Origin: Candidatus Stahliibacteriota bacterium
Lineage (GTDB): Bacteria; Hydrothermota; Tepidihabitantia; SM23-42
Assembly: GCA_030602565.1 (NCBI GenBank)
Contig: JAUVZL010000008.1
Span: 1 to 61,880, forward strand
Reading direction: 5' to 3'
Length of the DNA: 61,880 nucleotides
Shown: one piece after another, positions 1 through 61,880 of the stretch
Layout: each line of letters starts with the position of its first letter
How positions within the stretch are numbered: position 1 is the stretch's first letter
Notes under the pieces: generated by a model
What the model saw: the letters and a program-made list of their open reading frames with translations, nothing else
What the model was told of the DNA's origin: nothing
Database searches by the model: none
Made by a program: the position numbers and the translations under genes

Positions 1-708
1 GATATCGTAATTGCAATCAGCGGCAATTTCAATCAAAAGAAAATCCAAAAACTAGCCGCTGACAGATTCGGACGGCTACGCGCGGTCAAGGCAAAGCGGC
101 GAAAACCGAAAAGCCAATGCGGTACGACTATTGTCCAGCGCAGAAAAGATATCACCCAGGTCCATGTTGTTTTCGGTCTGCCTGGCGTTGCCTTCACATC
201 ACCATTAAGATACCGTTTCTCAATAATGAATACTGCCTTTGGTGGCGGCATGTCATCTCGCTTGTTTCAGGGGTTACGTGAGAAAGAGGGTCTTGTTTAC
301 AATGTACAATCGTTCCTCGATTTTTACAGTGACTGCGGTATAACCGGGTTCTATTTTGTCTGTGATAAAGCTAACCTTAAGCGCGTTGCCAGACAACTGA
401 AGACGATTTTCACCGACCTCCAGAAAAATGGCTTTCACAAAGAAGAGATTGAACTCGCCAAAACATACCTGTCAGGTAATTTGCTGTTGAGCCTGGAAAG
501 TTCGACAAATCGCATGCTTCGGCTGGGTAGGGAAATGTTGAACTTCAAGAAAACCACTTTGGTGGATGATGTTATCAAAATGATTCGTGCAATCAATGAA
601 CAGCACGTAAATGACCTCATTGCTCAGTACCTGAACCCAAAAAACTACACAATCGCGGCAGTCGGTCCCATAACAAAAAAAGAAATCAACGATATCTTCA
701 AGATTTAA
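1..708 (+). CDS. M16-family zinc peptidase, C-terminal part (5' truncated by window)
   Basis: The frame is open from base 1 to the stop at 706-708, giving the last 235 residues of a longer protein. The visible part has the hallmark of the C-terminal M16 (insulinase/processing-peptidase) domain: the run GGGMSSRLFQ followed by LREKEGLVY around residues 80-98. The N-terminal half with the HxxEH zinc site must lie upstream of the window, so activity cannot be judged. M16B proteins of this size class act as periplasmic or secreted oligopeptidases, often as pairs. The ATG at 226 is internal because the conserved frame continues upstream of it. No gene follows until the penicillin-binding protein at 887. 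Confidence 0.9.
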   Translation, partial: DIVIAISGNFNQKKIQKLAADRFGRLRAVKAKRRKPKSQCGTTIVQRRKDITQVHVVFGLPGVAFTSPLRYRFSIMNTAFGGGMSSRLFQGLREKEGLVYNVQSFLDFYSDCGITGFYFVCDKANLKRVARQLKTIFTDLQKNGFHKEEIELAKTYLSGNLLLSLESSTNRMLRLGREMLNFKKTTLVDDVIKMIRAINEQHVNDLIAQYLNPKNYTIAAVGPITKKEINDIFKI

Positions 709-762
709 TAACCTGGGAAAAGATGAACTTAAGAAGCTGAGAAGTTCAGAAGGCTATCTTTT

Positions 763-863
763 GGGGTCAAATCTCGACATTGGACATAGATACATGCAGA
801 AAATCAGTTGTGACAATCCAGAAAAAAGGTTAAGGGGAATGTCCAATGTCGAGATTTGACCCC
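763..863. repeat. Inverted-repeat element, family A, copy 1
   Basis: A 24-bp perfect inverted repeat (763-786 and 840-863) encloses 53 bp. The left arm starts GGGGTCAAATCTCGACATTG. The same 24-bp arms recur at 57010-57033 and 57075-57098 around a different interior. This is the form expected of a REP/MITE-type element moved by a transposase acting on the ends. The right arm ends 23 bp before the pbpC start and contains TTGACC, 14 bp upstream of a TATAAT. Confidence 0.85.
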
Positions 864-881
864 ATATCCCAACATTATAAT
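856..881 (+). promoter_or_regulatory. Candidate promoter of pbpC, partly built from a repeat arm
   Basis: TTGACC (856-861) and TATAAT (876-881) lie 14 bp apart, shorter than the 16 bp seen at the other promoters. The TATAAT is followed by exactly 5 nt and the ATG at 887, the same leaderless geometry as at murJ and lepB. The TTGACC belongs to the right arm of the family A inverted repeat, so the -35 assignment is weaker than the -10. Confidence 0.45.
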
Positions 882-886
882 CGAAT

Positions 887-3139
887 ATGACTGAACGCAA
901 GATAGTATTAATTTCACTAATCCTCTCCCTCATCTCAATAATTACTTTTATCCTGCCAACCCGGCACCAAATTTTAGCGTATCATGAAATGGCTTCAATA
1001 AGGATTCTCGACCGCAACAATGTCATATTGCGCGAAGTACTCTCCAGTCAGGATGCCACAAGCCGGTACTGTACGCTCGACAAAATATCGCCCTGGCTTA
1101 TTAAGACAACGGTGGTGAGCGAAGACAAAAGATTCTTTCTGCATAAAGGGATTGATCCGCTTGCTGCATTCAGATCCCTGGTCCAGAATTTCCTCCACGG
1201 TGGTGTGGTATCCGGCGGCTCAACAATCAGCCAACAGCTTGCCCGTAATCTAATTAATTCCCCCTCACGTAACCTTGTCTATAAACTCATCGAAGCTTTT
1301 ATTGCGCTCAACCTTGAGCTAAAATTAAGCAAAGAAGAAATCCTTGAGTTATATTTCAACTATGCACCTTATGGTAATCAGACCTATGGGGTTGAGGCAG
1401 CTGCCTATCTCTACCTGCGCAAACCAGCCCGTGACCTGTCGATCACCGAAGCGGCGTTTCTCGCCGGGATACCGCAAGCACCTTCATTTTACAACCCCTA
1501 CCGATATCCAAAGCGGATAAAGGATCGCCAGGAAAAAATCCTGGTCAGTCTTCTACAATACGGTATCATTGATTCAAATGAATACCAGAATGGACTGGAG
1601 CAACCAGTTTTCCTGATACCAAAAGAGAGTAACTTTCTTGCACCTCATTTTTGCGAGCACGTACTTGTCAAACTCAACAAGAACATGTGGCAAGATGTGA
1701 GCACTGTCAAAACGACCCTGGACATCCGTTTGCAGAAAGAAATTGAACTCATTCTAAAAAATAACATCGACCGGTTGACCAACGCTAATGTAACCAATGC
1801 TGCCGCCATAGTTTTTGACAATCGCACCATGGAAGTATTAGTCTATGTTGGCTCGGTCGATTTCTTTGATCCGCTCATTGACGGCGAAGTAGACGGCGTG
1901 AGAGCATTGAGACAACCCGGCTCCGCACTAAAACCATTCACCTATGCCCTTGCCTTGGAAAACAACTGCACTGCTGCCACTTTGATCCCTGATATGCCAA
2001 CCTTTGAGAAAACCTTTGGCGGCGACTACATGCCGCGCAACTACGATGAAAAATACCACGGTATGGTACGTTTGCGAACTGCCCTGGCTTGCTCTTATAA
2101 TATACCAGCGGTCAGGGTATGTAGTGAGCTGGGTCCGGAAATGCTCCTTGACCGCTGCCTTCAACTTGGTTTTGAAAGCCTTGATAAATCAGCGGTTCAC
2201 TATGGCTTAGGCCTGACCCTTGGCAATGGCGAAGTCACCTTGAAAGAATTAACCCGCGCTTATTCAGTCTTTACCCATTATGGTCGCTTCCTGACCGAAC
2301 AGATATTGTTCAGTGTCGATACAATAGATCTTGGGCTACGCCCGAGATCGCTGAAAATATTCGAACCTGAAGTGGCTTATATTATAATGGATATATTGAA
2401 CGACAACAATGCCCGGAGTCCAGCATTCGGTTTATACAGTCCTTTAAACTTACCTTTTTTCTGCGCCGCAAAGACTGGAACATCGAAAGATTTTAAAGAC
2501 AATTGGTGTATTGGCTTTACCGATAAATATCTCGTTGGTGTATGGGTCGGAAATTTCGATGGCAGCCCCATGCATCATGTATCCGGTATTACTGGCGCCG
2601 GACCTATTTTCCGGGACATCGTGCTCCTCCTCCATCGCACTACGGCGTCAATCAAGTATCCCAAACCCGACAAAGTAATAATCAACGTCATATGTACTGA
2701 ATCAGGTGAACTCGCGAGCGCTCATTGCGACAATACCATAACCGAGATATTCATACAAGGCACTGAACCTGAGTCGATATGTCGCTATCATACAAGCGCC
2801 GAGCCATTACATGCTCATTTGCATAGGAGTGAGCATGGACGTCCTAACCAAGACATTCAAAAGGACATCGTTATATCATTCCCTGACGACGGCGATATCT
2901 TCAAAATAGACCCTATCCTGCGCAATGAATATCAGGTGCTAACCTTCCATGTTAGTACGTCCTGTCCATTAAAACAAATCTCTTGGTTTGTCAATGATTC
3001 GATCATCGGTACGGTCTCTAAACCCTATCATATCACCTGGCAGCTATCACCGGGCAAACATCGAGTCTCAGCGTGTGGTTTGACTGAGGATAACGTGACG
3101 CTAAATTGTTCATCGGTTTCGATCCTTGTTTTAGAATAA
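887..3139 (+). CDS. pbpC: Penicillin-binding protein 1C-type bifunctional transglycosylase/transpeptidase
   Basis: This 750-residue class A PBP polymerises and cross-links peptidoglycan at the cytoplasmic membrane. A single N-terminal membrane segment (about residues 6-24) precedes the GT51 domain, with catalytic Glu79 in SEDKRFF and the GGSTISQQLARN block at 110-121. The transpeptidase follows with all three motifs: S346-x-x-K (GSALK), SYN at 403-405 and KTGT at 529-532. The last ~160 residues match the extra beta domain typical of PBP1C rather than PBP1A. There is no Shine-Dalgarno sequence before the ATG, and TATAAT ends 5 nt upstream, so a leaderless start is likely. Confidence 0.93.
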   Translation: MTERKIVLISLILSLISIITFILPTRHQILAYHEMASIRILDRNNVILREVLSSQDATSRYCTLDKISPWLIKTTVVSEDKRFFLHKGIDPLAAFRSLVQNFLHGGVVSGGSTISQQLARNLINSPSRNLVYKLIEAFIALNLELKLSKEEILELYFNYAPYGNQTYGVEAAAYLYLRKPARDLSITEAAFLAGIPQAPSFYNPYRYPKRIKDRQEKILVSLLQYGIIDSNEYQNGLEQPVFLIPKESNFLAPHFCEHVLVKLNKNMWQDVSTVKTTLDIRLQKEIELILKNNIDRLTNANVTNAAAIVFDNRTMEVLVYVGSVDFFDPLIDGEVDGVRALRQPGSALKPFTYALALENNCTAATLIPDMPTFEKTFGGDYMPRNYDEKYHGMVRLRTALACSYNIPAVRVCSELGPEMLLDRCLQLGFESLDKSAVHYGLGLTLGNGEVTLKELTRAYSVFTHYGRFLTEQILFSVDTIDLGLRPRSLKIFEPEVAYIIMDILNDNNARSPAFGLYSPLNLPFFCAAKTGTSKDFKDNWCIGFTDKYLVGVWVGNFDGSPMHHVSGITGAGPIFRDIVLLLHRTTASIKYPKPDKVIINVICTESGELASAHCDNTITEIFIQGTEPESICRYHTSAEPLHAHLHRSEHGRPNQDIQKDIVISFPDDGDIFKIDPILRNEYQVLTFHVSTSCPLKQISWFVNDSIIGTVSKPYHITWQLSPGKHRVSACGLTEDNVTLNCSSVSILVLE

Positions 3140-3159
3140 GAACCGGTGCATTATCTACC

Positions 3160-3187
3160 TTGACAATAGATTGGTTCTTACTATAAT
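3160..3187 (+). promoter_or_regulatory. Promoter of rpoN
   Basis: TTGACA (3160-3165), 16-bp spacer, TATAAT (3182-3187). The rpoN ATG is at 3206, leaving a leader of only about 12 nt. Confidence 0.75.
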
Positions 3188-3205
3188 TATATACAGGTAG
3201 AAAGT

Positions 3206-4591
3206 ATGAACAAACACCGGCACGAACTTCAATATCGTCCAGAACTCAGGCAATATATGTTGCCGACACTCGTCTATTATCTCAAGCTCATTCAAATACC
3301 TAACCTTGAATTGGAAAATTACTTGCGTCATGAGGTCGAGACCAATCCGCTGCTTGAAGAAACACTCCCGGAGCCAAGCGCGGAAACTGATGACCCTGGT
3401 GAAGAAAACCCGGCTGAAGAACCCAAAGAGGAGAGCGAAAGTGTTGACGTAAGTCTGCTTGAACTCTTTGCCGAGGATACGACAATAAATTTCGGAAAAG
3501 AAGAGCGCCAGCTTGACCCTCTCGACAATGTACCCGCGCAAGATGAGAAACTGTACGATATCCTTATGCGGCAGGCAAAAGCAGTTTTCAATGAACAGGA
3601 TATGGAAATCGCTGGAATAATTATATCAAACATTGAGGATGATGGCCACCTTTCTGTATCACCTGAAGAAATCAGTGGTGAGAAGTTAGCGCTTGAGGAT
3701 ATTTTACGTGTCCTGAAAAAAATTCAACACTTTGAGCCCGTGGGCTGCGCCTGGCGTGATACCAAAGAACCACTATTAGTGCAGCTTTGCCACCTTGGCC
3801 ATGACGAGGATTCAGTAGAGTATATCCTTGTAAAAAACCACCTGATAAACCTCAAAGGAAACCATCCTAGAGAGATAATAAAAAAACTCAATATAGACGT
3901 TGCGCGCTTTGCCAAGGCAAAAGAGATTATCATGCAACTAGACCCCAAACCTGGATGGCGTTACTCAGGAGCGACATCGCGCTATGTATCACCAGACTTT
4001 TTTATTCGCTGGCGCGACAATAAATTGTGCGCTGTTCTCAGTGAAGAAAGAATGCCACGTATTCATATACGCCGACAATATCTTGATATGGTTAAATCAA
4101 AAAGCAACGCGCCCAAGGAAGAAATAGATTTTGTCAAGCAGCGCATACAATCAGCCCAGAACCTCATAATCGCCATAGATCAAAGGAGAAAAACCTTGAC
4201 GCGCATTATCAATAGTATTTTGGAGTACCAACGCGATTTCTTTGAAAAAGGCTACAACTTCCTGAAGCCAATTACGATGACTGAATTTGCCAAGCAGCTC
4301 AGTGTAAACACCTCGACGATATCGAGAGCACTGGCGAACAAATACCTGGAATCACCTTGGGGTATTCACAAACTAAAATTCTTCTTCACCGCCGCGGTCA
4401 GCGATACGGATAAACGTATAATATTCAAAAAGATATCAGAAATCGTGGAAAGCGAAGATAAAACCTCACCGTTATCAGATACGCAAATCGTGAAAAAACT
4501 GAGCCGTCAAGGCATCATCATATCGCGCCGAACAATCTCTAAATACCGTGATTTGATTGGCATTCCAGCTCACCAATTCCGTAGACGATAA
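3206..4591 (+). CDS. rpoN: RNA polymerase sigma-54 factor
   Basis: The 461-residue protein has the sigma-54 layout. The N-terminal activator-interacting region (residues 1-50) is rich in Leu/Gln and ends ETNPLLEE. An acidic linker spans ~55-95, the core-binding domain ~110-300, and a helix-turn-helix lies near 355-380 (TMTEFAKQLSVNTSTISRAL). The RpoN box is SRRTISKYRD close to the C-terminus. It directs transcription from -24/-12 promoters and needs an AAA+ activator, none of which is encoded in this window. It has its own sigma-70-type promoter. Confidence 0.95.
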   Translation: MNKHRHELQYRPELRQYMLPTLVYYLKLIQIPNLELENYLRHEVETNPLLEETLPEPSAETDDPGEENPAEEPKEESESVDVSLLELFAEDTTINFGKEERQLDPLDNVPAQDEKLYDILMRQAKAVFNEQDMEIAGIIISNIEDDGHLSVSPEEISGEKLALEDILRVLKKIQHFEPVGCAWRDTKEPLLVQLCHLGHDEDSVEYILVKNHLINLKGNHPREIIKKLNIDVARFAKAKEIIMQLDPKPGWRYSGATSRYVSPDFFIRWRDNKLCAVLSEERMPRIHIRRQYLDMVKSKSNAPKEEIDFVKQRIQSAQNLIIAIDQRRKTLTRIINSILEYQRDFFEKGYNFLKPITMTEFAKQLSVNTSTISRALANKYLESPWGIHKLKFFFTAAVSDTDKRIIFKKISEIVESEDKTSPLSDTQIVKKLSRQGIIISRRTISKYRDLIGIPAHQFRRR

Positions 4592-4625
4592 CTGTAAAGC
4601 TACATCAATAAGAACCAGAAATTCC

Positions 4626-4653
4626 TTGACTTTTCGGGGAAAATGCTTATAAT
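4626..4653 (+). promoter_or_regulatory. Promoter of the recF-gyrB operon
   Basis: TTGACT (4626-4631), 16-bp spacer, TATAAT (4648-4653). The recF ATG at 4670 has the ribosome site AGGTAGGTGA just upstream. Confidence 0.75.
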
Positions 4654-4669
4654 ATAGGTAGGTGACGCG

Positions 4670-5737
4670 ATGGTATTGAAGAAGCTCAAGTATCAAGGAT
4701 TTCGTAATTTAGTCGACGCAGAATTGGAATTTGCCGATAATTTCAATTTCATTATTGGAAAAAACGCTGCGGGTAAAACAAACCTTCTTGAGGCAATATT
4801 CTACGCAGGTCTTGCGTCATCATTTCGCATAAGGGAAGAACAGAACCTAATCCGTATCGGTGAACCGTTCTTACGTGTCGATGCAGAGACTGAAGATATG
4901 AGGGCAATTGTTTATTTTGATGGTCAGAAAAAGAAACTTACACTCCATGGAAATGAGGTGCGTCGCCTGAGCAACTATGTTGGTTGGTTAGGAATCACGA
5001 CACTCTCCATTGAAGACATATGGATGGTTCGTGGGGCGCCGTCGTGCCGGCGTGCTTTTATTGATTGGACAATAGCTAAAACTTCAACGGTCTATCTCCG
5101 CAATCTAATTGAGTACCGCAAAATCCTGCGCCAGCGCAATAGAATTCTGCAGAACGGCGGAGACAACAAGAATAGCGATGTTTTGGAGTTATTTGATGAG
5201 CAGCTGATTAGAACCGGCAATGAGATATACCGAAAACGCGCCGACTTTTTACCCAAACTAAGAGAGCACATCACGGCATTCGGACAAGAACCGGGTCTGC
5301 AAAAACTGACTTTTGGATATCGTAGTTCATGCCCGGACATGAAGCTCGACCACGACGTCCTTAAGCGAACACGGTCAAGAGAATTTATTGTCGGACACAC
5401 CCTGGTTGGACCACACCGCGACGATCTGCATTTTTCGATAAATGCTCGATCCTTAAAAAACTTTGCGTCAGAAGGTGAAGAACGTGCAGGAGTTATTTCT
5501 ATGAAGCTTGCCGAGGCAGAAATTCTCTACAAGGAAACCGGTAAACGTCCAATCCTGCTATTAGATGAAGTTGCTGCGGAACTCGACCGGGAAAGAATTG
5601 AAGTTCTTCTTCAACTTCTCAAGGGTCAGGTTTTCTATGCGTCCACGCAATTACCGAGTTTTTTAAATATCAACGAACAGAAAAACAGATTTTTTTCAGT
5701 AGCGCGGGGTATTTTTGAGGTTTCCACGAAGAATTAG
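4670..5737 (+). CDS. recF: DNA replication and repair protein RecF
   Basis: This 355-residue SMC-like ATPase loads or helps RecA at single-strand gaps. Walker A is G30-x-x-x-A-G-K-T-N (GKNAAGKTN), the ABC-type signature region reads SEGEERAGVIS near residue 265, and Walker B is ILLLDEVAAELD near 305-316. The usual S-x-G-Q signature is S-E-G-E here, a small departure. Its position directly before a DciA-like gene and gyrB matches the widespread replication cluster (dnaA-dnaN-recF-gyrB). dnaA and dnaN are not in the window, so no origin can be claimed here. Confidence 0.94.
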   Translation: MVLKKLKYQGFRNLVDAELEFADNFNFIIGKNAAGKTNLLEAIFYAGLASSFRIREEQNLIRIGEPFLRVDAETEDMRAIVYFDGQKKKLTLHGNEVRRLSNYVGWLGITTLSIEDIWMVRGAPSCRRAFIDWTIAKTSTVYLRNLIEYRKILRQRNRILQNGGDNKNSDVLELFDEQLIRTGNEIYRKRADFLPKLREHITAFGQEPGLQKLTFGYRSSCPDMKLDHDVLKRTRSREFIVGHTLVGPHRDDLHFSINARSLKNFASEGEERAGVISMKLAEAEILYKETGKRPILLLDEVAAELDRERIEVLLQLLKGQVFYASTQLPSFLNINEQKNRFFSVARGIFEVSTKN

Positions 5738-5744
5738 CAAAATT

Positions 5745-7975
<2,231 letters not shown>

Positions 7976-7991
7976 CTGGTAAGGAGGTTCA

Positions 7992-9059
7992 ATGGGGCGG
8001 ATTGATCTTTTTAAAGAACTAACCGATGCATTTGGAGTATCTGGATATGAGCAAGATGTGGCCAGTATATTAAGGAAACATTTCGGCGATCACGGACAAA
8101 TTACAAGAGATAAATTAGGTAGTATTATTGTAAAAAAAGTGGGCACGAGCGAGAAACCTAAAATAATGTTTGCCGCTCACATGGACGAAGTGGGCTTCAT
8201 GGTAAAAGAAATCACGAAACAAGGTTTTATCAAGTTCATAAGCATTGGTGGATGGTGGGCTGGGAACTTACCAAGTCTGCGTGTCAAAATAAAGACCAGG
8301 AAAGGTAAATACGTACCAGGTGTCATCGGGCTCAAGCCAATACACGATCTAACTGAAGAAGAACGCAAAAAACTACCAAAGGCTGAGGATATGTATATTG
8401 ACGTTGGTGCCACCAAGGCATTTGACATTAGAGAAAAACTCGGCATCAAACCGGGTGACCCGATTATCCCGGCAGCCGAATTTAAGCAACTGGCAAATAG
8501 TGACCTATATCTGGCAAAGGCATGGGACGATAGGGTTGGATGTGCTCTGCTCGTTGACCTGCTTAATAACTTAACCGCAACTGAGCACCCCAATACTATC
8601 TATCTTGCCGGCACAGTACAAGAAGAAGTCGGCTTAAGGGGTGCCAGGACATCATCCTTTGCTGTTTCACCAGATATCGGTTTTGCCCTGGATGTATCCA
8701 TTTGTCGTGATACACCTGGGAATGAAGCAGATGCGGTTGAGCAACTCGGCGGCGGTGTTGGCTTGTTGATTTATGACCGGACCATGATCCCCCATACGAA
8801 ACTCAGGGATTTCGTATGTGAACTCGCTGATTTGAACAATATCCCCTATCATTTCACATCGATAAAAGGAGGCTATGACACCGGGATGATCCACCTAACA
8901 AACTTCGGTGTGCCGAGTCTGGCTATCGGCGTGCCAAGCCGATACGTCCACTCGGCTTCAAGTATTGTGTCATTAGAAGATTACGAACATGTGCTGAATC
9001 TAATAACTTTAATCGTGAAGAATCTTGACGATGAAGCACTTAAACAAATAAGTTCCTGA
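7992..9059 (+). CDS. M42-family glutamyl aminopeptidase / endoglucanase-like metallopeptidase
   Basis: This 355-residue cytoplasmic peptidase probably forms the dodecameric tetrahedral (TET) particle that trims short peptides. The metal ligands are all visible: H63 and D65 in AAHMDE, D179/D180 in AWDDR, the catalytic pair E211-E212 in QEEVGLRGA, D234 in ALDVS and H320 in PSRYVH. It is translated from AAGGAGG seven bases before ATG and ends nine bases before the next gene, so it is operonic with gyrB and the transposase-like gene. Confidence 0.93.
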   Translation: MGRIDLFKELTDAFGVSGYEQDVASILRKHFGDHGQITRDKLGSIIVKKVGTSEKPKIMFAAHMDEVGFMVKEITKQGFIKFISIGGWWAGNLPSLRVKIKTRKGKYVPGVIGLKPIHDLTEEERKKLPKAEDMYIDVGATKAFDIREKLGIKPGDPIIPAAEFKQLANSDLYLAKAWDDRVGCALLVDLLNNLTATEHPNTIYLAGTVQEEVGLRGARTSSFAVSPDIGFALDVSICRDTPGNEADAVEQLGGGVGLLIYDRTMIPHTKLRDFVCELADLNNIPYHFTSIKGGYDTGMIHLTNFGVPSLAIGVPSRYVHSASSIVSLEDYEHVLNLITLIVKNLDDEALKQISS

Positions 9060-9068
9060 GGAGGGAGT

Positions 9069-9569
9069 ATGGCTAAAAGAATAATAAAGCCTGGCGCAAC
9101 ATACTATATCGAAACAACGACAAAAGATTGCATGGAGATTCTAAGTGACCCTCACTGGTCGCGATTCCTGCTCTTGTCGATCGGTTACCACCGATACATG
9201 CTCAATTACAAGATATATGCATATTTAGTAATGCCCGATTCGTTCTACCTGATTATTCAGCCAAGTGCGATGTACACGGTTTCTAAAATAATGAAGTTGA
9301 TAAAAGGTAATTTTGCCAGGAAATATAATGAATACAAGAAAAAAGCAGGTACAGTCTGGAGTCAGAGTTTTGTTGGCGAAATAATAAAAGATAAAGAAAT
9401 GTTTAAAGAGCGGCTCGACTATATTCATTCCTTACCAGTAAGAAGTAGGTTAGTAAAAGAAGCACGGGATTACGAATTCTCAAGTTACAACAATTACGTG
9501 ATGGCGAGACGAACAACGATTCAACTCGTCATTGATCCGTTGCCTGAGAAATTCGGGTCCAAGAAATAA
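9069..9569 (+). CDS. REP-associated Y1 transposase-like protein, metal site lost
   Basis: The 166-residue protein has the TnpA_REP (RAYT, Y1 HUH) fold throughout: AYLVMP near residue 51, the helix IKGNFARKYNEYKKKAG with candidate catalytic Tyr86, and the C-terminal block YIHSLPVRSRLVKEARDYEFSSY. In active members the MP is followed by N-H-V-H, the metal-binding HUH motif. Here residues 57-60 are D-S-F-Y, so both histidines are gone. The His of the usual G-H-x-W-Q is also Thr (GTVWS). The gene sits in the gyrB operon with a strong ribosome site (GAGGAGGG), and the frame is intact. It may be a domesticated DNA-binding relative. A GTAG-type REP element lies 0.8 kb downstream. Confidence 0.82.
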   Translation: MAKRIIKPGATYYIETTTKDCMEILSDPHWSRFLLLSIGYHRYMLNYKIYAYLVMPDSFYLIIQPSAMYTVSKIMKLIKGNFARKYNEYKKKAGTVWSQSFVGEIIKDKEMFKERLDYIHSLPVRSRLVKEARDYEFSSYNNYVMARRTTIQLVIDPLPEKFGSKK

Positions 9570-9667
9570 ACAAAGATCCATCAACTACTGTCTGGGATAG
9601 ATTCTGGGTAGGCAAAGACCCGGCCTCGATATATCCACCAGTAACCAATATTGTTAACGAACTCACC

Positions 9668-10327
9668 ATGGTTACAAGCATACCTGGCAAGAAAATACTT
9701 GAAGTTGGCACTGGAACTGGTCGCGACGGACTAAAAATGAGCCGGCTCGGCGGTATTGTCTATCTATTAGATTACTCTAAAGAGAGTCTGCGCCTGGTTC
9801 GTTCCAGTGCTGAATCAACTGATGTCAAGCTCATTCTTGCAGATGGACGCTCCTGCCCTTTTAACGATAATACCTTTGATGTCGTATTTCACCAAGGCCT
9901 TTTGGAACATTTCCCTTCTCCTTTTGGTCTCTTGCGCGAAAACTTTAGAATTCTCAAAAAAGGAGGGTTGTTGGTCGTTGACGTTCCTCAAACTTATCAT
10001 ATTTACACAATACTCAAACATATCCTAATTATTCTTGGTATGTGGTTTGGTGGTTGGGAAAGACAGTTTACCATTGCCTCACTGGCTCAACTCTTGGTCC
10101 AGTTTGGGTTCCAGCCAATATGCTTTTACGGTGACTGGTCACGACCCGGCATATTTTATAAGATCGTGCGTGAAGGGCTGAAGCGGGTCAAGATTAACCT
10201 ACCTATGTACCCTAAATACTTTGGCCGGATAACCACCAGATTCTATGGATTACAAGAGCGTCTGCGGAAGAAAAAGCTGTTCTTGTATACTGTTCTCTCA
10301 ATAGGGGTCATAGCGAGGAAAATATAG
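9668..10327 (+). CDS. SAM-dependent methyltransferase (class I)
   Basis: The protein has SAM motif I ILEVGTGTGRDG directly after the first ATG, motif II-like YLLDYS, ADGRSCPFNDNTFDVVFHQGLLEH (motifs III-IV) and a KKGGLLVVDVP strand. The substrate is unknown. The first ATG (9668) is probably not the true start. The same frame is open back to 9548 and encodes a family-like N-terminus, with V-W-D-R-F-W-V-G-K-D before the SAM motif. No ATG, GTG or TTG exists in that stretch. The only candidates are ATA at 9566, overlapping the TAA of the upstream gene, and ATT at 9551. A C-terminal hydrophobic stretch near KKLFLYTVLSIGVIA might touch the membrane. Confidence 0.8.
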   Translation: MVTSIPGKKILEVGTGTGRDGLKMSRLGGIVYLLDYSKESLRLVRSSAESTDVKLILADGRSCPFNDNTFDVVFHQGLLEHFPSPFGLLRENFRILKKGGLLVVDVPQTYHIYTILKHILIILGMWFGGWERQFTIASLAQLLVQFGFQPICFYGDWSRPGIFYKIVREGLKRVKINLPMYPKYFGRITTRFYGLQERLRKKKLFLYTVLSIGVIARKI

Positions 10328-10358
10328 AAATTCTGTAACAATTTAGCTATCCTAAAAT

Positions 10359-10436
10359 TGTAGTAGCCTGATTTATCAGGCATTGCAATAACGAAGTTAT
10401 TGCACTAAAAGAAGCCCAATGAATTGGGCAACTACA
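10359..10436. repeat. BIME-like composite element, family B, copy 1
   Basis: The element reads GTAG (10360-10363), TA, hairpin GCCTGA/TCAGGC (10366-10381), a central hairpin TGCAATAAC/GTTATTGCA (10384-10404), hairpin GCCCAA/TTGGGC (10414-10429), AA, CTAC (10432-10435). The outer TGTAGT and ACTACA pair. A GTAG at the foot of a hairpin is the recognition mark of RAYT-associated REP sequences, and two such units in opposite orientation make a BIME. A second copy is at 41696-41755. The rest of the 240-bp gap (10328-10567) shows nothing else I can name. Confidence 0.8.
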
Positions 10437-10567
10437 TTATTTTATACCATTTCTGGCAATTTGGCCTCACTATTTTTATCATTTTTTGGAATAGCTTACC
10501 TATTACGAAATTCTAAAAAATTACAAACGGGGTTTTAGTATTTAGGACTTCGATATTAGGATTTGAA

Positions 10568-11131
10568 TTATTTGGGTCGATTTGTGAGTAAGGGAGTTCC
10601 TTCATCACTTAAGGTATAGTATACCTCCTTGCGGTATTGTGCCGGCGCATATCTCGATATGATATAGTCAACGTATTCCACGGTTTCCGGGATTGACGGT
10701 ACACGATTCAACTTCCTCACAATCCCTGGCCCGGCATGATATGCAGCAAGGGCTAATTCCAAATCTTCGTCAAAGATGTCGAAAAGATCGCGCAGATAGG
10801 AAACACCACCCCTGATATTTTCCCAGGGGTTATAAGCATCTTCCACGCCAAGAATCTTGGCAGTTGCCGGCATCAATTGCATGAGCCCAATAGCACCACT
10901 TTTGGAAACTGCATCGGGGTTGAATTGAGATTCTTTTTCAATCACCAATTTGACCAATTGCTGATCAATGCCATATTCCTGGCAGTAATGGCGTATTATA
11001 TGATCATAGTCATCGTAGACAACCACCTGTTTAGCTGCGTCAGTTTCTTCAAGCTGCGGGATATTCGACAGCATAACCTCACCATCTTCGCAGTTAATCG
11101 CTATTTGGACTAAGAGCATCAGAATAAACAT
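10568..11131 (-). CDS. Lytic transglycosylase (SLT domain), exported
   Basis: This 187-residue protein cleaves the glycan strands of peptidoglycan. It has a short hydrophobic N-terminus (residues 1-13, a signal peptide with Cys14 nearby) and then a Slt-type lysozyme fold: catalytic Glu67 in EKESQFNPDAVS, the GLMQLMPATA motif, and AYHAGPG further on. The start has no Shine-Dalgarno sequence. Its ATG is 33 nt from the T of a TTGACA box with TAATAT between, so the transcript is probably leaderless. The -35 box overlaps a repeat arm. Confidence 0.9.
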   Translation of the reverse strand: MFILMLLVQIAINCEDGEVMLSNIPQLEETDAAKQVVVYDDYDHIIRHYCQEYGIDQQLVKLVIEKESQFNPDAVSKSGAIGLMQLMPATAKILGVEDAYNPWENIRGGVSYLRDLFDIFDEDLELALAAYHAGPGIVRKLNRVPSIPETVEYVDYIISRYAPAQYRKEVYYTLSDEGTPLLTNRPK

Positions 11132-11136
11132 ATAAA

Positions 11137-11164
11137 ATATTATACGAAATTATTATCTTGTCAA
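11137..11164 (-). promoter_or_regulatory. Leaderless promoter of the lytic transglycosylase gene
   Basis: On the minus strand: TTGACA (11164-11159), 16 bp, TAATAT (11142-11137), 5 nt, ATG (11131). An overlapping TATAAT would give a 14-bp spacer and 7 nt to the ATG. The -35 box overlaps the arm of the family C repeat that starts at 11160. Confidence 0.65.
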
Positions 11165-11364
11165 CCCCGTTAGATAAGATTTCTGAAAAAGACCAGAGAT
11201 CTTCGATTACAACGATGATAATTGCTGAAATATCACTGCAATCTTTCTGTTATCACCGTAATCTTGAGAGCAATGAATATTTTTTCAGAGCTCTCTAAAT
11301 AACACACTGTTACACGATCAAAGAGCATAAGCATATTTGAAGTTCGGTATCTAATGGGGTCAAC
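11160..11364. repeat. Inverted-repeat element, family C, copy 1
   Basis: The left arm GTCAACCCCGTTAGATA (11160-11176) and right arm TATCTAATGGGGTCAAC (11348-11364) are near-perfect inverted repeats (14 of 17 pair) around a 171-bp interior with no convincing gene. The same core, TATCTAACGGGG, recurs at 24573-24584. This has the shape of a small non-autonomous mobile element. Confidence 0.6.
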
Positions 11365-11374
11365 AGTGAAATAA

Positions 11375-11410
11375 GAATTCGTGTTCGTGATTCGTATTTC
11401 GTATTCGTAT
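11375..11410. repeat. Short TTCGT repeat array
   Basis: Five units of the form (A/G)TTCGT follow each other with slight length variation. The same motif makes up the larger inverted repeat at 38356-38430. It directly abuts the family C right arm and lies 3' of the cyclase gene. Confidence 0.55.
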
Positions 11411-11441
11411 TTTTTTTGAAACGGTACTAAATATTTGAATT

Positions 11442-13118
11442 TTATTCGTCATTGGGTTTTTGGCATTTCATGCCTATTACTTCGTAAATTTCAACCGGTC
11501 TACTTATATTTTTCATCTGGACTGGCGGTAGTTTCCTCGCTTTCACAAAATCCCTGGTCAGTTCATAGGTGGATTTGCTGATAAGTATCTGACCTGGCAG
11601 CGCAGTGTTTTCAAGCCGCGAGGCAAGGTTCACAGCCCGCGAAACCACGGTGTATTCCATCCGGTTAATATTACCGATATTACCCGCGATCACTTCGCCA
11701 GTGTGAATACCAATCCCTATCTCAAAAGCCTCGACTTCAGCAATTTCCATCTTCTGCCGCCAAGCCTCTCTTAAGTCAATCACGCGTCGCTTCATATCCA
11801 GGGCTGCCTTTACCGCCCTCAATGGATCGTCATCATGGGCGACCGGAGCGCCAAAAATCGCCATAACACAATCACCAATGTATTTATCAAGGGTTCCTTC
11901 GTGAATAAAGACGATATCCGTCATGTTGCTCAAAAAGTCATTTAGTATCTCGACGGCGACAAGAGTATCTATCTTCTCGGCTAATGAGGTGTAGCCGCGG
12001 ATATCACAAAAAAGAATGGTCGCAATCCGGACCTCACCAACTAAAGCCATACCTTCTTCAGCAGCCATGATTTTTTCAACGACTGTTGGTGAAAAAAATC
12101 GTTGGAGACGATCCCTTATTTTTTCTTCCTTCTTTATTTTTTCATAAAGTTGGGCATTCTCAATAGCAATGGCTGCCTGGTTAGCAAATGATATCATGAA
12201 TTCTATATCACCCTGATCAAAATGCCTTTGGGTAACCGGGTTATCAAGATAGATAGCTCCGATCCTACCTTTTTCCTTAGCAACAAGCGGCGCGCAGATG
12301 ACTGCGCCGATTGCGTAATTTATAACGCTCTCCTGAGCCCTGAACCTTTCATCGCTCATCGCATCTTCAGTGGCGATTACCTGACCAGTCTTGTAAGTTT
12401 CCCAGGCAATGGTTTGACTAATGCCCGTTGTTGTACTCGGTTCAAGTTCACCGCCCATGTTCCGGGCAACCTTAACTTTCAAATCTTTGGATACCTTATC
12501 GTAGAGGATAATGAACCCGCGGCGCGCCTGGAGTATTTTCAATGCCAAATCCATGAGCAGGTTCAGCAGTACGTTAAGGTCAAAGACAAAATTAATGATT
12601 TTGCCGACTTCGCACAAGGTCGATGCGATCTCCTTGGATTTTTCAGCTTCGCTGAACTTATCCTGGTTCTGAGCAATACAGGTCTTAAGTTCATTAAGGG
12701 AACGTAAAACATCTTTCTTCGCCGCGCCTTTTGATAGCTGTTTTTTTATCGACTCTATCTTCTCGGCAAAGTCAAAACCGCCACCAAACCGGCGGCTTGG
12801 TGTTTTCCGTTCAGGGATATGGTCAAGAGTTTTTTCATCGACAAAGGTGATTACTGTATTGCCGACTTGTATCTCATCTCCATAACTGAGCTGCTTTTCC
12901 ACAACCCTATCACCATTAACAAAAGTTCCATACCGACTCTTGCGGTCCTTGACTATGTATTTATTACCCTTTCTCTCGATTTCGATATGGAACCGTGATA
13001 CAAAAACGTCATCAATGACAATATCATTGTCATCGCGACGGCCCAAGGTCATATGGTCTTTGTGCAGCTTAATGACCTGGGTTTCGTCGTCTGGCTTATG
13101 GATCAGAAATGTCGCCAT
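11442..13118 (-). CDS. FHA-GAF-class III adenylate/guanylate cyclase
   Basis: A 558-residue cytoplasmic signalling protein. The N-terminal FHA domain (about 1-95; GRRDDNDIVIDD, SRFHIE, NGDRV) binds phosphothreonine. A helical linker and a GAF domain (~165-335) follow, then a class III cyclase domain (~350-545). Both metal-binding Asp are present (FCDIRGYT and KYIGDCVMAIFG), as are the K of KYIG, the T of EYTV, and the N and R of AVNLASRLE. Those favour ATP as substrate and activity. The usual I-G-D-x-V-N reads V-S-R-A-V-N, a departure next to the active site. It is the last gene of the operon led by the Ser/Thr kinase, and its FHA domain is a natural reader of that kinase's output. Confidence 0.92.
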   Translation of the reverse strand: MATFLIHKPDDETQVIKLHKDHMTLGRRDDNDIVIDDVFVSRFHIEIERKGNKYIVKDRKSRYGTFVNGDRVVEKQLSYGDEIQVGNTVITFVDEKTLDHIPERKTPSRRFGGGFDFAEKIESIKKQLSKGAAKKDVLRSLNELKTCIAQNQDKFSEAEKSKEIASTLCEVGKIINFVFDLNVLLNLLMDLALKILQARRGFIILYDKVSKDLKVKVARNMGGELEPSTTTGISQTIAWETYKTGQVIATEDAMSDERFRAQESVINYAIGAVICAPLVAKEKGRIGAIYLDNPVTQRHFDQGDIEFMISFANQAAIAIENAQLYEKIKKEEKIRDRLQRFFSPTVVEKIMAAEEGMALVGEVRIATILFCDIRGYTSLAEKIDTLVAVEILNDFLSNMTDIVFIHEGTLDKYIGDCVMAIFGAPVAHDDDPLRAVKAALDMKRRVIDLREAWRQKMEIAEVEAFEIGIGIHTGEVIAGNIGNINRMEYTVVSRAVNLASRLENTALPGQILISKSTYELTRDFVKARKLPPVQMKNISRPVEIYEVIGMKCQKPNDE

Positions 13119-13157
13119 TTAATGCTTCTGAGCGCGTGGTTTTTAGATGTAATCTGA

Positions 13158-13490
13158 CTACGGCCAGATACCCATATCATCAAAATGGGCAGTAGCTACT
13201 CCTCCCATTTCCCATGATTTAACCCACAGTCCTATCGAACCTCCGTCGAAAGTGTCGTCGGTTAACTCATACCGACCAGTGACCTCACTTTGTGTCTCTT
13301 TAACGACAATGCTATCCTGGATCAACTTGATGGCCGCACCCTCAATCGGATGGTAATTAATGCCGTAGACTGTTCCGCCGAGATCGACTTTATCAGGGTT
13401 TTTAGGATCATAGGGGTTATCGCGTTCCGGCTTCAGGCAACTCAGCGTACTGAGTAGCAATATCGGAATGAATATAAGTAGCTTTTTCAT
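13158..13490 (-). CDS. Small lipoprotein with carboxypeptidase-regulatory-like fold
   Basis: The 110-residue protein starts with a lipoprotein signal (lipobox LSTLSC, Cys18) followed by the NPYDPKNPDK stretch common in secreted proteins of FCB-type bacteria. The rest (GGTVYGINYHPIEGAAIKLIQD ... TGRYELTD) reads as a CarboxypepD_reg-like beta sandwich, a probable structural or adhesive module. AAGGAGG sits six bases before its ATG. It lies between the TPR protein and the cyclase in the same operon. No enzymatic function is implied. Confidence 0.75.
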   Translation of the reverse strand: MKKLLIFIPILLLSTLSCLKPERDNPYDPKNPDKVDLGGTVYGINYHPIEGAAIKLIQDSIVVKETQSEVTGRYELTDDTFDGGSIGLWVKSWEMGGVATAHFDDMGIWP

Positions 13491-13502
13491 CTTATCCTCC
13501 TT

Positions 13503-14324
13503 CTAAAAAGCAATTTTGTAGCCAATTTTTATCTGATCTATGCCTGGCGTGCAATACAATCCTTTGTCCTGATCGAGCAATGACCATGCAGTGGCTGGTT
13601 TTGTAAAAAAGACATCGTAGATATTATATGCATAGACAACGCTGAACAACGCCAGGTTAATAGCGGTGATATTATGCCAGACCCTGTATTTTCTATAGGC
13701 ATCATCGAATTCGTATTGAGGTGCTCCTCTTGGAATGTCCAAATATCTGTTATGGGCTCTTTCATTCATGATCACCGAAAAAACCGATGTACAAAATGTT
13801 ATGCCCGAAGCAATCATGATTCTCTTGCCCTTGCTCGAATAGCCTTTGTACATCTGGCCCCAGCCTGGTACGCAGCAGGAACGCATGAGCGCCTTTGTTT
13901 TGCTTACCCTTTTCTTTCTTGCTGGCTTTGGAGGTTCAGGCTCGACCGGGGTTGGTTTAATTTTCATTTCAGCTTGGGTTTCTTCGAACACCTTGATGAT
14001 CTTCGGCGAAACAAAGGTTGGGTCGAGCGTTATTGTAGGATCGAGCATCAGTGCTTTTTTGAACTGCCCCTTTGCCTTGTCTTTATCACCAAGGGCAACA
14101 TAGCTAAATGCCAGGTATTTATGGTATTCAACCTGGTCAGTAGATTCAAGCTGTTTTAAGAACTGAAGCGCACCCTCCAATTCACTGATAGCTGATTCAT
14201 ACTCTCCATTGTTATAATAGAGCTTTGCCCTCTGCAGCATATGCTCAAGCGAGTCCTCAGATACCTGAGCCAAAGCAAACCCCACCAAGACAAGGGTCAG
14301 TATCAAGAAAGTCTTTTTGAACAT
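13503..14324 (-). CDS. Exported TPR / DUF5683-like membrane protein
   Basis: The 273-residue protein has a signal peptide (residues 1-19, ending ALAQ), two or three TPR-like helix pairs (~25-105), a Pro/Lys-rich linker, and a membrane region opening with SCCVPGWGQMYKGYSSKG. That is the P-G-x-G-Q-x-Y motif of DUF5683 and TM2-like proteins. Two hydrophobic segments follow (~175-190 and ~220-240). It probably belongs to the envelope side of the kinase operon. AAGGAGG precedes the ATG. Function unknown. Confidence 0.75.
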   Translation of the reverse strand: MFKKTFLILTLVLVGFALAQVSEDSLEHMLQRAKLYYNNGEYESAISELEGALQFLKQLESTDQVEYHKYLAFSYVALGDKDKAKGQFKKALMLDPTITLDPTFVSPKIIKVFEETQAEMKIKPTPVEPEPPKPARKKRVSKTKALMRSCCVPGWGQMYKGYSSKGKRIMIASGITFCTSVFSVIMNERAHNRYLDIPRGAPQYEFDDAYRKYRVWHNITAINLALFSVVYAYNIYDVFFTKPATAWSLLDQDKGLYCTPGIDQIKIGYKIAF

Positions 14325-14335
14325 TAATCCTCCTT

Positions 14336-16438
14336 TTATTTAGATTTTAACTCCACATATTTTTTCAACATCTTTCCAGCCGGGATATCTATTTGCTGTT
14401 CCGCGGTTTTATATGATGGGTTTATCAATTTTAATGTGTGTTTTCCTGGTAACAGCTTTATCGGTTTAGCAATCGGCGTTGTTTCGTAGTACTTACCATC
14501 AATGTAAACATCAGCCCATGGTTTAACCGTTATTTTCAAAAATCCATCTTTTGCGTCAAGTTTAATATTCATATTGACGGTCTGATTGGGCGCAAAGATG
14601 ATTTTCTTTTTCCAAACTTTGAAATTAGGGTTTTCCAGTTTCACCGAATGAGTACCAGCAGGTACTTTTATTGGTTGAGCAATGGGCGTAGTTTCTACGT
14701 ACCGGTCGTCAATATATATTTTTGCCCAGGGTTCAACGTTTATTTTCAGATATGAAAACTGTTTTTCTGCTACTGGCGTACTTACTTTGATTAGCGTCAC
14801 ATTTATAGTTGCTTGTTCTGCCGCAGTAACATCGCTGCTTACCTCTTCAGGTTTATAGCCCTTTTTCAGAAGTTTAACTCGGTGTTTGCCTTCAACCACA
14901 TTTTTAAGCGTACATGGCGTTTTCAAACTGGTATTGACATTATCGAGAAAAACCGCAGCTCCGGGCGGTCGTGACTTCACAAGAATACTACCGTATGCAA
15001 CTGGCTCGCTTGCTTTTACTAAAACCGGGTTAAGGCTAACTGTATCACCCTTTGTGACCTCAAGCGTTTTGACATATTCAACATACCCGGGTTTGACTAA
15101 TTTTACTGTGTGTTTGCCATTCACAAGGCTATTGAGCAATGCCGGCGTTACTATCTGCAGGTTCTTGTCATCGAGGTATATCAAGGCACTCTCTGGCGTC
15201 GATTTGATATCCATAGCACCAAAGGACATTGTTGTATCTTCAGGTAGTACATGCGTTTTCCGGCGCTTTGTTAAGGAAGCAAACAAAACCACCGCGATTA
15301 TCAAAACTGCAATGACTATGCCGATTGGCAGGAGCGGCAACTTACGACGCTCTGGCGCTGCCTTTTTCTGCTTAGGCAAGGGTGTGTCTTCTTTCCGCTT
15401 CTTGAGTTCTGTCAGGTGTTTCTTTGCCTGTCCATCATCAGGCGCAAGATGTAGAACTTTGGTGAACTCGCTGATCGCATCATCGATTTTCGCATAGCCA
15501 AGGGTCATAAAATAAAGACCGCGTTCAAAATGCTTCTTTTTCCGCCGTTCAATAAGATCTTTGAAAAGCGCATCTGGTTTACTAACAAAACCACCGATCT
15601 GCTTTCTGGTGACTTCAACCTTGTTCCTCTTGAAATATGAATGGATTATCTCACTGACTGCGGTGATTTCCTGGTACCGGTGGTCGAGGTCTTTCTCAAG
15701 CATTTTTTCGATAACATCATTGATTTCCTTATTGATCAGAGGGTTTGCTTCAAGCGGTTTTGGCGGTTTGACCGTAATGATTTCATGGATGACTGATGAA
15801 TAATTCTCGCCACAAAATGGTTTGCTACCAGTTATCATCTCGTACATAACCACACCTAAAGAGAAAATATCTGTCCGGTTATCTACCTTCTTACCGGTTG
15901 CTTGTTCTGGCGACATATAAGCCGGTGTACCGACGATTGACCCGGTTATCGTAACTGAGGTTAAATCCTGCGCCTGGGCAAGCCCGAAATCAGCAATCTT
16001 TACCGTACCGTCATAACCAATCATGATGTTTGCGGGTTTGATATCACGATGGACCATACCTCTTTGGTGGGCATGAGCGAGCCCATTGCTGATTTCATAA
16101 GCAATAGAAAGTGCAATATCAAGCGGCACGAATTTAACAGAACTCACTAATTCCTTAAGACTACGACCATCAATATACTCCATCGCGATAAAATATACAT
16201 CTTCGGCTTTTCCATAGTCGATAATATTGACGATATTCTCATGTTTCAGATTTGCCGCCGCTTTTGCTTCACGCTCAAACCTCGTAATGAAATTCTTGTC
16301 CTGGGCAAGATGACCGTGGAGTATTTTCACCGCAACGATCCGGTCGAGTGAAACTTGAACTGCTTTATATATTGCTGCCATACCACCGGTGGCGATGAGT
16401 TCTTTTATTTGAAAGTTTCTGACCGTACGATTTATCAT
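14336..16438 (-). CDS. Membrane Ser/Thr protein kinase with four PEGA repeats
   Basis: The 700-residue protein is a bacterial eukaryotic-like (Hanks-type) kinase. Its domain spans ~10-265 with all key residues: VAVKIL Lys, HRDIKPAN catalytic loop, ADFGLA and GTPAYMSPEQ. A helical/TPR-like stretch (~300-355) follows, then one transmembrane segment (~375-395), then four PEGA beta domains outside (two of type IKSTPESALIYLDD and two of type PWAxIYIDxxYxETTPIAxPI). PEGA domains usually bind cell-wall or surface ligands, so it likely senses the envelope and signals inward. It leads the operon with the TPR protein, lipoprotein and FHA-cyclase, and the FHA domain is a plausible partner. Confidence 0.93.
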   Translation of the reverse strand: MINRTVRNFQIKELIATGGMAAIYKAVQVSLDRIVAVKILHGHLAQDKNFITRFEREAKAAANLKHENIVNIIDYGKAEDVYFIAMEYIDGRSLKELVSSVKFVPLDIALSIAYEISNGLAHAHQRGMVHRDIKPANIMIGYDGTVKIADFGLAQAQDLTSVTITGSIVGTPAYMSPEQATGKKVDNRTDIFSLGVVMYEMITGSKPFCGENYSSVIHEIITVKPPKPLEANPLINKEINDVIEKMLEKDLDHRYQEITAVSEIIHSYFKRNKVEVTRKQIGGFVSKPDALFKDLIERRKKKHFERGLYFMTLGYAKIDDAISEFTKVLHLAPDDGQAKKHLTELKKRKEDTPLPKQKKAAPERRKLPLLPIGIVIAVLIIAVVLFASLTKRRKTHVLPEDTTMSFGAMDIKSTPESALIYLDDKNLQIVTPALLNSLVNGKHTVKLVKPGYVEYVKTLEVTKGDTVSLNPVLVKASEPVAYGSILVKSRPPGAAVFLDNVNTSLKTPCTLKNVVEGKHRVKLLKKGYKPEEVSSDVTAAEQATINVTLIKVSTPVAEKQFSYLKINVEPWAKIYIDDRYVETTPIAQPIKVPAGTHSVKLENPNFKVWKKKIIFAPNQTVNMNIKLDAKDGFLKITVKPWADVYIDGKYYETTPIAKPIKLLPGKHTLKLINPSYKTAEQQIDIPAGKMLKKYVELKSK

Positions 16439-16449
16439 AGTTATGTAAG

Positions 16450-16477
16450 AGTATATTAAAATAATATTTCAAGTCAA
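16450..16477 (-). promoter_or_regulatory. Promoter of the kinase operon
   Basis: On the minus strand: TTGACT (16477-16472), 16 bp, TATACT (16455-16450), then 11 nt to the ATG at 16438. The predicted leader is about 5 nt with no ribosome site, so nearly leaderless. Confidence 0.65.
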
Positions 16478-16550
16478 GAAACAAAATTGCCCGGGTCCAT
16501 TGCCTTACAATATTTTCAAGGCTTTAAGTATCGCAAAACATTGCTGTCTC

Positions 16551-16578
16551 TTGACAAATTATGAAATTTGCATACAAT
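16551..16578 (+). promoter_or_regulatory. Promoter of the lemA-htpX operon
   Basis: TTGACA (16551-16556), 16 bp, TACAAT (16573-16578), followed by GGAGG (16587-16591) and the lemA ATG at 16596. It diverges from the kinase promoter. Confidence 0.7.
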
Positions 16579-16595
16579 ATCATTATGGAGGAAAA

Positions 16596-17141
16596 ATGAT
16601 AATAATATTAATACTAATTATCCTCTTGGTAATCGCATTCATTGCCATCTATAACCGACTTGTGGTCAAGAGGATGCGCGTCAAAAACGGCTGGGCACAG
16701 ATCGATGTCCAACTGAAACGTCGTTATGACCTCATACCCAATCTCGTTGAGACGGTCAAGGGTTATGCAAAACATGAAAAAGAGGTCTTTGAAAAGGTTG
16801 CTGAACTACGTTCCAGAGCAATGGGCGCAAAATCACCAAAAGAAGCGGCTGATGCCAATAATATGCTGACTTCCACCTTGAAGACCCTTTTCGCGGTGGC
16901 GGAAAATTACCCGCAGTTGAAAGCAAATGAGAATTTCTTGAAATTACAGGAGGAATTAACTGCAACTGAGAATAAGATATCGTTCGCGCGTCAGTTCTAT
17001 AATGACGTGGTAATGGATTACAACGCGACAATCCATAAGTTTCCGCAAACCATTATCGCATCAATGTTTAACTTTAAACCTCGTGAATTCTTTGAGGCAC
17101 CAGAAGAGGAGAGAAAAACAGTACCCAAGGTCAAGTTTTAA
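16596..17141 (+). CDS. lemA: LemA family membrane protein
   Basis: The 181-residue protein has one N-terminal membrane helix (residues 2-20) and then the LemA helical domain with R-V[24 protein letters not shown], the family signature. The frame is open upstream to 16500, but the ATG at 16596 has a GGAGG ribosome site and a promoter just before it, so the longer reading is rejected. It overlaps htpX by TAATG. LemA-HtpX pairs are common, and LemA is thought to assist the protease. Confidence 0.92.
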
Positions 17142-18046
17142 TGCGCGATACACTTTACGACTTAATCGGTGCCAACAAACGCAAAACCTTTATCTTCATT
17201 ATTATAACAAGTTTATTCCTCGGCGCAATCGGTTATGTCGTGGTGCGCTACCTTAACTGGGGTATTACCGGCTACGTTTTCTTTGCGATTTTCATAATCA
17301 TCTACAATATCATCCTCTATTATAACTCAGACAAATTAGCGATCAGGGCAACTGGTTCTGTACCAGCTGACCCCGATGAATTCCGGATGCTCCATAATAT
17401 TGTCGAAGAAGTGGCGATTGCCGCAGGTACGCCAAAACCAAAAGTCTACATAACCCCTTCGCCGGCACCCAACGCCTTTGCTACGGGCAGAAACCCTGAA
17501 AATGCCTCAATTGCAGTGACCACCGGACTCCTTGAGATCATGAACCGGCAAGAACTCCAGGGCATTGTTGCTCACGAGATGGCACATATCAGGAACTATG
17601 ATATACTATTGATGACCGTGGTCTCGGCCATAGGCGGGTTGATAATACTGTTGCGAGATTTCTTTCTGCACTCTATGTTTTTCGGGGGTCGAAGGCGCAG
17701 TCGAAAAACCGGCGGTCACTTAGGCTTAATCCTTTTGGTAGTCGGGATTGTCCTGGCTGTTGTCGCGCCGATATTCGTTGCCATGATAAGGGCAGCGATC
17801 TCCAGACAACGTGAATACCTTGCTGATGCATCGGGCGCATACATCACACGCTATCCAGAAGGACTCGCCCAAGCACTGGCTAAATTGCGTGATCAACATA
17901 CACGCCTGAAGCGTGCGTCCCAATCAAACGCTCATCTATTCATTGCCAACCCTTTTGGCAAAGACCGAGCTGATGCTGCTGGACTATTCGCAACCCATCC
18001 GCCGCTCAATAATAGAATTGATCGATTAACCAGTTTAGTCATATGA
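17141..18046 (+). CDS. htpX: M48-family membrane zinc metalloprotease HtpX
   Basis: The 301-residue protein has two N-terminal membrane segments (~17-35 and ~40-60), the zinc motif HEMAH (VAHEMAHIRNYD), a hydrophobic pair around 155-215, and the downstream REYLADASGA that supplies the third (Glu) ligand. HtpX degrades damaged membrane proteins with its active site in the cytoplasm. It begins in the lemA stop codon and ends in the start of the next gene (ATGA). Confidence 0.93.
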   Translation: MRDTLYDLIGANKRKTFIFIIITSLFLGAIGYVVVRYLNWGITGYVFFAIFIIIYNIILYYNSDKLAIRATGSVPADPDEFRMLHNIVEEVAIAAGTPKPKVYITPSPAPNAFATGRNPENASIAVTTGLLEIMNRQELQGIVAHEMAHIRNYDILLMTVVSAIGGLIILLRDFFLHSMFFGGRRRSRKTGGHLGLILLVVGIVLAVVAPIFVAMIRAAISRQREYLADASGAYITRYPEGLAQALAKLRDQHTRLKRASQSNAHLFIANPFGKDRADAAGLFATHPPLNNRIDRLTSLVI

Positions 18047-18720
18047 TCCCGCTGCTTTTCATATTGTGTTTTAACCCGGGCGAGAGACTTGAATATGAGG
18101 CAAAGTGGTCGTTCCTGACTTTGGGCACCATGACTCTGGAAATCATCGATACCGTGGACTACGATGGATTCCATTGCTATCACATTTCGTCATTACTAAC
18201 TTCCAACCCCAGGCTCAGCTTTCTCTTCACGCTAAATGATACGATTGAGGTCTATACTCGAACTGATGACCTCCTTCCTCTCTATTACGAAGAAATGATA
18301 AATGAAGGTAAATATAAAAGCCGTTCAAGACTTACTTTTAACCACGATAGTCTCGTCGTAAACTATGATGACACGTTATTTCTCGAACTATTGGAAAACT
18401 CCCGGGATCTGCTCAGCTTCTGGTATTATCTGAGAACGATTGCTCTTGAAGTAGGCGATACAATACCAGTCAATATTCACAAATCACAGGAAAACCATGA
18501 AATATTATGCTATGTTGTGGAGGAAAAGGTTGTGAAAACCCCTTTAGGAGAATTTAACGCGGTCCTCGTTACGCCCCAGACACAAGGCAAGGGTATATTC
18601 GGTTCAGGGGGTGGTATGGACATCTGGTATTCCCGGGATGAATACCGCTACCCCGTACTCATCAAAGCCAAAATCAAAAAAGGAAGTATCCAATTCAAGC
18701 TGAAAGGGGTAAGGCATTAA
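18043..18720 (+). CDS. DUF3108 protein, probably periplasmic
   Basis: This 225-residue protein has a weak hydrophobic start (MIPLLFILCF) and a family-typical opening, F-N-P-G-E-R-L-E-Y-E-A-K-W. DUF3108 is a beta-rich lipocalin-like fold of unknown role, found in the envelopes of Gram-negatives. The C-terminal part (TPLGEFNAVLVTPQTQGKG, WYSRDEYRYPVLIK) is the conserved end of the family. It is translationally coupled to htpX. A cytoplasmic or periplasmic site cannot be settled from the short N-terminus. Confidence 0.75.
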   Translation: MIPLLFILCFNPGERLEYEAKWSFLTLGTMTLEIIDTVDYDGFHCYHISSLLTSNPRLSFLFTLNDTIEVYTRTDDLLPLYYEEMINEGKYKSRSRLTFNHDSLVVNYDDTLFLELLENSRDLLSFWYYLRTIALEVGDTIPVNIHKSQENHEILCYVVEEKVVKTPLGEFNAVLVTPQTQGKGIFGSGGGMDIWYSRDEYRYPVLIKAKIKKGSIQFKLKGVRH

Positions 18721-19729
18721 GAAGTTTGCAGTTATATTAGCCGGCGGTCGAGGAGAACGATTCTGGCCCGTAAGCCAACCCGATTTTCCAAAGCAGTTTG
18801 TTTCAGTATTTAATAATACGCCACTCATTGTCCAAACCATTGAGCGATTAAAGACTCACTTTAAAAAAGAAGAAAGGGTCTTAATAATACCTGAAGAATT
18901 GAAACGGTTAACGCGTACCCATCTCGGCAAAGAACGCATAATCATAGAACCAATGCGCCGGAATACAGCACCGGCGATCTGTCTTACCGCTTTGAAACTA
19001 CTAAAAGAGCATGGGGATGGCGTAATGCACGTCATGCCAGCAGACCACCTTATAAGCCCTAAGAAAAATTTCATCGCCGCGTTAAGGTTCGGTGGCAAAC
19101 TTGCCCAAAGCGGCTATCTTGTAACGTACGGCATTGTACCAACCCGTCCAGAAACCGGTTATGGCTATGTGAAACTCGGCAAGCAGATAATCTCGAATAG
19201 AAACATAGCGGCATTCGGGGGTGCTGGCTTCACTGAAAAACCACCGTTAGCAAAGGCAAAGAAATATTACAGAAGCCGAAGGTATTTATGGAACAGCGGC
19301 ATATTTAGCTTGGGTATAAAAACGATTCTCAGTGAGATGAAAAAGCATATCCCCCGAGTCTATGAAGGTGCTAAAGAATTTTCAAGAACTGGCAAGCAAA
19401 TCTATTTCAAGAGAATCCCTGACATATCAATTGACTATGGTGTAATGGAAAAAAGTAAGAAACTCTGCGTTGTCCGAGCCAATTTCCTTTGGGATGATGT
19501 GGGTTCATGGCTTGCTCTAGAACGCTTTTTCAAACCCGACCGCAACGGCAATATAATGTTGGGTAACACAAAAGGTCTTGAAATCAACGATACAATTATG
19601 TATACTTCTGACAATATCCCCTTGCGGGTTTACGACGTCAAAGGGTTGATCATCGTAGCTTGTTCCAAAGGGATATTGGTCTGCAGTAAAAAAAGAGCTG
19701 CAGCTTTAAAAAAATTATTCAGGAAATAA
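18716..19729 (+). CDS. manC: Mannose-1-phosphate guanylyltransferase with non-ATG start
   Basis: The enzyme makes GDP-mannose from mannose-1-P and GTP for glycan synthesis. Translating from 18716 gives 337 residues, opening K-K-F-A-V-I-L-A-G-G-R-G-E-R-F-W-P, the essential nucleotidyltransferase motif. FPKQF, RRNTAP, MPADHL, ETGYGYV, EKP, WNSGIF and SIDYGVMEKS follow in order. Only ATT (18716-18718) stands where the initiator should be, overlapping the TAA of the upstream gene by one base (ATTAA), with AAGGGGTAAGG just before it. The first TTG at 18899 would remove the active-site motif and is rejected. It is the single-domain form without an isomerase domain. Confidence 0.9.
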   Translation: MKKFAVILAGGRGERFWPVSQPDFPKQFVSVFNNTPLIVQTIERLKTHFKKEERVLIIPEELKRLTRTHLGKERIIIEPMRRNTAPAICLTALKLLKEHGDGVMHVMPADHLISPKKNFIAALRFGGKLAQSGYLVTYGIVPTRPETGYGYVKLGKQIISNRNIAAFGGAGFTEKPPLAKAKKYYRSRRYLWNSGIFSLGIKTILSEMKKHIPRVYEGAKEFSRTGKQIYFKRIPDISIDYGVMEKSKKLCVVRANFLWDDVGSWLALERFFKPDRNGNIMLGNTKGLEINDTIMYTSDNIPLRVYDVKGLIIVACSKGILVCSKKRAAALKKLFRK

Positions 19730-19742
19730 AAAGGAGGAAAAG

Positions 19743-20405
19743 ATGAGGAAGATGCTCTTAATCGGGTGCGTATTAGCATTTGTTTGTTGTGCCCCGAAAC
19801 AATCAACCGTCGAAACCGAAGGGCTTGAAGAAGTCATAGTCTTTGGTGAAGAAGAAATCTCTTATGTATCAGAAGAGCCGGTGTTACCACAACCTGTAGA
19901 AGAGGAGGTTATCGCCCCGCCGATCGCAGAAGAACCCACTGTACCACCACCTGAAGAAGAAATAGTTGTTCCCCCACCCGAAGAGGAACCTGTTTTGCCG
20001 CCACCAGCTGAAGAAATAGTGATTGCTCCACCACCGCCAGCAGAGGAAGAACCAATCCTTCCGCTCGCACCGCTCATTGAGGAAGAACCTCCAGTAGTAT
20101 CAGCACAACCCTATGTACCACCAGTTGTCATGCCAACCGCGCCGCCTCCAAGTCCACCTCCAGCCACGATTCTCGGCTTCAGAATTCAGATTTTTGCATC
20201 ATCGACTGAAAAGAACGCTTCACGGGTCGCTGATGACGCAAGAGCTTCATTCACACAAAACGTATATGTTCAGTATGGTACACCCTATTATAAAGTGCGC
20301 ATTGGTGATTTTTTAACAAAAGAAGAAGCTCAGATTGTAAAGCACCAGGCGTTGCAATTGGGTTATCGCGGTACTTTCGTTGTGGAAACAATGATCTCAC
20401 CGTAG
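19743..20405 (+). CDS. SPOR-domain lipoprotein with Pro/Glu-rich linker
   Basis: The 220-residue protein has a lipobox at VCC (Cys16 or 17), a long linker of repeated E-E-E-P-x-x-P-P-P units (~35-140), and a C-terminal SPOR domain (GFRIQIFASSTEKNASRVADDA ... YYKVRIGDF). SPOR domains bind peptidoglycan stripped of stem peptides at the division septum. The linker is long enough to span part of the periplasm from an outer-membrane anchor. AAGGAGG precedes the ATG. Confidence 0.85.
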   Translation: MRKMLLIGCVLAFVCCAPKQSTVETEGLEEVIVFGEEEISYVSEEPVLPQPVEEEVIAPPIAEEPTVPPPEEEIVVPPPEEEPVLPPPAEEIVIAPPPPAEEEPILPLAPLIEEEPPVVSAQPYVPPVVMPTAPPPSPPPATILGFRIQIFASSTEKNASRVADDARASFTQNVYVQYGTPYYKVRIGDFLTKEEAQIVKHQALQLGYRGTFVVETMISP

Positions 20406-20447
20406 CAGAAAAAGGAGACTAAAACTCAGGAGCAGAACCTCGGTCCG

Positions 20448-21032
20448 GTGAAAAAGTCATATTCAATTATCCTTGCTACGACGAATCAGCACAAGGTAAC
20501 TGAAATAAAAGACATCCTTGGTTTGGATATTGAGTACCAAACACTCAGTGATTACATAAACATATCAATAAAGGAGGCTGGTCGTACGCTGCTTGAGAAC
20601 AGCCTTAGCAAAGCAGCCTTCGCTTTCAAAGTCAGCCAAAAGCCATCACTGGCTGATGACTCAGGTCTGTTTGTCGATGCCCTAAACGGCGCACCCGGTA
20701 TCTTTTCTGCGCGCTTCGGCAAAAATGACGAACACCGCATAGCCAGACTTTTAAAAGAAATGACGGATGAACACAACCGACGTGCTCAGTTTAGAGCCGT
20801 CTTTGTCTATTATTATGATATTAACAAGTATGAAGTTTTTGACGGTAAGTGCATTGGCGAAATTACTATAAAGCCGCGCGGCGCTCAAGGCTTTGGCTAT
20901 GACCCGATTTTCATACCGAAGGGTTTTCGCAAGACTTTTGCCGAACTCGGACCGAAAGTTAAGAACCGCATCAGTCATCGCGCTAAGGCATTGAAGAAAT
21001 TCAAAAAATATATCGAGAGGTTATTATTATAG
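20448..21032 (+). CDS. rdgB: XTP/dITP diphosphatase (RdgB/HAM1)
   Basis: This 194-residue pyrophosphatase removes non-canonical purine nucleotides from the pool. Family motifs are ATTNQHKVTEI at the start, LADDSGLFVDAL, APGIFSARFG, and GFGYDPIFIPKGF near the end. The start is GTG at 20448. AGGAG is present but about 16 nt upstream, farther than usual. It ends convergently against wecB with a 41-bp gap that contains no clear terminator. Confidence 0.93.
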   Translation: MKKSYSIILATTNQHKVTEIKDILGLDIEYQTLSDYINISIKEAGRTLLENSLSKAAFAFKVSQKPSLADDSGLFVDALNGAPGIFSARFGKNDEHRIARLLKEMTDEHNRRAQFRAVFVYYYDINKYEVFDGKCIGEITIKPRGAQGFGYDPIFIPKGFRKTFAELGPKVKNRISHRAKALKKFKKYIERLLL

Positions 21033-21073
21033 GATCTGGATTGTTTTGTACCTTTAAATCCATCTAATCAATT

Positions 21074-22183
21074 CTACACTTTGAGATAATTGAATACTAT
21101 CTTGCATATCCTCTGGGCAGCTTTACCATCCCAGAATTCTGGCATTTGACCCCGCTTCCTCTCGCCGCTCAAGATCTTCCCCACTTGTTCTACTATTGAG
21201 TCAGGGTCCTTGCCAACGATGATATTCGTGCCTTTATCCACCGTCACCGGTCTTTCCGTATTCTCCCTCAGCGTCAAGCAAGGTATATTGAGCACAGTTG
21301 TTTCCTCTTGAATGCCGCCTGAATCAGTAAGTACGAAATTTGCATTTGCCAGCAGTTTCAGGAAATCCAGGTAGCCGAGCGGCGGTGTGGCTTTTAGGAA
21401 ATCAGTTTTCAACCCGTGTCGGTCGAACATCTTTTTGGTTCGAGGATGTACTGGGAAAACTATTTTTATAGACTTGGAAATTTTCTCGAAAGCAGCGAGG
21501 AATCCTGCCAGGGTTTCCTTTGCATCAACGTTTTCCGGACGGTGCATGGTGAGTACAGCATACTCGATTTTTTTCAGCTTGAGTTGCTCTAAGATGCAGG
21601 ATTTCTCAGCCTGCTTTTTATAACTTAATAGAGAATCAATCATCACATTACCCACGTGATAGATCTTATCACTTGTTATACCCTCTTTTACTAAATTCTC
21701 CTGCCCACTCAGTTCTGTAGTAAAGAGCAAATCAGCGAGCGCATCAGTCAACCGTCGATTGACTTCCTCGGGCATGTGCCAGTCATTACTACGCAAACCT
21801 GCTTCAACGTGAGCGATGACAGGAGAGTATTTGTGTTTACCACAACGGTATTTAGCTGTGGCAAGTGCACAGGCAAGGGTCGAATTCACATCGCCCACCA
21901 CAACAACTATATCAGGGTCGAGTTTACCCAAGATCTTTTCAAACTCGATCATGATCTGACCACTCTGTTCACTGTGTGTTCCCGAACCAACACCGAGATA
22001 AAAATTGGGTTTTGGTAATTTTAGATCGTCAAAAAAAACCCTGGAGAGTTCTTTATCATAATGCTGGCCAGTATGGACCAGGATCGGTGTTATCTCATGG
22101 AATTTCTTACATTGAGTGAAGATTGGCGCCGCCTTCATAAAATTGGGACGGGCGCCCACAACAATTATTGCTGTGTAGTGCAT
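21074..22183 (-). CDS. wecB: UDP-N-acetylglucosamine 2-epimerase (non-hydrolysing)
   Basis: The 369-residue GT-B fold enzyme interconverts UDP-GlcNAc and UDP-ManNAc for surface polysaccharides. Motifs seen: VGARPNFMKAAPI, VGDVNST, HVEAGLRS, PEEVNRRLTD, PVHPRTKK and TDSGGIQEE. Its start overlaps the end of the anti-sigma gene by 19 nt, so it should be transcribed with the sigma/anti-sigma pair. Confidence 0.93.
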   Translation of the reverse strand: MHYTAIIVVGARPNFMKAAPIFTQCKKFHEITPILVHTGQHYDKELSRVFFDDLKLPKPNFYLGVGSGTHSEQSGQIMIEFEKILGKLDPDIVVVVGDVNSTLACALATAKYRCGKHKYSPVIAHVEAGLRSNDWHMPEEVNRRLTDALADLLFTTELSGQENLVKEGITSDKIYHVGNVMIDSLLSYKKQAEKSCILEQLKLKKIEYAVLTMHRPENVDAKETLAGFLAAFEKISKSIKIVFPVHPRTKKMFDRHGLKTDFLKATPPLGYLDFLKLLANANFVLTDSGGIQEETTVLNIPCLTLRENTERPVTVDKGTNIIVGKDPDSIVEQVGKILSGERKRGQMPEFWDGKAAQRICKIVFNYLKV

Positions 22184-22983
22184 TCCTTAGTTTCTTTCAT
22201 CCGTGTGAGATCGACGTAAATTTGTGCTTTTTTGCCAGATACCATAGCTGGTTTCAACTGCTGTCCCTGCAAACGATTCTCAAGCATTGTGTCTCGCTCG
22301 GGGATTATTGTATTGCCAGTGGCAACTCTTACCACGACACCATGAGTATCGATTATTGCTCTAACGACTCTATCATCTGGTATCTCGATTTGCTCAAAAC
22401 TTGCTGTTCTCATAAATTCATCGGCATCAATTCGATCGTAGACTCCGCCAGCAACCTCTTGCTCAGCAGCTCGGTAAGACTTTGATTTTGCCACAATCGG
22501 TGCACTCGGTGCAACAACAGATTTCTCTTTTTTCACAGCAATACCCTTTTCCAGCGGCATCTTCCGTGCGGTACTCACCTCAGGTAGTTTTACATCAATG
22601 TCTTTTCTTCCCTCGCTTTCGCTGTATAGAACCCGGTGGTCAAGGTCTACTGGCTTACTGGATTCGGGGATATTGATTAATACGATAAGGACTAATACGG
22701 CTACGGCGACCGGTACAAATATCGGTGAAAATCTAAAAATAGAAAAACGAGACCTCTTTCTTATCTTCTCCATGACCTGACGGTTGAGTTTGAAGACAAA
22801 CTCTCTCGATGGCTCCTCAATCGCAGCAGAACGCAAGTGCTCATCGAGTTTCTTAAGCTCCTCAAGCTCTTTGCGGCAAGCACCACATTGAACAAGGTGT
22901 TTCTTCACCCAGGCAAGCTGCTCTTCGTTGAGTTCTTCATCAAGGTATCCACTCAACAGTTCTCTCGGCAGATCACATTTCAT
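22165..22983 (-). CDS. Transmembrane anti-sigma factor (zinc-finger type)
   Basis: The 272-residue protein has an N-terminal ZAS/zf-HC2 domain (C3, H29-x-x-x-C33-x-x-C36) and DEELNEEQLAWVKKHL. One transmembrane helix (~87-105) follows, then a periplasmic part of about 165 residues without a recognised domain. Such proteins hold an ECF sigma factor at the membrane until a signal triggers release. It starts five bases after the sigma gene, which fits the pairing. Confidence 0.88.
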   Translation of the reverse strand: MKCDLPRELLSGYLDEELNEEQLAWVKKHLVQCGACRKELEELKKLDEHLRSAAIEEPSREFVFKLNRQVMEKIRKRSRFSIFRFSPIFVPVAVAVLVLIVLINIPESSKPVDLDHRVLYSESEGRKDIDVKLPEVSTARKMPLEKGIAVKKEKSVVAPSAPIVAKSKSYRAAEQEVAGGVYDRIDADEFMRTASFEQIEIPDDRVVRAIIDTHGVVVRVATGNTIIPERDTMLENRLQGQQLKPAMVSGKKAQIYVDLTRMKETKECTTQQ

Positions 22984-22988
22984 TTCTT

Positions 22989-23546
22989 TTACACCTCCAA
23001 TTCATCAAATAACTTCTTAAGTTTTTGTCGAGCACGTGCAAGTCGTGACATAACTGTCCCCGTTGGTATCTTCAGGATATTGCTGATCTCTTCGTAACTG
23101 TATTCCTCATCAACCCTCAGAACAAGAATCATTCTAAATTCCTCTGGCAATTTAGCAAGCGCGACATTAATCCGCTCTTTTAGCATCTTTTCTCTGGTCA
23201 TTGCAACTGGGTTCCCTTTCTTCGCAGTAAGTTTATACTCCACCACGCCAATTGATTGAATCTGACCGCGGCGTTCCTTTTTTATATAGTTTATCGCATT
23301 ATTCACCGCAATTCGGCATATCCAGGCATAAAACGACCGCTTGATATCAAATCTCGAAATCGCCCGATATGCCTTGATGAACGCCTCCTCAACAAGATCT
23401 TCAGTATCATCCCGATTACGAACCATACGATAGAGTATTTTGTAAAGCGGCATCTTGTACCGTTCAACCAAAGGATTAAACGCTTCATAATCACCTTTTT
23501 TTACACGCGCAATCAGTATTTCGTCACTCTCTATACTATTATACAC
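22989..23546 (-). CDS. ECF-type RNA polymerase sigma factor
   Basis: The 185-residue protein has region 2 (AFNPLVERYKMPLYKILYRMVRNRDDTEDLVEEAFIKAYRAI) and region 4 (LAKLPEEFRMILVLRVDEEYSYEEISNILKIPTGTVMSRLARARQKL) of sigma-70 group 4. The start used is GTG at 23546. A TATAAT lies within the first codons, so another start or an alternative promoter cannot be excluded. It is cotranscribed with its membrane anti-sigma and wecB, suggesting an envelope-stress regulon. Confidence 0.92.
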   Translation of the reverse strand: MYNSIESDEILIARVKKGDYEAFNPLVERYKMPLYKILYRMVRNRDDTEDLVEEAFIKAYRAISRFDIKRSFYAWICRIAVNNAINYIKKERRGQIQSIGVVEYKLTAKKGNPVAMTREKMLKERINVALAKLPEEFRMILVLRVDEEYSYEEISNILKIPTGTVMSRLARARQKLKKLFDELEV

Positions 23547-23598
23547 AAAATTGCCTTTTATATTCCATCCTTCGGATATAATAATCTGTCTGAATCAA

Positions 23599-24348
23599 TT
23601 ATTCTTTTAAAGAATAACCTGCTGGTATTTCAAAAACTTTGTTATTTATCGGTTTAGCATCAATTTTTGTTACTACACTATGGGTTTTCATTGAAAACGA
23701 CATCTGTTCAGATACCACTGTTACCTCTAAATCGAGCTCAAGCGGAAAGCCTTCAATCTCATTGATCTTATTCTGAAATTCTTCAAACGATTTCTTATCT
23801 GCCATCATACCTGACTTTGATGATTTCATACCCATTTCTGTCATTTTTTTATTAAACTCTGTGATTTCATTACACCCTGTAATGTCTTTTGTATTCCACA
23901 TTGTCTGGGTAAAATTCATACTTCCTTCTGCATCCTCGACTTTCATTGAAACAACAACCTCTTCACATTCTTTTCCTAACAGTACCTTCTTTTTATCGGT
24001 CTTTTCAACTGTAATCTCGGTCATTGGCGCAGATGTTTCTTCCTCACCCTCAACTTCTTCTGTCTCTTCGCCGAGTTTCATTTCTGAATACTGCTCGTTA
24101 TCCATATCCAGGGTCCAGATAACACCCTTGTCAAGTCGAGTAATAAAAACATTCTTCATCTCACTGACCATTGAATCCCGCATAACCATCTCGGTCCTCG
24201 AACAATCATCCTTTATAAAAACAGATATCAATGTTTCCCCACCACCCATGCCCATCAGACCTTCTGTAGTTGTCATCATTTCATACATAACGTCGCCATG
24301 CAAGAAGATCCCAATCGCAAGAACAAGAACAAAGCGGTATATCTTCAT
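23599..24348 (-). CDS. Exported DUF4412-like protein
   Basis: A 249-residue protein with a signal peptide (residues 1-18) and a family-like body: it opens VMYEMMTTTEGLMGMGGGE, then reads EMVMRDSMVSEMKNVFITRL, ITVEKTDKKKVLLGKECEEV, and ends KPINNKVFEIPAGYSLKE. It is unusually rich in Met and Glu. DUF4412 proteins are periplasmic beta-rich proteins of unknown role. It has its own promoter and a GAGGAGG ribosome site. Confidence 0.75.
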   Translation of the reverse strand: MKIYRFVLVLAIGIFLHGDVMYEMMTTTEGLMGMGGGETLISVFIKDDCSRTEMVMRDSMVSEMKNVFITRLDKGVIWTLDMDNEQYSEMKLGEETEEVEGEEETSAPMTEITVEKTDKKKVLLGKECEEVVVSMKVEDAEGSMNFTQTMWNTKDITGCNEITEFNKKMTEMGMKSSKSGMMADKKSFEEFQNKINEIEGFPLELDLEVTVVSEQMSFSMKTHSVVTKIDAKPINNKVFEIPAGYSLKE

Positions 24349-24369
24349 CCCTTGCCTCCTCTTTGTAGG

Positions 24370-24397
24370 ATTATATCACATTCTCTATAAATGTCAA
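24370..24397 (-). promoter_or_regulatory. Promoter of the DUF4412 gene
   Basis: On the minus strand: TTGACA (24397-24392), 16 bp, TATAAT (24375-24370). The ATG is at 24348. Confidence 0.75.
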
Positions 24398-24518
24398 TAA
24401 AGAAAAGTGCATGATAAAATGGAAGATGGGTAAGGGTTAAGATGCTGGAAAAAACAATTAAAAATCCAGGATCCAAACCCAAACCATTATAAACTTAGAT
24501 TTTTAGGAATTTAGGTGT

Positions 24519-24586
24519 TTACCCCGTTTAGATAGCATCCCATTAGATAACAGTCAACTAACGGGACAAGAGTATCTAACGGGGTT
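24519..24586. repeat. Nested inverted repeat, family C, copy 2
   Basis: Outer arms are ACCCCGTTTAGATA (24521-24534) and TATCTAACGGGGT (24573-24585). Inside lie a second, weaker pair: CCCATTAGATAAC and AACTAACGGGA. The arms match those of the element at 11160-11364. It lies between the rpmA stop and the DUF4412 promoter. I see no gene in the rest of the 250-bp gap (24349-24599). Confidence 0.6.
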
Positions 24587-24599
24587 TAGGTATTTTACC

Positions 24600-24851
24600 T
24601 CAGGGTAGTATTGATACGGTCCTTCTACCACCCCTGGTATAGCCGAATTTAACCTTACCAGGAACCAGGGCATACAGCGTGTAGTCTCTGCCAACACCAA
24701 CGTTCATACCCGGATGGACCTTAGTGCCGCGCTGTCTGATGATGATCGTGCCAGCATTCACGACATGACCGTCAAATCTCTTGACGCCCAACCTCTTACC
24801 GCATGAATCGCGGCCATTTCTTGATGCTCCAACACCCTTTTTGTGAGCCAT
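24600..24851 (-). CDS. rpmA: 50S ribosomal protein L27
   Basis: The 83-residue protein begins [16 protein letters not shown] and has [23 protein letters not shown] and [15 protein letters not shown], the whole L27 family pattern. The N-terminal tail reaches the peptidyl transferase centre. No N-terminal leader that would need removal (as in Firmicutes) is present. It is the last gene of secG-rplU-rpmA. Confidence 0.97.
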
Positions 24852-24883
24852 TTATCCTCCTTACCCAAATCTATCATCCATGT

Positions 24884-25201
24884 TTATTTTGCCTTTAGTA
24901 TATCAGTAATTTCAATCTGACTGAAATCCTGACGATGACCCCTTTTGTTTCGGTATTTCTTCCTTCTGCGGAATTTGAAGACTATTACCTTGGGAAGCCT
25001 GCCATGCTTCTTTATAATCCCTTTGACCTTTGAACCAACAATATAAGGTTCGCCAAATAGTGTGCTGGCATCCTCTTTGATCATTAGCACCTTATCGAAT
25101 TCTACTTCTTTACCTAACTCACCAATATGTGCCGGAATAGTAATGATCTCACCCTTGCTCACGAGATACTGATAACCATTGGCTCTGATAACTGCAAACA
25201 C
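24884..25201 (-). CDS. rplU: 50S ribosomal protein L21
   Basis: The 105-residue protein shows the L21 pattern: MFAVIRANGYQYLVSKGEII, VEFDKVLMI, and the basic KFRRRKKYRNKRGHRQ that contacts 23S rRNA, ending TDILKAK. It overlaps the secG end by one base and is followed by rpmA after 32 bp, the conserved rplU-rpmA pair. Confidence 0.97.
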   Translation of the reverse strand: MFAVIRANGYQYLVSKGEIITIPAHIGELGKEVEFDKVLMIKEDASTLFGEPYIVGSKVKGIIKKHGRLPKVIVFKFRRRKKYRNKRGHRQDFSQIEITDILKAK

Positions 25202-25572
25202 TACTCACCTCCACCTGGTTCTTCAGGGATAATCGGTGCGGGTTCTGTAGGGATTACTGGTCCTTCTTCTCCAGGCATGGGCGCAGGCATTGGCATTTCT
25301 TCCAGAGCTTTTTCAACCGCACTCTTGGGCATAGACCTGCGACTGATCAGAACCAAGACGAGTGAAGTGACGAAGAAAGCCATCGCCAAGCCGGTAGTCA
25401 CTTTTACGAAAAATGGTGTGGCTCCTTTACCGCCAAACAAAGAATCAGCACCACCACCACCGCCACCACCAAATACGCTTGACATACCGCCACCGCGCGA
25501 CTGCTGCAATAATACGATAACCACAAGCAGCGCACAGACCAAAATATGGATAAATAACATAACACTGTACAT
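25201..25572 (-). CDS. secG: Preprotein translocase subunit SecG
   Basis: The 123-residue membrane protein has two transmembrane helices (~4-24 and ~58-78) separated by the family hallmark LLQQSRGGGMSSVFGGG, a loop then rich in Gly. SecG assists the SecYE channel. A Pro/Glu-rich tail of ~35 residues follows the second helix. AAGGAG lies five bases before the ATG, and the gene has its own promoter overlapping the tpiA stop. Confidence 0.93.
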   Translation of the reverse strand: MYSVMLFIHILVCALLVVIVLLQQSRGGGMSSVFGGGGGGGADSLFGGKGATPFFVKVTTGLAMAFFVTSLVLVLISRRSMPKSAVEKALEEMPMPAPMPGEEGPVIPTEPAPIIPEEPGGGE

Positions 25573-25602
25573 TTTTTCTCCTTAGATAGTAGAACGAGTA
25601 TT

Positions 25603-25630
25603 ATTATATCTATTTTGCGGAAAATGTCAA
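25603..25630 (-). promoter_or_regulatory. Promoter of secG-rplU-rpmA
   Basis: On the minus strand: TTGACA (25630-25625, overlapping the tpiA stop), 16 bp, TATAAT (25608-25603). Confidence 0.75.
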
Positions 25631-26355
25631 GGAATTGAAAACCTGACGATCCGGGCAAAACTCTCTGGTTTTAAACTAGCACCGCCGACTAAAACACCAT
25701 CAATATCCTGTTGTGCCATTAATACATCCACATTTTCTGGTTTTACACTGCCACCGTAGAGAATCGCCGTATTCTTTTTTAATCGGGCGCGAATAAATCT
25801 GTGGACTTGAGCAGCTTGCTCTGGAGTCGCAGTCTTGCCAGTACCTATTGCCCAAACTGGCTCGTAGGCAAGGATGAGCTTGTGCACCTCGTTCTCAATG
25901 CCTTGCAACCCCTGGCTCAGCTGCCTTGAAATAACCTCTTCAGTCTGACCATTCTGTTTTTCTTGTTCTGTTTCTCCAACACAAAAAATCGAAATCAAAC
26001 CGATTTCCAAAGCAGTTTTCAGCTTCTTGTTTATCACTTCATCAGTCTCACCCATAATATGTCTTCTTTCAGAATGCCCGATAACAACATATTCACAACC
26101 AAGTTGTTTTAAGAACAACCCTGAGATCTCACCAGTGAAAGCCCCTTGTCTTGTCCAATGCATATTCTGCGCACCCAACCTCAACCGGCTGTTCCAGATT
26201 ATTTCACTGACATAAGGCAAAGACGTAAACGGTGGAATAATAATTATCGCACGTTCTTTGACATCGCTCACTAATTCCAACAATTTCTGCACCAATGATC
26301 TCGATTCAGCAGGGTCCTTGTTCATCTTCCAGTTACCGGCAATGATCGGTTCCAT
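25627..26355 (-). CDS. tpiA: Triosephosphate isomerase
   Basis: The 242-residue TIM barrel has the N-x-K motif (GNWKMNK), catalytic His in VIGHSERRHIMGE, the catalytic Glu in AYEPVWAIGTGKTATPEQ, and the phosphate loop YGGSVKPEN. It interconverts DHAP and glyceraldehyde-3-P. It starts two bases after pgk as the third gene of gap-pgk-tpiA. Confidence 0.97.
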   Translation of the reverse strand: MEPIIAGNWKMNKDPAESRSLVQKLLELVSDVKERAIIIIPPFTSLPYVSEIIWNSRLRLGAQNMHWTRQGAFTGEISGLFLKQLGCEYVVIGHSERRHIMGETDEVINKKLKTALEIGLISIFCVGETEQEKQNGQTEEVISRQLSQGLQGIENEVHKLILAYEPVWAIGTGKTATPEQAAQVHRFIRARLKKNTAILYGGSVKPENVDVLMAQQDIDGVLVGGASLKPESFARIVRFSIP

Positions 26356-26357
26356 GA

Positions 26358-27539
26358 TTATCTATCCTCTAATGCTTTAATACCGGGCAATTCCTTGCCT
26401 TCGAGAAACTCAAGCGACGCGCCGCCACCGGTTGAAGCATGAGTAACATCATTGAGCAAATCATACTTGGCGAGCGCAGCTATGGTATCACCGCCACCCA
26501 CAATCGTAATCGCACCTTTTGTAGTTGCCTGGGCAACTGATCTGGCAAGGTGCGCGGTTCCTTCGGCAAAATCATCGATCTCAAATATACCCATAGGTCC
26601 ATTCCAGACAATTGTCTTTGACTTGTTCACGAGCCGGGCTATATCCTGGCGCGTCTTCTCACCAATATCAACACCATGGTAATCAGCAGGTATAGCACAA
26701 ACCTCTACACACTTAGTTGGACTACCCTGTTTTGGCTCTTTGGCGACCAGAACATCTACTGGCAGATAGATTTTCTTATTGTTGAGCAGTACCGCTGCCT
26801 CATCAAGGAAATCATCTTCACAAAGAGATTTACCAATCTCGTATCCTTTTGACTTATAAAATGTAAAACACATACCACCGCCAATAACTAAGTTGTCGAC
26901 GGAACTAAGTAGATTTTTAATAACCCCAATCTTTGTAGATACTTTTGCACCGCCGATTATCGCCAGCAGAGGACGTTTTGGTTCTTTTAAAGCACGCTCA
27001 AGGAATCGGATTTCTTTTTCCAGAAGAAAACCGCACGCGGGGTTTTCAAAATGGGCTGGTACGCCGACTACTGAGGCGTGAGAACGGTGGGCGGCTCCAA
27101 AGGCATCATTGACATAGAGGTCGGCTAGCGAAGCGAGTTCTTTTGCGAAACCGGAATCATTGCGCTTTTCCTCAGGGTGAAACCTGGTATTCTCAAGGAG
27201 CAGAATGTCGCCCGGGTTCAAAACCTGGGCCATTTTCTTAACCTCTGGACCGACACAATCAGGCGCAAATATCACCTTGCGTTTTAGAATCTCGCTCAAT
27301 CGGTGAGCAACTGGCAACAAGCTCATCTTGGGATTGACCTTGCCTTTTGGTCGATCAAAATGGCTGGCAAGTATAAGAATACCACCCTGTTCGAGAATAT
27401 ATTTGATAGTTGGTAAGGATGCCCTGATCCTTGTATCATTAGTAATATGCTGTTCCTCATCCAGGGGAACATTGAAATCCACGCGAACGAAAACCTTTTT
27501 TCCATTAAGATCAAGATCTTTAACTGAAAGCTTTGCCAT
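26358..27539 (-). CDS. pgk: Phosphoglycerate kinase
   Basis: The 393-residue enzyme transfers phosphate between 1,3-bisphosphoglycerate and ADP. It has RVDFNVPLD at the N-terminus, ILASHFDRPKG, LLENTRFHPEE, the IGGAKVSTKI nucleotide-domain motif, WNGPMGIFE, and the C-terminal GGGDTIAAL and STGGGASLEFLEGK. Length is normal for the monomeric enzyme. It overlaps the gap stop by one base. Confidence 0.97.
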   Translation of the reverse strand: MAKLSVKDLDLNGKKVFVRVDFNVPLDEEQHITNDTRIRASLPTIKYILEQGGILILASHFDRPKGKVNPKMSLLPVAHRLSEILKRKVIFAPDCVGPEVKKMAQVLNPGDILLLENTRFHPEEKRNDSGFAKELASLADLYVNDAFGAAHRSHASVVGVPAHFENPACGFLLEKEIRFLERALKEPKRPLLAIIGGAKVSTKIGVIKNLLSSVDNLVIGGGMCFTFYKSKGYEIGKSLCEDDFLDEAAVLLNNKKIYLPVDVLVAKEPKQGSPTKCVEVCAIPADYHGVDIGEKTRQDIARLVNKSKTIVWNGPMGIFEIDDFAEGTAHLARSVAQATTKGAITIVGGGDTIAALAKYDLLNDVTHASTGGGASLEFLEGKELPGIKALEDR

Positions 27540-28546
27540 TAGGCTCTCCTAATAACGTACTCAAGCAAATCGACCATGCGTACAGAATAACCCCATTCAT
27601 TGTCATACCAGGATAAGACCTTAACAAGGTTACCATTAACTTTTGTCAACAAAGAGTCAAAGATAGATGAATACGCGTTCCCAATGAAATCAGATGAAAC
27701 TAATGGTTCTTCACAATAGTATAAGTAACCCTTGAGTTTACCTTGCGAAGCGTCTTTGAACGCTTTGTTGACCTCCTCGACCGTTGTTTCTTTCCCGAGT
27801 TCTGCAACAAAATCGACTATTGAAACATCAACTGTTGGTACGCGCAGCGCTATGGCATCGAGCTTTCCTTTAAGATCCGGGAACAAACCGATGATCGCCT
27901 TGGCCGCGCCAGTCGTCGTCGGAATCATTGACAATGCAGCAGCCCTTGCCCGGCGCAGGTCTTTATGGGGCAGATCCAGGATCCTCTGGTCACTGGTATA
28001 GGAATGGATCGTTGTCATGTAACCTCTTTTTATTGTGAATGCCTCATGGAGGACCTTGACAACCGGGGCAAAGCAGTTTGTTGTACAAGAAGCATTAGAG
28101 AATATCATATCCTTTTTCGGGTCATACGCATTTTCGTTAATACCCATGACAAATGACGGGATTTTTGGTTCGCCCTTACCAGGTGCAGAAAGCATGACTT
28201 TCTTGGCACCCGCCTTTATGTGGAGCTCAACCTTGCTATACTCCCGAAATATGCCCGAACATTCCACAATATAACTGACACCGAGTTCTTTCCACGGTAA
28301 TTTTGAAGGGTCTTTTTCAGAAAACACTTTGTATTCTTTGGCATCAACGACGATGGCGCCGTCTTTTGCCTTGACTTCTGGGCCAAATGTTCGGTGTACT
28401 GAATCATATTTTAATAAATGTGCCAAAGTCTGTGCATCGGTGATATCATTTATTGCAACGATATCAAATTTCTCACTCTTATATCCAGCCCTGAAAACCA
28501 ATCTGCCAATCCTCCCAAAGCCATTAATGGCAACTTTCGGTTTCAT
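27539..28546 (-). CDS. gap: Glyceraldehyde-3-phosphate dehydrogenase
   Basis: The 335-residue enzyme has the Rossmann start INGFGRIGRLVFR, the catalytic ASCTTNC motif, the conserved SYTSDQRILDLPHKDLRRARAAA stretch (read to R-R-A-R-A-A) and WYDNEWGYSVRMVDL. The Asp of VAINDITD indicates NAD rather than NADP. It leads gap-pgk-tpiA and has an AAGGAGG site and a promoter that diverges from murJ. Confidence 0.97.
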   Translation of the reverse strand: MKPKVAINGFGRIGRLVFRAGYKSEKFDIVAINDITDAQTLAHLLKYDSVHRTFGPEVKAKDGAIVVDAKEYKVFSEKDPSKLPWKELGVSYIVECSGIFREYSKVELHIKAGAKKVMLSAPGKGEPKIPSFVMGINENAYDPKKDMIFSNASCTTNCFAPVVKVLHEAFTIKRGYMTTIHSYTSDQRILDLPHKDLRRARAAALSMIPTTTGAAKAIIGLFPDLKGKLDAIALRVPTVDVSIVDFVAELGKETTVEEVNKAFKDASQGKLKGYLYYCEEPLVSSDFIGNAYSSIFDSLLTKVNGNLVKVLSWYDNEWGYSVRMVDLLEYVIRRA

Positions 28547-28580
28547 ATCGCCTCCTTTTTAGTCCATCAATATACGTTAC

Positions 28581-28608
28581 ATTATATACACCTTCACTCT
28601 AAAGTCAA
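28581..28608 (-). promoter_or_regulatory. Promoter of gap-pgk-tpiA
   Basis: On the minus strand: TTGACT (28608-28603), 16 bp, TATAAT (28586-28581). The leader to the ATG at 28546 is about 30 nt. Confidence 0.75.
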
Positions 28609-28650
28609 CCAGATAAACTAAAGCAATCAAAAAGACCCGGGCTGACCACA

Positions 28651-28678
28651 TTGACACAAGTTATATATTCCATATAAT
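28651..28678 (+). promoter_or_regulatory. Leaderless promoter of murJ
   Basis: TTGACA (28651-28656), 16 bp, TATAAT (28673-28678), 5 nt, ATG (28684). No Shine-Dalgarno sequence. Confidence 0.75.
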
Positions 28679-28683
28679 TGCCC

Positions 28684-30240
28684 ATGCCGGATATCACAAG
28701 AGGGGTGCGGGCATTTACTATAGGTACAGCAATCAGCCGGGTCCTGGGACTGATTCGCGAGTCGGTCTTTGCCTACCTTTTCGGCGCGGGTATGACGACC
28801 GATGCCTTTAATGCAGCATTCCGCATCCCCAACCTATTCAGAGATCTCTTTGCAGAAACTGCCCTGTCCGCCGCCTTCATACCTGCCCTGACTTCGGCAA
28901 AACAAAAAGGTAAGGAACAGCAAAACCTTCTTGCCAGCAATGTATTCAATATTCTGGTAATTGTCGTCGGCATAACAGTAGCACTTGGCATTATCTTTTC
29001 ACCGTATATCGTAAAGGTCATTGCATTTGGATTTGGCGCAGTACCGAATAAGCTCAACCTTACCGCTTGTTTGACCACAGTCATCTTTCCTTTCTTGCTT
29101 TTCATTGCCTTTGCTGCCTGGGCAATGGGTTATTTGAATACTGAACAGGAATTCTTCATACCGTCACTGGCTCCTGCTTTTTTCAATGTTCTTTCGATCG
29201 CTACACCAATAATTCTCTATGCGTATTTGGTAAATCGCGGCATCGAACCGATATTTGGCATGGGGATCGGTGTAACTCTGGGTGGTTTGATGCAATTCTT
29301 AATACAAATCCCAAGGCTCTATAATAAAGGGTTTCGCTACCGGCTTTATATTAATTTCAAAGATCCCGGCTTCAAGAAAATTATCCCACTATTTATCCCC
29401 GTAGCAATGGGTCTTGCTGCCTCAAGGATAAATGTTACCGTGGATATTTTCCTAATATCACTCCTTGCCGAACGCAGCATGACCTGGCTCAACTATGCGT
29501 TTCGGATAATGCACTTACCCCTGGGTCTGTTTGGCATAGCGGTTGGTACTGTTGCCTTACCCACGATTTCAAAATATGTCGTTCAAGGAAAGCACGCTGA
29601 AGCAAAAACCACATTGTTTGATTCGCTTAAGTTCGTTTTTTTTCTCACTATTTCAAGCGCGGCGATAATTGCTTTTCTCTCTCATCCAATTACGCGTCTC
29701 ATCTATGAACGTGGCATGTTCACACGCGTTGACACCGATGCAACAAAGATAGCTTTAATTCTCTATATCATCGGCATACCTTTTGTCGCCGGGGTGCGAA
29801 ATGTCGCAGCGCTTTTTTATGCATATAAAGATTCTAAAACGCCGATGTATGCAAGTTTTGTTGCGGTCGGCGTGAATGTAATCTTAAACCTGGTCTTGAT
29901 GCGTATCATTGGATTCCGGGCATTTCCTTTGTCAACGACAATATCATCGTTTTTAAACCTTGCAATCTTATTCTATTTCCTGCCGCGCAAAGTCGGTAAG
30001 TTCAGATTATTGCCATTAGTAAAATACTTTGTCTTGCTTGGGATCGCAGCTTGTGCAGCCGGCTTAGCTGCAATGGTCATCAATGACTTCCTTGTTAATG
30101 CAATAGGTCTTGCCTTTGTCAATCAGCTATTGAACCTTCTTATTAGCGGAATTATTGCCTTGGTGATTTTCTATAGTCTGTGCCTGATTCTCGGTCTTGG
30201 TGAAGCCAAAGATTTTCTAAAACGCCTGGTTAAACGCTAA
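28684..30240 (+). CDS. murJ: Lipid II flippase MurJ
   Basis: The 518-residue integral membrane protein of the MOP superfamily flips the peptidoglycan precursor lipid II across the inner membrane. It has about 14 hydrophobic helices and the MurJ signatures at the N-terminus (SRVLGLIRESVFAYLFGAG-x-x-x-DAFNAAFRIPNLFRDLFAE) and in helix 7-8 (SRINVTVDIFLISLLAERSMTWLNYAFRI, LPLGLFGIAVGTVALPT). Arg-rich loops match the charged central cavity. An in-frame TTG at 28678 lies on the last base of the -10 box and is rejected in favour of the ATG at 28684, which fits the leaderless geometry. Confidence 0.95.
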   Translation: MPDITRGVRAFTIGTAISRVLGLIRESVFAYLFGAGMTTDAFNAAFRIPNLFRDLFAETALSAAFIPALTSAKQKGKEQQNLLASNVFNILVIVVGITVALGIIFSPYIVKVIAFGFGAVPNKLNLTACLTTVIFPFLLFIAFAAWAMGYLNTEQEFFIPSLAPAFFNVLSIATPIILYAYLVNRGIEPIFGMGIGVTLGGLMQFLIQIPRLYNKGFRYRLYINFKDPGFKKIIPLFIPVAMGLAASRINVTVDIFLISLLAERSMTWLNYAFRIMHLPLGLFGIAVGTVALPTISKYVVQGKHAEAKTTLFDSLKFVFFLTISSAAIIAFLSHPITRLIYERGMFTRVDTDATKIALILYIIGIPFVAGVRNVAALFYAYKDSKTPMYASFVAVGVNVILNLVLMRIIGFRAFPLSTTISSFLNLAILFYFLPRKVGKFRLLPLVKYFVLLGIAACAAGLAAMVINDFLVNAIGLAFVNQLLNLLISGIIALVIFYSLCLILGLGEAKDFLKRLVKR

Positions 30241-30315
30241 GCTGAATAGTTGTAAAACAATACACAAAGTCTCATCAACTCCTAAATTTAGAGGGCTACA
30301 AGAGGACTCATAAAA

Positions 30316-30373
30316 GGCGCAGAGAGGGCTATGAAGGCTTTTCTCTTGTTGCCTTTAATAGCCCTTTTCTGCC
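30316..30373. terminator. Bidirectional terminator-like hairpin between murJ and the M14 gene
   Basis: The arms 30316-30332 (GGCGCAGAGAGGGCTAT) and 30359-30373 (ATAGCCCTTTTCTGCC region) pair with a few bulges, and a smaller GAAGGC/GCCTTT pair lies within. It sits between two convergent genes and has T-runs on the 3' side. The free energy was not computed. Confidence 0.5.
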
Positions 30374-30387
30374 ATCTTCTTTTTAAC

Positions 30388-32676
30388 TTACCTTAATAGT
30401 ACCGCCTTTTCTGTTTTCTGATAGTCGTCAGTCTCCCCTACGGGACTTGCAGCAAAACGCACAAAGTACACACCGGCAGGAACTTCGCGATCTAAATCAT
30501 CTTTGCCATCCCAGGAGATAGTAGAAGCAAGAGGCAAGAAGCCAGCCCGCCCCGCTTCGCGGAGCGAGGCCGGGGAAGATAGATTAAAAGATCTGATTAT
30601 TCTGCCCGAGACATCATAAATTTCCAAAGTGAAATCTTGCATCTCAATATTCCCTGTCTGAAATCCAATATCTATTCTGTCTCGAAACGGATTTGGGAAT
30701 ATCGATAGACTCGGTATCGTGGAGCGAATCTCAAAATTCGGTGTCTCAGCAATACCAACGACCACGTCAGCCCTTTCCAAACAGGAATAATCACCCCATG
30801 CCCAGGCATTGTTATATCCCTTGACATAGTAATAAAACTCACCCTCAGCATGCCCAGTAAACTGGTAAGATGTATCAGATATACTTGAAGAAATCGTGTT
30901 CACGTCTGCAAAGAGGCATGCTGGAGAGATATCGTCAACATAAAAACCACCGTTTAGAGTATATTGATCAGTCATTGAACGGAACCTGAAATAAACAGAC
31001 TTGCCTACCCAGGAATTCAATGAATATGCTTTCCTTATCCAGGAACTCTGATTGCCGTTAAAACGTGTCGTATCCATATTATACCAGTACTTTGTATCCT
31101 CGGAAATTTCAACGACTGCAACATCATAGTTAGTTTCCAGGTTATAGCGGCACCAGAAAGTAAGCGAATCACCGGTTTGCACAAGATAAGGATGCGTAGT
31201 GTAAACAGCGTGATTCATTTTATTAATGTTTCCAGACCAGAAACTGTGCGTACCAGAATGGGCTTGGCTCGTGCTCAGGGTAAACCCATTGAGTACCCAG
31301 CGGCTCGTGCCCGATTCAAGGTCATCTTCAATAATCGAAGGGTTGAATAACTCAACAATCTCCCATTGTAACGGCTCATTAAAAACCGGGTTTTTGGCAT
31401 GCCAGTAGATCGTGAAATCCTCGCCCACCGTACCGAGCGGATAAAGGGTTGGCGGTGGTACTATGGTTCTCACTAACAGTACAATAGAATCGCAGATCCC
31501 GGCGAGATATTCAAGAGCCTTGAAATTCTGATGAATAATATGATCGAGCTGACTCACCGGCTGGTAAAATGAAGTTCCGATCTCCGTGGTGAATGAAAGG
31601 TTTGATACGCCACCAACATATCGCGACCAACCATAAAACCAGTCCACGGACGAACCACTGACTGGATATATAGTTATCGCAATAGGACCACGATCATAGT
31701 ATCCACCTCCTAATCGCTGTACTAAATCTGCTGCATTATTACCAAAATGGTTGTAGAGGGCTGAATCAGGTGTCTGCTGGTATTTCCAGCCCCATGGCCA
31801 CATGAGCATTTCACCAGAACTGTGATAGCTCATATTTGCATTACAGATATGGGATTTGACATAGCGCGTCAAAGCCCTTGTTTCATCACCTGAGTTTGCA
31901 TAGGCACCGGCAAAGAGGTCTGAAGCTGGTCGGTGGCTTGCTTTACCATTATCAACTGCACCCCACTCGCCTTCAAGCTCTGATGTACACCCTGCATAGT
32001 TGCGATTCGCGTCAGTCCCAGTGGTGTCGCCAAAGGGTTCGCGGTTCTTGCGCCACCAATTGCCTGACGGATAATCGTGTAAGTAGCCATCAGCATTTAT
32101 TATCGGGAAGCAGTACAGTTCCGTATTATCAATAATATCGGTAATATTGCCTACAGTACCGTATGCTCTAAGCATGGAATCTGCGAAAAACAGTACCGTG
32201 GGAATACAAGCCCATTCGCGCGAATGATGGAGACCATCGACCAAAAAACCTGGCTCATCATCTTCTTCAACATGGACATTATCAGATATTTTGACACCGT
32301 ACATCCAATTACCTTGATAAGTCGGGATCGGCAAAGAATCAAGTTTACAGATCGAAGGGTAATTCTGAACCATCTGCTGGAGACTGTCGTTTACCTCTGT
32401 ATATGACAGATACGCAGCCCGCACCTGCTCTTTAATATAAGCAATACTGAAGACGATTATTTCATACGACAAACCGGATCCGCGTATCTTCATCAAGACG
32501 TCTTGGTCAGCAACAATGTCATAGTATTCATTAGCACGCGCACTGGCAATGTCCAAATCATATTTGGGCGAGATTTTAGTCAAATCCTTCCAAGCCGGTG
32601 CATAGACCCTTACTATCATATCCTGGCTCAGTGCAATACTTACATAAATCAGTAATAAGATAATGATTTTTTTCAT
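30388..32676 (-). CDS. Secreted M14 zinc carboxypeptidase with C-terminal sorting-type tail
   Basis: This 762-residue exported protease starts at the ATG 32676 with AAAAGGAG upstream and a clean signal peptide (MKKIIILLLIYVSIALS). The M14 domain (~90-405) has the zinc pair in DGLHHSREWA, the ANRNYAG and SYHSSGEMLMWPWGW blocks, and the catalytic Glu in TTEIGTSFY. Immunoglobulin-like regions follow. The end (LSIFPNPFRDRIDIGF ... DVSGRIIRSF ... PAGVYFVRF) is a type IX-like / FlgD-like sorting or anchoring domain. A GC-rich in-frame insertion lies within that domain at 30541-30575. A reading from 32727 is rejected. Confidence 0.92.
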   Translation of the reverse strand: MKKIIILLLIYVSIALSQDMIVRVYAPAWKDLTKISPKYDLDIASARANEYYDIVADQDVLMKIRGSGLSYEIIVFSIAYIKEQVRAAYLSYTEVNDSLQQMVQNYPSICKLDSLPIPTYQGNWMYGVKISDNVHVEEDDEPGFLVDGLHHSREWACIPTVLFFADSMLRAYGTVGNITDIIDNTELYCFPIINADGYLHDYPSGNWWRKNREPFGDTTGTDANRNYAGCTSELEGEWGAVDNGKASHRPASDLFAGAYANSGDETRALTRYVKSHICNANMSYHSSGEMLMWPWGWKYQQTPDSALYNHFGNNAADLVQRLGGGYYDRGPIAITIYPVSGSSVDWFYGWSRYVGGVSNLSFTTEIGTSFYQPVSQLDHIIHQNFKALEYLAGICDSIVLLVRTIVPPPTLYPLGTVGEDFTIYWHAKNPVFNEPLQWEIVELFNPSIIEDDLESGTSRWVLNGFTLSTSQAHSGTHSFWSGNINKMNHAVYTTHPYLVQTGDSLTFWCRYNLETNYDVAVVEISEDTKYWYNMDTTRFNGNQSSWIRKAYSLNSWVGKSVYFRFRSMTDQYTLNGGFYVDDISPACLFADVNTISSSISDTSYQFTGHAEGEFYYYVKGYNNAWAWGDYSCLERADVVVGIAETPNFEIRSTIPSLSIFPNPFRDRIDIGFQTGNIEMQDFTLEIYDVSGRIIRSFNLSSPASLREAGRAGFLPLASTISWDGKDDLDREVPAGVYFVRFAASPVGETDDYQKTEKAVLLR
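30541..30575 (-). repeat. GC-rich palindromic insertion inside the M14 gene
   Basis: Thirty of these 35 bases are G or C. They can fold as CCGC-TTC-GCGG (30552-30562) or CGCT-N6-AGCG (30553-30566), and the flanks are much less GC-rich. The segment is read in frame as part of SLREAGRAGF, splitting the beta-sheet domain between RSFNLSS and TISWDGKDD, where relatives of this domain usually run on directly. It looks like a palindromic element that tolerates being translated. Confidence 0.6.
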
Positions 32677-32793
32677 TGTCTCTCCTTTTGATGTTCTCTG
32701 TACTATCCTAATACATATCCTATTCACATATTAATAAACCATAATTATATAGACTTAAACCTATTAGGCAACACTCTATTCTTCTTTCCTTAA

Positions 32794-32821
32794 TTATAAT
32801 ACCAATTATAAAAATGTCAAG
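32794..32821 (-). promoter_or_regulatory. Promoter of the M14 gene
   Basis: On the minus strand: TTGACA (32821-32816), 16 bp, TATAAT (32799-32794). The predicted leader to the ATG at 32676 is about 110 nt, long for this window. I see no named riboswitch in it. Confidence 0.7.
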
Positions 32822-32843
32822 CCTAAACGAAACATGTGATTTG

Positions 32844-33557
32844 CTAAGCGACCCGGCCAATCCTCATCAGCCGAATCGATTTCCATTGCCATACTTTTAT
32901 GATATCCCAAAGTGACCGGGCTTCACGGCCCAGGTCAAAAGAGAAGTATATAAAAAGCGGTTTGCCCTTGAGGTTCTTCTTATGCAAAGGACCCCAGAAC
33001 CTTGAATCCATTGAATTATCACGGTTATCACCCATGACAAAAACATAATCATCAGGTACTACAACTGGGCCGAAATTGTCCCTTACATGGATCTTCAAGA
33101 TATCATAGAGCTCAGCTTGTTCCCATGCCCGCTGATAGAGCTTGCGGTCTAGGTTGACCGGTTTATACACATTATAATCAGCATGTCGGGTATAAGGCTC
33201 TGATATTTTTTTGCCATTAATATACAACACCTTATTTATTACCTGGACAGTATCACCTTCAATGGCAACACAACGTTTCACAAAATCCCGTTTCTCGAAA
33301 GGATATTGAAAAACGACAATTTCACCACGTCGGGGCAATCTTCCTGGAATCAATGGGATCTGATGAACTGAAAATGGAACCGGAATTTTGACACCATAGA
33401 TAAAGCGGTTAACGAGCAAAGCATCGCCCACCAACAAGGTTTTCTCCATCGACGGTGTGGGTATTACATATGCCTGCACGAAAAATGCCCTGAGAACCAA
33501 AACCACCGCGATAACGATTATCCAGGTTACTATTTCCCGTTTGATCTTATCCTTCAT
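32844..33557 (-). CDS. lepB: Signal peptidase I
   Basis: The 237-residue membrane protease removes signal peptides. One N-terminal transmembrane helix (~10-28) precedes the catalytic Ser36 in PTPSMEKTL and the general-base Lys94 in DFVKRCVAIEGD. GDNRDNSMDSRFWG is the conserved C-terminal box. The TTG at 33563 is part of the -10 box. The ATG at 33557 lies 33 nt from the T of TTGACT, the leaderless spacing, and is chosen as start. Confidence 0.95.
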   Translation of the reverse strand: MKDKIKREIVTWIIVIAVVLVLRAFFVQAYVIPTPSMEKTLLVGDALLVNRFIYGVKIPVPFSVHQIPLIPGRLPRRGEIVVFQYPFEKRDFVKRCVAIEGDTVQVINKVLYINGKKISEPYTRHADYNVYKPVNLDRKLYQRAWEQAELYDILKIHVRDNFGPVVVPDDYVFVMGDNRDNSMDSRFWGPLHKKNLKGKPLFIYFSFDLGREARSLWDIIKVWQWKSIRLMRIGRVA

Positions 33558-33562
33558 AGGCA

Positions 33563-33590
33563 ATTATAATGCGTTTTGCACTGAAGTCAA
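33563..33590 (-). promoter_or_regulatory. Leaderless promoter of lepB
   Basis: On the minus strand: TTGACT (33590-33585), 16 bp, TATAAT (33568-33563), 5 nt, ATG (33557). No ribosome site. Confidence 0.75.
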
Positions 33591-33665
33591 TAATGTCATT
33601 AATTGCCCTCTTTTCGCCTTCTCGGCGCCCTCTTTCAGACCTATCAAGAGAATATCAATTATACC

Positions 33666-33693
33666 TTGACTTATCCATCATTATATATAAAAT
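33666..33693 (+). promoter_or_regulatory. Promoter of tRNA-Val
   Basis: TTGACT (33666-33671), 16 bp, TAAAAT (33688-33693). The tRNA begins 17 nt later. The region between this and the lepB promoter (33591-33665) shows nothing else. Confidence 0.6.
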
Positions 33694-33710
33694 AGAAAAT
33701 GCAATGTTAT

Positions 33711-33786
33711 GGGCGGTTAGCTCAGCCTTGGTTAGAGCGTCTGCGTGACATGCAGAAGGTCACCCGTTCAAGTCGGGTACCGCCCA
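33711..33786 (+). tRNA. tRNA-Val (anticodon GAC)
   Basis: A full cloverleaf folds by eye. The acceptor stem is GGGCGGT with ACCGCCC (discriminator A at 33786), D arm GCTC/GAGC, anticodon stem TCTGC/GCAGA with loop GTGACAT (anticodon GAC at 33747-33749), and T arm ACCCG-TTCAAGT-CGGGT. The CCA end is not encoded (ATG follows the discriminator). The next gene starts 55 bp downstream and has no promoter of its own that I can see, so it may be read from the tRNA promoter. Confidence 0.96.
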
Positions 33787-33841
33787 TGTTTTCCCATCGA
33801 GGCTATTTTGGACAGAAAAACCCATCACCAGGAAAAGACCA

Positions 33842-34558
33842 ATGGAAGACATACTGGATATCCTCATAACTATTCAGAAACTCGATGATGAGAGAAACGA
33901 TACGACATCTGAAATAGAATCAATCCCCGCTAAAATTGAACATTTAGAAAAAGAAATAATGGAAGCAAATACTGCACTTAATGAAAAAACAACTCGTATC
34001 CAGGAGATTCGCAAGATCTACAAAATCAAAGAAGGCGACATTGCTGAAAACGAAAATAAACTCGCTAAATTAAACAACCAGACCTTTGCTGTAAAAACCA
34101 ATGAGGAATACCGCGCAATCCTCAATGAAATTGATTTCTTGAAAAAAGAAAATAAGAAAATTGAAGACGAAATGATAAACCTCCTGGAAGAGGAAGAACA
34201 ACTAATGAACTTAATAGAAAAGTTCAAATCAGAAACCAAGGATTTCATCAGTAAGAAAAGTGGAGAAATCGACAATATCAAAAGGCATAATGAAGAATTG
34301 ATCGAATATCTAGCTAAACTAAAGGCTGATTTCGATACCAACTTTGGCAAACTTCCCAATGATATCAAGGAGCAGTACAATAGAATAAAGGAAGTCCGCG
34401 GCAATGCGGTCTGTTTGATCCATGATGAAACATGTACGGGATGCTTTGCGAATCTCACGCCCCAATTTTTCAATGAACTCAAGAAAAGGAGTGAACTGCT
34501 CCTGTGTGGTAGTTGCGGTCGCATATTAGTATACGCTGACTTTGATAAAAAAAATTAA
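33842..34558 (+). CDS. Coiled-coil protein with C4 zinc ribbon (CdsZ/CT398 family)
   Basis: The 238-residue cytoplasmic protein is an antiparallel coiled coil (~10-185) ending in a treble zinc ribbon, CTGC near residue 200 and CGSCGRIL near 222-229. This is the zf-RING_7 family, widespread and poorly understood, and often next to rnhA or the Nif3-like gene as here. The coil has V-K-T-N-E-E-Y-R-A in its hairpin, which is conserved. A role in RNA or DNA handling is a guess. Confidence 0.88.
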   Translation: MEDILDILITIQKLDDERNDTTSEIESIPAKIEHLEKEIMEANTALNEKTTRIQEIRKIYKIKEGDIAENENKLAKLNNQTFAVKTNEEYRAILNEIDFLKKENKKIEDEMINLLEEEEQLMNLIEKFKSETKDFISKKSGEIDNIKRHNEELIEYLAKLKADFDTNFGKLPNDIKEQYNRIKEVRGNAVCLIHDETCTGCFANLTPQFFNELKKRSELLLCGSCGRILVYADFDKKN

Positions 34559-34576
34559 GAAAACCGGCGAGACCTG

Positions 34577-35041
34577 ATGTCTGCACCCTCTTTCCATCCT
34601 CTGATTGTATATGTGGACGGTTCATCGCGCGGCAACCCTGGACCTGCCGGCATCGGCGTCGCGGTTTTTTCGGCAAACAATCTATCCAAACCATTGGAAG
34701 AAATCTCCTGCTACATCGGTATAGCAACGAACAATGTTGCTGAATATGAGGCAGTCATTCACGCATTGAGATGGTTGATCAAATCAGGAAAAAAATCCTG
34801 CACAATAAAACTTGACTCTGAACTCGTTTATAAACAAGTTACTGGTCAGTATAAAGTACGAAAAGCGCATATTGCTCACCAGATTAAAAGGGTCCATAGA
34901 TTAAGAGAACGACTTGGAGAAATTTCATTTGTCCTGGTGCCACGTGCTGATAATAAAACTGCAGATCGTCTTGCTCGGCAGGCATCGAACGGGGTAAAGG
35001 TCAGCAAGAAATCCTTCAAACAACGCACACTACTCGAATAG
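34577..35041 (+). CDS. rnhA: Ribonuclease HI
   Basis: The 154-residue enzyme cleaves the RNA strand of RNA-DNA hybrids. The four catalytic acidic residues are seen: Asp in VYVDGSSRGNPGP, Glu in NNVAEYEAVIHAL, Asp in IKLDSELVYKQV and Asp in ADNKTADRLAR. No N-terminal hybrid-binding domain. It begins 18 bp after the zinc-ribbon gene. Confidence 0.95.
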   Translation: MSAPSFHPLIVYVDGSSRGNPGPAGIGVAVFSANNLSKPLEEISCYIGIATNNVAEYEAVIHALRWLIKSGKKSCTIKLDSELVYKQVTGQYKVRKAHIAHQIKRVHRLRERLGEISFVLVPRADNKTADRLARQASNGVKVSKKSFKQRTLLE

Positions 35042-35054
35042 AAGATTGGGTATC

Positions 35055-35082
35055 TTGACAACTACTTGAAATAGAATACACT
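35055..35082 (+). promoter_or_regulatory. Promoter of trkH
   Basis: TTGACA (35055-35060), 16 bp, TACACT (35077-35082), 6 nt, ATG (35089): nearly the leaderless spacing. A TAGAAT at 35072 would give an 11-bp spacer and is less likely. Confidence 0.55.
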
Positions 35083-35088
35083 AATTCA

Positions 35089-36435
35089 ATGAAAATTTCG
35101 AAAGAAATAAATGCGCCACGCCTTTTGATTTTTGGCTATCTTGGCATTATCAGTATTAGCACATTGCTGCTGCTTCTGCCATTTTCCACGACCAATGGTA
35201 TTTCAGTCATTGACGCGCTATTTACCGCTTCATCCGGCTTATGTGTTACCGGCTTGATCGTCAAGAATATGGCACTTGACTTTACCTTATTCGGAAAATG
35301 TATTATCCTTACGCTCATTCAAATCGGTGGTCTTGGCTACATGACCCTTTCAACAACCTTCTTCTTTTTTCTTGGAAAAAAAATATCCTTGCGTGACCGA
35401 GTTCTTTTCAAGGAATCGATTAATGTCCTTTCTTTTGAAAACCTGAAACGTTTTGCCTGGCGTGTATTCAGAATAACCATAGCTCTGGAACTGATCGGCA
35501 CCATACTTTTCTATATCTTCTTCTTGAAGAAATTCAACCCGCTTACTGCTCTGGGCCATGCGTTTTTTCACTCGGTATCTGCATTCTGCAATGCCGGCTT
35601 CTCAACTTTTTCCGAAAACTTGAGTCTTTTTTCAAGTTCAACCGGTGTGCCACTTACCGCTGCCGCGTTATTTATTATTGGCGGTCTGGGTTTTATTGTC
35701 ATCTCTGATGTTTTCATGACCTTTGTAAAAAAAGCTAAAAAACGCTTGTCCTTGCACACAATAATCGTGCTGAGGACAACGCTAGCTTTCATTGTTTGCG
35801 GTACCATATTCATTCTCGTACGCGAAGGTCACCACGCATTGCAGGGATATACGTTTGCCGAGAAACTCCTCTTTTCCTTTTTCCAGGCAGTTACGCCGCG
35901 GACTGCCGGCTTCAACACCTTTTCCATATCAATGTTCTCGCCAATAACCCTGCTCATGTTTATGCTCTTCATGTTCATCGGCGCTTCTCCTGGCGGTACT
36001 GGTGGTGGCGTAAAAACAACGACCTTTGCATTACTCTGCAAATGGATAAAAGAATTGCTCCTGGGTCGCTACAGTGATATTTCCACCCACAAGAAAAGAA
36101 TACCTATTGAGCAGGCTTTTAGATCTTTCGTTATTGTGGGGCTGGCTGTATTTGTTGTGATTCTCTCGTTTGCCTTGATCATGCTTTTTGACAATCCGCG
36201 ACCCCTGAAAGCTCTTTTTGAGGTCTTTTCAGCTTTGGGAACAGTTGGACTTTCTTTGGGTTCAGCTTTGAAGCCATTTTGTAGTTTCTCATATGATCTC
36301 TCATGGATCAGTAAACTGGTGATAATAATAACCATGATAACTGGTCGTGTAGGAACCATCACTATTGGCAGTGCGCTTTTGCGACCGCACCCAATGGATT
36401 TTAAATATCCAGAAGAACCTATTGTAATCGGGTAA
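35089..36435 (+). CDS. TrkH/KtrB-type potassium transporter membrane subunit
   Basis: The 448-residue protein has four repeats of two membrane helices around a pore loop. Selectivity-filter glycines are visible in SSGLCVTGL, FCNAGFSTF, TPRTAGFNTF and LGTVGLSLG. It takes up K+ (or Na+) across the inner membrane and normally needs a cytosolic TrkA/KtrA RCK partner, which is not in this window. It could be KtrB by size. It ends 7 bp before the amidohydrolase. Confidence 0.92.
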   Translation: MKISKEINAPRLLIFGYLGIISISTLLLLLPFSTTNGISVIDALFTASSGLCVTGLIVKNMALDFTLFGKCIILTLIQIGGLGYMTLSTTFFFFLGKKISLRDRVLFKESINVLSFENLKRFAWRVFRITIALELIGTILFYIFFLKKFNPLTALGHAFFHSVSAFCNAGFSTFSENLSLFSSSTGVPLTAAALFIIGGLGFIVISDVFMTFVKKAKKRLSLHTIIVLRTTLAFIVCGTIFILVREGHHALQGYTFAEKLLFSFFQAVTPRTAGFNTFSISMFSPITLLMFMLFMFIGASPGGTGGGVKTTTFALLCKWIKELLLGRYSDISTHKKRIPIEQAFRSFVIVGLAVFVVILSFALIMLFDNPRPLKALFEVFSALGTVGLSLGSALKPFCSFSYDLSWISKLVIIITMITGRVGTITIGSALLRPHPMDFKYPEEPIVIG

Positions 36436-36442
36436 CCCCAAG

Positions 36443-37948
36443 GTGCAACCGATTCTGTTGTACAATGCACATTTTCTTGATTTTCACAAGCCGCGCCGTC
36501 AAATCCGGGCGATCCAAATTAGAAACGGCATAATAGAAAAAACCTTTCCAAAAAAACCAAAACTGCCGCGTACAATAAAACAGTATGACCTAAAAAGCAG
36601 CTATGTCATACCGGGTTTTATAGATAGCCACACCCATCTCATATCTTTGGGTATTGAGCGCCAACGCATTAATCTTGAGAAGTGCAGGTCTTTGAACGAC
36701 TGTTTTGAGAAACTGCGCAGTGGGTTAACCAAAGAAAAAAAGGTTGTCTTTGCTTCTAACTGGGACCAAAGCACCTGGTCTTCATTCAAATTAGAAAACC
36801 TGAATCGGCACACCCTCGACAGAATATCAAGGAAAAAACCAATTATCATGCGCCGTATCTGCGGTCACTTTGCAGTTGTTAATTCCTGTGGACTGAACCA
36901 TATATCAAGTAAATGGCATATCGTGGACCGAAAAAACGGCTACCTTTATGAAAATATTGCCCTTAGCTTAAATGATATTTTCAAACCAGATGATGCCATG
37001 CTTTTAAAAGCCGTAAGACTCGGTACATCTGAAGCACTGCGCAAGGGGATAACTTCAGTCCATGAAATAACAAACCCCCGGCGCCTCCGCCTATTGCAGA
37101 ATATCAAAACGAAACGCGGTTTGAAACTGAGGTTTTCTGTCTATATCTTGCTCAAGTATTTCAAAGACATCCTGAACGCCGGGTTTGCAAGCGGCTTGGG
37201 TGATGATTTTTTGAGGTTTTCTGGGGTCAAGCTCTTTCTTGACGGTTCAATCGGCGCTAAAACCGCGGCATTGACCAAACCCTATGCCCGAACCAGAACC
37301 TATGGCAAGATCTTAATAACTAAACAGAAACTTGAACGCATTGCCAGTGCTGCAAAGAAACATAGTATCCAGCTTATGATCCACACAATCGGCGACCGCA
37401 CTACTGGTCAAGCCCTGGAAGTCCTGAAAAAAATCAGCACCAGAACGCGAAATCCTTTGCGCCACCGGCTCGAACATCTCGAAATCCTTAGCCACTCTTT
37501 GATTCGCGAAATCGCTGGTTTGGATTTGATTTGCTCAATGCAGCCGAACTTCGCGCGCCGATGGCAAAAGCCCGGCAATATGTACGAACAGTATCTTGGC
37601 GAAAGATACAAGACAATGAATTGTTTTAAACAGATCTCAGATTTTGGCATCAAGTTAGTATTTGGCTCAGATTGCATGCCCTTGGGTCCGCTCTTTGGTA
37701 TTCAGGGTGCTATTTATCATCCTTTCCCATGTGGTCGACTCAAACCAGAATCTGCTTTCCGAAGTTATACGACAGAGGGTGCCTTTGCTACGTTTGACGA
37801 AAATAGAAAAGGGATTATTGACGAAGGTTTTCTTGCTGATCTTGTGGTGTTTGATAAAAACCCACTTACCCAAACCAATATAGATCGAATTAAGGTATTG
37901 ATGACCATGGTCAATGGTGATATCGTTTACCAAAGAAAATCTTCATGA
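36443..37948 (+). CDS. YtcJ-like metal-dependent amidohydrolase
   Basis: This 501-residue Amidohydro_3 enzyme begins at GTG. The N- and C-terminal strands form the urease-type beta sandwich. The barrel has GFIDSHTHL (H-x-H zinc pair), KLFLDGSIGAKTAAL, MIHTIGDRT, RHRLEHLE and FGSDCMPLGP (the last Asp ligand). Relatives hydrolyse amide or formamide bonds. The substrate is not predictable. Its stop overlaps the start of the decayed YihY gene (ATGA). Confidence 0.85.
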   Translation: MQPILLYNAHFLDFHKPRRQIRAIQIRNGIIEKTFPKKPKLPRTIKQYDLKSSYVIPGFIDSHTHLISLGIERQRINLEKCRSLNDCFEKLRSGLTKEKKVVFASNWDQSTWSSFKLENLNRHTLDRISRKKPIIMRRICGHFAVVNSCGLNHISSKWHIVDRKNGYLYENIALSLNDIFKPDDAMLLKAVRLGTSEALRKGITSVHEITNPRRLRLLQNIKTKRGLKLRFSVYILLKYFKDILNAGFASGLGDDFLRFSGVKLFLDGSIGAKTAALTKPYARTRTYGKILITKQKLERIASAAKKHSIQLMIHTIGDRTTGQALEVLKKISTRTRNPLRHRLEHLEILSHSLIREIAGLDLICSMQPNFARRWQKPGNMYEQYLGERYKTMNCFKQISDFGIKLVFGSDCMPLGPLFGIQGAIYHPFPCGRLKPESAFRSYTTEGAFATFDENRKGIIDEGFLADLVVFDKNPLTQTNIDRIKVLMTMVNGDIVYQRKSS

Positions 37949-38280
37949 AACTCTCCTGGTATTTTAAAAAAGCATACAAGAAATTCAGTACTGACCGGTG
38001 CCCCCTCATTTTATTTGGCTTGATCTACTGACAATTTCCTAACCGCAAGGTACAATTCAAGGATGCCCTATTTGGCGCAGTATTTACTGGTACAGCCTGG
38101 GAAATAGCAAAATTCTTCTTCACCTTCTATATTACCAGGATGGTGGATTATTCCAGAGTATTCGGCTCACTTTCCACCTTAGTCGTTATTTTCTTATGGG
38201 TCTATTACTCGGCATACATTTTTCTCTTCGGCGCTGAGCTGAGCTATGTCTACGCCCGGAGGAAACACCTTAAGAAGTGA
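37945..38280 (+). pseudogene. YihY/UPF0761 (BrkB-like) membrane protein remnant
   Basis: One frame from ATG 37945 to TGA 38280 matches only the two ends of a YihY-family protein. The first 28 codons (FKKAYKKFSTDRCPL) are the N-terminal helix. After a TGA at 38029-38031 the same frame resumes with QFPNRKVQFKDALFGAVF and runs to GAELSYVYARRKHL, the conserved C-terminal helices. About 150 middle residues with most membrane segments are missing. An internal in-frame deletion plus a nonsense codon explains this. TGA is an ordinary stop in neighbouring genes, so recoding is unlikely. Confidence 0.85.
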
Positions 38281-38283
38281 TAT

Positions 38284-38315
38284 GAGTCCCGGTGTATCGG
38301 AGTCTCGGTGTAACG
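38284..38315. repeat. Tandem pair of 16-mers
   Basis: GAGTCCCGGTGTATCG (38284-38299) and GAGTCTCGGTGTAACG (38300-38315) are adjacent and match at 14 of 16 positions. Related sequence on the opposite strand (CCCCGATACTCCC and CCCCGTTAC, 38451-38480) flanks the other side of the TTCGTA repeat, making an outer, imperfect inverted pair. Confidence 0.55.
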
Positions 38316-38355
38316 GAGGATACATTTCGTTGAAGACACGTTTCTGCAGTGAAAC

Positions 38356-38430
38356 CGTATTCGTAATTCGTTTTTCGTGCTCGTAATATTGGATTATAAC
38401 GAATACGATTTACGAAATACGAGTACGATT
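38356..38430. repeat. TTCGTA-rich inverted repeat
   Basis: The left arm (38356-38387) is built of TTCGT units and the right arm (38395-38430) of ACGAA units, separated by 7 bp. They can form a long imperfect hairpin. The motif is that of the array at 11375-11410. No gene is seen in the 407-bp gap 38281-38687 apart from the nrdR promoter and leader at its end. Confidence 0.6.
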
Positions 38431-38511
38431 AGTATCTTGTATCTGTTTCCCCGATACTCCCTTACCCTCATACCCCGTTACTATCTTTTATTACGTCGTC
38501 CATCTTTCCCC

Positions 38512-38539
38512 TTGACAATGGTTGAATTGTGGTTACAAT
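38512..38539 (+). promoter_or_regulatory. Promoter of nrdR-nrdD
   Basis: TTGACA (38512-38517), 16 bp, TACAAT (38534-38539). Transcription should begin near 38546, giving a leader of about 140 nt before nrdR. Confidence 0.7.
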
Positions 38540-38548
38540 TAGATAATG

Positions 38549-38564
38549 ACTCTATATATAGTGT
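38549..38564 (+). promoter_or_regulatory. NrdR box
   Basis: ACTCTATATATAGTGT matches the NrdR-box pattern ACACWATATATWGTGT at 15 of 16 positions and is itself nearly palindromic. It lies just downstream of the -10 box, over the predicted start of transcription, where repressor binding would block initiation. NrdR boxes usually occur in pairs. A second, weak candidate (9 of 16) is at 38515-38530 over the -35 box. Confidence 0.75.
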
Positions 38565-38687
38565 ATTTTAAACATATTTCGCAGTATGTATCTGAAATCC
38601 TGAATGAATTCAAATCCCACAAATCTAACCTTTTACTAAATGGGGTAGGTCGGGAGGATTTAGTGCTTTGAATTTAGCATTTATCTT

Positions 38688-39164
38688 ATGAAGTGTCCAA
38701 GATGTGGTAAGGATAGCGACCGGGTATTAGAAACAAGAATGCCGCAGTCTGGTTCAGTAATACGCAGAAGAAGGAAGTGCACTAACTGTCTATTCCGTTT
38801 CACGACGTACGAATCCATTGAGCGCATGCCTTTGGTGGTCATAAAACGCGACAAAACAAGGGAACCATACGATCGAGCAAAACTTCTCAATGGTATTGCA
38901 ACCGCCTGCCGAAAACGACCGGTGTCAGCCGAAAAGATAGAAAACATTGTCAATGAAATCGAAGATGCGGTATCTGACAAATACCAAACAGAAATAAAAT
39001 CATCTGAACTCGGGCGTATGGTATTAGACCGTCTATTAGAAATCGATGAAGTCAGTTATGTGCGATTTGCGTCGGTATACCGTAAATTCACTAATATCGA
39101 TAAATTTGCCACCGAGTTAAAAAAGATAAAAAAGGAGAAAAGATGCCAGAAAAAACATCGGTAA
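38688..39164 (+). CDS. nrdR: Transcriptional repressor NrdR
   Basis: The 158-residue protein has a four-Cys zinc ribbon (C3, C6, C31, C34; KCPRCGKD ... KCTNCLFRFTTYE) that binds NrdR boxes, and an ATP-cone (~49-139; VVIKRDKTREPYDRAKLLNGI) that senses ATP versus dATP. It represses ribonucleotide reductase genes, and here it is first in the operon with nrdD behind an NrdR box, so feedback on itself is expected. The nrdD start overlaps its last 22 nt. Its own ribosome site is weak. Confidence 0.96.
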   Translation: MKCPRCGKDSDRVLETRMPQSGSVIRRRRKCTNCLFRFTTYESIERMPLVVIKRDKTREPYDRAKLLNGIATACRKRPVSAEKIENIVNEIEDAVSDKYQTEIKSSELGRMVLDRLLEIDEVSYVRFASVYRKFTNIDKFATELKKIKKEKRCQKKHR

Positions 39165-41569
39165 GGATTGGTATCTCTGAAGAAATCCCTAAAGAATTAA
39201 TTTTTCAGAGTATTAAGAAAAGAGACGGAACAGTTGTTACTTTTGACAAAAAGAAGATAACTAATGCCATATACATGGCGGCAAAAGCCATAGGTGGCGA
39301 CGACCGAGAACTTGCCGAAAAATTAGCCAATGAAATTGTCTTGTTTCTCTATACCCTAAAGGGAGATAAAACACCAGAAATCGAAGAAGTCCAGGACGCG
39401 GTGGAGAAAATACTCATTGAAAGCGGCCATGCCCGCACTGCAAAGGCTTATATCCTTTACCGAAAACAACGTGAAATACTGAGAAAAAAGAAACTCCTTG
39501 CCAAACTGCCAGATGAACGGGACACAACTGACTATGCCCTATTTGTACGCACTTCAGACGATGATTTTGTCTCCTGGGATCGAACAAGGATCATCAATGC
39601 GTTGCGGATTGAAACCGGTGTGGATCAAAAAATCGCACAAAAAATTGCTGAAGAAACTGAAGATACGGTTCTAAACTCCAATGTGCATCTTATCTCTTCA
39701 TCCCTGATCCGAGAAATAGTCAACGTAAAACTAATCGAACACGGTCTAGAAAATTCGCGCTTGCGTCATACACGACTGGGCATCCCTCTTTACGATGTAG
39801 AAAAAATCATCTTGTACGCGAATCGTGAAAATGCTAATATTCCGCACAACCCCGAAGCGACGAATATGACCATTGCCGAGACGGTCAAAAAACAGTATAT
39901 GCTTTCGGAAGTTTTCAGCCGCGATGTCGCGGATGCGCACATAAAGGGTGATATCCATCTGCACGATCTGGGCTTTGGTGACCGTCCCTATTGTTCAGGT
40001 CAATCTTTGGAATATGTAAAGAAATTTGGACTGAACCTACCTAACGCTCTCTCCATAGCCAAACCAGCAAAACATGCTGATACATTGCTCGCCCATATGG
40101 TTAAATTCTCAGCCGCGCTACAAGGACATTTTGCTGGAGCAATTGGCTGGGATGCAGTCAATATCTTTTTTGCACCATTTTTAACCCAAATGAACGACCG
40201 CGAAATCCATCAACTTGCCCAGATGCTTGTATTTGAATATTCGCAACAATCAGTGGCAAGGGGCGGTCAGGCAATATTCTCAGACCTCAACATTTACTGG
40301 GAAATCCCCAAGCATTTTAAGCACGTCGAGGCGATTGGTCCGGCCGGTAAATATACGGGTAAGAAGTATGGTGATTATGCAAAAGATGCCCAAAGATTTG
40401 CCTGGGCTTTGTTTGATATCTACATGGACGGTGATGGTACAGGCCGACCCTTTTTCTTCCCTAAACCACTCGTCCACATTACTGAGAATTTCTTTAAAAC
40501 CCCAGGTTGGGAAGACTTTTTAAATCACATCGCTGACGTGTCGTCCAAGCGCGGTAATACTTACTATGTATTTGACCGCGGTGAAACCGCAAAAATATCA
40601 GAGTGCTGCAGATTATCATTCAAGCTTGAGGAATCAGACCTGGAAGATGCCAATACGCCGTGGAAAATGCGTTATACTGCCCTCCAAAACGTCACTTTAA
40701 ACCTTCCCAGAGCTGCCTATTTATCCAAACACGACGATGATTTACTGTACAAAAACCTCGATAGATTACTCGACCACGCAGTAAATGCGCACCTCCAGAA
40801 GAAACATTTCATTGAGAAGATCATCGCGCTGAAAACCGAAGGACCACTCGCCCTGCTGACCATGGAAAGAGACGGTGAACAGTATCTAAGGCTCTATCGA
40901 GCAACTTACTTAATCGGTTTATTGGGCTTGAATGAGCTTGTTGAATACCACACAGGAAAACAGATGCATGAAGGTGAAACCGCTTTACGCTTCGGCCTCA
41001 AAGTATTGGCGTATCTGTATTTGCGGGTCAAGGCACTATCAAGCACGCATGGTCTGCGTTTGGTCATGGAGCAGACTCCAGCTGAATCTGCAGCCCACCG
41101 TCTTGCCCGCCTTGACCTTGAACATTTTCCAGATCTCGCATTGAATATTGTGAAAGGTAATTCCGATACCAACTCGATATACTATACCAATTCAACATAT
41201 TTGAATGTCGCGGTGAATTTAGACGCGATCGACCGGGTAAAAATCGAAGGTAAATTTCACGATATGATTGAAGCCGGTGCATTAACCCATGTCTGGCTCG
41301 GCGAATCACAACCGCCAAAAGAGTCAATTGCCAACTTTGTGGTAAAAACATTCCATAATACCCGTAATGCGCAAATCGCCTTCTCGCCGGAGTTTACGAC
41401 CTGTAACAATTGTTTCAAAACATCGAGAGGGCTTAGAGAAACTTGTCCTCATTGTGGCAGTGAAAAAGTCGACCACATCACCCGCGTAACCGGCTATTTT
41501 ACCAAGGTCTCGGGCTGGAATAAAGGCAAAAAGGAAGAGCTGAAAGACCGCTATCGTTCCAATCTTTAG
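39143..41569 (+). CDS. nrdD: Anaerobic (class III) ribonucleoside-triphosphate reductase
   Basis: The 808-residue glycyl-radical enzyme reduces ribonucleotides without oxygen. Two ATP-cone-like regulatory domains stand in tandem (~22-112, KKRDGTVVTFDKKKITNAIYM; and ~135-225, VRTSDDDFVSWDRTRIINALR). The barrel has ISECCRL with the active-site cysteine. The C-terminus has the zinc site C-x-x-C ... C-P-H-C and the radical loop RVTGYFTKVSGWNKGK, whose Gly carries the radical. The activating radical-SAM enzyme NrdG is not next to it. AAAGGAG precedes the ATG inside nrdR. Confidence 0.96.
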   Translation: MPEKTSVRIGISEEIPKELIFQSIKKRDGTVVTFDKKKITNAIYMAAKAIGGDDRELAEKLANEIVLFLYTLKGDKTPEIEEVQDAVEKILIESGHARTAKAYILYRKQREILRKKKLLAKLPDERDTTDYALFVRTSDDDFVSWDRTRIINALRIETGVDQKIAQKIAEETEDTVLNSNVHLISSSLIREIVNVKLIEHGLENSRLRHTRLGIPLYDVEKIILYANRENANIPHNPEATNMTIAETVKKQYMLSEVFSRDVADAHIKGDIHLHDLGFGDRPYCSGQSLEYVKKFGLNLPNALSIAKPAKHADTLLAHMVKFSAALQGHFAGAIGWDAVNIFFAPFLTQMNDREIHQLAQMLVFEYSQQSVARGGQAIFSDLNIYWEIPKHFKHVEAIGPAGKYTGKKYGDYAKDAQRFAWALFDIYMDGDGTGRPFFFPKPLVHITENFFKTPGWEDFLNHIADVSSKRGNTYYVFDRGETAKISECCRLSFKLEESDLEDANTPWKMRYTALQNVTLNLPRAAYLSKHDDDLLYKNLDRLLDHAVNAHLQKKHFIEKIIALKTEGPLALLTMERDGEQYLRLYRATYLIGLLGLNELVEYHTGKQMHEGETALRFGLKVLAYLYLRVKALSSTHGLRLVMEQTPAESAAHRLARLDLEHFPDLALNIVKGNSDTNSIYYTNSTYLNVAVNLDAIDRVKIEGKFHDMIEAGALTHVWLGESQPPKESIANFVVKTFHNTRNAQIAFSPEFTTCNNCFKTSRGLRETCPHCGSEKVDHITRVTGYFTKVSGWNKGKKEELKDRYRSNL

Positions 41570-41615
41570 TAGTGTAAATCCTTAGCAGAAAGGGGCTCAC
41601 CGACCATCTTTATCT

Positions 41616-41803
41616 AGAGCCGCTCTGATTCCTCTCCACTTTTTGTAATTCGGTTTTTACAATTCCAATAAAATATGCCGAAATTTCGCAGATTTTGTAG
41701 TGGCAGACCTTGGTCTGCCTAAACTGATAATCGTCGAGCAAGCTCGACCACTACATTGTGCACCATGCAATTTGAAAAAAGTACAGAGGAATCAGAGAGC
41801 CGC
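41616..41803. repeat. Composite repeat: outer arms around BIME-like element, family B copy 2
   Basis: The inner unit (41696-41755) is GTAG (41697-41700), TG, hairpin GCAGACC/GGTCTGC (41703-41718), a 14-bp middle, hairpin GTCGAGC/GCTCGAC (41733-41748), CA, CTAC (41751-41754). It has the same plan as 10359-10436 but unrelated stem sequences. Around it a 13-bp perfect inverted repeat (41623-41635 and 41785-41797) and a direct AGAGCCGC repeat (41616-41623, 41796-41803) form an outer frame. It fills most of the gap between nrdD and the SUMF1 promoter. Confidence 0.75.
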
Positions 41804-41807
41804 TATG

Positions 41808-41835
41808 TTGACATATAGGCTATTTTGGTTATTAT
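41808..41835 (+). promoter_or_regulatory. Promoter of the SUMF1-M23 operon
   Basis: TTGACA (41808-41813), 16 bp, TATTAT (41830-41835). AAGGTGGAG precedes the ATG at 41853. Confidence 0.7.
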
Positions 41836-41852
41836 CAACAAAGGTGGAGACT

Positions 41853-42641
41853 ATGAAAAAAATATCGTTAATAATCACAATTATTTCATTGACACTTGTG
41901 AACTGTGGCAAGCCCGAAGAACAAACACCACAGGTTACTGAAGAGGCGGCTTTTGTACCGCCTCAAAATATGGTGCTTATTCCAGCTGGGTATTTCACAA
42001 TGGGCGCTGATTCTGGCGATGCAAGTCCCAAGCACAAGGTCTGGATAGATGCTTTCTTCATTGATAAATATGAGGTGACGAATCATCAGTATAGAAGATT
42101 TATTGAAGCAACTGGCCATCCAAAACCACCTTTTCTCAAAGATCGTGACCTCAATAAACCTGATCAAGCAGTCGTCGGCGTGAGTTATTATGATGCCCTT
42201 ACCTATGCGCAATGGGCCGGTAAACGTTTGCCCACTGAGGCAGAATGGGAATACGCTGCGCGAGGCGGTCTGGAAAGCAAGCAATTCCCCTGGGGAGATG
42301 AATCAGTGGCAAAAAGATGCAATTATGCTCCCAAGCCGTTCAGAGAAAAAGATGGTTATGACTACTCAGCTCCAGTAGGGAAGTATGCGCCGAACAATTA
42401 CGGATTATATGACGTGGCAGGCAATGTCTGGGAGTGGTGTCAGGATTTCTATGACCAAGAATACTACAAGATCAGCCCTGACAAAAATCCCCCTGGTCCT
42501 GACTCTGGTTATTCGCGTGTTGTTCGGGGTGGTTCGTGGTTGAGCATTAATCCCAAATACTTGAAGTGCTCGTCGAGAATGGAACTAAAACCATTTGTGC
42601 AGGACCGCTATTATGGGTTCCGTTGTGCAAAGAGTCCGTAG
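41853..42641 (+). CDS. SUMF1 / formylglycine-generating-enzyme-fold lipoprotein
   Basis: The 262-residue protein is a lipoprotein (MKKISLIITIISLTLVNC, Cys18) with an FGE-sulfatase domain: MVLIPAGYFTMGADSGD, IDKYEVTNHQYRRFI, AGKRLPTEAEWEYAARGG, LYDVAGNVWEWCQDFY, RVVRGGSW and YYGFRCA. The catalytic Cys pair of true formylglycine-generating enzymes is not seen in the end region (KCSSRMELKP), so it is probably a binding or structural relative. The frame is open back to 41700, but promoter, ribosome site and signal peptide fix the start at 41853. It overlaps the M23 gene. Confidence 0.87.
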   Translation: MKKISLIITIISLTLVNCGKPEEQTPQVTEEAAFVPPQNMVLIPAGYFTMGADSGDASPKHKVWIDAFFIDKYEVTNHQYRRFIEATGHPKPPFLKDRDLNKPDQAVVGVSYYDALTYAQWAGKRLPTEAEWEYAARGGLESKQFPWGDESVAKRCNYAPKPFREKDGYDYSAPVGKYAPNNYGLYDVAGNVWEWCQDFYDQEYYKISPDKNPPGPDSGYSRVVRGGSWLSINPKYLKCSSRMELKPFVQDRYYGFRCAKSP

Positions 42642-43779
42642 CCTTTTATCCTTTCTGTTCATTGTTGCGTGTTTTACCAGTAGGTTTAACAAACCGTTTG
42701 AGTACAATGTGCTGGCGGCCGACCCGATTGACAAAGAACCCAATAAAGAAACTGAAACCCCGTCAAATGCATATGAACCTTCTATATCATTGGAGCGCAG
42801 ATTAGAGCGCTCAAGCAGGGTCATAGAATTCAAGCGCACCTTATCTACTGAAACTCTTCAACCAGTCATGCTTCGGCTTGACTACGAGATCCGCTCCTTC
42901 GATGCAACCAAAACCTCAGCGGTATCGCTCACCAATGGTTTGATTCAAAAAATTACCATGGACAAAGATACTTATCACCAGGGTGAAATTGCGAAGCTCA
43001 ATGTTATGGTCGTTCTGCCCTTGGAAGATCCAAAAATCAATTTTCTCTATCAAACATATGACCTATACCCTGTTGCGCATAACACTTACAACACCGTACT
43101 CGCGGTGCCGATGAATACGGAACCGGGCGATTATAAAATGACCTTACGCTATCAGGATAAAGGCGAACCAAAAAAACTCGAGATGCCGTTTACAGTAATC
43201 CCGGGCGGTTTTTCTGAAGAGGACACGGCTGATCTTGACATCAGCATCCTCACCGAAGAAACCCTTGAAATGCTTAAGTATGAAGGTAACTACTTTGCCC
43301 GCGCCTACAGTAGAAACCCAGATTCAATTTTGTATGACGGCGACTTTATCTGGCCCTGTTCTGGAACCATTACCGGGCTCTTTGGTACACCGCGGCGCTA
43401 TAATAAAGACCTTGATGAGTGGTCTCATAAAGCTGTAGATATTGGCAATGTCGTGGGCACTAAGGTCTACGCACCTAATCACGGCGTTGTTGTCATGGCA
43501 AAGAACTTAGAGGTCCATGGCAAGAGTATTGTTATTGCCCATGGCCAGAAAATATACACGATCTATGTTCACTTGGATTCAATATGTGTAGAAACCGGTG
43601 ATAAAGTCAAAAAAGGACAGTTTATAGCTGAGTTAGGGAGAACCGGTTTATGTACAGGCCCGAACCTTCATTGGGGATTTGTCGTGAATCGAATTCATGT
43701 TGACCCCAGGTATTGGATAAAAGGAGAGCCCGAGATCAAAAAAGGGCAATGGATTCAATATAAAAACCCGGAAGATTAG
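42613..43779 (+). CDS. M23-family (LytM) peptidase lipoprotein
   Basis: The 388-residue protein has a signal with lipobox-like IVAC (Cys19), a ~220-residue beta-rich region, then a LytM domain near the end: H and D in WSHKAVDIG, the Y-V-H-L strand, and TGPNLHWGF. The first His of the usual H-x-H is Asn here, the second is kept, so catalysis may be impaired while zinc binding remains possible. LytM proteins cut or regulate cutting of peptidoglycan cross-bridges. I take ATG 42613 as start (29 nt inside the SUMF1 gene). A TTG at 42595 is possible. Confidence 0.85.
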   Translation: MGSVVQRVRSLLSFLFIVACFTSRFNKPFEYNVLAADPIDKEPNKETETPSNAYEPSISLERRLERSSRVIEFKRTLSTETLQPVMLRLDYEIRSFDATKTSAVSLTNGLIQKITMDKDTYHQGEIAKLNVMVVLPLEDPKINFLYQTYDLYPVAHNTYNTVLAVPMNTEPGDYKMTLRYQDKGEPKKLEMPFTVIPGGFSEEDTADLDISILTEETLEMLKYEGNYFARAYSRNPDSILYDGDFIWPCSGTITGLFGTPRRYNKDLDEWSHKAVDIGNVVGTKVYAPNHGVVVMAKNLEVHGKSIVIAHGQKIYTIYVHLDSICVETGDKVKKGQFIAELGRTGLCTGPNLHWGFVVNRIHVDPRYWIKGEPEIKKGQWIQYKNPED

Positions 43780-43788
43780 ATTTCTTTA

Positions 43789-44292
43789 CTATTCAACCAG
43801 TTTTATCGTTAGATAACCAGTTAATATCCCCAGTACTGCGCCAATAATGACATCCGTTGGATAGTGCTTTTTCAAATAGATGCGAGAAAAGCCTACGGTC
43901 GTTGCGTACAGGTACATCGGCACTTTCAATTCGGGATAATGATGAGTCAAAATGACCGCATGAGTGAAGCAAAAAGTAGTATGACCTGACGGAAATGAGG
44001 AGTTCCAACGTGGGTAATACCCTTCTGGTCGCTGACGATTTACGAAATATTTAAGAGGCAGGACTGTCGCCCAATTCACAATAAAACCAACGAGGTCTTG
44101 CTTGCCTAAATTATCGCGGTCAAGAAAAAAGGAGAAGGCTGGATTGACGGCGTTGAACTCTGGTCTCGACACAAAAGAAACACCATTCATCAAACAAGCC
44201 ATGGGCTTAGCTTGCCAGCTTTCACTCATTGTCTTGTAAGCATTGCCCTCAAACCTGCATAATGCCTGGCTGATAACGAACAACAGAAGCAT
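43789..44292 (-). CDS. PAP2-family membrane phosphatase
   Basis: The 167-residue protein carries the three acid phosphatase motifs: K-Y-F-V-N-R-Q-R-P, PSGHTT, and SRIYLKKHYPTD with catalytic His and Asp. It has three or four membrane helices. Members dephosphorylate lipid phosphates such as undecaprenyl or phosphatidylglycerol phosphate. A naive reading starts at TTG 44325, but that TTG is the -35 box of the promoter. The ATG at 44292 has the exact leaderless spacing and starts MLLLFVISQALC, a plausible signal or first helix. Confidence 0.88.
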   Translation of the reverse strand: MLLLFVISQALCRFEGNAYKTMSESWQAKPMACLMNGVSFVSRPEFNAVNPAFSFFLDRDNLGKQDLVGFIVNWATVLPLKYFVNRQRPEGYYPRWNSSFPSGHTTFCFTHAVILTHHYPELKVPMYLYATTVGFSRIYLKKHYPTDVIIGAVLGILTGYLTIKLVE

Positions 44293-44297
44293 AGCAT

Positions 44298-44325
44298 ATT
44301 CTATTCTGAAACAATGATATGTCAA
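44298..44325 (-). promoter_or_regulatory. Leaderless promoter of the PAP2 gene
   Basis: On the minus strand: TTGACA (44325-44320), 16 bp, TAGAAT (44303-44298), 5 nt, ATG (44292). Because 33 nt separate the TTG and the ATG, the TTG is in frame and mimics a start codon. Confidence 0.75.
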
Positions 44326-44380
44326 TGGGATGTTAGGATGAATCTACAGTAATATAGAAAGGAATTAAAGCGTGCGGTGC

Positions 44381-44408
44381 TTGACTTACCGTGTTATATC
44401 TGTATAAT
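44381..44408 (+). promoter_or_regulatory. Promoter of the small basic protein
   Basis: TTGACT (44381-44386), 16 bp, TATAAT (44403-44408), then AGGAGG at 44421-44426 and the ATG at 44436. Confidence 0.75.
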
Positions 44409-44435
44409 CTGCTAATGAAAAGGAGGTTTTAACAC

Positions 44436-44531
44436 ATGCCTTGTGGCAAGAAGAGGAAGTTGAAAAAGATAAAGAAGCATAAATTAAAAAAAAGACGCAA
44501 AAGAGACCGTCACAAAAAGAAGTTGAGATAG
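44436..44531 (+). CDS. 31-residue basic AURKAIP1/COX24-like (mS38-like) protein
   Basis: The short frame reads MPCGKKRKLKK then IKKHKLKKRRKRDRHKKKLR: 19 Lys/Arg and two His in 31 residues. The K-K-x-K-x-x-K-H-K-x-K-K-R-x-R pattern is that of the AURKAIP1/COX24 domain, a mitochondrial ribosomal small-subunit protein (mS38) also seen as very small proteins in several bacterial phyla. A ribosomal role is therefore likely but not shown. A full promoter and a strong AGGAGG site mark it as a real, well-expressed gene. It is monocistronic, ending 23 bp before the convergent lpxA. Confidence 0.85.
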   Translation: MPCGKKRKLKKIKKHKLKKRRKRDRHKKKLR

Positions 44532-44554
44532 TTTCTATCTATCAGGTGACTTCT

Positions 44555-45325
44555 TTACGGCGTTTTCAAAAGTATACCGCGCTTTGATGCGTTGACAAAC
44601 TCGATTGTTTCCCGAGCAAAATCGCCAAAACAATCTTTTTCTTCCAACCGCTTAAGACATTTTGTTAGGGTATTGGAAGACTCATAGATCAACCGATACA
44701 ATGCCTTGATGGTTTCAACTTCTTGAGCCGTAAACCCATTAAGTTGCAGCCCCCGCACATTCACCCCGAATACTCTTGCCGGGTTCCCGCGCGCCAACAC
44801 ATACGGCGGTATGTCCTTATTTAGATATGACATAGCACCGAGCATTGCGTATTTGCCGATTCTGCAGAACTGGTGCACCCCAACAAGCCCTCCGATATTT
44901 ACGAAGTTTTCGAGTTCAACATAACCGCCGAGCTGACTCCCACTTGATATTATATTATTATTGCCGATTCGAATGTTGTGTGCAATGTGCACATAGGTCA
45001 TTATAAAATTATTATCGCCGATGCATGTTGCCTTGTTTTCACCGGTCGCTCTGGAAATAGTTGTATATTCTCTAATTATATTATTGTCGCCGATCAGGCA
45101 CTTTGATGGTTCGCCCTTAAAATGATAGTCTTGCGGGTCCACACCGATCTGGACACCAGCGCATATTGTATTGTCCTTTCCGATTATCGAACCGTTTCTG
45201 ATTATAACATAACCGCCTATTTTGTTATCTGCACCGATCTTGACATCATCCTCAACGACTGAATAAGGACCAATGATGACTGATTTATCAACCTTTGCGT
45301 TTTTGCTGACAGTAAACTGCTTCAT
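44555..45325 (-). CDS. lpxA: Acyl-ACP-UDP-N-acetylglucosamine O-acyltransferase (LpxA)
   Basis: The 256-residue trimeric left-handed beta-helix enzyme attaches 3-hydroxyacyl to UDP-GlcNAc, the first step of lipid A. Hexapeptide repeats ([LIV]-G-x-x-x-x) run from ~15 to ~175, with the catalytic His in MTYVHIAHN and the C-terminal helical part starting near NVRGLQLNGF. It is direct evidence for an outer membrane with lipid A. It lies last in the long operon, 33 bp after fabZ, the usual partner. No lpxD or lpxB is present. Confidence 0.93.
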   Translation of the reverse strand: MKQFTVSKNAKVDKSVIIGPYSVVEDDVKIGADNKIGGYVIIRNGSIIGKDNTICAGVQIGVDPQDYHFKGEPSKCLIGDNNIIREYTTISRATGENKATCIGDNNFIMTYVHIAHNIRIGNNNIISSGSQLGGYVELENFVNIGGLVGVHQFCRIGKYAMLGAMSYLNKDIPPYVLARGNPARVFGVNVRGLQLNGFTAQEVETIKALYRLIYESSNTLTKCLKRLEEKDCFGDFARETIEFVNASKRGILLKTP

Positions 45326-45358
45326 TCTTGTAGGTTCTTTAGAAAAAAGAGTTTGAAC

Positions 45359-45772
45359 TTACTTCTTAATGCCTGCCATGATCACTGCCTGACAGACAAC
45401 CTCATCATCAACTCTGGCAACCCCTGATATCCTAACTACATCACCACGTTTCTGCAAAATTTCGACTTCCATAATGAGTGTATCACCCGGTCGTACTGTT
45501 TTCTTGAACCGCGTCCTGTCAATACCGAGGAATAGAGGAATAGCGCCCTTATTCTTGCGGAGCAACATCACGCCACCGGTTTGCGCGAGTGCCTCAACCA
45601 TTAAAACACCCGGCATAATCGGCTCTTTCGGAAAATGACCCGCAAAGAAACATTCATCAGTGCGCACATGCTTTTTCGCAACAATCCTGGTATCACTAAT
45701 TTCCACTACTTCATCAACAAACAAAAACGGTGGCCGATGCGGTAAGATTTCCTTAATTTCATCTATGTTCAC
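45359..45772 (-). CDS. fabZ: 3-hydroxyacyl-ACP dehydratase FabZ
   Basis: The 137-residue hot-dog-fold enzyme dehydrates hydroxyacyl-ACP in fatty acid synthesis, competing with LpxA for the same substrate. Motifs: LPHRPPFLFVDEV near the N-terminus, the catalytic His in AGHFPKEPIMPGVLMVEALAQTGG with the Glu in the following helix. Position next to lpxA is typical. Confidence 0.95.
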   Translation of the reverse strand: MNIDEIKEILPHRPPFLFVDEVVEISDTRIVAKKHVRTDECFFAGHFPKEPIMPGVLMVEALAQTGGVMLLRKNKGAIPLFLGIDRTRFKKTVRPGDTLIMEVEILQKRGDVVRISGVARVDDEVVCQAVIMAGIKK

Positions 45773-45815
45773 AGTACCCCCTAACGCAATTTAAATAACC
45801 ACGGCTTCGCTTTGT

Positions 45816-46697
45816 TCAACTGTCACGTTCATTACGTATCTTATCCCGGCATTGCTTGAGCATACTTACTTCTTCTTCACCGCAGCCGGTAAGCCCGATC
45901 CTTACCGAATCAGCATGCTTACCGTGACAGTCAGAGCCTCCAGTCATCAACAAATCGTTTTTCAAGGCAATCTCGTACAATCCCTGGCGCCAGCGCGGCG
46001 TGTGCTCTGGGTGCCAGACTTCAATGCCCAGAGCACCATCTATAATTAACTGATAGATGACAGATTCGCTATTTATGGTCCCTGGATGCGCGATAACTGG
46101 AACGCCGTTGTATTCCTTTATTATTCTTATTACCTCTCTCGGGTGGATGTTTTTCTTCGGGACATAGTACGGCAACCCATACCCTAAGTATTTATGAAAG
46201 GCTTCAGTTATTGATTTAACATAACTGTTTTCCACAAGAACTTCAGCGATATGGGGTCTGCCCAAAGAGCAATCTTTGGCAACCATCTTAATCTGCTCAA
46301 ACTCCAGTTTGACCCCGTTACCGGAGAGTTTACTGATGATTTTCTTCACCCGCTCAGCACGATGTCTCTTGAATTCGTCCAGGTATGATAACAAACTAGG
46401 GTCTTTGTAATCCACGTAGTAACCAAGCATATGAACATCCAGGTCACCGATGTTTGAACTCATCTCAACTGCTGGGATAACCTCAAAACCATTTTTAGAA
46501 TAGAACATCGCTTCTTCAACGCCCGACACTGTATCATGATCAGTAATTGCGATTGCCTTTAGATTCGATCGCTTGCAGATTTGCACTATTTCGTAAGGCG
46601 TAAATGAGCCGTCAGAATATATCGAGTGAATATGGAGGTCAGCGAAATATCTATTTGGCGGTGTAGGTGATGGAGCGCCTTGAGTGCTTCTGGTCAA
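45816..46697 (-). CDS. PHP-domain phosphoesterase (RNase AM / YciV-like)
   Basis: The 293-residue protein has the PHP metal motifs: DLHIHSIYSDGS (H-x-H), ITDHDT, PAVEMSS, a GRPHIAEVLVENSY segment, VIAHPGT, and GGSDCHGKH at the end. This is the YciV/RNase AM type, reported to act as a 5'-3' RNA exonuclease or 3',5'-nucleotide bisphosphatase. The best start is TTG at 46697, overlapping the ExeA stop (TTGA). Confidence 0.88.
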   Translation of the reverse strand: MTRSTQGAPSPTPPNRYFADLHIHSIYSDGSFTPYEIVQICKRSNLKAIAITDHDTVSGVEEAMFYSKNGFEVIPAVEMSSNIGDLDVHMLGYYVDYKDPSLLSYLDEFKRHRAERVKKIISKLSGNGVKLEFEQIKMVAKDCSLGRPHIAEVLVENSYVKSITEAFHKYLGYGLPYYVPKKNIHPREVIRIIKEYNGVPVIAHPGTINSESVIYQLIIDGALGIEVWHPEHTPRWRQGLYEIALKNDLLMTGGSDCHGKHADSVRIGLTGCGEEEVSMLKQCRDKIRNERDS

Positions 46698-47518
46698 CTC
46701 GACTTGGCCTTAAGTCCGAGATCAGAACTGACGTCGTCTATAATTTTGGCTTCAATCACTTCCCGTTTCAAAAGGAACCCCTCTAACAATGCGTTGTCAC
46801 ATATCGCATTGATTGTGCGTGGTATGCCTTTTGAATATGTGTATACTTTCTCCAAAGCCTCTTTGGTCATGAGTGGCTTCACGCAACCGGCGACTCGAAG
46901 ACGATGGATAATATAACTGGTAGTTGCCTTTGCGTCCAGTTCCTCAAGAACACAACGGACCGCAATGCGTTGATATAACGGTGGGTCGAGTTTCAAATAG
47001 TCTTCCATCTCTGGCAAACCGAAGAGGATAAAGTTCAAAAGCTTACCGTGCTCTGATTCCAGATTGAGCAAACCACGGATTTCCTCCATTATTTCTTTGG
47101 TTTGCAACATATTAGCTTCGTCGATCAGAATGACTACTTTCCTGTTTTGACCTGTCAAATCCAGAAGACGGTGGTAAATAGCGGTTATTATCTCTATTTT
47201 GTTTTCTGACTCAATCGGCGTCTCGAGCATCAGGGCGATTTTCTTCAAAAACCACAAAGAAGTGATTTCCGAATGAATGATCACCAACAGGGTTGCTTCA
47301 ACATCATCATCGATCAGTTGATCTAAGAGCCGCCTCGATAATGTCGTCTTACCGGTCCCGATATCACCGATCATCAAAGCGAGCCCCTTCTCAGTTTCAA
47401 CTGCGTGAGTCAGTTTCACCAGGGATTTTGAATGTTGTGGTGAGTCGTAGTAGAATCTTTCGTCAGTGGCAAAACTAAAGGGGTGTGCTTTTAGCTTATA
47501 GAATTTCTCGTAACCCAT
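46694..47518 (-). CDS. ExeA/GspA-type AAA ATPase, copy 1
   Basis: The 274-residue protein opens MGYEKFYKLKAHPF, then FYYDSPQH, Walker A GDIGTGKTT, Walker B VVILIDEAN, and the sensor region IVHRLRVAG-like stretch near the end. It is the cytosolic ATPase module of ExeA/GspA (secretion) or MshM (pilus) proteins without the periplasmic peptidoglycan-binding part. Its closest visible relative is copy 2 at 49300-50121. Which machine it serves cannot be told from the window. Confidence 0.88.
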   Translation of the reverse strand: MGYEKFYKLKAHPFSFATDERFYYDSPQHSKSLVKLTHAVETEKGLALMIGDIGTGKTTLSRRLLDQLIDDDVEATLLVIIHSEITSLWFLKKIALMLETPIESENKIEIITAIYHRLLDLTGQNRKVVILIDEANMLQTKEIMEEIRGLLNLESEHGKLLNFILFGLPEMEDYLKLDPPLYQRIAVRCVLEELDAKATTSYIIHRLRVAGCVKPLMTKEALEKVYTYSKGIPRTINAICDNALLEGFLLKREVIEAKIIDDVSSDLGLKAKSS

Positions 47519-47527
47519 GATTGTTTC

Positions 47528-49300
47528 CTATAAATATGTGATCTTAGACTTCTTAGCCCGGACCTTAGCCGTTTTTATAGATTCAGGTTTTGCTTTAGCT
47601 GGTGGTTTAGTGACAATTTTCCTGCCTTTTTTCTTTGCTTCGGCAAGGTATTTATTCTTAAGATCATTAATTCTCCGTGTCAAATTAGGCACTGTCTTGT
47701 CGAGTTTATAAGCATACATGTAGGATTTTAACGCCTCTTTCATTTTCTTCATCTTCTCATAGCAGTTACCGAGGAGAAAATGAATGCCAAAGTATTCCCG
47801 TGCTGGTCGATTTGTAATTTTTAGACCGGCGCTCAAAATTTTTACCGCATCATCTGCCTTACCACGTTCGAGAAAGCATGATCCGATCATTTCATACGCC
47901 TTGAGTCTAAGCTCAGGGTCTTTTGCGGCAATTTCAAATTCTTCAATAGCTTCTTGATAAAGACCCATGCCCTTATAGGCAACCCCGAGATCATAACGCG
48001 AACGAAAATCGCCCTCACCAATAGATTCAAAGACCTCACGCCGGAATTGAGAAATTAACCCTTCGATACTTTGAATGCTATCAGATTTCTTCTCATCTTC
48101 AAGTTCAGTTCTAAGAACTTCGCCAAGGTCAATGTAATCCTGGGGCTGTTCAAATGCCGAAAACATCTCTTGAGCCTTGATGTTTTCTGAATCAAATTCA
48201 AGGATTTTCTTGCATAAATCCCGGGCTTCACTCTTCGCTTCGCGCCGACTCAGTGATTCAGCTAAATCTACCATCGCCTCTATTTGTAAATCCATATCCT
48301 TTTTTATCTTACTGATCTCAACAAGATGCTGACGGGACCTGAGATCAAATGGTCTCAGGTCAGCTATTCTCTTATTAAGATCAAAAGCCTTATCATAGTT
48401 CTTATTATTCCATGACTCATTTGCCGCACTGCTGAAGCAATCAATGGCTTCTTCTTCAGAACCAAGGTTGAGATAGAGCTCACCCAACTCAATAGTCTTA
48501 TCAATTTCGGATAATACAACAGGTGTTTCTTTGACACCCTCTTCTTCCTCAGCTGAGATCTCATCATCTTTGAGCAACTCAGCCACTTCAGGTGATACAA
48601 AATCCTCAAGCGGAATATCCGATTCTTTTTCTTCTTCTGTTTCCTCTTCAGTAACTTCTTCTTCTACTTCAGGTTCCTTAACAACTTTTTCTATTTCTTC
48701 CTCGACTTCTTTTTCAACTTCTGCTTGTGGTTCTTCGACGACCATTTTTTCTCTCAGTTTCTCCTGTTTGTCTTCGATTTCATGCGCTTCTTTTAGAAGT
48801 TCTTTGCCCTCTTGTTTTTTTCCAACCTTTTCGTATATTGCAGAAATCGTCTCAAGGATTTTCGGGTTGTTAGGAACGAGTTCTTTTATAGTATTATAGG
48901 CTTCCAGCGCAGCATCTAGATCATTGGCTTTTATCTTCCGTTCTGCATACTCAAGGAAGTAATTCGCTGCCTCACCGCGCTGGTCTAATTGCTTGTGCAA
49001 CTCGCCGAGTAACTCATAAATTGTTGTCCTGTCCTTTTCAAGTCTGAGTATCTTCTTACATAACGCGATGGCATTTGGAAAGTAAGTTTCTTCTTTGAAG
49101 ACCCGCACACCTTGTTCGTATACACTGAGCGCGTCATTTTTACGATTGACCTTTATAAGAAGATCACCGAGTTTATTGAATAGGGAACCCTCTTTGGGAA
49201 ATTCTTTTACTGCTTGTTCTAGCTCGGTTATGGCTTTTTTAGTGTCACCTTTGGCAACAAACTCGGCAACCTTCCTTTTAACCTCACCAAGCTCAGACAT
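47528..49300 (-). CDS. TPR-repeat protein, partner of ExeA copy 1
   Basis: The 590-residue protein has TPR helices at ~5-165 and ~265-560, with a Glu-rich, low-complexity linker (~180-255). No signal peptide is seen, so it should be cytosolic. The C-terminus is strongly basic (EAKKKGRKIVTKPPAKAKP ... KVRAKKSK). It starts inside the stop codon of ExeA copy 2 (TAATG), so the two are translationally coupled. Function unknown; scaffold is a guess. Confidence 0.82.
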   Translation of the reverse strand: MSELGEVKRKVAEFVAKGDTKKAITELEQAVKEFPKEGSLFNKLGDLLIKVNRKNDALSVYEQGVRVFKEETYFPNAIALCKKILRLEKDRTTIYELLGELHKQLDQRGEAANYFLEYAERKIKANDLDAALEAYNTIKELVPNNPKILETISAIYEKVGKKQEGKELLKEAHEIEDKQEKLREKMVVEEPQAEVEKEVEEEIEKVVKEPEVEEEVTEEETEEEKESDIPLEDFVSPEVAELLKDDEISAEEEEGVKETPVVLSEIDKTIELGELYLNLGSEEEAIDCFSSAANESWNNKNYDKAFDLNKRIADLRPFDLRSRQHLVEISKIKKDMDLQIEAMVDLAESLSRREAKSEARDLCKKILEFDSENIKAQEMFSAFEQPQDYIDLGEVLRTELEDEKKSDSIQSIEGLISQFRREVFESIGEGDFRSRYDLGVAYKGMGLYQEAIEEFEIAAKDPELRLKAYEMIGSCFLERGKADDAVKILSAGLKITNRPAREYFGIHFLLGNCYEKMKKMKEALKSYMYAYKLDKTVPNLTRRINDLKNKYLAEAKKKGRKIVTKPPAKAKPESIKTAKVRAKKSKITYL

Positions 49301-50121
49301 TACTCAAATTTCAATCCTAAATTTGTGACTACTCTTTCTATAATTGTATCGTCAATACTTTTTTTCCTCTGCATATAACCCTCTAAAAGGGCATTGTCGC
49401 AAGTTATGTTTACAAGCCTCGGTTTGCCATCTGAATAGCGACAGATCAAATCAACCGCCCTGGGCGTAAAAATTTCATTTGTCACGCCAGCAATACCGAG
49501 CCGATGACCTATATAAGCTCTTATCGTATCACTACCCATTGACTTCAACTTGACCTTAACCGCGATGCGCTGATACAGAGCACGATTGGATGTCAGGTAC
49601 GACTCCAGCTCAGGCAACCCACTGAGGATAAACGAAATCAATCTGGTATCAGCTATTTCAAGATTCAGAAGTCCTCTAATCTCTTCTAATATCTCAGGAC
49701 TCGTAATTTTGTTTGCCTCATCGATAATAATAACTGTCTTTTCGTTTCTACGATATATCTCATTGAGCCTTTGAGAAATTCGACTTATTATTTCAGTTGT
49801 CGAAGAGCCAAAATCTCTAAGGCCAACAAGGTTTGCAATTTTAGTGAAAAGCCAACCCGGCGCGAATTCAGAATGGGTCAGGACGATCAAGCCAACCTGA
49901 TAGTTCCCTTGTGCATAAAGTTCACTGAGAATCTTACGCACCAGGGTTGTCTTGCCAGTCCCTATATCACCCAACAGAACTGCCAACCCTCGCGTGCCGC
50001 GTGCCGCATGGACCAGGTATTCGCGCGCCAGAGCATGCTGAGGGGAATTGAAATAGAACTTTGGATCAGGATGATTAGTAAATGGTTCAAATTTGAAACC
50101 GTAAAATTCCTGATAGCCCAC
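49300..50121 (-). CDS. ExeA/GspA-type AAA ATPase, copy 2
   Basis: The 273-residue paralogue of copy 1 opens MGYQEFYGFKFEPF, then FYFNSPQH, Walker A GDIGTGKTT, Walker B VIIIDEANKI, GLPELE and RLVNITCDNALLEG. The two copies are the same along their whole length in layout, and each pairs with a TPR gene: a duplication of a two-gene unit. AGGAGG precedes the ATG. Confidence 0.88.
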   Translation of the reverse strand: MGYQEFYGFKFEPFTNHPDPKFYFNSPQHALAREYLVHAARGTRGLAVLLGDIGTGKTTLVRKILSELYAQGNYQVGLIVLTHSEFAPGWLFTKIANLVGLRDFGSSTTEIISRISQRLNEIYRRNEKTVIIIDEANKITSPEILEEIRGLLNLEIADTRLISFILSGLPELESYLTSNRALYQRIAVKVKLKSMGSDTIRAYIGHRLGIAGVTNEIFTPRAVDLICRYSDGKPRLVNITCDNALLEGYMQRKKSIDDTIIERVVTNLGLKFE

Positions 50122-50134
50122 TTATCCTCCTGTT

Positions 50135-52063
50135 TTAGAGAAAAGCGATATTTTCGCCTTTTCTTTCTTCAGTATCAGGTTCTTTTTTGGGAAGATCCTT
50201 AGATAGCTTTTCTGACTGGGTTGAAGGTGTTTGGTCAATTATCGTCGGATACATCTCCTCGGCTGGTTCCTGTATTATTTCCTTTGGTCCCATCTTAGCT
50301 GGCTGCACAAAAGGTTCAGGCTGCGCTGGCGGTGATATGGATATTTTCTGAGGAGGTATAGTCTTATCAGATTCTCTTTTTGGTTTTTCAAATGTTATAT
50401 CCTTACCACCCATTAGTGTATACATCTCCTTTACGTCTTTATACTCAGGGTTAATGCTAATAATCCGTTCGGTTTCCCTTAATGCATTGTCAAAATCTCC
50501 TAACCCCTCATAAGCAGACGCGAGCAGATAACGTAACTCGACTTTCTGGGTTTCAGAAATCTCTTCATACAATAAAGTAGGAGCAATCACTTTTTTGGCT
50601 TCACTATAATGACCCAGCTTGATAAGCGACGCACCATTTATCTCAAGCGATAACGGCCATGTACCCTTTTCTTGCTTAACGTCAACAACATAGCTCAAGG
50701 CAGTCGCATATAAGCCAGCATCAAAAGCCAGCTTTGCCAGGGTCATCTTTTTCTTAACATCAGTTTCCTCCCACACTATTGCTTTTCTGAAATCATCAAA
50801 TTCCTGGGCAACCTCGAAACTTGGTATACTTGGTGCCTTAGCTTCATCGAGTAAGAATTCTATATCCGCTATCTGCCCCTCTAATTGTGGCACATCATGT
50901 CCTTTTTCTACACTTGGCTCAACTTCGTCAGAAGGTTCTTGTGTTGTAGTATCTGTCGCAGCAACAAAACCCTCAATCTCTCTGTCCAGATCCTCGAACA
51001 TCTCCATTGCTTGTTCATCTCCCGCTGTTTGTTCTGGAGTTTCGGGTTGAGCAGTTTCTTCTTCTGCCTTCGGTTCACTAACAGTCTGGTCGATAATATC
51101 TTCAACACTGGGCTTTAGATCTTCCTCTATTTCAGCTTGAGGAAACGCTTTCTCAGTCTTTGGTTCGCCTGCTTCGGTCGGAATGGTTTCTTCAACTTGA
51201 GATTCTGGCACCGCTTGTTCCACAACCTCTTCAGTGGCGGCTTTAGCTTCGACAGGTGCACCGCCACTTTTTAACTCATTAATTCTGTTTATCGCATCCT
51301 TGTTGTTTGGATCGATCTCAATAATTCGGTTCAGTACATTTATTGCCTCTTCGGTTTCATTGCTGTCGACCAAATCACTTACCGCCTTTTCAAATTCAAC
51401 TATCGCCTCATCCTTTGAGCCAATCTCATAGAGTAGGTTACCCAGTTCAATACGGCTTTTAGGATCGAGTTCCTCACCGCCATCTGTTTGTGGAAACAAC
51501 TTGTCGACTTCCTCAAGTATTTCCTGATCACCTGCCTCTTCAGCAAGAGATTTGACTTTTTTCAATTCATCCTCGGCATCCTGTAACCTGCTGGTTGAAT
51601 AGAGAACCTTAACAAAGGAGAATCGCAAAGCTAAATTTTTTGGCTGCAGCTCAACTACTTTGCGCAACCCAGATATGAACATAGCATTTTCCTTGTTGTC
51701 AATCGCCCATGTGCACAAATCAAGTATTGTGTTGATCGCCTTATCAGGTAAACCATAAAATCTATAAAGATCAGCCAGACGTGCGATAATTTCCTCATTG
51801 GATTTATCTATTCCTGTAATTTTCTCCAAACAAAGTATCGCTTCGGCGTATTGATTCGCATTGGTGTAGTAGTCACTAGCACTTTCATACCGCTGAATAG
51901 CCTCGGCATCTCTGCCCAATTTTAGAACCAAGTCTCCAGAGAGCTCCACGGCTCTCGCATGTTTAGGGTCATCGCTCAAGATCCGGCGCAGTATTATCTG
52001 AGCCTTTTCAAAACTTCCGTCTTCTATATATTCTCTGCCTTTATCAAGAAGATCTACTTCCAT
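50135..52063 (-). CDS. TPR-repeat protein, first gene of the ExeA operon
   Basis: The 642-residue cytosolic protein has N-terminal TPRs (~5-140), further TPRs (~205-270), a long acidic, Pro-containing linker (~275-400), another TPR block (~440-550), and a Pro/Lys-rich tail. The architecture copies that of the 47528-49300 protein (TPR, acidic linker, TPR, basic tail), supporting a shared origin. It begins at a leaderless ATG. Confidence 0.82.
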   Translation of the reverse strand: MEVDLLDKGREYIEDGSFEKAQIILRRILSDDPKHARAVELSGDLVLKLGRDAEAIQRYESASDYYTNANQYAEAILCLEKITGIDKSNEEIIARLADLYRFYGLPDKAINTILDLCTWAIDNKENAMFISGLRKVVELQPKNLALRFSFVKVLYSTSRLQDAEDELKKVKSLAEEAGDQEILEEVDKLFPQTDGGEELDPKSRIELGNLLYEIGSKDEAIVEFEKAVSDLVDSNETEEAINVLNRIIEIDPNNKDAINRINELKSGGAPVEAKAATEEVVEQAVPESQVEETIPTEAGEPKTEKAFPQAEIEEDLKPSVEDIIDQTVSEPKAEEETAQPETPEQTAGDEQAMEMFEDLDREIEGFVAATDTTTQEPSDEVEPSVEKGHDVPQLEGQIADIEFLLDEAKAPSIPSFEVAQEFDDFRKAIVWEETDVKKKMTLAKLAFDAGLYATALSYVVDVKQEKGTWPLSLEINGASLIKLGHYSEAKKVIAPTLLYEEISETQKVELRYLLASAYEGLGDFDNALRETERIISINPEYKDVKEMYTLMGGKDITFEKPKRESDKTIPPQKISISPPAQPEPFVQPAKMGPKEIIQEPAEEMYPTIIDQTPSTQSEKLSKDLPKKEPDTEERKGENIAFL

Positions 52064-52068
52064 AAAAA

Positions 52069-52096
52069 ATTATAACCTAATTCATAACTTTGTCAA
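52069..52096 (-). promoter_or_regulatory. Leaderless promoter of the TPR-ExeA operon
   Basis: On the minus strand: TTGACA (52096-52091, inside the end of ftcD), 16 bp, TATAAT (52074-52069), 5 nt, ATG (52063). Confidence 0.75.
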
Positions 52097-53587
52097 GAAG
52101 ATATTTTCGATATTTTCGTATAGATTTCCCTCTTGTTTTCTTAGCGAATCAAGCTCTGTCTTAATGGATTCGTTGAATACTGCATCGGTTATCGAACTGA
52201 GGTTTATCAAGACGTTAACCCGGGCAGCCATAAACGCACTGTGGAGCGAGTAAAGCGCCACACCAACATCAGAAATCGCGTTCTTTAAACCTTTCTGAGC
52301 AAGCGTCTTGGCATAGGGGTAGACAAAAAGGATTTTCTTACAGACCTCAAACGGCACTTGAGCTGCATGTTTGTAGGCATTTTGCACGGCAATCTGCTTA
52401 TCCTCCTTATCCTTATCTGTCTCATCAGGTAACTTGAACGCTACCAAAACTTGATCAAAAGCCGACTTGTCTTTATTGATGAATTTGTAGAACTCGTAGG
52501 TAGTTAGTTTTAAAAATCCGTGGAAATCCAGCAGTTCTTCATCTTTTGTCTTGTTCACGGTGATACCGGTAACCATTGAGAGTAGCGCCGTACCGAGAGC
52601 AGCTTCGAGCGCAGCAACACTGCCGCCACCTGGTGTAGGTCGTGCCAGAGCCAAAACATGCAGGAAATCCATGATTGATTGCTTTGAACCTTTCCCGTGG
52701 AGCTTGTACTCCAGAATCTGATCTTCGGTAAAGCGGTCCAGCTGTAAGTAGTAAATCGCTGTATCGATCAATGCCTTTTCAGGAACCAAACCGACAATCT
52801 CTGATTCTTTGATGCTGATGCCGTACCTTTCTGCCTCGCGCTTTACTGTTTCGAAAACTCGATGCAATGGTGTCTTTGTATAGTCTGTCATGTTACAGGA
52901 GATCTGAGCACGATTCTCTTCTTTCAGCATGAAACCAAGTGATTTAGTATACCGGTATCCACCACTGCCAAACCTGATTGCCTTGGCAATTTTCTGGGCA
53001 ATCGAAACATCTGTCGTATTGAGGTTTATGTTAAAAGCAATAAGGGGAAACCGGGCACCAATTACCGTGGCACCGGCAGTTGGATGGAGTTTTGGCTCGC
53101 CAAAATCTGGTCGACGTTCAGGGTTGGTTTCGATCTCATCTCTCAACCCTTCGAATTCACCTTTTCTTATCGCCGCAAGATTCTGCCGGTCAGGTCGAGT
53201 TGCCGCAGCTTCGTAAAGGTAGACTGGTATCTTCAACTCCTCAGCAACCCGCTTGCCTAACCGTTTTGCCAGCTCAACGCACTCACGCGTTGTAACGTTG
53301 CTGATCGGTACAAACGGGACAACATCAGTAGCGCCCATTCTCGGATGCTCACCTTTATGTTTGGTCAGGTCAATCAACTCTGATGCTTTCTTGATACCTC
53401 TAAATGCTGCTTCCAGTACGGCCTCAGGTTCACCTACGAATGTCACAACTGCACGATTATGGTCAGCATCTTTTTCTTGGTCGAGCAATTCTACACCAGC
53501 ACTCTTTATTTCAGCTAAAATCTGATCGAGTCTTGCCTGATTCCTCCCCTCGCTAAAATTGGGGATGCACTCAACTATTTTTTCCAT
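52082..53587 (-). CDS. ftcD: Bifunctional glutamate formiminotransferase / formiminotetrahydrofolate cyclodeaminase
   Basis: The 501-residue fused enzyme takes the formimino group of N-formiminoglutamate onto tetrahydrofolate and deaminates it to 5,10-methenyl-THF. The formiminotransferase half (1-~295) starts VECIPNFSEGRN and has DADHNRAVVTFVG, KGEHPRMGATDVVPFVP and GARFPLIAFNINLNT. The cyclodeaminase half (~305-500) has ARPTPGGGSVAALEAALG. It overlaps hutI by 17 nt, so histidine (or imidazolone) breakdown feeds one-carbon metabolism. hutH and hutU are not here. Confidence 0.95.
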   Translation of the reverse strand: MEKIVECIPNFSEGRNQARLDQILAEIKSAGVELLDQEKDADHNRAVVTFVGEPEAVLEAAFRGIKKASELIDLTKHKGEHPRMGATDVVPFVPISNVTTRECVELAKRLGKRVAEELKIPVYLYEAAATRPDRQNLAAIRKGEFEGLRDEIETNPERRPDFGEPKLHPTAGATVIGARFPLIAFNINLNTTDVSIAQKIAKAIRFGSGGYRYTKSLGFMLKEENRAQISCNMTDYTKTPLHRVFETVKREAERYGISIKESEIVGLVPEKALIDTAIYYLQLDRFTEDQILEYKLHGKGSKQSIMDFLHVLALARPTPGGGSVAALEAALGTALLSMVTGITVNKTKDEELLDFHGFLKLTTYEFYKFINKDKSAFDQVLVAFKLPDETDKDKEDKQIAVQNAYKHAAQVPFEVCKKILFVYPYAKTLAQKGLKNAISDVGVALYSLHSAFMAARVNVLINLSSITDAVFNESIKTELDSLRKQEGNLYENIENIFLTKL

Positions 53588-54767
53588 ATATTATCCTTCC
53601 TTTTTTTATAGTATACCTGACAATATCCTCGCCAAAATAATACGGAATTTTCTTGTAATTATCAACGTTAAATATGACAAAATCAGCTTGTTTACCGGTT
53701 TCAATGCTACCGATTCGGTTAAACAAACACAATGCCCTGGCGCCGTATTTGGTAGCTCCCAGAAGAGCATCTTCAACATGCATGCCATAGACAATACAGG
53801 CGAGCGCAATAATCTTGGGCATTGAATAAATCATACACGAACCAGGGTTATAATCTGAAGCGAGCGCTGGATGACAGTACAGTTTCTTATAGGTTCTAAC
53901 ATTCGGTTTCTTCTTGAACTGTAAAAAAAGTGTTGCGCCAGGTAGCAAAGTAGGAACAACACCTGCTTTTTTCATTGCTCTTATCGCCCCCTTTGTTGAA
54001 TACTCCAGGTGATCAGCTGATGCACATTTCAATTTCGCGGCAAGATATGCACCGTGAATATCAGCGAATTGATCCGCATGTATTTTAAGCCCAAAACCGT
54101 ATTTTTTCGCACTCAATAAAACCTTCTCGCTCTCGCGCCTGGTAAAAGCAATCTTATCACAAAAAATATCACAAAAATCAGCTAACTTTGCTCTGGCAAC
54201 TTTGGGGATAATCTCTTCAATGACAAGATCTATATAGTCCCGCCGCTTCATCTGATCAGGGATCGTATGAACCAGATAGGTTGGTACAATATCAAGTTCT
54301 GAATCCTTTTTCAGCCGTTTTATCACTCTGAGGGTTTTTATTTCCTCGGCAGGCGACAAGCCGTAGCCACTCTTGATTTCAACGGTCGTAGTGCCGTGTT
54401 TGACAAGGTTTTTCAACCTTTTCATGGCTGACTTGTACAAAATATCTTCACTTGCCTGATGCGTCATACGCACCGTACTGGCAATACCACCGCCAGCTTT
54501 GGCGATCTTTTCGTATTTGACACCGGTAACGCGCATCGCAAATTCGTCTTCGCGCGAACCCCCGTAGACCAAATGGGTATGAGAATCTACCAACCCCGGA
54601 CATACTACGCAACCATTAGCATCGACTACGTTTCTTGCTTTATCACTCTTTATTTGACCAACTTTTCTGATCTTACCATTTTCAACGAGTACTGAAGCGT
54701 TTTTCAAAATACTGAGTCCTCTTTTCATAGTCAGTATCTCTGAGGCGTTGCGAATCAACATAGCCAT
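53571..54767 (-). CDS. hutI: Imidazolonepropionase
   Basis: The 398-residue amidohydrolase opens 4-imidazolone-5-propionate to formiminoglutamate. It has GLVDSHTHLVYGGSREDEF (H-x-H), EIKSGYGL, LKIHADQF and SDYNPGSC, all family marks. The first ATG (54767) has exactly 5 nt after a TAGAAT -10 box, so the leaderless form starts there rather than at the next ATG two codons on. Confidence 0.95.
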   Translation of the reverse strand: MAMLIRNASEILTMKRGLSILKNASVLVENGKIRKVGQIKSDKARNVVDANGCVVCPGLVDSHTHLVYGGSREDEFAMRVTGVKYEKIAKAGGGIASTVRMTHQASEDILYKSAMKRLKNLVKHGTTTVEIKSGYGLSPAEEIKTLRVIKRLKKDSELDIVPTYLVHTIPDQMKRRDYIDLVIEEIIPKVARAKLADFCDIFCDKIAFTRRESEKVLLSAKKYGFGLKIHADQFADIHGAYLAAKLKCASADHLEYSTKGAIRAMKKAGVVPTLLPGATLFLQFKKKPNVRTYKKLYCHPALASDYNPGSCMIYSMPKIIALACIVYGMHVEDALLGATKYGARALCLFNRIGSIETGKQADFVIFNVDNYKKIPYYFGEDIVRYTIKKGRIIYGKNS

Positions 54768-54772
54768 CGATT

Positions 54773-54800
54773 ATTCTACATTATTTTTCAATTATGTCAA
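54773..54800 (-). promoter_or_regulatory. Leaderless promoter of hutI-ftcD
   Basis: On the minus strand: TTGACA (54800-54795), 16 bp, TAGAAT (54778-54773), 5 nt, ATG (54767). Confidence 0.75.
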
Positions 54801-54820
54801 CTGTACTAGTACTTCTGAAC

Positions 54821-54985
54821 TCAGTACTTCGCCTGTATGCTTCGCAGCGTTTCATTAAGAATCCCCAATTCTCTAATAAGGTGCACAAAAGCACAACCAC
54901 CTTCATGCCACAGCACACATTTTTCCCGGTCACACTCCTTGCTTTGATCTGCGGCCTTAAATGGACACTTCAGATTCTCGTTCAT
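54821..54985 (-). CDS. Cys-rich 54-residue protein
   Basis: The frame begins MNENLKCPFK and continues with ECDREKCVLWHEGGCAFVHL and a short helical tail. The spacing C7 ... C18-x4-C23-x7-C31 with a W-H suggests a small metal-binding knuckle. Similar short C-x-L-W-x-x-x-x-C-A proteins are known but uncharacterised. It has an AAGGAGG site six bases before ATG and its own promoter 50 bp upstream, so I take it as real. It ends 20 bp before the hutI -35 box. Function unknown. Confidence 0.78.
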   Translation of the reverse strand: MNENLKCPFKAADQSKECDREKCVLWHEGGCAFVHLIRELGILNETLRSIQAKY

Positions 54986-55034
54986 TATACCTCCTTAGTT
55001 GATATTGATCGAATCAATTTCAGAATCAATTAGT

Positions 55035-55062
55035 ATTATATGCTGCAAAGGATATAAGTCAA
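55035..55062 (-). promoter_or_regulatory. Promoter of the Cys-rich small gene
   Basis: On the minus strand: TTGACT (55062-55057), 16 bp, TATAAT (55040-55035). It stands back to back with the promoter at 55082-55109, their -35 boxes 19 bp apart. Confidence 0.7.
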
Positions 55063-55081
55063 GGAACTGCATGGATATGAC

Positions 55082-55109
55082 TTGACAGACAATAATCAGC
55101 ATTTATAAT
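55082..55109 (+). promoter_or_regulatory. Promoter of the GT39-like/TPR gene
   Basis: TTGACA (55082-55087), 16 bp, TATAAT (55104-55109), 8 nt, GTG (55118). Leader of zero to three nt and no ribosome site. Confidence 0.7.
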
Positions 55110-55117
55110 TGCTCATT

Positions 55118-57004
55118 GTGAAAAGCACCAAACGTATCTTGCTAACTGCTCTCATAATCTTTATTCTGGCACTTGGTGTCCGCTTTATTAACCTCGAAAC
55201 AATCAAGGATAATCCCTTTTTCAATTATCCGATAATGGATGAAAAATATCATGATGAATGGGCACAGGAAATCGCTCAAGGAAACTTATTTGGTCGGGTT
55301 CCCTATTATCGCGCGCCAGCATACCCTTATTTTTTGGGTCTTGTGTATTCGATATTCGGTCATGATTATTACATTCCAAGGTTATTTGGTATTATTATCG
55401 GAGCACTGTCGTGCATGCTCATTTTTCTCACTGGAAAAGAAATATTTTCCTACAAGATCGGTGCATTAGCAGGATTACTTGCTTGTTTTTACAGCATGTT
55501 CTTGTATTTCGATGCTATGCTTCTTACTGTCTATCTGGAAATATTCTTCTGCGTTCTTGCGCTTTTCCTCTTAATCAAGTCGTTGAAAAAGCGAACTGAC
55601 ATACAACTCATCCTGGCTGGACTGTTTTTCGGTTTGGCTTCAATCACAAGACCGACTTTTTTACTGTGCGTACTGGTCTTCGCATCATATCTTTATGTTA
55701 TCTCGAGAAAAGATAAATTTAAAGAACGGCTTAGGCGAGTCTTTCTCTTGATTATCGGCGTCGCACCGAGTATTCTAACTGTAATGATCATAAACTCAAC
55801 GATTGGTAAAGATAGTGTACCACTTGCCTGGAATGGCGGCATAAATTTTTACCTCGGCAATAATCAAGCGGCAAATGGTTGGTCAGCAACATCACCCGAA
55901 ATCGACAAAACATGGTTGGGTGGATACAAAGATGCAATCATTATCGCGGAACTCGATATGAACAGAAAACTTCGTTTTTCTGAAGTTTCTAATTATTGGT
56001 TTCGACGAGGATTCCAATACATTTTCTTCCAACCAATTAATTGGTTTGTATTAATATTAAAGAAAGCCTATTTATTGGTAAGTGCGTATGAATTTCCAAA
56101 TAATCAAAGCATAAAAACTTATCAGAGTTTCTCGCCGCTGCTCCGTATTCCGCTCTTAAATTTCGGGATTGTCATTGCTTTAGCTATCATAGGATTTATT
56201 TTCGCGCCCAAACAAAAGCCGACCAAAGCCGCACTGCTGTTTCTATTGACTTATTCCCTAACCATAATCCTGTTCTTCGTACCCGCACGTTATCGTATGC
56301 CGCTCATACCATTGCTCCTAATCTTTGCAGCTTATGCAATCTTCTGGATCATTCAAGAATTGCGTTCTAAGAAGTATAAGAAAGTCATCTTGTCCTGCGG
56401 TTTGATCTTTGTAGTCTTATGGTTTGTGCACACTGATCTACCTGGTACACATGGGGATTTCGTCGATAAAAATGTAATCCATGCAACCTATGCAAACCAC
56501 TATTTTGATATGGGTCAATATGAAAAAGCCCTGGTCGAATTCAACAAAGCATTAAAATATGACCCGAGCAATACCAAAACTATCAACGCGCTCGGTGATA
56601 CTTATATCAAGCTGGCGCAGTATAATGAAGCACGTGAAGTTTTTACGAATTCATTACGCGCGAGAAATAATGCCGATGCGCTGTTCAAACTCGGTCTCAT
56701 TAATTTTGAACAGGAGATTATGGACAGTGCCCAGCTTTATTTTACTGATGCTGTTGGACTCGACTCGACCAATCCAACCACCTACTACTATGCAGGTATG
56801 GCTTATGCACTCGACAAGAAACCTCAGCAAGCTATACATTATTTGGAAATATCTCTGCGCTATCATCCTTACCCACGATATGTCAGTAACACACACCGTA
56901 ATATCGGTTTATCATATCTTGAAATTGGTAACATAAATAGCGCAAAAGAACATTTCATCAAATCCGGTATGAATCAGCAAGATATCTACAACCTCATAAA
57001 GTAA
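55118..57004 (+). CDS. GT39-like membrane glycosyltransferase with C-terminal TPRs
   Basis: This 628-residue protein has about 11 membrane helices (~5-430) of the dolichyl-phosphate-mannosyl transferase (PMT_2, GT39/GT83) fold. An acidic periplasmic loop after helix 1 (MDEKYHDEWAQEIAQGN) contains the D-E catalytic region, and a R-A-P-A-Y-P loop follows. Four or five TPRs (~460-625) form the periplasmic end. Such proteins move a sugar from a lipid carrier to a protein or lipid. The GTG at 55118 is preferred, because a TTG at 55109 is the last base of the -10 box. Confidence 0.83.
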   Translation: MKSTKRILLTALIIFILALGVRFINLETIKDNPFFNYPIMDEKYHDEWAQEIAQGNLFGRVPYYRAPAYPYFLGLVYSIFGHDYYIPRLFGIIIGALSCMLIFLTGKEIFSYKIGALAGLLACFYSMFLYFDAMLLTVYLEIFFCVLALFLLIKSLKKRTDIQLILAGLFFGLASITRPTFLLCVLVFASYLYVISRKDKFKERLRRVFLLIIGVAPSILTVMIINSTIGKDSVPLAWNGGINFYLGNNQAANGWSATSPEIDKTWLGGYKDAIIIAELDMNRKLRFSEVSNYWFRRGFQYIFFQPINWFVLILKKAYLLVSAYEFPNNQSIKTYQSFSPLLRIPLLNFGIVIALAIIGFIFAPKQKPTKAALLFLLTYSLTIILFFVPARYRMPLIPLLLIFAAYAIFWIIQELRSKKYKKVILSCGLIFVVLWFVHTDLPGTHGDFVDKNVIHATYANHYFDMGQYEKALVEFNKALKYDPSNTKTINALGDTYIKLAQYNEAREVFTNSLRARNNADALFKLGLINFEQEIMDSAQLYFTDAVGLDSTNPTTYYYAGMAYALDKKPQQAIHYLEISLRYHPYPRYVSNTHRNIGLSYLEIGNINSAKEHFIKSGMNQQDIYNLIK

Positions 57005-57009
57005 TCTCT

Positions 57010-57098
57010 GGGGTCAAATCTCGACATTGGACAACACCTCTACCCTATTGCCCCCATTCACAAAACACCCTACTTGTCCAATGTCGAGATTTGACCCC
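57010..57098. repeat. Inverted-repeat element, family A, copy 2
   Basis: The 24-bp perfect arms (57010-57033 and 57075-57098) are identical to those at 763-786 and 840-863. The 41-bp interior is unrelated. It lies between two convergent genes and may help end transcription. Confidence 0.85.
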
Positions 57099-57125
57099 AT
57101 TACCCGTATACGTTAATTACTTACT

Positions 57126-58241
57126 TCATATTCTCATTTCGTAGATGCGGTATTTCTTATAGAGTTTGCCGCCGATTGCCATATCAAAGCGGTTAATAAG
57201 ATCGTTATCCTCCAGGTTCCAGCCGAGCTCACACCACTGGTAACCCAACCGAAGATTAGCCTTCTCAGTTTCATAGTAGAGAACGGCTATGATACCAGTC
57301 TCGCGGTATTTCTTCATCACCCCGCCGATGATTGAACGAACACCAGTGATTTTCTTCTTATAAAGCAAAAACTTCAGCATTTCAATAGGTCCCAGACGAC
57401 CGTTCAATCTTCTTAGCACCTGGTTTATATCAGGGATGGTAACTGTTACTGCCACTGGTCTACCATCCATTTCCGCGAACAAAATCAGTTCCGGATCGGC
57501 AAATTGCTTCAGTTTTTTTGCCGAAAAGTTCATTTCGTCATCGGTCATCGGCACAAAACCCCAGTTTTTTTCCCAGGCATCATTATAAATGTTCTTTAAG
57601 AATTGCGCGTCGCGTTCAAATTTTTTCATGTCAAAAGGTCGCACCTTGATGTCTATCCTCACCTTAATTCGATTTACCATTTTTTCAATTCGTGGCGGGA
57701 TTCCATCCTTGGCATATTTAATAAATGCATAGAGATCTTTCGCCTTCTTGAAACCATAGCGCTCGGCAAGATTTAAATAATAGGGAAGCGTATACGGCAT
57801 CATTACGGTTGGCGGTTTATCAAACCCCTCAAGGAGAAAAGAGTTTTCATCATTCATGCTCGGGCTTGTTGGACCACGCATGATTTCCATACCCCTGATT
57901 CTCAACCATTTCTTTACTTCATCCCACAGAGCTTGGGCTACTTCAAAATCGTTCACGCATTCAAAGAAACCAAAGAAACCTGTTTTTTCATTATGGAACT
58001 CATTATGGTTTTCATCTACTACGGCGACGATTCTGCCAACAGGATTATCTCTGTTCCTCGCTAAGAAAATTTCTCTCTTTGCATGTTTCCAAAAAGGGTT
58101 TTGTTTGATGTCCAGAGCTTCGCGTACCTCAGCTAAAAGCGGCGGCACCCAGTACTGGTTACCCTTATAAATACGCCAGGGTAACTTCAGAAAACTTTCC
58201 CAGTCCTTTTGGTTCTTGACTGTCTCAATACAGAGGCTCAA
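57126..58241 (-). CDS. YghO-like GNAT-fold acyltransferase
   Basis: The 371-residue protein belongs to the double-GNAT YghO family: WRIYKGNQYWVPPLL at the start, VGRIVAVVDENHNEFH, FGFFECVNDFEVAQAL, RGPTSPSMNDENSFLLEGFD, the second domain NDAWEKNWGFVPMTDDE, and the C-terminal AVLYYETEKANLRLGY and ELGWNLEDN. The substrate is unknown. It starts with TTG at 58241 with AAGGAG five bases before it; no better start is seen. Confidence 0.85.
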   Translation of the reverse strand: MSLCIETVKNQKDWESFLKLPWRIYKGNQYWVPPLLAEVREALDIKQNPFWKHAKREIFLARNRDNPVGRIVAVVDENHNEFHNEKTGFFGFFECVNDFEVAQALWDEVKKWLRIRGMEIMRGPTSPSMNDENSFLLEGFDKPPTVMMPYTLPYYLNLAERYGFKKAKDLYAFIKYAKDGIPPRIEKMVNRIKVRIDIKVRPFDMKKFERDAQFLKNIYNDAWEKNWGFVPMTDDEMNFSAKKLKQFADPELILFAEMDGRPVAVTVTIPDINQVLRRLNGRLGPIEMLKFLLYKKKITGVRSIIGGVMKKYRETGIIAVLYYETEKANLRLGYQWCELGWNLEDNDLINRFDMAIGGKLYKKYRIYEMRI

Positions 58242-58412
58242 CAGAACTCCTTAAAACTCCCTGTATTTTTTGTATAGGAAATAGTATTTAAATCCATGTC
58301 TGTGAAGTCTTTCTTGCTTTCATCTAACAGTGTAATTGTAACTAGTTTATTGATGCTGTCAAGCATGAATAGTTCCTACGAACCATTAGGCCGCGTCTCC
58401 TCAACGAACACC

Positions 58413-58440
58413 TTGATTTATTCCCTCATTTCTATATACT
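58413..58440 (+). promoter_or_regulatory. Promoter of the 58471 operon
   Basis: TTGATT (58413-58418), 16 bp, TATACT (58435-58440); GGAGGA then the ATG at 58471. The rest of the 58242-58412 gap shows no gene or repeat. Confidence 0.6.
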
Positions 58441-58470
58441 GTGCTAATCAGGGAAAACAAGGAGGACTTT

Positions 58471-59073
58471 ATGAAAATGTGGTCTTTTTTTCTAATCATC
58501 GCATTCCTCGTGGCACTGCCACTTCTCGCTCAAACGGTTGATACGGATGCAAAAATTGCGAAAAAATCAGAACCTGGAATGAATGTCGAGGAATTGAAAC
58601 AGGTGAGCAGGTTACCAGAAGTGGTCAAAGATGCAAGGGATGCCGGTGCTGAAGAAGAAGAAATACAAAGCATTGTCAAGGGCGTAAAAGACAAAAAGCT
58701 GTCTGCGGACGAAGGAGCCAATACTATCAAAACAATGGAAGAGAATACAAGGACAGGGAAATCTAATAAGGGAATCTCAGAATTCGTATTCCAACAGAAA
58801 GCAAATGGGGTAAAAGGTAAGGAATTAGGACAGGCAATAAAAAAGGAACTGCAAGAAAGACACCAGATAAAAAAACAAGAGCGGAAAAACAAAGAAGAAA
58901 ATGAAGAAGAACAGAAAAAGCAAAAAATAAAGAAAGAGCAGCAGACACAAAAGATAAGGAGCCAAGACGAAGACTATAGAACAAACGCAGAGCCTCAAAA
59001 GCAAGAACCAATAAAGAAAAAAGTTGATGAAGATAAGTCCGAATCAAAAACAAAGAAAAAAGACAAAAAATAA
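58471..59073 (+). CDS. Exported Lys/Glu-rich protein of unknown function
   Basis: The 200-residue protein has a signal peptide (MKMWSFFLIIAFLVALPLLAQ). A ~100-residue helical middle (GMNVEELKQVSRLPEVVKDA, EEEIQSIVKGVKDKKLSADE) reads like a repeated EF-hand-like or linker helix, and the tail (~130-200) is almost only Lys, Glu and Gln. No family is recognised. The frame also reads from 58441, but the ribosome site and signal sequence place the start at 58471. Confidence 0.7.
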   Translation: MKMWSFFLIIAFLVALPLLAQTVDTDAKIAKKSEPGMNVEELKQVSRLPEVVKDARDAGAEEEEIQSIVKGVKDKKLSADEGANTIKTMEENTRTGKSNKGISEFVFQQKANGVKGKELGQAIKKELQERHQIKKQERKNKEENEEEQKKQKIKKEQQTQKIRSQDEDYRTNAEPQKQEPIKKKVDEDKSESKTKKKDKK

Positions 59074-59101
59074 ATTTGGTGCGTTAAATAAAGGAGCCTA
59101 T

Positions 59102-59392
59102 ATGAACAAGAAAATTTTTCTTGTAATTGCTGTGGTATTACTGATATGCATGACTTGTTCACAGAAAAAAGATGAAACCAGGGTAATTGACCAGAAAGTT
59201 ATAGAAAAGGTTGCGAAAATTTCTGCGATGTTTGATGTCAACGAGGACATAGCCATTGATATGCTGAAGAAAGAAGAAATTTCCGCTCAGGAATACAGAG
59301 ATATAATCGCCGCAATAGCACTTGATGAAAGAACAACTAATACCTTCGTGCAAATGAAGAAGATCTATGCAGAGGAGTTTCAGAAACAGTAA
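59102..59392 (+). CDS. Small lipoprotein of unknown function
   Basis: A 96-residue protein with a lipoprotein signal (IFLVIAVVLLICMTC, Cys20) and a helical body of ~75 residues, including MFDVNEDIAIDMLKKEEISAQEYR. This resembles in length and helix pattern the middle of the preceding protein. The start at 59102 has AAGGAG six bases before it. No family is recognised. Confidence 0.7.
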   Translation: MNKKIFLVIAVVLLICMTCSQKKDETRVIDQKVIEKVAKISAMFDVNEDIAIDMLKKEEISAQEYRDIIAAIALDERTTNTFVQMKKIYAEEFQKQ

Positions 59393-59421
59393 ATTCAGTA
59401 TACAAAAGGAACGGAGATAAT

Positions 59422-61053
59422 ATGTTAAGAAAATACATACCGTATGCACTAATAATGCTATTGTCCACACCATTGATCACTTCAGCAGCTGACCTGAGTC
59501 AAAATCTTGATGCGTTATTTCACACCGACGACATAGCAAGGCAGGAAGAACTTATCGCCGAGATATCAGACCATGATGTTCCTATCAATACCTTGATTAC
59601 CTTACTAAAGAATACCAAATTCAAGAAAGGTGCGGCACGTGGTATCCGTACTGCAAAAAACATGTGTATTGATGGTATTGAAAGACCATACTATCTATAC
59701 ATTCCAGAGAATTATGACCATAATGAAAAAACTCCGCTCATTGTATATCTTCATGGCGGTGTTAGTAGAAAAGATATCAGCGAAGATGATGTAAAATATT
59801 TTGAGGATTCGCCATTTGTGAAAATGGCTGAAGAACAAGGCTATATTCTTTTGTTTCCCACAGGTCAGTACGGCGCGACCTGGTGGGATTCAGTAGGTAT
59901 AGCTAATATTCTGCAGCAAATCCGCGTGACGAAAAGAGAATACAATATTGACGATAATAGAGTATTCATGACCGGCTTTTCTGATGGTGGTTCTGGCTCA
60001 TTTCTGTTTGCCATGTCCTATCCATCTTATTTCGCGGGCTTTATGTCGCTGAATGGTCATCCTGGTGTGGGTTCTGAGGTCGGCAAAATACAGACCTACT
60101 TTGTTAATCTCTTCAATCGACCCGTGTATGTCATCAATACTGACGAAGATGAATTATATCCGGCAGATGAAATTCGCGATATGCTCGAACTGGCTCATGA
60201 GGCTGGTGCCGACATCTTCTACCGCATATATACTGGTATAGGGCACGAATTTGATTATGCAGAAGAAGAACTGCCACGCATGGTCAGCTTCATGGAAAAT
60301 AACCCGCGCCACCTCAGACCACTGGTAAAATGGGAGAGCGCATATCCAGACGTGGAGTGCATGTGGCTGCGCATCGATTCAATCTCTGGGCAAGGACACG
60401 CAGATTGGTACAAAGACCATAATATGGAAATTGTTGATGACCGAGTGATGTTCGGTTTTTACCCGGATGATGATTTTGCCGGTATTGATTTAGATGCAAT
60501 TGACAAACAAGTGTTATCACAGTTTTTCCCGGACCACGATTTTAAGGGTCCGGCTGTGAAAATTAGTAAGGTAATTGGTGATAGCACACTCTGTGCAGTC
60601 GTTGGGATGAAAGATGGAGATGTGATAATAAAACTGGGAGATAGGCCTGTTAATACAATAGAAGATATCTATGCCTACAAAGAAAACAAGAGGTGTGGTG
60701 ATCTCGCTGAAATTGTCGTACTGAGAGACGGTGAGATATTGACTTTTGAAGATCAGTTTCCCGGACCTACGATATCCGATCTCTTTACACGCGGTAAACC
60801 ATCAGGACGAATTGAGGGATATTTCTCAGGGAACATCTTTTCCTTAAAAACATCACAGATTGCGGTGTTCACTATCAAGATTCACCCGGATATGGTGCAA
60901 ATAGATCAGAACATCGTTATTATCGTAAACGGCGAGGTTGTTATTGATGAAAAAGCGCGAGCTAACCCTGAGTACCTGCTAAAGAATTATCTAAAAAATA
61001 GAGACCGTGAACGTCTTTATGTTAATGAAATCACGATAGCCTTAGAAAAATAA
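59422..61053 (+). CDS. Exported alpha/beta hydrolase with PDZ-like domain
   Basis: The 543-residue protein has a signal peptide (1-22), a ~50-residue helical stretch, then an esterase domain (~75-300). Its oxyanion loop is YLHGG, the nucleophile Ser is in TGFSDGGSGS, an acid residue is near NTDEDEL, and His is in GIGHEFDYA. This is the PHB-depolymerase/feruloyl-esterase-like layout. A PDZ-like module (~405-450; LCAVVGMKDGDVIIKLGDRPV) and a C-terminal beta region follow. The substrate is unknown. It ends before a strong terminator. Confidence 0.85.
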   Translation: MLRKYIPYALIMLLSTPLITSAADLSQNLDALFHTDDIARQEELIAEISDHDVPINTLITLLKNTKFKKGAARGIRTAKNMCIDGIERPYYLYIPENYDHNEKTPLIVYLHGGVSRKDISEDDVKYFEDSPFVKMAEEQGYILLFPTGQYGATWWDSVGIANILQQIRVTKREYNIDDNRVFMTGFSDGGSGSFLFAMSYPSYFAGFMSLNGHPGVGSEVGKIQTYFVNLFNRPVYVINTDEDELYPADEIRDMLELAHEAGADIFYRIYTGIGHEFDYAEEELPRMVSFMENNPRHLRPLVKWESAYPDVECMWLRIDSISGQGHADWYKDHNMEIVDDRVMFGFYPDDDFAGIDLDAIDKQVLSQFFPDHDFKGPAVKISKVIGDSTLCAVVGMKDGDVIIKLGDRPVNTIEDIYAYKENKRCGDLAEIVVLRDGEILTFEDQFPGPTISDLFTRGKPSGRIEGYFSGNIFSLKTSQIAVFTIKIHPDMVQIDQNIVIIVNGEVVIDEKARANPEYLLKNYLKNRDRERLYVNEITIALEK

Positions 61054-61109
61054 CGCTTTATTGTTCGAGCAAGTTCCGTAAGGCACGCGTCGAGAACATA
61101 CATTAACAA

Positions 61110-61149
61110 AAGAAAAAGGGGAGTGACTTCAGTCACTCCCCTTTTTCTT
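61110..61149. terminator. Strong bidirectional intrinsic terminator
   Basis: An 18-bp perfect stem (61110-61127 with 61132-61149), AAAAAGGGGAGTGAC/TTCA loop/GTCACTCCCCTTTTT, has an A-run on one side and a T-run on the other. It serves both the hydrolase (+) and the convergent cold-shock gene (-). Confidence 0.92.
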
Positions 61150-61158
61150 CATGCTTAT

Positions 61159-61362
61159 TTACGCACGTTCGATATTTGTGGCCTTTTCCCCTTTGGGGGA
61201 GTTAGTAATCTCGAACTTAACCCGTTCACCTTCATTCAGGGTACGGTAACCTTCACCAGCGATATCCTGGAAGTGGGCAAATACGTCACCACTACCGTCT
61301 TCTTTCTCGATGAAGCCAAATCCTTTTCTACTATCAAACCACTTTACAGTTCCGTATGGCAT
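61159..61362 (-). CDS. cspA: Cold-shock domain protein
   Basis: The 67-residue OB-fold RNA chaperone begins [23 protein letters not shown] with RNP1 (KGFGFI) and RNP2 (DVFAHF), and ends [12 protein letters not shown], the CspA family pattern. AAGGAG lies seven bases before the ATG. The ~85-nt 5' leader, longer than most here, is common in cold-shock genes that are controlled by RNA structure. No temperature response can be deduced. Confidence 0.96.
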
Positions 61363-61453
61363 GTTTCTCCTTTCAAGCGTCTATCTGTTTCATGGATTGA
61401 GAATATGAGTATCCTGCAGTCCTTCAACAAATAATATTGCTTATCTAATAGAA

Positions 61454-61481
61454 ATTATATGCAAATAATCAATCTTGTCAA
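61454..61481 (-). promoter_or_regulatory. Promoter of cspA
   Basis: On the minus strand: TTGACA (61481-61476), 16 bp, TATAAT (61459-61454). Confidence 0.75.
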
Positions 61482-61569
61482 GAGACAATTTGCGGGAAAG
61501 AACGGGGTCACCTATGAAAAAATTGCGCTCCATTGATTAGGAATTACTATATTCTATAATTAGCTAATT

Positions 61570-61605
61570 GTCAATATTGACCTCCTTGCTGATTACCAGT
61601 ATAAT
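61570..61605 (+). promoter_or_regulatory. Possible outward promoter at a palindrome near the IS end
   Basis: The 12-bp palindrome GTCAATATTGAC (61570-61581) gives TTGACC (61577-61582), followed after 17 bp by TATAAT (61600-61605), facing into the IS110-type fragment. Another palindrome, AATTAGCTAATT, lies just before. The spacer differs from the 16 bp used elsewhere, and no gene follows on this strand, so it may be chance or belong to the IS end. Confidence 0.3.
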
Positions 61606-61676
61606 AATATAGGACCATGAGTCAGTCACCTATGCGTACTCGTGGTACAGTATGTTATACGACTCCGGTCGCGCAA

Positions 61677-61880
61677 TCAAATCTCAGAACCTTTTTTAAG
61701 GTTATGACCCCAAGGCGCTGGCCGGAGTTGTCTTTCTTTATAAGGTCGATTGAATTTGAGCATGGCGTATATTGCCCGGAGCATACTGCGGGCCACAGCA
61801 ACTCGGGCGGTTCCATTTCCGTGTTTATGAGCAACTCGTGTATATAGATCATGGTAATGGTCTGACTTTCTTATTGCATG
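61677..61880 (-). mobile_element. IS110-family transposase, C-terminal fragment (cut by window end)
   Basis: The minus-strand frame is open from the window edge to the TGA at 61677-61679, giving 67 residues. They read DLYTRVAHKHGNGTARVAVA then RSMLRAIYAMLKFNRPYKER, the C-terminal helical region of IS110/IS116/IS902 transposases (D-x-x-Y ... K-H-G ... A-R-x-x-L-R-x-I-Y-A-M-L). The catalytic DEDD domain would lie beyond the window. The non-coding end of the element should fall within 61540-61676. Confidence 0.82.

What the first reader, a model, noticed from the sequence alone, without database searches (positions are those of the whole stretch)
11131..54800. Fixed-geometry leaderless promoters: TTGACx-N16-[-10]-N5-ATG at six operon-leading genes
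At the lytic transglycosylase (ATG 11131), murJ (28684), lepB (33557), PAP2 phosphatase (44292), the TPR-ExeA operon (52063) and hutI (54767), the start ATG lies exactly 5 nt after the -10 box and 33 nt after the first base of the -35 box. None has a Shine-Dalgarno site, while genes inside operons have AAGGAGG. Transcription would start on or next to the A of ATG. pbpC has TATAAT-N5-ATG, trkH N6, the GT39-like gene N8 with GTG, and the kinase N11. Leaderless genes with a -10 box just upstream are known from Deinococcus and Actinobacteria, but such an exact fixed frame (33 nt = 11 codons) across cell-envelope genes is striking.
Basis: partly seen in the sequence, partly recalled or inferred. 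Interest (0 to 1): 0.78.

Follow-up and report, generated by a model that had tools for sequence, protein, structure and literature searches.

The report
Leaderless gene starts in WOR-3 bacteria
In this uncultured WOR-3 bacterium many genes seem to be transcribed starting at the start codon itself, because a complete promoter sits 5 to 8 bases before it; the arrangement recurs through the genome and its relatives, and its spacing differs between branches of the phylum.

Summary
The six sites are real: each ATG follows TTGAC-N17-TANNNT-N5 without a Shine-Dalgarno. The whole genome holds 101 such sites against 3 for the reversed pattern. The window belongs to a WOR-3 / Ca. Stahlbacteria (Caldifarciminota) MAG. 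The best reading: ordinary sigma70-type promoters making leaderless mRNAs.

The distance is not fixed: N4/N5/N6/N7 = 11/101/92/47 genome-wide, a sharp lower edge then a decay, so 33 nt = 11 codons is coincidence. A hydrophobicity proxy shows no envelope bias. The TPR gene is not operon-leading.

Two things go further. The 16-bp spacer is the genome's general promoter spacing, also at 6 of 7 recognisable tRNA/tmRNA promoters. And geometry varies across 147 phylum genomes: 17/N6 leads in many families, 16/N6 in others, and N5 is common mainly in the window's class. Homologous murJ and hutI genes of near families keep N5-N8.

E. coli polymerase prefers to start 7 bp below the -10, so frequent N5 predicts starts at 6 bp in this clade. 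No RNA data exist; leaderlessness is inferred.

The parts
11132..11164 (-). Promoter of the SLT lytic transglycosylase gene (10568-11131): -35 TTGACA 11159-11164, -10 TAATAT 11137-11142 (a TATAAT overlaps it 2 bp upstream), N5, ATG at 11131
28651..28683 (+). Promoter of murJ (28684-30240): -35 TTGACA 28651-28656, N16, -10 TATAAT 28673-28678, N5, ATG at 28684
   Evidence: kept at N5 (7) or N6 (6) in 13 of 13 WOR-3/Stahlbacteria loci with a 5' end (2 further loci lack the 5' end)
33558..33590 (-). Promoter of lepB / signal peptidase S26 (32844-33557): -35 TTGACT 33585-33590, -10 TATAAT 33563-33568, N5
44293..44325 (-). Promoter of the PAP2 phosphatase gene (43789-44292): -35 TTGACA 44320-44325, -10 TAGAAT 44298-44303, N5
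52064..52096 (-). Promoter of the TPR gene (50135-52063): -35 TTGACA 52091-52096 inside the 3' end of ftcD, -10 TATAAT 52069-52074, N5; an internal promoter, not operon-leading
54768..54800 (-).
   Evidence: kept at N5-N8 in 21 of 21 fetched f1-f2 relatives with a 5' end
52082..53587 (-). ftcD (formiminotransferase-cyclodeaminase), second gene of the operon, overlaps hutI by 17 nt and has an SD-like AAGGAAGGA; contrast within one operon
33666..33693 (+). Same promoter type (TTGACT-N16-TAAAAT) for tRNA-Val 33710-33787; the ATG at N5 is chance

Best explanation
The housekeeping sigma70-type RNA polymerase of this WOR-3 lineage recognises TTGAC[A/T]-N16-TATAAT. At roughly a quarter of operon-first genes the start codon (ATG, less often GTG, hardly ever TTG) has been placed inside the polymerase's start-site window, 6 to 9 bp below the -10 (N5 to N8). 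Transcription then begins at or within about three bases of the A of ATG; the mRNA has no real leader and no Shine-Dalgarno site and is presumably started by 70S ribosomes on the 5'-terminal AUG, while other genes use SD sites and the intact anti-SD. The 16-bp spacer is a general trait of promoters in this clade, not of leaderless genes. Shown by computation: motif, spacing, start-codon coincidence, conservation in two genes, phylogenetic spread, intact anti-SD. Inferred: where RNA begins and how ribosomes start.
For: (1) Whole genome, spacer 16: N4 11, N5 101, N6 92, N7 47 hits; reversed-pattern controls 1, 3, 2, 4. (2) 793,809-base sample: ATG counts N0-N4 3-6, N5 43, N6 31, N7 18, N8 10, N9 4; reversed sequence 0-3; GTG peaks at N5-N6, TTG does not. 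(3) 62 of 73 ATG hits at N5-N8 that fall on a start candidate of a called gene are exactly the start chosen by coding statistics alone; 37 of 50 N5 ATGs open an ORF of 80 aa or more, against 1 of 14 at N0-N2. (4) Fitted promoter model: 117 of 454 operon-first genes (106 of them at N5-N8), 4 of 295 inner genes, 7 in a control with the starts of the first genes shifted 75 nt. (5) murJ: 13 of 13 WOR-3 relatives with a 5' end keep it, 7 at N5 and 6 at N6. hutI: 21 of 21 f1-f2 relatives plus own, d = 5 (11), 6 (4), 7 (1), 8 (6), with d searched from 3 to 9. ftcD in the same operon has A/G-rich SD-like sequence instead (by eye). (6) Pyrimidine at -1 in 37 of 48 N5 genes, p = 0.0002 against one half, as expected at a Y(-1)R(+1) start; one half is a crude background. 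(7) 16S 3' end carries GGATCACCTCCTTTC. (8) Six of 7 recognisable tRNA/tmRNA promoters, of 17 genes examined, have spacer 16.
Against: No RNA 5' end or protein N-terminus is known for this uncultured lineage. The -1 pyrimidine preference is not clear at N6 (16 of 28), so N6-N8 transcripts could carry 1-3 nt leaders. Of 113 ATG hits at N5-N8, 36 open an ORF shorter than 80 aa; and 85 of 202 ATG hits at N10-N40 also open long ORFs, so leadered genes seem to use the same promoters. The 40 sampled stretches came from contigs already known to hold an N5 hit; N5 density there is about 1.5 times the genome's, so the one-quarter estimate is somewhat high. Seven of 7 hutI loci of other families (f3, f6, f10; 45-49% identity) have no TTGAC box there, one of them a TATAAT at N9. 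Six more distant murJ homologues lack it.
Confidence: 0.9

Rival explanations
1. Near-leaderless: the polymerase starts at one fixed place below the -10, so N5 genes are leaderless while N6-N8 genes carry leaders of 1-3 nt that ribosomes tolerate.
For: The ATG count falls from N5 to N8; the -1 pyrimidine signature is clear at N5 but not at N6.
Against: hutI homologues switch among N5, N6, N7 and N8; E. coli polymerase itself chooses among nearby positions depending on sequence (PMC5730371, passages). N7 and N8 genes again show mostly pyrimidines at -1 (9 of 12 and 7 of 10; small numbers).
Confidence: 0.3
2. The ATG at N5-N8 is not used; translation starts at a downstream codon or from a longer transcript.
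For: For ltg a start 12 nt downstream was preferred by coding statistics in one of two runs.
Against: 62 of 73 such ATGs are the coding-best start; murJ and hutI homologues align to the ATG and keep it at N5-N8.
Confidence: 0.04
3. A dedicated promoter class or sigma factor for cell-envelope genes.
For: Four of the six genes are wall, export or membrane genes by Pfam: SLT, MurJ, signal peptidase, PAP2.
Against: N-terminal hydrophobic segments: leaderless 21 of 98, other first 74 of 312, inner 81 of 323; the same TTGAC[A/T]-16-TATAAT serves tRNA and tmRNA genes; hutI is an amidohydrolase.
Confidence: 0.02
4. Chance: AT-rich promoters next to ATGs.
For: Some hits are chance, e.g. the tRNA-Val promoter; 36 of 113 N5-N8 ATG hits open an ORF shorter than 80 aa.
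Against: 101 against 3; families f22 and f23 of the same phylum (12 genomes) give near-chance counts with the same three patterns.
Confidence: 0.01

Closest known systems
Leaderless genes of Deinococcus-Thermus ('-10 region adjacent to ORF')
   Same: TANNNT box just before the start codon, no SD at those genes, nearly a third of D. radiodurans genes; -10 about 6-7 bp from the ORF (PMC12340547, sections 7 and 12 read).
   Different: In Deinococcus a -10 alone suffices and an added -35 only raises expression. Here, among operon-first genes picked by the -10 only, a -35 matching TTGACA at 4 or more of 6 lies at spacer 16 in 35 of 52 (N5) and 22 of 33 (N6), against 0-4 at spacers other than 16 and 17. 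GC is about 41%.
Leaderless transcripts of Mycobacterium tuberculosis
   Same: TANNNT -10, 26% of genes with a primary TSS, purine start with pyrimidine often at -1 (PMC3898074, passages).
   Different: No conserved -35 motif was found there; here the -35 is strong and at a set spacing.
TA-led genes of Zheng et al. 2011
   Same: A -10-like signal about 10 bp upstream of the start marks leaderless genes, found in 207 of 953 bacterial genomes (PMC3160421, abstract and one results section).
   Different: The groups listed in that section do not name WOR-3 (one genome is given as unclassified); -35 spacing and start distance across one phylum are not treated in what I read.
Variable TSS selection by E. 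coli RNA polymerase (scrunching)
   Same: Positions 6-9 bp below the -10 are usable, matching N5-N8 here (PMC5730371, passages).
   Different: The E. coli mode is 7 bp; here position 6 (N5) is the commonest place of the ATG, narrowly ahead of 7.

Membership tests
Leaderless (TA-led) bacterial genes | -10-like TANNNT box about 5-9 nt before the start codon at many genes, above chance | tested here: met
Leaderless (TA-led) bacterial genes | Start codon at that place is the true gene start | tested here: met
   coding statistics 62 of 73; homologues of murJ and hutI; computed, not measured
Leaderless (TA-led) bacterial genes | No SD at these genes while other genes have it and the anti-SD is intact | tested here: met
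   six genes by eye; SD match of 5 nt or more in 114 of 323 inner genes against 25 of 411 control; anti-SD; SD absence was not counted over the whole leaderless set
Leaderless (TA-led) bacterial genes | ATG or GTG start, TTG avoided | tested here: met
   ATG 97, GTG 17, TTG 3 of 117
Leaderless (TA-led) bacterial genes | mRNA 5' end at the start codon | not testable with these tools
   no transcriptome; -1 pyrimidine signature only
Deinococcus-type -10-only leaderless promoter | -35 element dispensable or absent | tested here: inconclusive
   a -35-like hexamer at spacer 16 in 35 of 52 N5 and 22 of 33 N6 genes chosen by -10 only; a minority lacks it; dispensability needs an experiment
Standard sigma70 promoter with 17-bp optimal spacer | Spacer centred on 17 bp | tested here: not met
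   strict promoters in own sample: 172 at 16, 18 at 17; family f26 is 17-centred (18 against 2). The 17-bp E. coli optimum is recalled
Envelope-specific regulon | Enrichment for envelope or membrane proteins | tested here: not met
   hydrophobicity proxy only

The most novel reading that the evidence does not exclude
Within one phylum the core promoter has been shortened step by step, from 17/N6 through 16/N6 to 16/N5, and leaderless genes record this because their ATG must sit in the start-site window. If so, the RNA polymerase of the window's clade has moved its modal start from 7 towards 6 bp below the -10 and its optimal spacer from 17 to 16, and the leaderless ATG works as a genomic ruler for start-site position in uncultured bacteria. 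The direction of change is assumed; no tree was built.
Probability: 0.4. Interest if true: 0.7.

Novelty: new variant of a known kind. Interest (0 to 1): 0.56.

Why it matters
Leaderless genes are best known from archaea, Actinobacteria and Deinococcus-Thermus; here they look like a major mode in many families of a phylum known (recalled) mostly from metagenomes, in a genome of 41-43% GC and usually with a full -35. Because translation pins the ATG to the transcription start, genomes alone can show how far below the -10 the polymerase starts and how the spacer changes between branches, a property otherwise measured at the bench. It also matters for annotation: start prediction tuned to SD sites may misplace such genes.

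Tried and rejected
Rejected: exact 33-nt frame (N6 92 against N5 101 genome-wide); envelope regulon (proxy); chance; spacer shift caused by an insertion or deletion in sigma (own RpoD residues 279-515 align over equal length to a PDB SigA; the f26 RpoD has one residue less in the region before the last helix-rich part, a single pair, inconclusive). From reading I first believed that all murJ homologues were N5 and wrote so in a note; a script corrected this to 7 N5 and 6 N6 (note). Samples of other genomes were uneven: peaks at N5-N6 in G076 (f1) and G058 (f3); at N6 in G054 and G052 (f26); a few genes in G105 and G107 (f10); no clear peak in G117 and G110 (f10), G029 (f21) and G002 (f11), although the whole-genome 16/N6 count of G002 is 22 against 1 for the control. 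G130 (46,118 bases) was used only, without a clear peak, and dropped; L205 (G111) was used only in the f10 pool. Homologues of lepB, ltg, pap2, tpr and trkH were sought in 71 of the loci held and none was found, so conservation was tested for murJ and hutI only. For hutI, 30 loci of 65 genomes searched were fetched and read. No tree of the phylum was built. S1 domains are present (nine matches, one below cut-off; six in one 570-aa frame), which does not discriminate between readings.
Full report
WHERE IT IS. The window is contig C13 of a 2,737,775-base draft genome in 104 contigs. The nearest named murJ relatives (87-93% identity) are records called Candidatus Stahlbacteria or candidate division WOR-3, now the phylum Caldifarciminota in NCBI. 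GC of the window is 43%.

THE OBSERVATION. All six sites read as described. The pattern hits the window 7 times; the seventh is a tRNA-Val promoter. The TPR gene follows ftcD by 18 nt and its -35 lies within ftcD. For ltg two overlapping -10 boxes fit.

MORE THAN CHANCE. In the whole genome, TTGAC-N17-TANNNT-Nd-ATG gives 11, 101, 92 and 47 hits for d = 4, 5, 6, 7; the reversed pattern gives 1, 3, 2, 4. In a 793,809-base sample the histogram is low up to N4 (3-6), jumps at N5 (43) and decays over N6 (31), N7 (18), N8 (10) to N9 (4). The sample contigs were chosen from those with an N5 hit, so its N5 share is inflated (about 1.5-fold in density); the whole-genome figures are the ones to trust. 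The distance is a window with a sharp lower edge, not one exact value.

GENE STARTS. I called 749 genes in the sample plus window from dicodon statistics only. Of 113 ATG hits at N5-N8, 73 fall on a start candidate of a called gene and 62 of these are exactly the coding-best start; 74 open an ORF of 80 aa or more, 36 a shorter one, 3 run off an end. A fitted two-box model marks 117 of 454 operon-first genes (106 at N5-N8), 4 of 295 inner genes and 7 shifted controls; start codons are ATG 97, GTG 17, TTG 3; spacer 16 in 103 and 17 in 14. A stricter classification gives 98 leaderless among 410 operon-first genes. An SD match of 5 nt or more stands before 114 of 323 inner and 105 of 411 operon-first genes, against 25 of 411 in a shifted control, and the 16S 3' end is GGATCACCTCCTTTC.

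CONSERVATION. In murJ the arrangement is kept in 13 of 13 WOR-3/Stahlbacteria loci with a 5' end (of 15 fetched): 7 at N5, 6 at N6, spacer 16 in 12 and 17 in 1. Six more distant homologues (Krumholzibacteriia, Aminicenantes, Melainabacteria, Cyanobacteria) lack it at the aligned position, which in five of them is not an ATG. In hutI all 22 f1-f2 loci with a 5' end (own included) have a TTGAC box, with d 5 (11), 6 (4), 7 (1), 8 (6) and spacer 16 in 21, 17 in 1; one further f1 locus had no aligned 5' end; 7 loci of other families have no TTGAC box there. In the same operon, 22 ftcD loci show, by eye, A/G-rich SD-like sequence instead. Spacing is held within narrow limits while spacer and discriminator sequences change.

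PROMOTERS IN GENERAL. Strict promoters (TTGAC[AT], TA[ACGT][AC]AT) in sample plus window: spacer 16, 172; spacer 17, 18; every other spacer from 12 to 22 at most 7; reversed control 1-6 per spacer. Of the 172, 91 have ATG or GTG at N5-N8. Seventeen tRNA/tmRNA genes were examined; 7 have a good promoter, 6 of them spacer 16 and one 17; ten had none or a weak one. So the 16-bp spacer is not tied to leaderless genes.

ACROSS THE PHYLUM. Three patterns were counted in the same 147 genomes, own included, and averaged by family (counts copied by hand); reversed controls were 0-7 per genome. Means for 16/N5, 16/N6, 17/N6 in the window's class: f1 (23 genomes) 69, 62, 9; f2 (4) 83, 73, 7.5; f3 (8) 56, 96, 17.5; f4 (1) 49, 59, 0; f5 (1) 76, 68, 13; f6 (5) 14, 33, 21; f7 (3) 17, 26, 16; f8 (1) 25, 38, 18; f9 (1) 80, 47, 6; f10 (18) 12, 33, 16. 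Outside the class, for example: f30 (6) 9.5, 44, 15; f11 (5) 3, 27, 11; f12 (4) 4, 12, 28; f16 (4) 3.5, 5.5, 24; f24 (2) 0, 0, 15.5; f26 (5) 2, 1, 13; f37 (5) 2, 2, 20; f31 (1) 34, 76, 16, the one family outside the class with many N5; f20, f21, f17 and f27 low (1-2, 0-1, 3-4.5); f22 (4) and f23 (8) near chance for all three. Leaderless promoters thus look widespread in the phylum with exceptions, and N5 is mainly a trait of the window's class. GC differs among genomes, so absolute counts are not comparable; the ratios are more telling. In the other families the hits were not checked against gene starts except in the samples, which are small. A tree was not built.

MECHANISM. In E. coli the start lies by preference 7 bp below the -10; a passage gives 3, 70, 23 and 4% for what I read as positions 6-9, and starts more than 1 bp upstream or 2 bp downstream of the mode are called rare (PMC5730371, passages). 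N5-N8 puts the A of ATG at 6-9 bp, the same window, but with 6 bp the commonest by a small margin. If translation requires the AUG at the 5' end, this clade's polymerase must often start at 6 bp. The pyrimidine preference at -1 of N5 genes (37 of 48) fits a start on the A; at N6 it is 16 of 28 and unclear. The own RpoD aligns over equal length to a PDB SigA, so no indel there explains the spacer; it has VGEGNN and RVPAHI where the f26 RpoD has IQEGNL and RIPIHM, single sequences and unexplored.

PRINT. No paper in the held library contains both 'leaderless' and 'WOR-3', or 'WOR-3' with 'promoter' and 'transcription start', or 'leaderless' with 'promoter', 'metagenome-assembled genomes' and 'start codon'. 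Searches with candidate-phyla, Stahlbacteria and Caldifarciminota terms listed no paper on promoters of this phylum, but only 20 of 236, 6 of 388 and 4 of 1,050 matches were listed. Two papers, on D. deserti and GeneMarkS-2, were not held, so earlier notice cannot be excluded. A passage in the StartLink paper says leaderless use was predicted in 21.6% of bacterial species (PMC9581028, passages); leaderless genes as such are well known.

VERDICT. The leaderless reading is right and genome-wide; 'fixed 33 nt' and 'envelope' are not supported. The new part is the lineage, the full -35 with a 16-bp spacer, and the change of geometry between branches of one phylum.

Noticed in passing
L040:17428-17499 and seven other places in the sample (L030, L034, L039, L051, L055, L065, L066): Divergent pairs of leaderless genes (ORFs of 80 aa or more on both sides) with 71 to 122 bp between the two start codons, so the intergenic region is little more than two back-to-back promoters.
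   Followed up: partly
L103:667-2226: Own RpoD reads VGEGNN and RVPAHI where the RpoD of f26 (L120) reads IQEGNL and RIPIHM; possibly linked to the changed promoter geometry.
   Followed up: partly
window 52064-52096: The TPR gene has its own leaderless promoter at the end of ftcD, so it may be read both from its own start and by read-through.
   Followed up: no
families f22 and f23 (12 genomes) of the phylum: Near-chance counts for all three promoter patterns, unlike most other families; leaderless use lost, or a different promoter consensus.
   Followed up: no
L045:703-1052: tmRNA call with tag EKAISCRPVSW, an unusual ending (recalled); the tag may be misplaced by the program.
   Followed up: no
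G000:C4:9311-9346 and G000:C75:7963-7998: Two 36-base promoter-start strings differing at one base, suggesting a duplicated or mobile gene.
   Followed up: no

What the first reader, a model, noticed from the sequence alone, without database searches (positions are those of the whole stretch)
44555..52063. Duplicated TPR-ExeA unit driving an operon that ends in fabZ-lpxA
Two TPR/ATPase pairs (same order, same domain plan, start-stop coupled) are followed by a PHP nuclease and two lipid A/fatty acid genes, all on one strand with one visible promoter, which is leaderless. ExeA-type ATPases normally serve export of surface structures. Here no membrane partner is nearby and both TPR proteins look cytosolic. 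It may be a new envelope-assembly or motility ATPase system tied to outer-membrane growth.
Basis: partly seen in the sequence, partly recalled or inferred. Interest (0 to 1): 0.6.

Follow-up and report, generated by a model that had tools for sequence, protein, structure and literature searches.

The report
Duplicated SgmX-like TPR–ATPase unit
In a little-known bacterial phylum, two scaffold genes each paired with a motor-type ATPase have stayed together since early in the phylum's history, and they look like helpers of the small GTPase MglA, which sets front and back in gliding bacteria, rather than a device for building the outer membrane.

Summary
On the minus strand, 52063 to 44555, lie TPR1-ATP1-TPR2-ATP2-PHP-fabZ-lpxA. 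The genome is Candidatus Stahlbacteria/WOR-3.

The four-gene core occurs across the phylum. Both ATPase paralogs form phylum-spanning clades, so the duplication is ancient. The fabZ-lpxA tail is local to one order, so the link to outer-membrane growth is not supported.

Both ATPases are AAA+ proteins of the ExeA/MshM/TIGR03015 kind, but form their own clade, apart from pilus-, chemotaxis- and glycan-linked relatives. TPR2 resembles SgmX, the MglA-GTP effector of Myxococcus: SgmX is the top NCBIfam hit for 17/17 TPR2s and for 0/5 control TPR proteins, and the matches cover both ends of SgmX, including its MglA-binding repeats. Unit-bearing families almost all carry a true MglB-MglA pair elsewhere (16/17, against 1/20 without the unit). 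Only three independent co-changes are visible, so this is suggestive. One clade lost type IV pili together with TPR2-ATP2 but kept TPR1-ATP1 and MglAB.

Both TPR proteins end in a conserved short hydrophobic tail, perhaps an ATPase hook.

Best reading: a duplicated MglA-effector/ATPase module. What the ATPases do is inferred.

The parts
50135..52063 (-). TPR1: 642-aa soluble TPR scaffold, TPRs at both ends, acidic middle, tail ENIAFL
49300..50121 (-). ATP1: 273-aa AAA_22 ATPase, ExeA/MshM/TIGR03015 kind, ATP1 clade
47528..49300 (-). TPR2: 590-aa soluble SgmX-like TPR scaffold, tail KSKITYL
46694..47518 (-). ATP2: 274-aa AAA_22 ATPase, ATP2 clade, 44% identical to ATP1
45816..46697 (-). PHP phosphoesterase (RNase RNM/nucleoside bisphosphatase-like), linked in many families but not all
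45359..45772 (-). fabZ, linked only in f1/f2; probably a passenger of the operon
44555..45325 (-). lpxA, linked only in f1/f2; probably a passenger of the operon
52069..52096 (-). Promoter TTGACA-N16-TATAAT of TPR1; its -35 lies in the 3' end of ftcD; conserved in f1/f2
50138..50155 (-). Codons of the conserved TPR1 C-terminal tail (ENIAFL)
47531..47545 (-). Codons of the conserved TPR2 C-terminal tail (KITYL)
49945..49971 (-). Walker A of ATP1 (GDIGTGKTT)
49711..49722 (-). Walker B of ATP1 (DEAN)
52082..53587 (-). ftcD (formiminotransferase-cyclodeaminase), conserved upstream neighbour, not part of the unit
53571..54767 (-). hutI (imidazolonepropionase), conserved upstream neighbour with its own promoter, not part of the unit

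Best explanation
The four genes are an anciently duplicated effector/ATPase module of the MglA polarity GTPase. Two cytosolic TPR scaffolds each work with their own AAA+ ATPase of the ExeA/MshM kind. TPR2 is SgmX-like: its C-terminal TPR domain would bind MglA-GTP, its N-terminal TPR domain would reach the pilus machine or another client at the pole, and ATP2 would load, remodel or release that complex using ATP. TPR1-ATP1 would do a parallel job that does not need type IV pili. Shown here: gene structure, phylum-wide linkage, ancient duplication, the specific resemblance of TPR2 to SgmX at both ends, co-occurrence with true MglB-MglA, joint absence of type IV pili and TPR2-ATP2 in one clade, and the conserved C-terminal tails. 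Inferred: MglA binding, polar location, the tail as a hook for the ATPase, and what ATP hydrolysis does.
For: (1) SgmX (NF052243) is the top NCBIfam hit for TPR2s; 17/17 match it, up to 3.6e-48. N-termini align to SgmX about 6-201 and C-termini to about 867-1064, the region of the last three TPRs, which bind MglA-GTP (PMC7668184; PMC11580455). Five control TPR proteins never list SgmX. (2) A MglB-MglA pair is present: MglA 1.7e-80 to Myxococcus MglA, MglB profile 2.9e-50 to Myxococcus MglB. By family, 16 of 17 with the unit have this MglB and 1 of 20 without it does. On an rpoB tree about 3 independent pairs change together and almost none the other way. (3) In f4/f8, T2SSE above cut-off and secretins are missing and so is TPR2-ATP2, while TPR1-ATP1 and MglAB remain. 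(4) In Myxococcus the gene after sgmX encodes a 'putative Sec system ATPase' (PMC3983030). (5) Two of three families that lack ATP2 have also lost the TPR2 tail.
Against: TPR2 scores 80-165 bits against an SgmX cut-off of 1800, so it is not an SgmX ortholog by that standard, and for 2 of 10 isolated C-terminal fragments MamA beats SgmX. The co-occurrence rests on three independent changes (sign test p = 0.25), and both traits could follow lifestyle. The unit and mglBA are not adjacent. G121 has the unit without this MglB; G141 has the reverse. That MXAN_5765 is ExeA-type was not checked, and its inactivation had no effect on S-motility. Tail exceptions: two f4 genomes lack the TPR1 tail but keep ATP1, G017 lacks the TPR2 tail beside ATP2, and G121 keeps it without ATP2. 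No docking of the tail was predicted.
Confidence: 0.5

Rival explanations
1. It is an assembly or support ATPase of type IV pili or type II secretion, like MshM-MshN or ExeA-ExeB, with TPR proteins as cytosolic partners.
For: Both ATPases best match TIGR03015 and belong to the ExeA/MshM superfamily. A real MSHA-like locus with secretin, ATPase, TPR protein, MshE-type ATPase and MshG-type protein exists in the same phylum. TPR2-ATP2 is missing together with type IV pili in f4/f8.
Against: f4/f8 genomes keep TPR1-ATP1 with no T2SSE ATPase above cut-off and no secretin. f5, f6, f7 and f9 have both families but no unit. The unit's ATPases form their own clade (100/98), apart from the MSHA-type ones. 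The TPR proteins have no membrane segment. Deleting mshM or mshN does not reduce MshA pili (PMC4624765).
Confidence: 0.2
2. It is a housekeeping module unrelated to polarity, for instance an ATP-dependent assembly or RNA-processing helper working with the neighbouring PHP enzyme.
For: PHP directly follows the last ATPase in f1, f2, f4, f8, f11, f12, f13, f16 and f21. In f30 the second ATPase has moved to a dapF-guaB-hslVU cluster, and in f3 the unit is followed by ispE-prs.
Against: PHP is not at the locus in f3 and f30, where the TPR-ATPase core persists. Changing housekeeping neighbours and near-universal hutI look like conserved gene order rather than shared function. The specific SgmX match would be unexplained.
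Confidence: 0.2
3. It serves outer-membrane growth, as the fabZ-lpxA end of the operon suggests.
For: In f1/f2, fabZ and lpxA follow on the same strand and probably share the transcript.
Against: Linkage only in f1/f2. lpxA is present in f5, f6 and f7 without the unit, unlinked in f4, and missing from G005, which has the unit.
Confidence: 0.05

Closest known systems
SgmX (MXAN_5766) and the downstream ATPase gene MXAN_5765 of Myxococcus xanthus
   Same: Cytosolic TPR protein with TPRs at both ends and an unmatched middle; the two ends of TPR2 align to the two ends of SgmX; the next gene encodes an ATPase (putative Sec system ATPase, PMC3983030); the organism has MglA and MglB.
   Different: SgmX has 1,060 aa and 14 TPRs and is followed by tamB/tamA-like genes; here there are two TPR-ATPase pairs in another neighbourhood. 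The family of MXAN_5765 was not verified here.
MshM-MshN of the MSHA pilus
   Same: ExeA-type ATPase gene next to a TPR protein gene.
   Different: The MSHA-type TPR protein has a membrane segment and sits in a pilus operon; the unit's TPR proteins are soluble, precede the ATPase, and TPR1-ATP1 persists without pili. The ATPases fall in separate clades.
XrtA/PEP-CTERM system ATPase (TIGR03015)
   Same: Best NCBIfam model for both ATPases.
   Different: Scores of 186-193 bits against a cut-off of 324.5; no exopolysaccharide or exosortase genes at this locus.
TnsC of Tn7-like/CAST transposons
   Same: Related AAA+ fold (VchTnsC) whose partner TnsB docks by a short C-terminal hook on an unconserved linker (PMC9371665).
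   Different: No transposase or DNA role here; an analogy of mechanism only.
Bd2492-MglA of Bdellovibrio
   Same: A TPR protein that binds MglA and sits at one pole (PMC3983030).
   Different: No ATPase partner reported; encoded with TamAB-like genes.

Membership tests
ExeA/MshM/TIGR03015 ATPase superfamily | AAA_22 domain preceded by the FYxLxxxPFxxxPDPxFxYxSPQH-type N-terminal motif | tested here: met
   Both ATPases
GspA/ExeA proper | Transmembrane segment and C-terminal peptidoglycan-binding domain | tested here: not met
   273-274 aa, maximum 19-residue hydropathy 1.45, only P-loop-type Pfam hits
XrtA/PEP-CTERM ATPase TIGR03015 | Score above the curated cut-off of 324.5 bits | tested here: not met
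   186.4 and 193.3 bits
MshM-MshN (MSHA pilus) | Located in, or dependent on, a type IV pilus machine | tested here: not met
   TPR1-ATP1 kept without T2SSE or secretin in f4/f8; separate clade. TPR2-ATP2 alone does follow pili there.
SgmX | Score above the NCBIfam cut-off of 1800 bits over 1065 positions | tested here: not met
   80-165 bits; only about 200 positions at each end align
SgmX | C-terminal TPR domain that binds MglA-GTP | tested here: inconclusive
   The homologous stretch is present in TPR2; binding cannot be tested here
SgmX | Cytosolic, no membrane segment, TPRs at both ends | tested here: met
MglA/MglB system in the same genome | Ras-like GTPase MglA next to Roadblock protein MglB | tested here: met
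   G000 C47:10488-11670 (L216); MglA 1.7e-80, MglB profile 2.9e-50 to Myxococcus proteins
TnsC-like transposition regulator | Adjacent transposase | tested here: inconclusive
   Pfam of the genes around the unit in the window shows none; neighbours in relatives were identified only in part

The most novel reading that the evidence does not exclude
TPR1-ATP1 and TPR2-ATP2 are a previously undescribed ATP-driven arm of the MglA polarity system. Each TPR scaffold recruits its own AAA+ ring through a C-terminal hook peptide, and the ATPase loads or strips MglA effector complexes at the pole. One pair is dedicated to type IV pili and the other serves a pilus-independent polar process. The uncharacterised ATPase gene next to sgmX in Myxococcus would be the same thing.
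Probability: 0.22. Interest if true: 0.78.

Novelty: new variant of a known kind. Interest (0 to 1): 0.5.

Why it matters
MglA/MglB is a bacterial counterpart of eukaryotic polarity GTPases. How its effector SgmX activates pilus machines is unresolved, and the ATPase gene beside sgmX has no known role. A phylum in which an SgmX-like protein has stayed paired with an ATPase, in duplicate, with one pair missing together with pili and the other kept, makes two questions testable: does the ATPase act on the MglA effector, and what does MglA control in cells without pili? It also offers a short conserved tail as a candidate docking motif.

Tried and rejected
A link to outer-membrane growth was rejected on linkage and distribution. 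A link to histidine breakdown was rejected because hutI is near universal with or without the unit. An obligatory T4P/T2SS role was rejected by f4/f8. From gene lengths alone I first took the operon around the f30 ATPase for a pilus operon; reading the proteins showed dapF-guaB-hslV-hslU-hisS-aspS instead, recognised by eye. A similarity between MshN C-termini and the TPR tails was dropped, because MshN carries a membrane segment and its end should be periplasmic.

Structure work was weak. The first AlphaFold job was sent without an alignment by mistake and gave pLDDT 45. The second (TPR2 tail read through its TAG stop into ATP2, 13 rows) gave pLDDT 56, an AAA+ topology and an undocked tail. 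That says nothing either way about docking, since the tail is tethered right beside the ATPase start.

TPR2 (the L127 homolog) found no plasmid match, and plasmid matches to the ATPases were general ExeA-like proteins. MXAN_5765 could not be looked up.
Full report
Observation. Pfam and NCBIfam give TPR arrays for the two large proteins, AAA_22 for the two ATPases, PHP, FabZ and LpxA. Spacing is 13 bp, a TAATG overlap, 9 bp, a 4-bp overlap, then 43 and 33 bp. Upstream on the same strand, 18 bp away, is ftcD, preceded by hutI. The genome belongs to Candidatus Stahlbacteria/WOR-3: near relatives found by sequence carry those names. It holds only two close ExeA-type ATPases, these two. Family codes f1, f2 and so on are those of the genome search tool; the window's genome is in f1.

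Promoter. A perfect TTGACA-N16-TATAAT lies just upstream of TPR1. It is found in all 20 relatives of families f1 and f2 where the region can be read. The ATG follows 5-6 nt after the -10 box only in this genus. The same kind of layout appears nine times in the window against 0.11 expected, so leaderless starts are common here and not special to this unit.

Conservation. In f1 and f2 the order hutI-ftcD-TPR1-ATP1-TPR2-ATP2-PHP-fabZ-lpxA is kept in most genomes; many of the breaks are contig ends or assembly gaps. Beyond the order, TPR1-ATP1-TPR2-ATP2, usually with hutI before and often PHP after, occurs in many other families. In f3 it is followed by ispE and prs instead. In f30 ATP2 has moved next to dapF. 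In f4 and f8 the TPR1 region is split in two ORFs and only it, ATP1 and PHP remain. fabZ-lpxA follow only in f1/f2.

Duplication. A tree of 80 ATPases puts ATP2 proteins from many families in one clade (99/97). ATP1 proteins fall in another (92/83), apart from three divergent ones from f20 and f21. All unit ATPases together form a clade (100/98) separate from ExeA relatives in an MSHA-like pilus locus, in CheW/MCP clusters and in a glycan cluster. So the pair was duplicated before these families parted, and the simplest account is that f4/f8 lost the second pair. Walker A, Walker B and a QR motif are invariant in both.

What it is not tied to. No T2SSE match above the family cut-off and no secretin was found in any of the nine f4/f8 genomes, which still hold the ATP1-type unit (one is cut at a contig end). 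Both families are present in f5, f6, f7 and f9, which lack the unit. LpxA and HutI do not follow the unit either.

What it is tied to. Roadblock proteins (PF03259) are absent from all f5, f6, f7 and f9 genomes and present in nearly all unit-bearing ones; other kinds of Roadblock protein are wider across the phylum. The Roadblock ortholog next to a Ras-like GTPase proved to be MglB with MglA. A search with this MglB alone, counting matches above 180 bits, follows the unit's distribution: 16 of 17 unit families have it and 1 of 20 others does (Fisher p 2e-8, not corrected for kinship). An rpoB tree of 80 genomes shows about three independent co-changes and almost never an opposite one, with a sign test of p = 0.25. 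This is suggestive only. G013 and G065, which lack the unit but have close unit-bearing relatives, may be assembly gaps; G013 lacks hutI as well.

SgmX likeness. All 17 TPR2s match the SgmX model, and it is the best hit of every one whose full table was printed. The matches sit at SgmX positions 6-201 for the N-terminus and 867-1064 for the C-terminus, not at arbitrary repeats. Five other TPR proteins, including TPR partners of the CheW- and MSHA-linked ATPases, never list SgmX. In Myxococcus the last three TPRs of SgmX bind MglA-GTP (PMC7668184, PMC11580455), SgmX is cytosolic with TPRs at both ends (PMC7519303), and the next gene encodes a putative Sec system ATPase (PMC3983030) whose loss does not affect S-motility (PMC7668184). 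TPR2 is far below the SgmX cut-off, so I call it SgmX-like, not SgmX. TPR1 is less clear: 4 of 15 match SgmX.

Tails. TPR1 proteins end in patterns such as ENIAFL, RIEFL, HIHFL or KIVFL. TPR2 proteins end in KSKITYL, KKISYI, KISYM or RISFL. The linker before the tail is poorly conserved. In the own genome no other long ORF ends in the TPR2 pattern. The f30 TPR2s keep it though ATP2 is elsewhere, so it is not a by-product of gene overlap. Of three families without ATP2, two (f20, f29) have also lost the TPR2 tail and one (f28) has kept it; the eleven families with ATP2 in which the end can be read keep it (Fisher p = 0.03, uncorrected). Exceptions within families are G017 for TPR2 and two f4 genomes for TPR1. 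TnsB docks on the related AAA+ protein TnsC by such a tail (PMC9371665), and the ATPase model, though of low confidence, is closest to Cdc6/Orc1 and TnsC. Docking here is an inference.

Mechanism. The simplest reading is that MglA-GTP binds the C-terminal TPRs of TPR2, exposing or placing its N-terminal TPRs at a pole, and that ATP2 acts on this complex. TPR1-ATP1 would do the same for a client other than pili. The steps from MglA binding onward were not tested.

Verdict. A real, old, phylum-wide unit; a new variant of a known kind; more likely a polarity effector module than an envelope-assembly machine.

Noticed in passing
L083:6832-10356 (G025), L084:11150-12838 (G015), L159:8236-12548 (G121), L160, L162: Other ExeA-type ATPases sit in chemosensory clusters with CheW and MCP genes, in several cases directly after a TPR protein: an ExeA-TPR pair attached to chemotaxis genes.
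   Followed up: partly
L153:2060-9037 (G110); similar in L154 and L163: MSHA-like pilus locus in WOR-3 relatives: secretin, MshM-like ATPase, membrane TPR protein, MshEN-T2SSE ATPase, T2SSF protein.
   Followed up: partly
window 16551, 28651, 33555, 33666, 38512, 44290, 44381, 52061, 54765: Nine promoter-like arrays end 4-8 nt before an ATG, against 0.11 expected by shuffling: leaderless transcription looks common in this genome.
   Followed up: partly
L221:5089-8543 (G028, family f4): One MglB gene followed by four MglA paralogs in tandem, in a lineage with no type IV pilus ATPase or secretin; f4 genomes carry 5-10 Roadblock domains.
   Followed up: no
L217:7670-9150 (G000 C92): A TPR protein with a C-terminal Roadblock domain, followed by a short second Roadblock gene, about 8 kb from a PilT-like ATPase; similar neighbouring pairs recur in f1/f2.
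   Followed up: no
L095:9974-10789: ATP2 of G002 seems to begin with an isoleucine codon where its relatives have ATG.
   Followed up: no
L150:7852-10292 (G136): ExeA-type ATPase copies in tandem, two intact and one broken, inside a glycan biosynthesis cluster.
   Followed up: no
L073:11194-11871: A DUF4159 protein directly after PHP in f4, in place of fabZ-lpxA.
   Followed up: no
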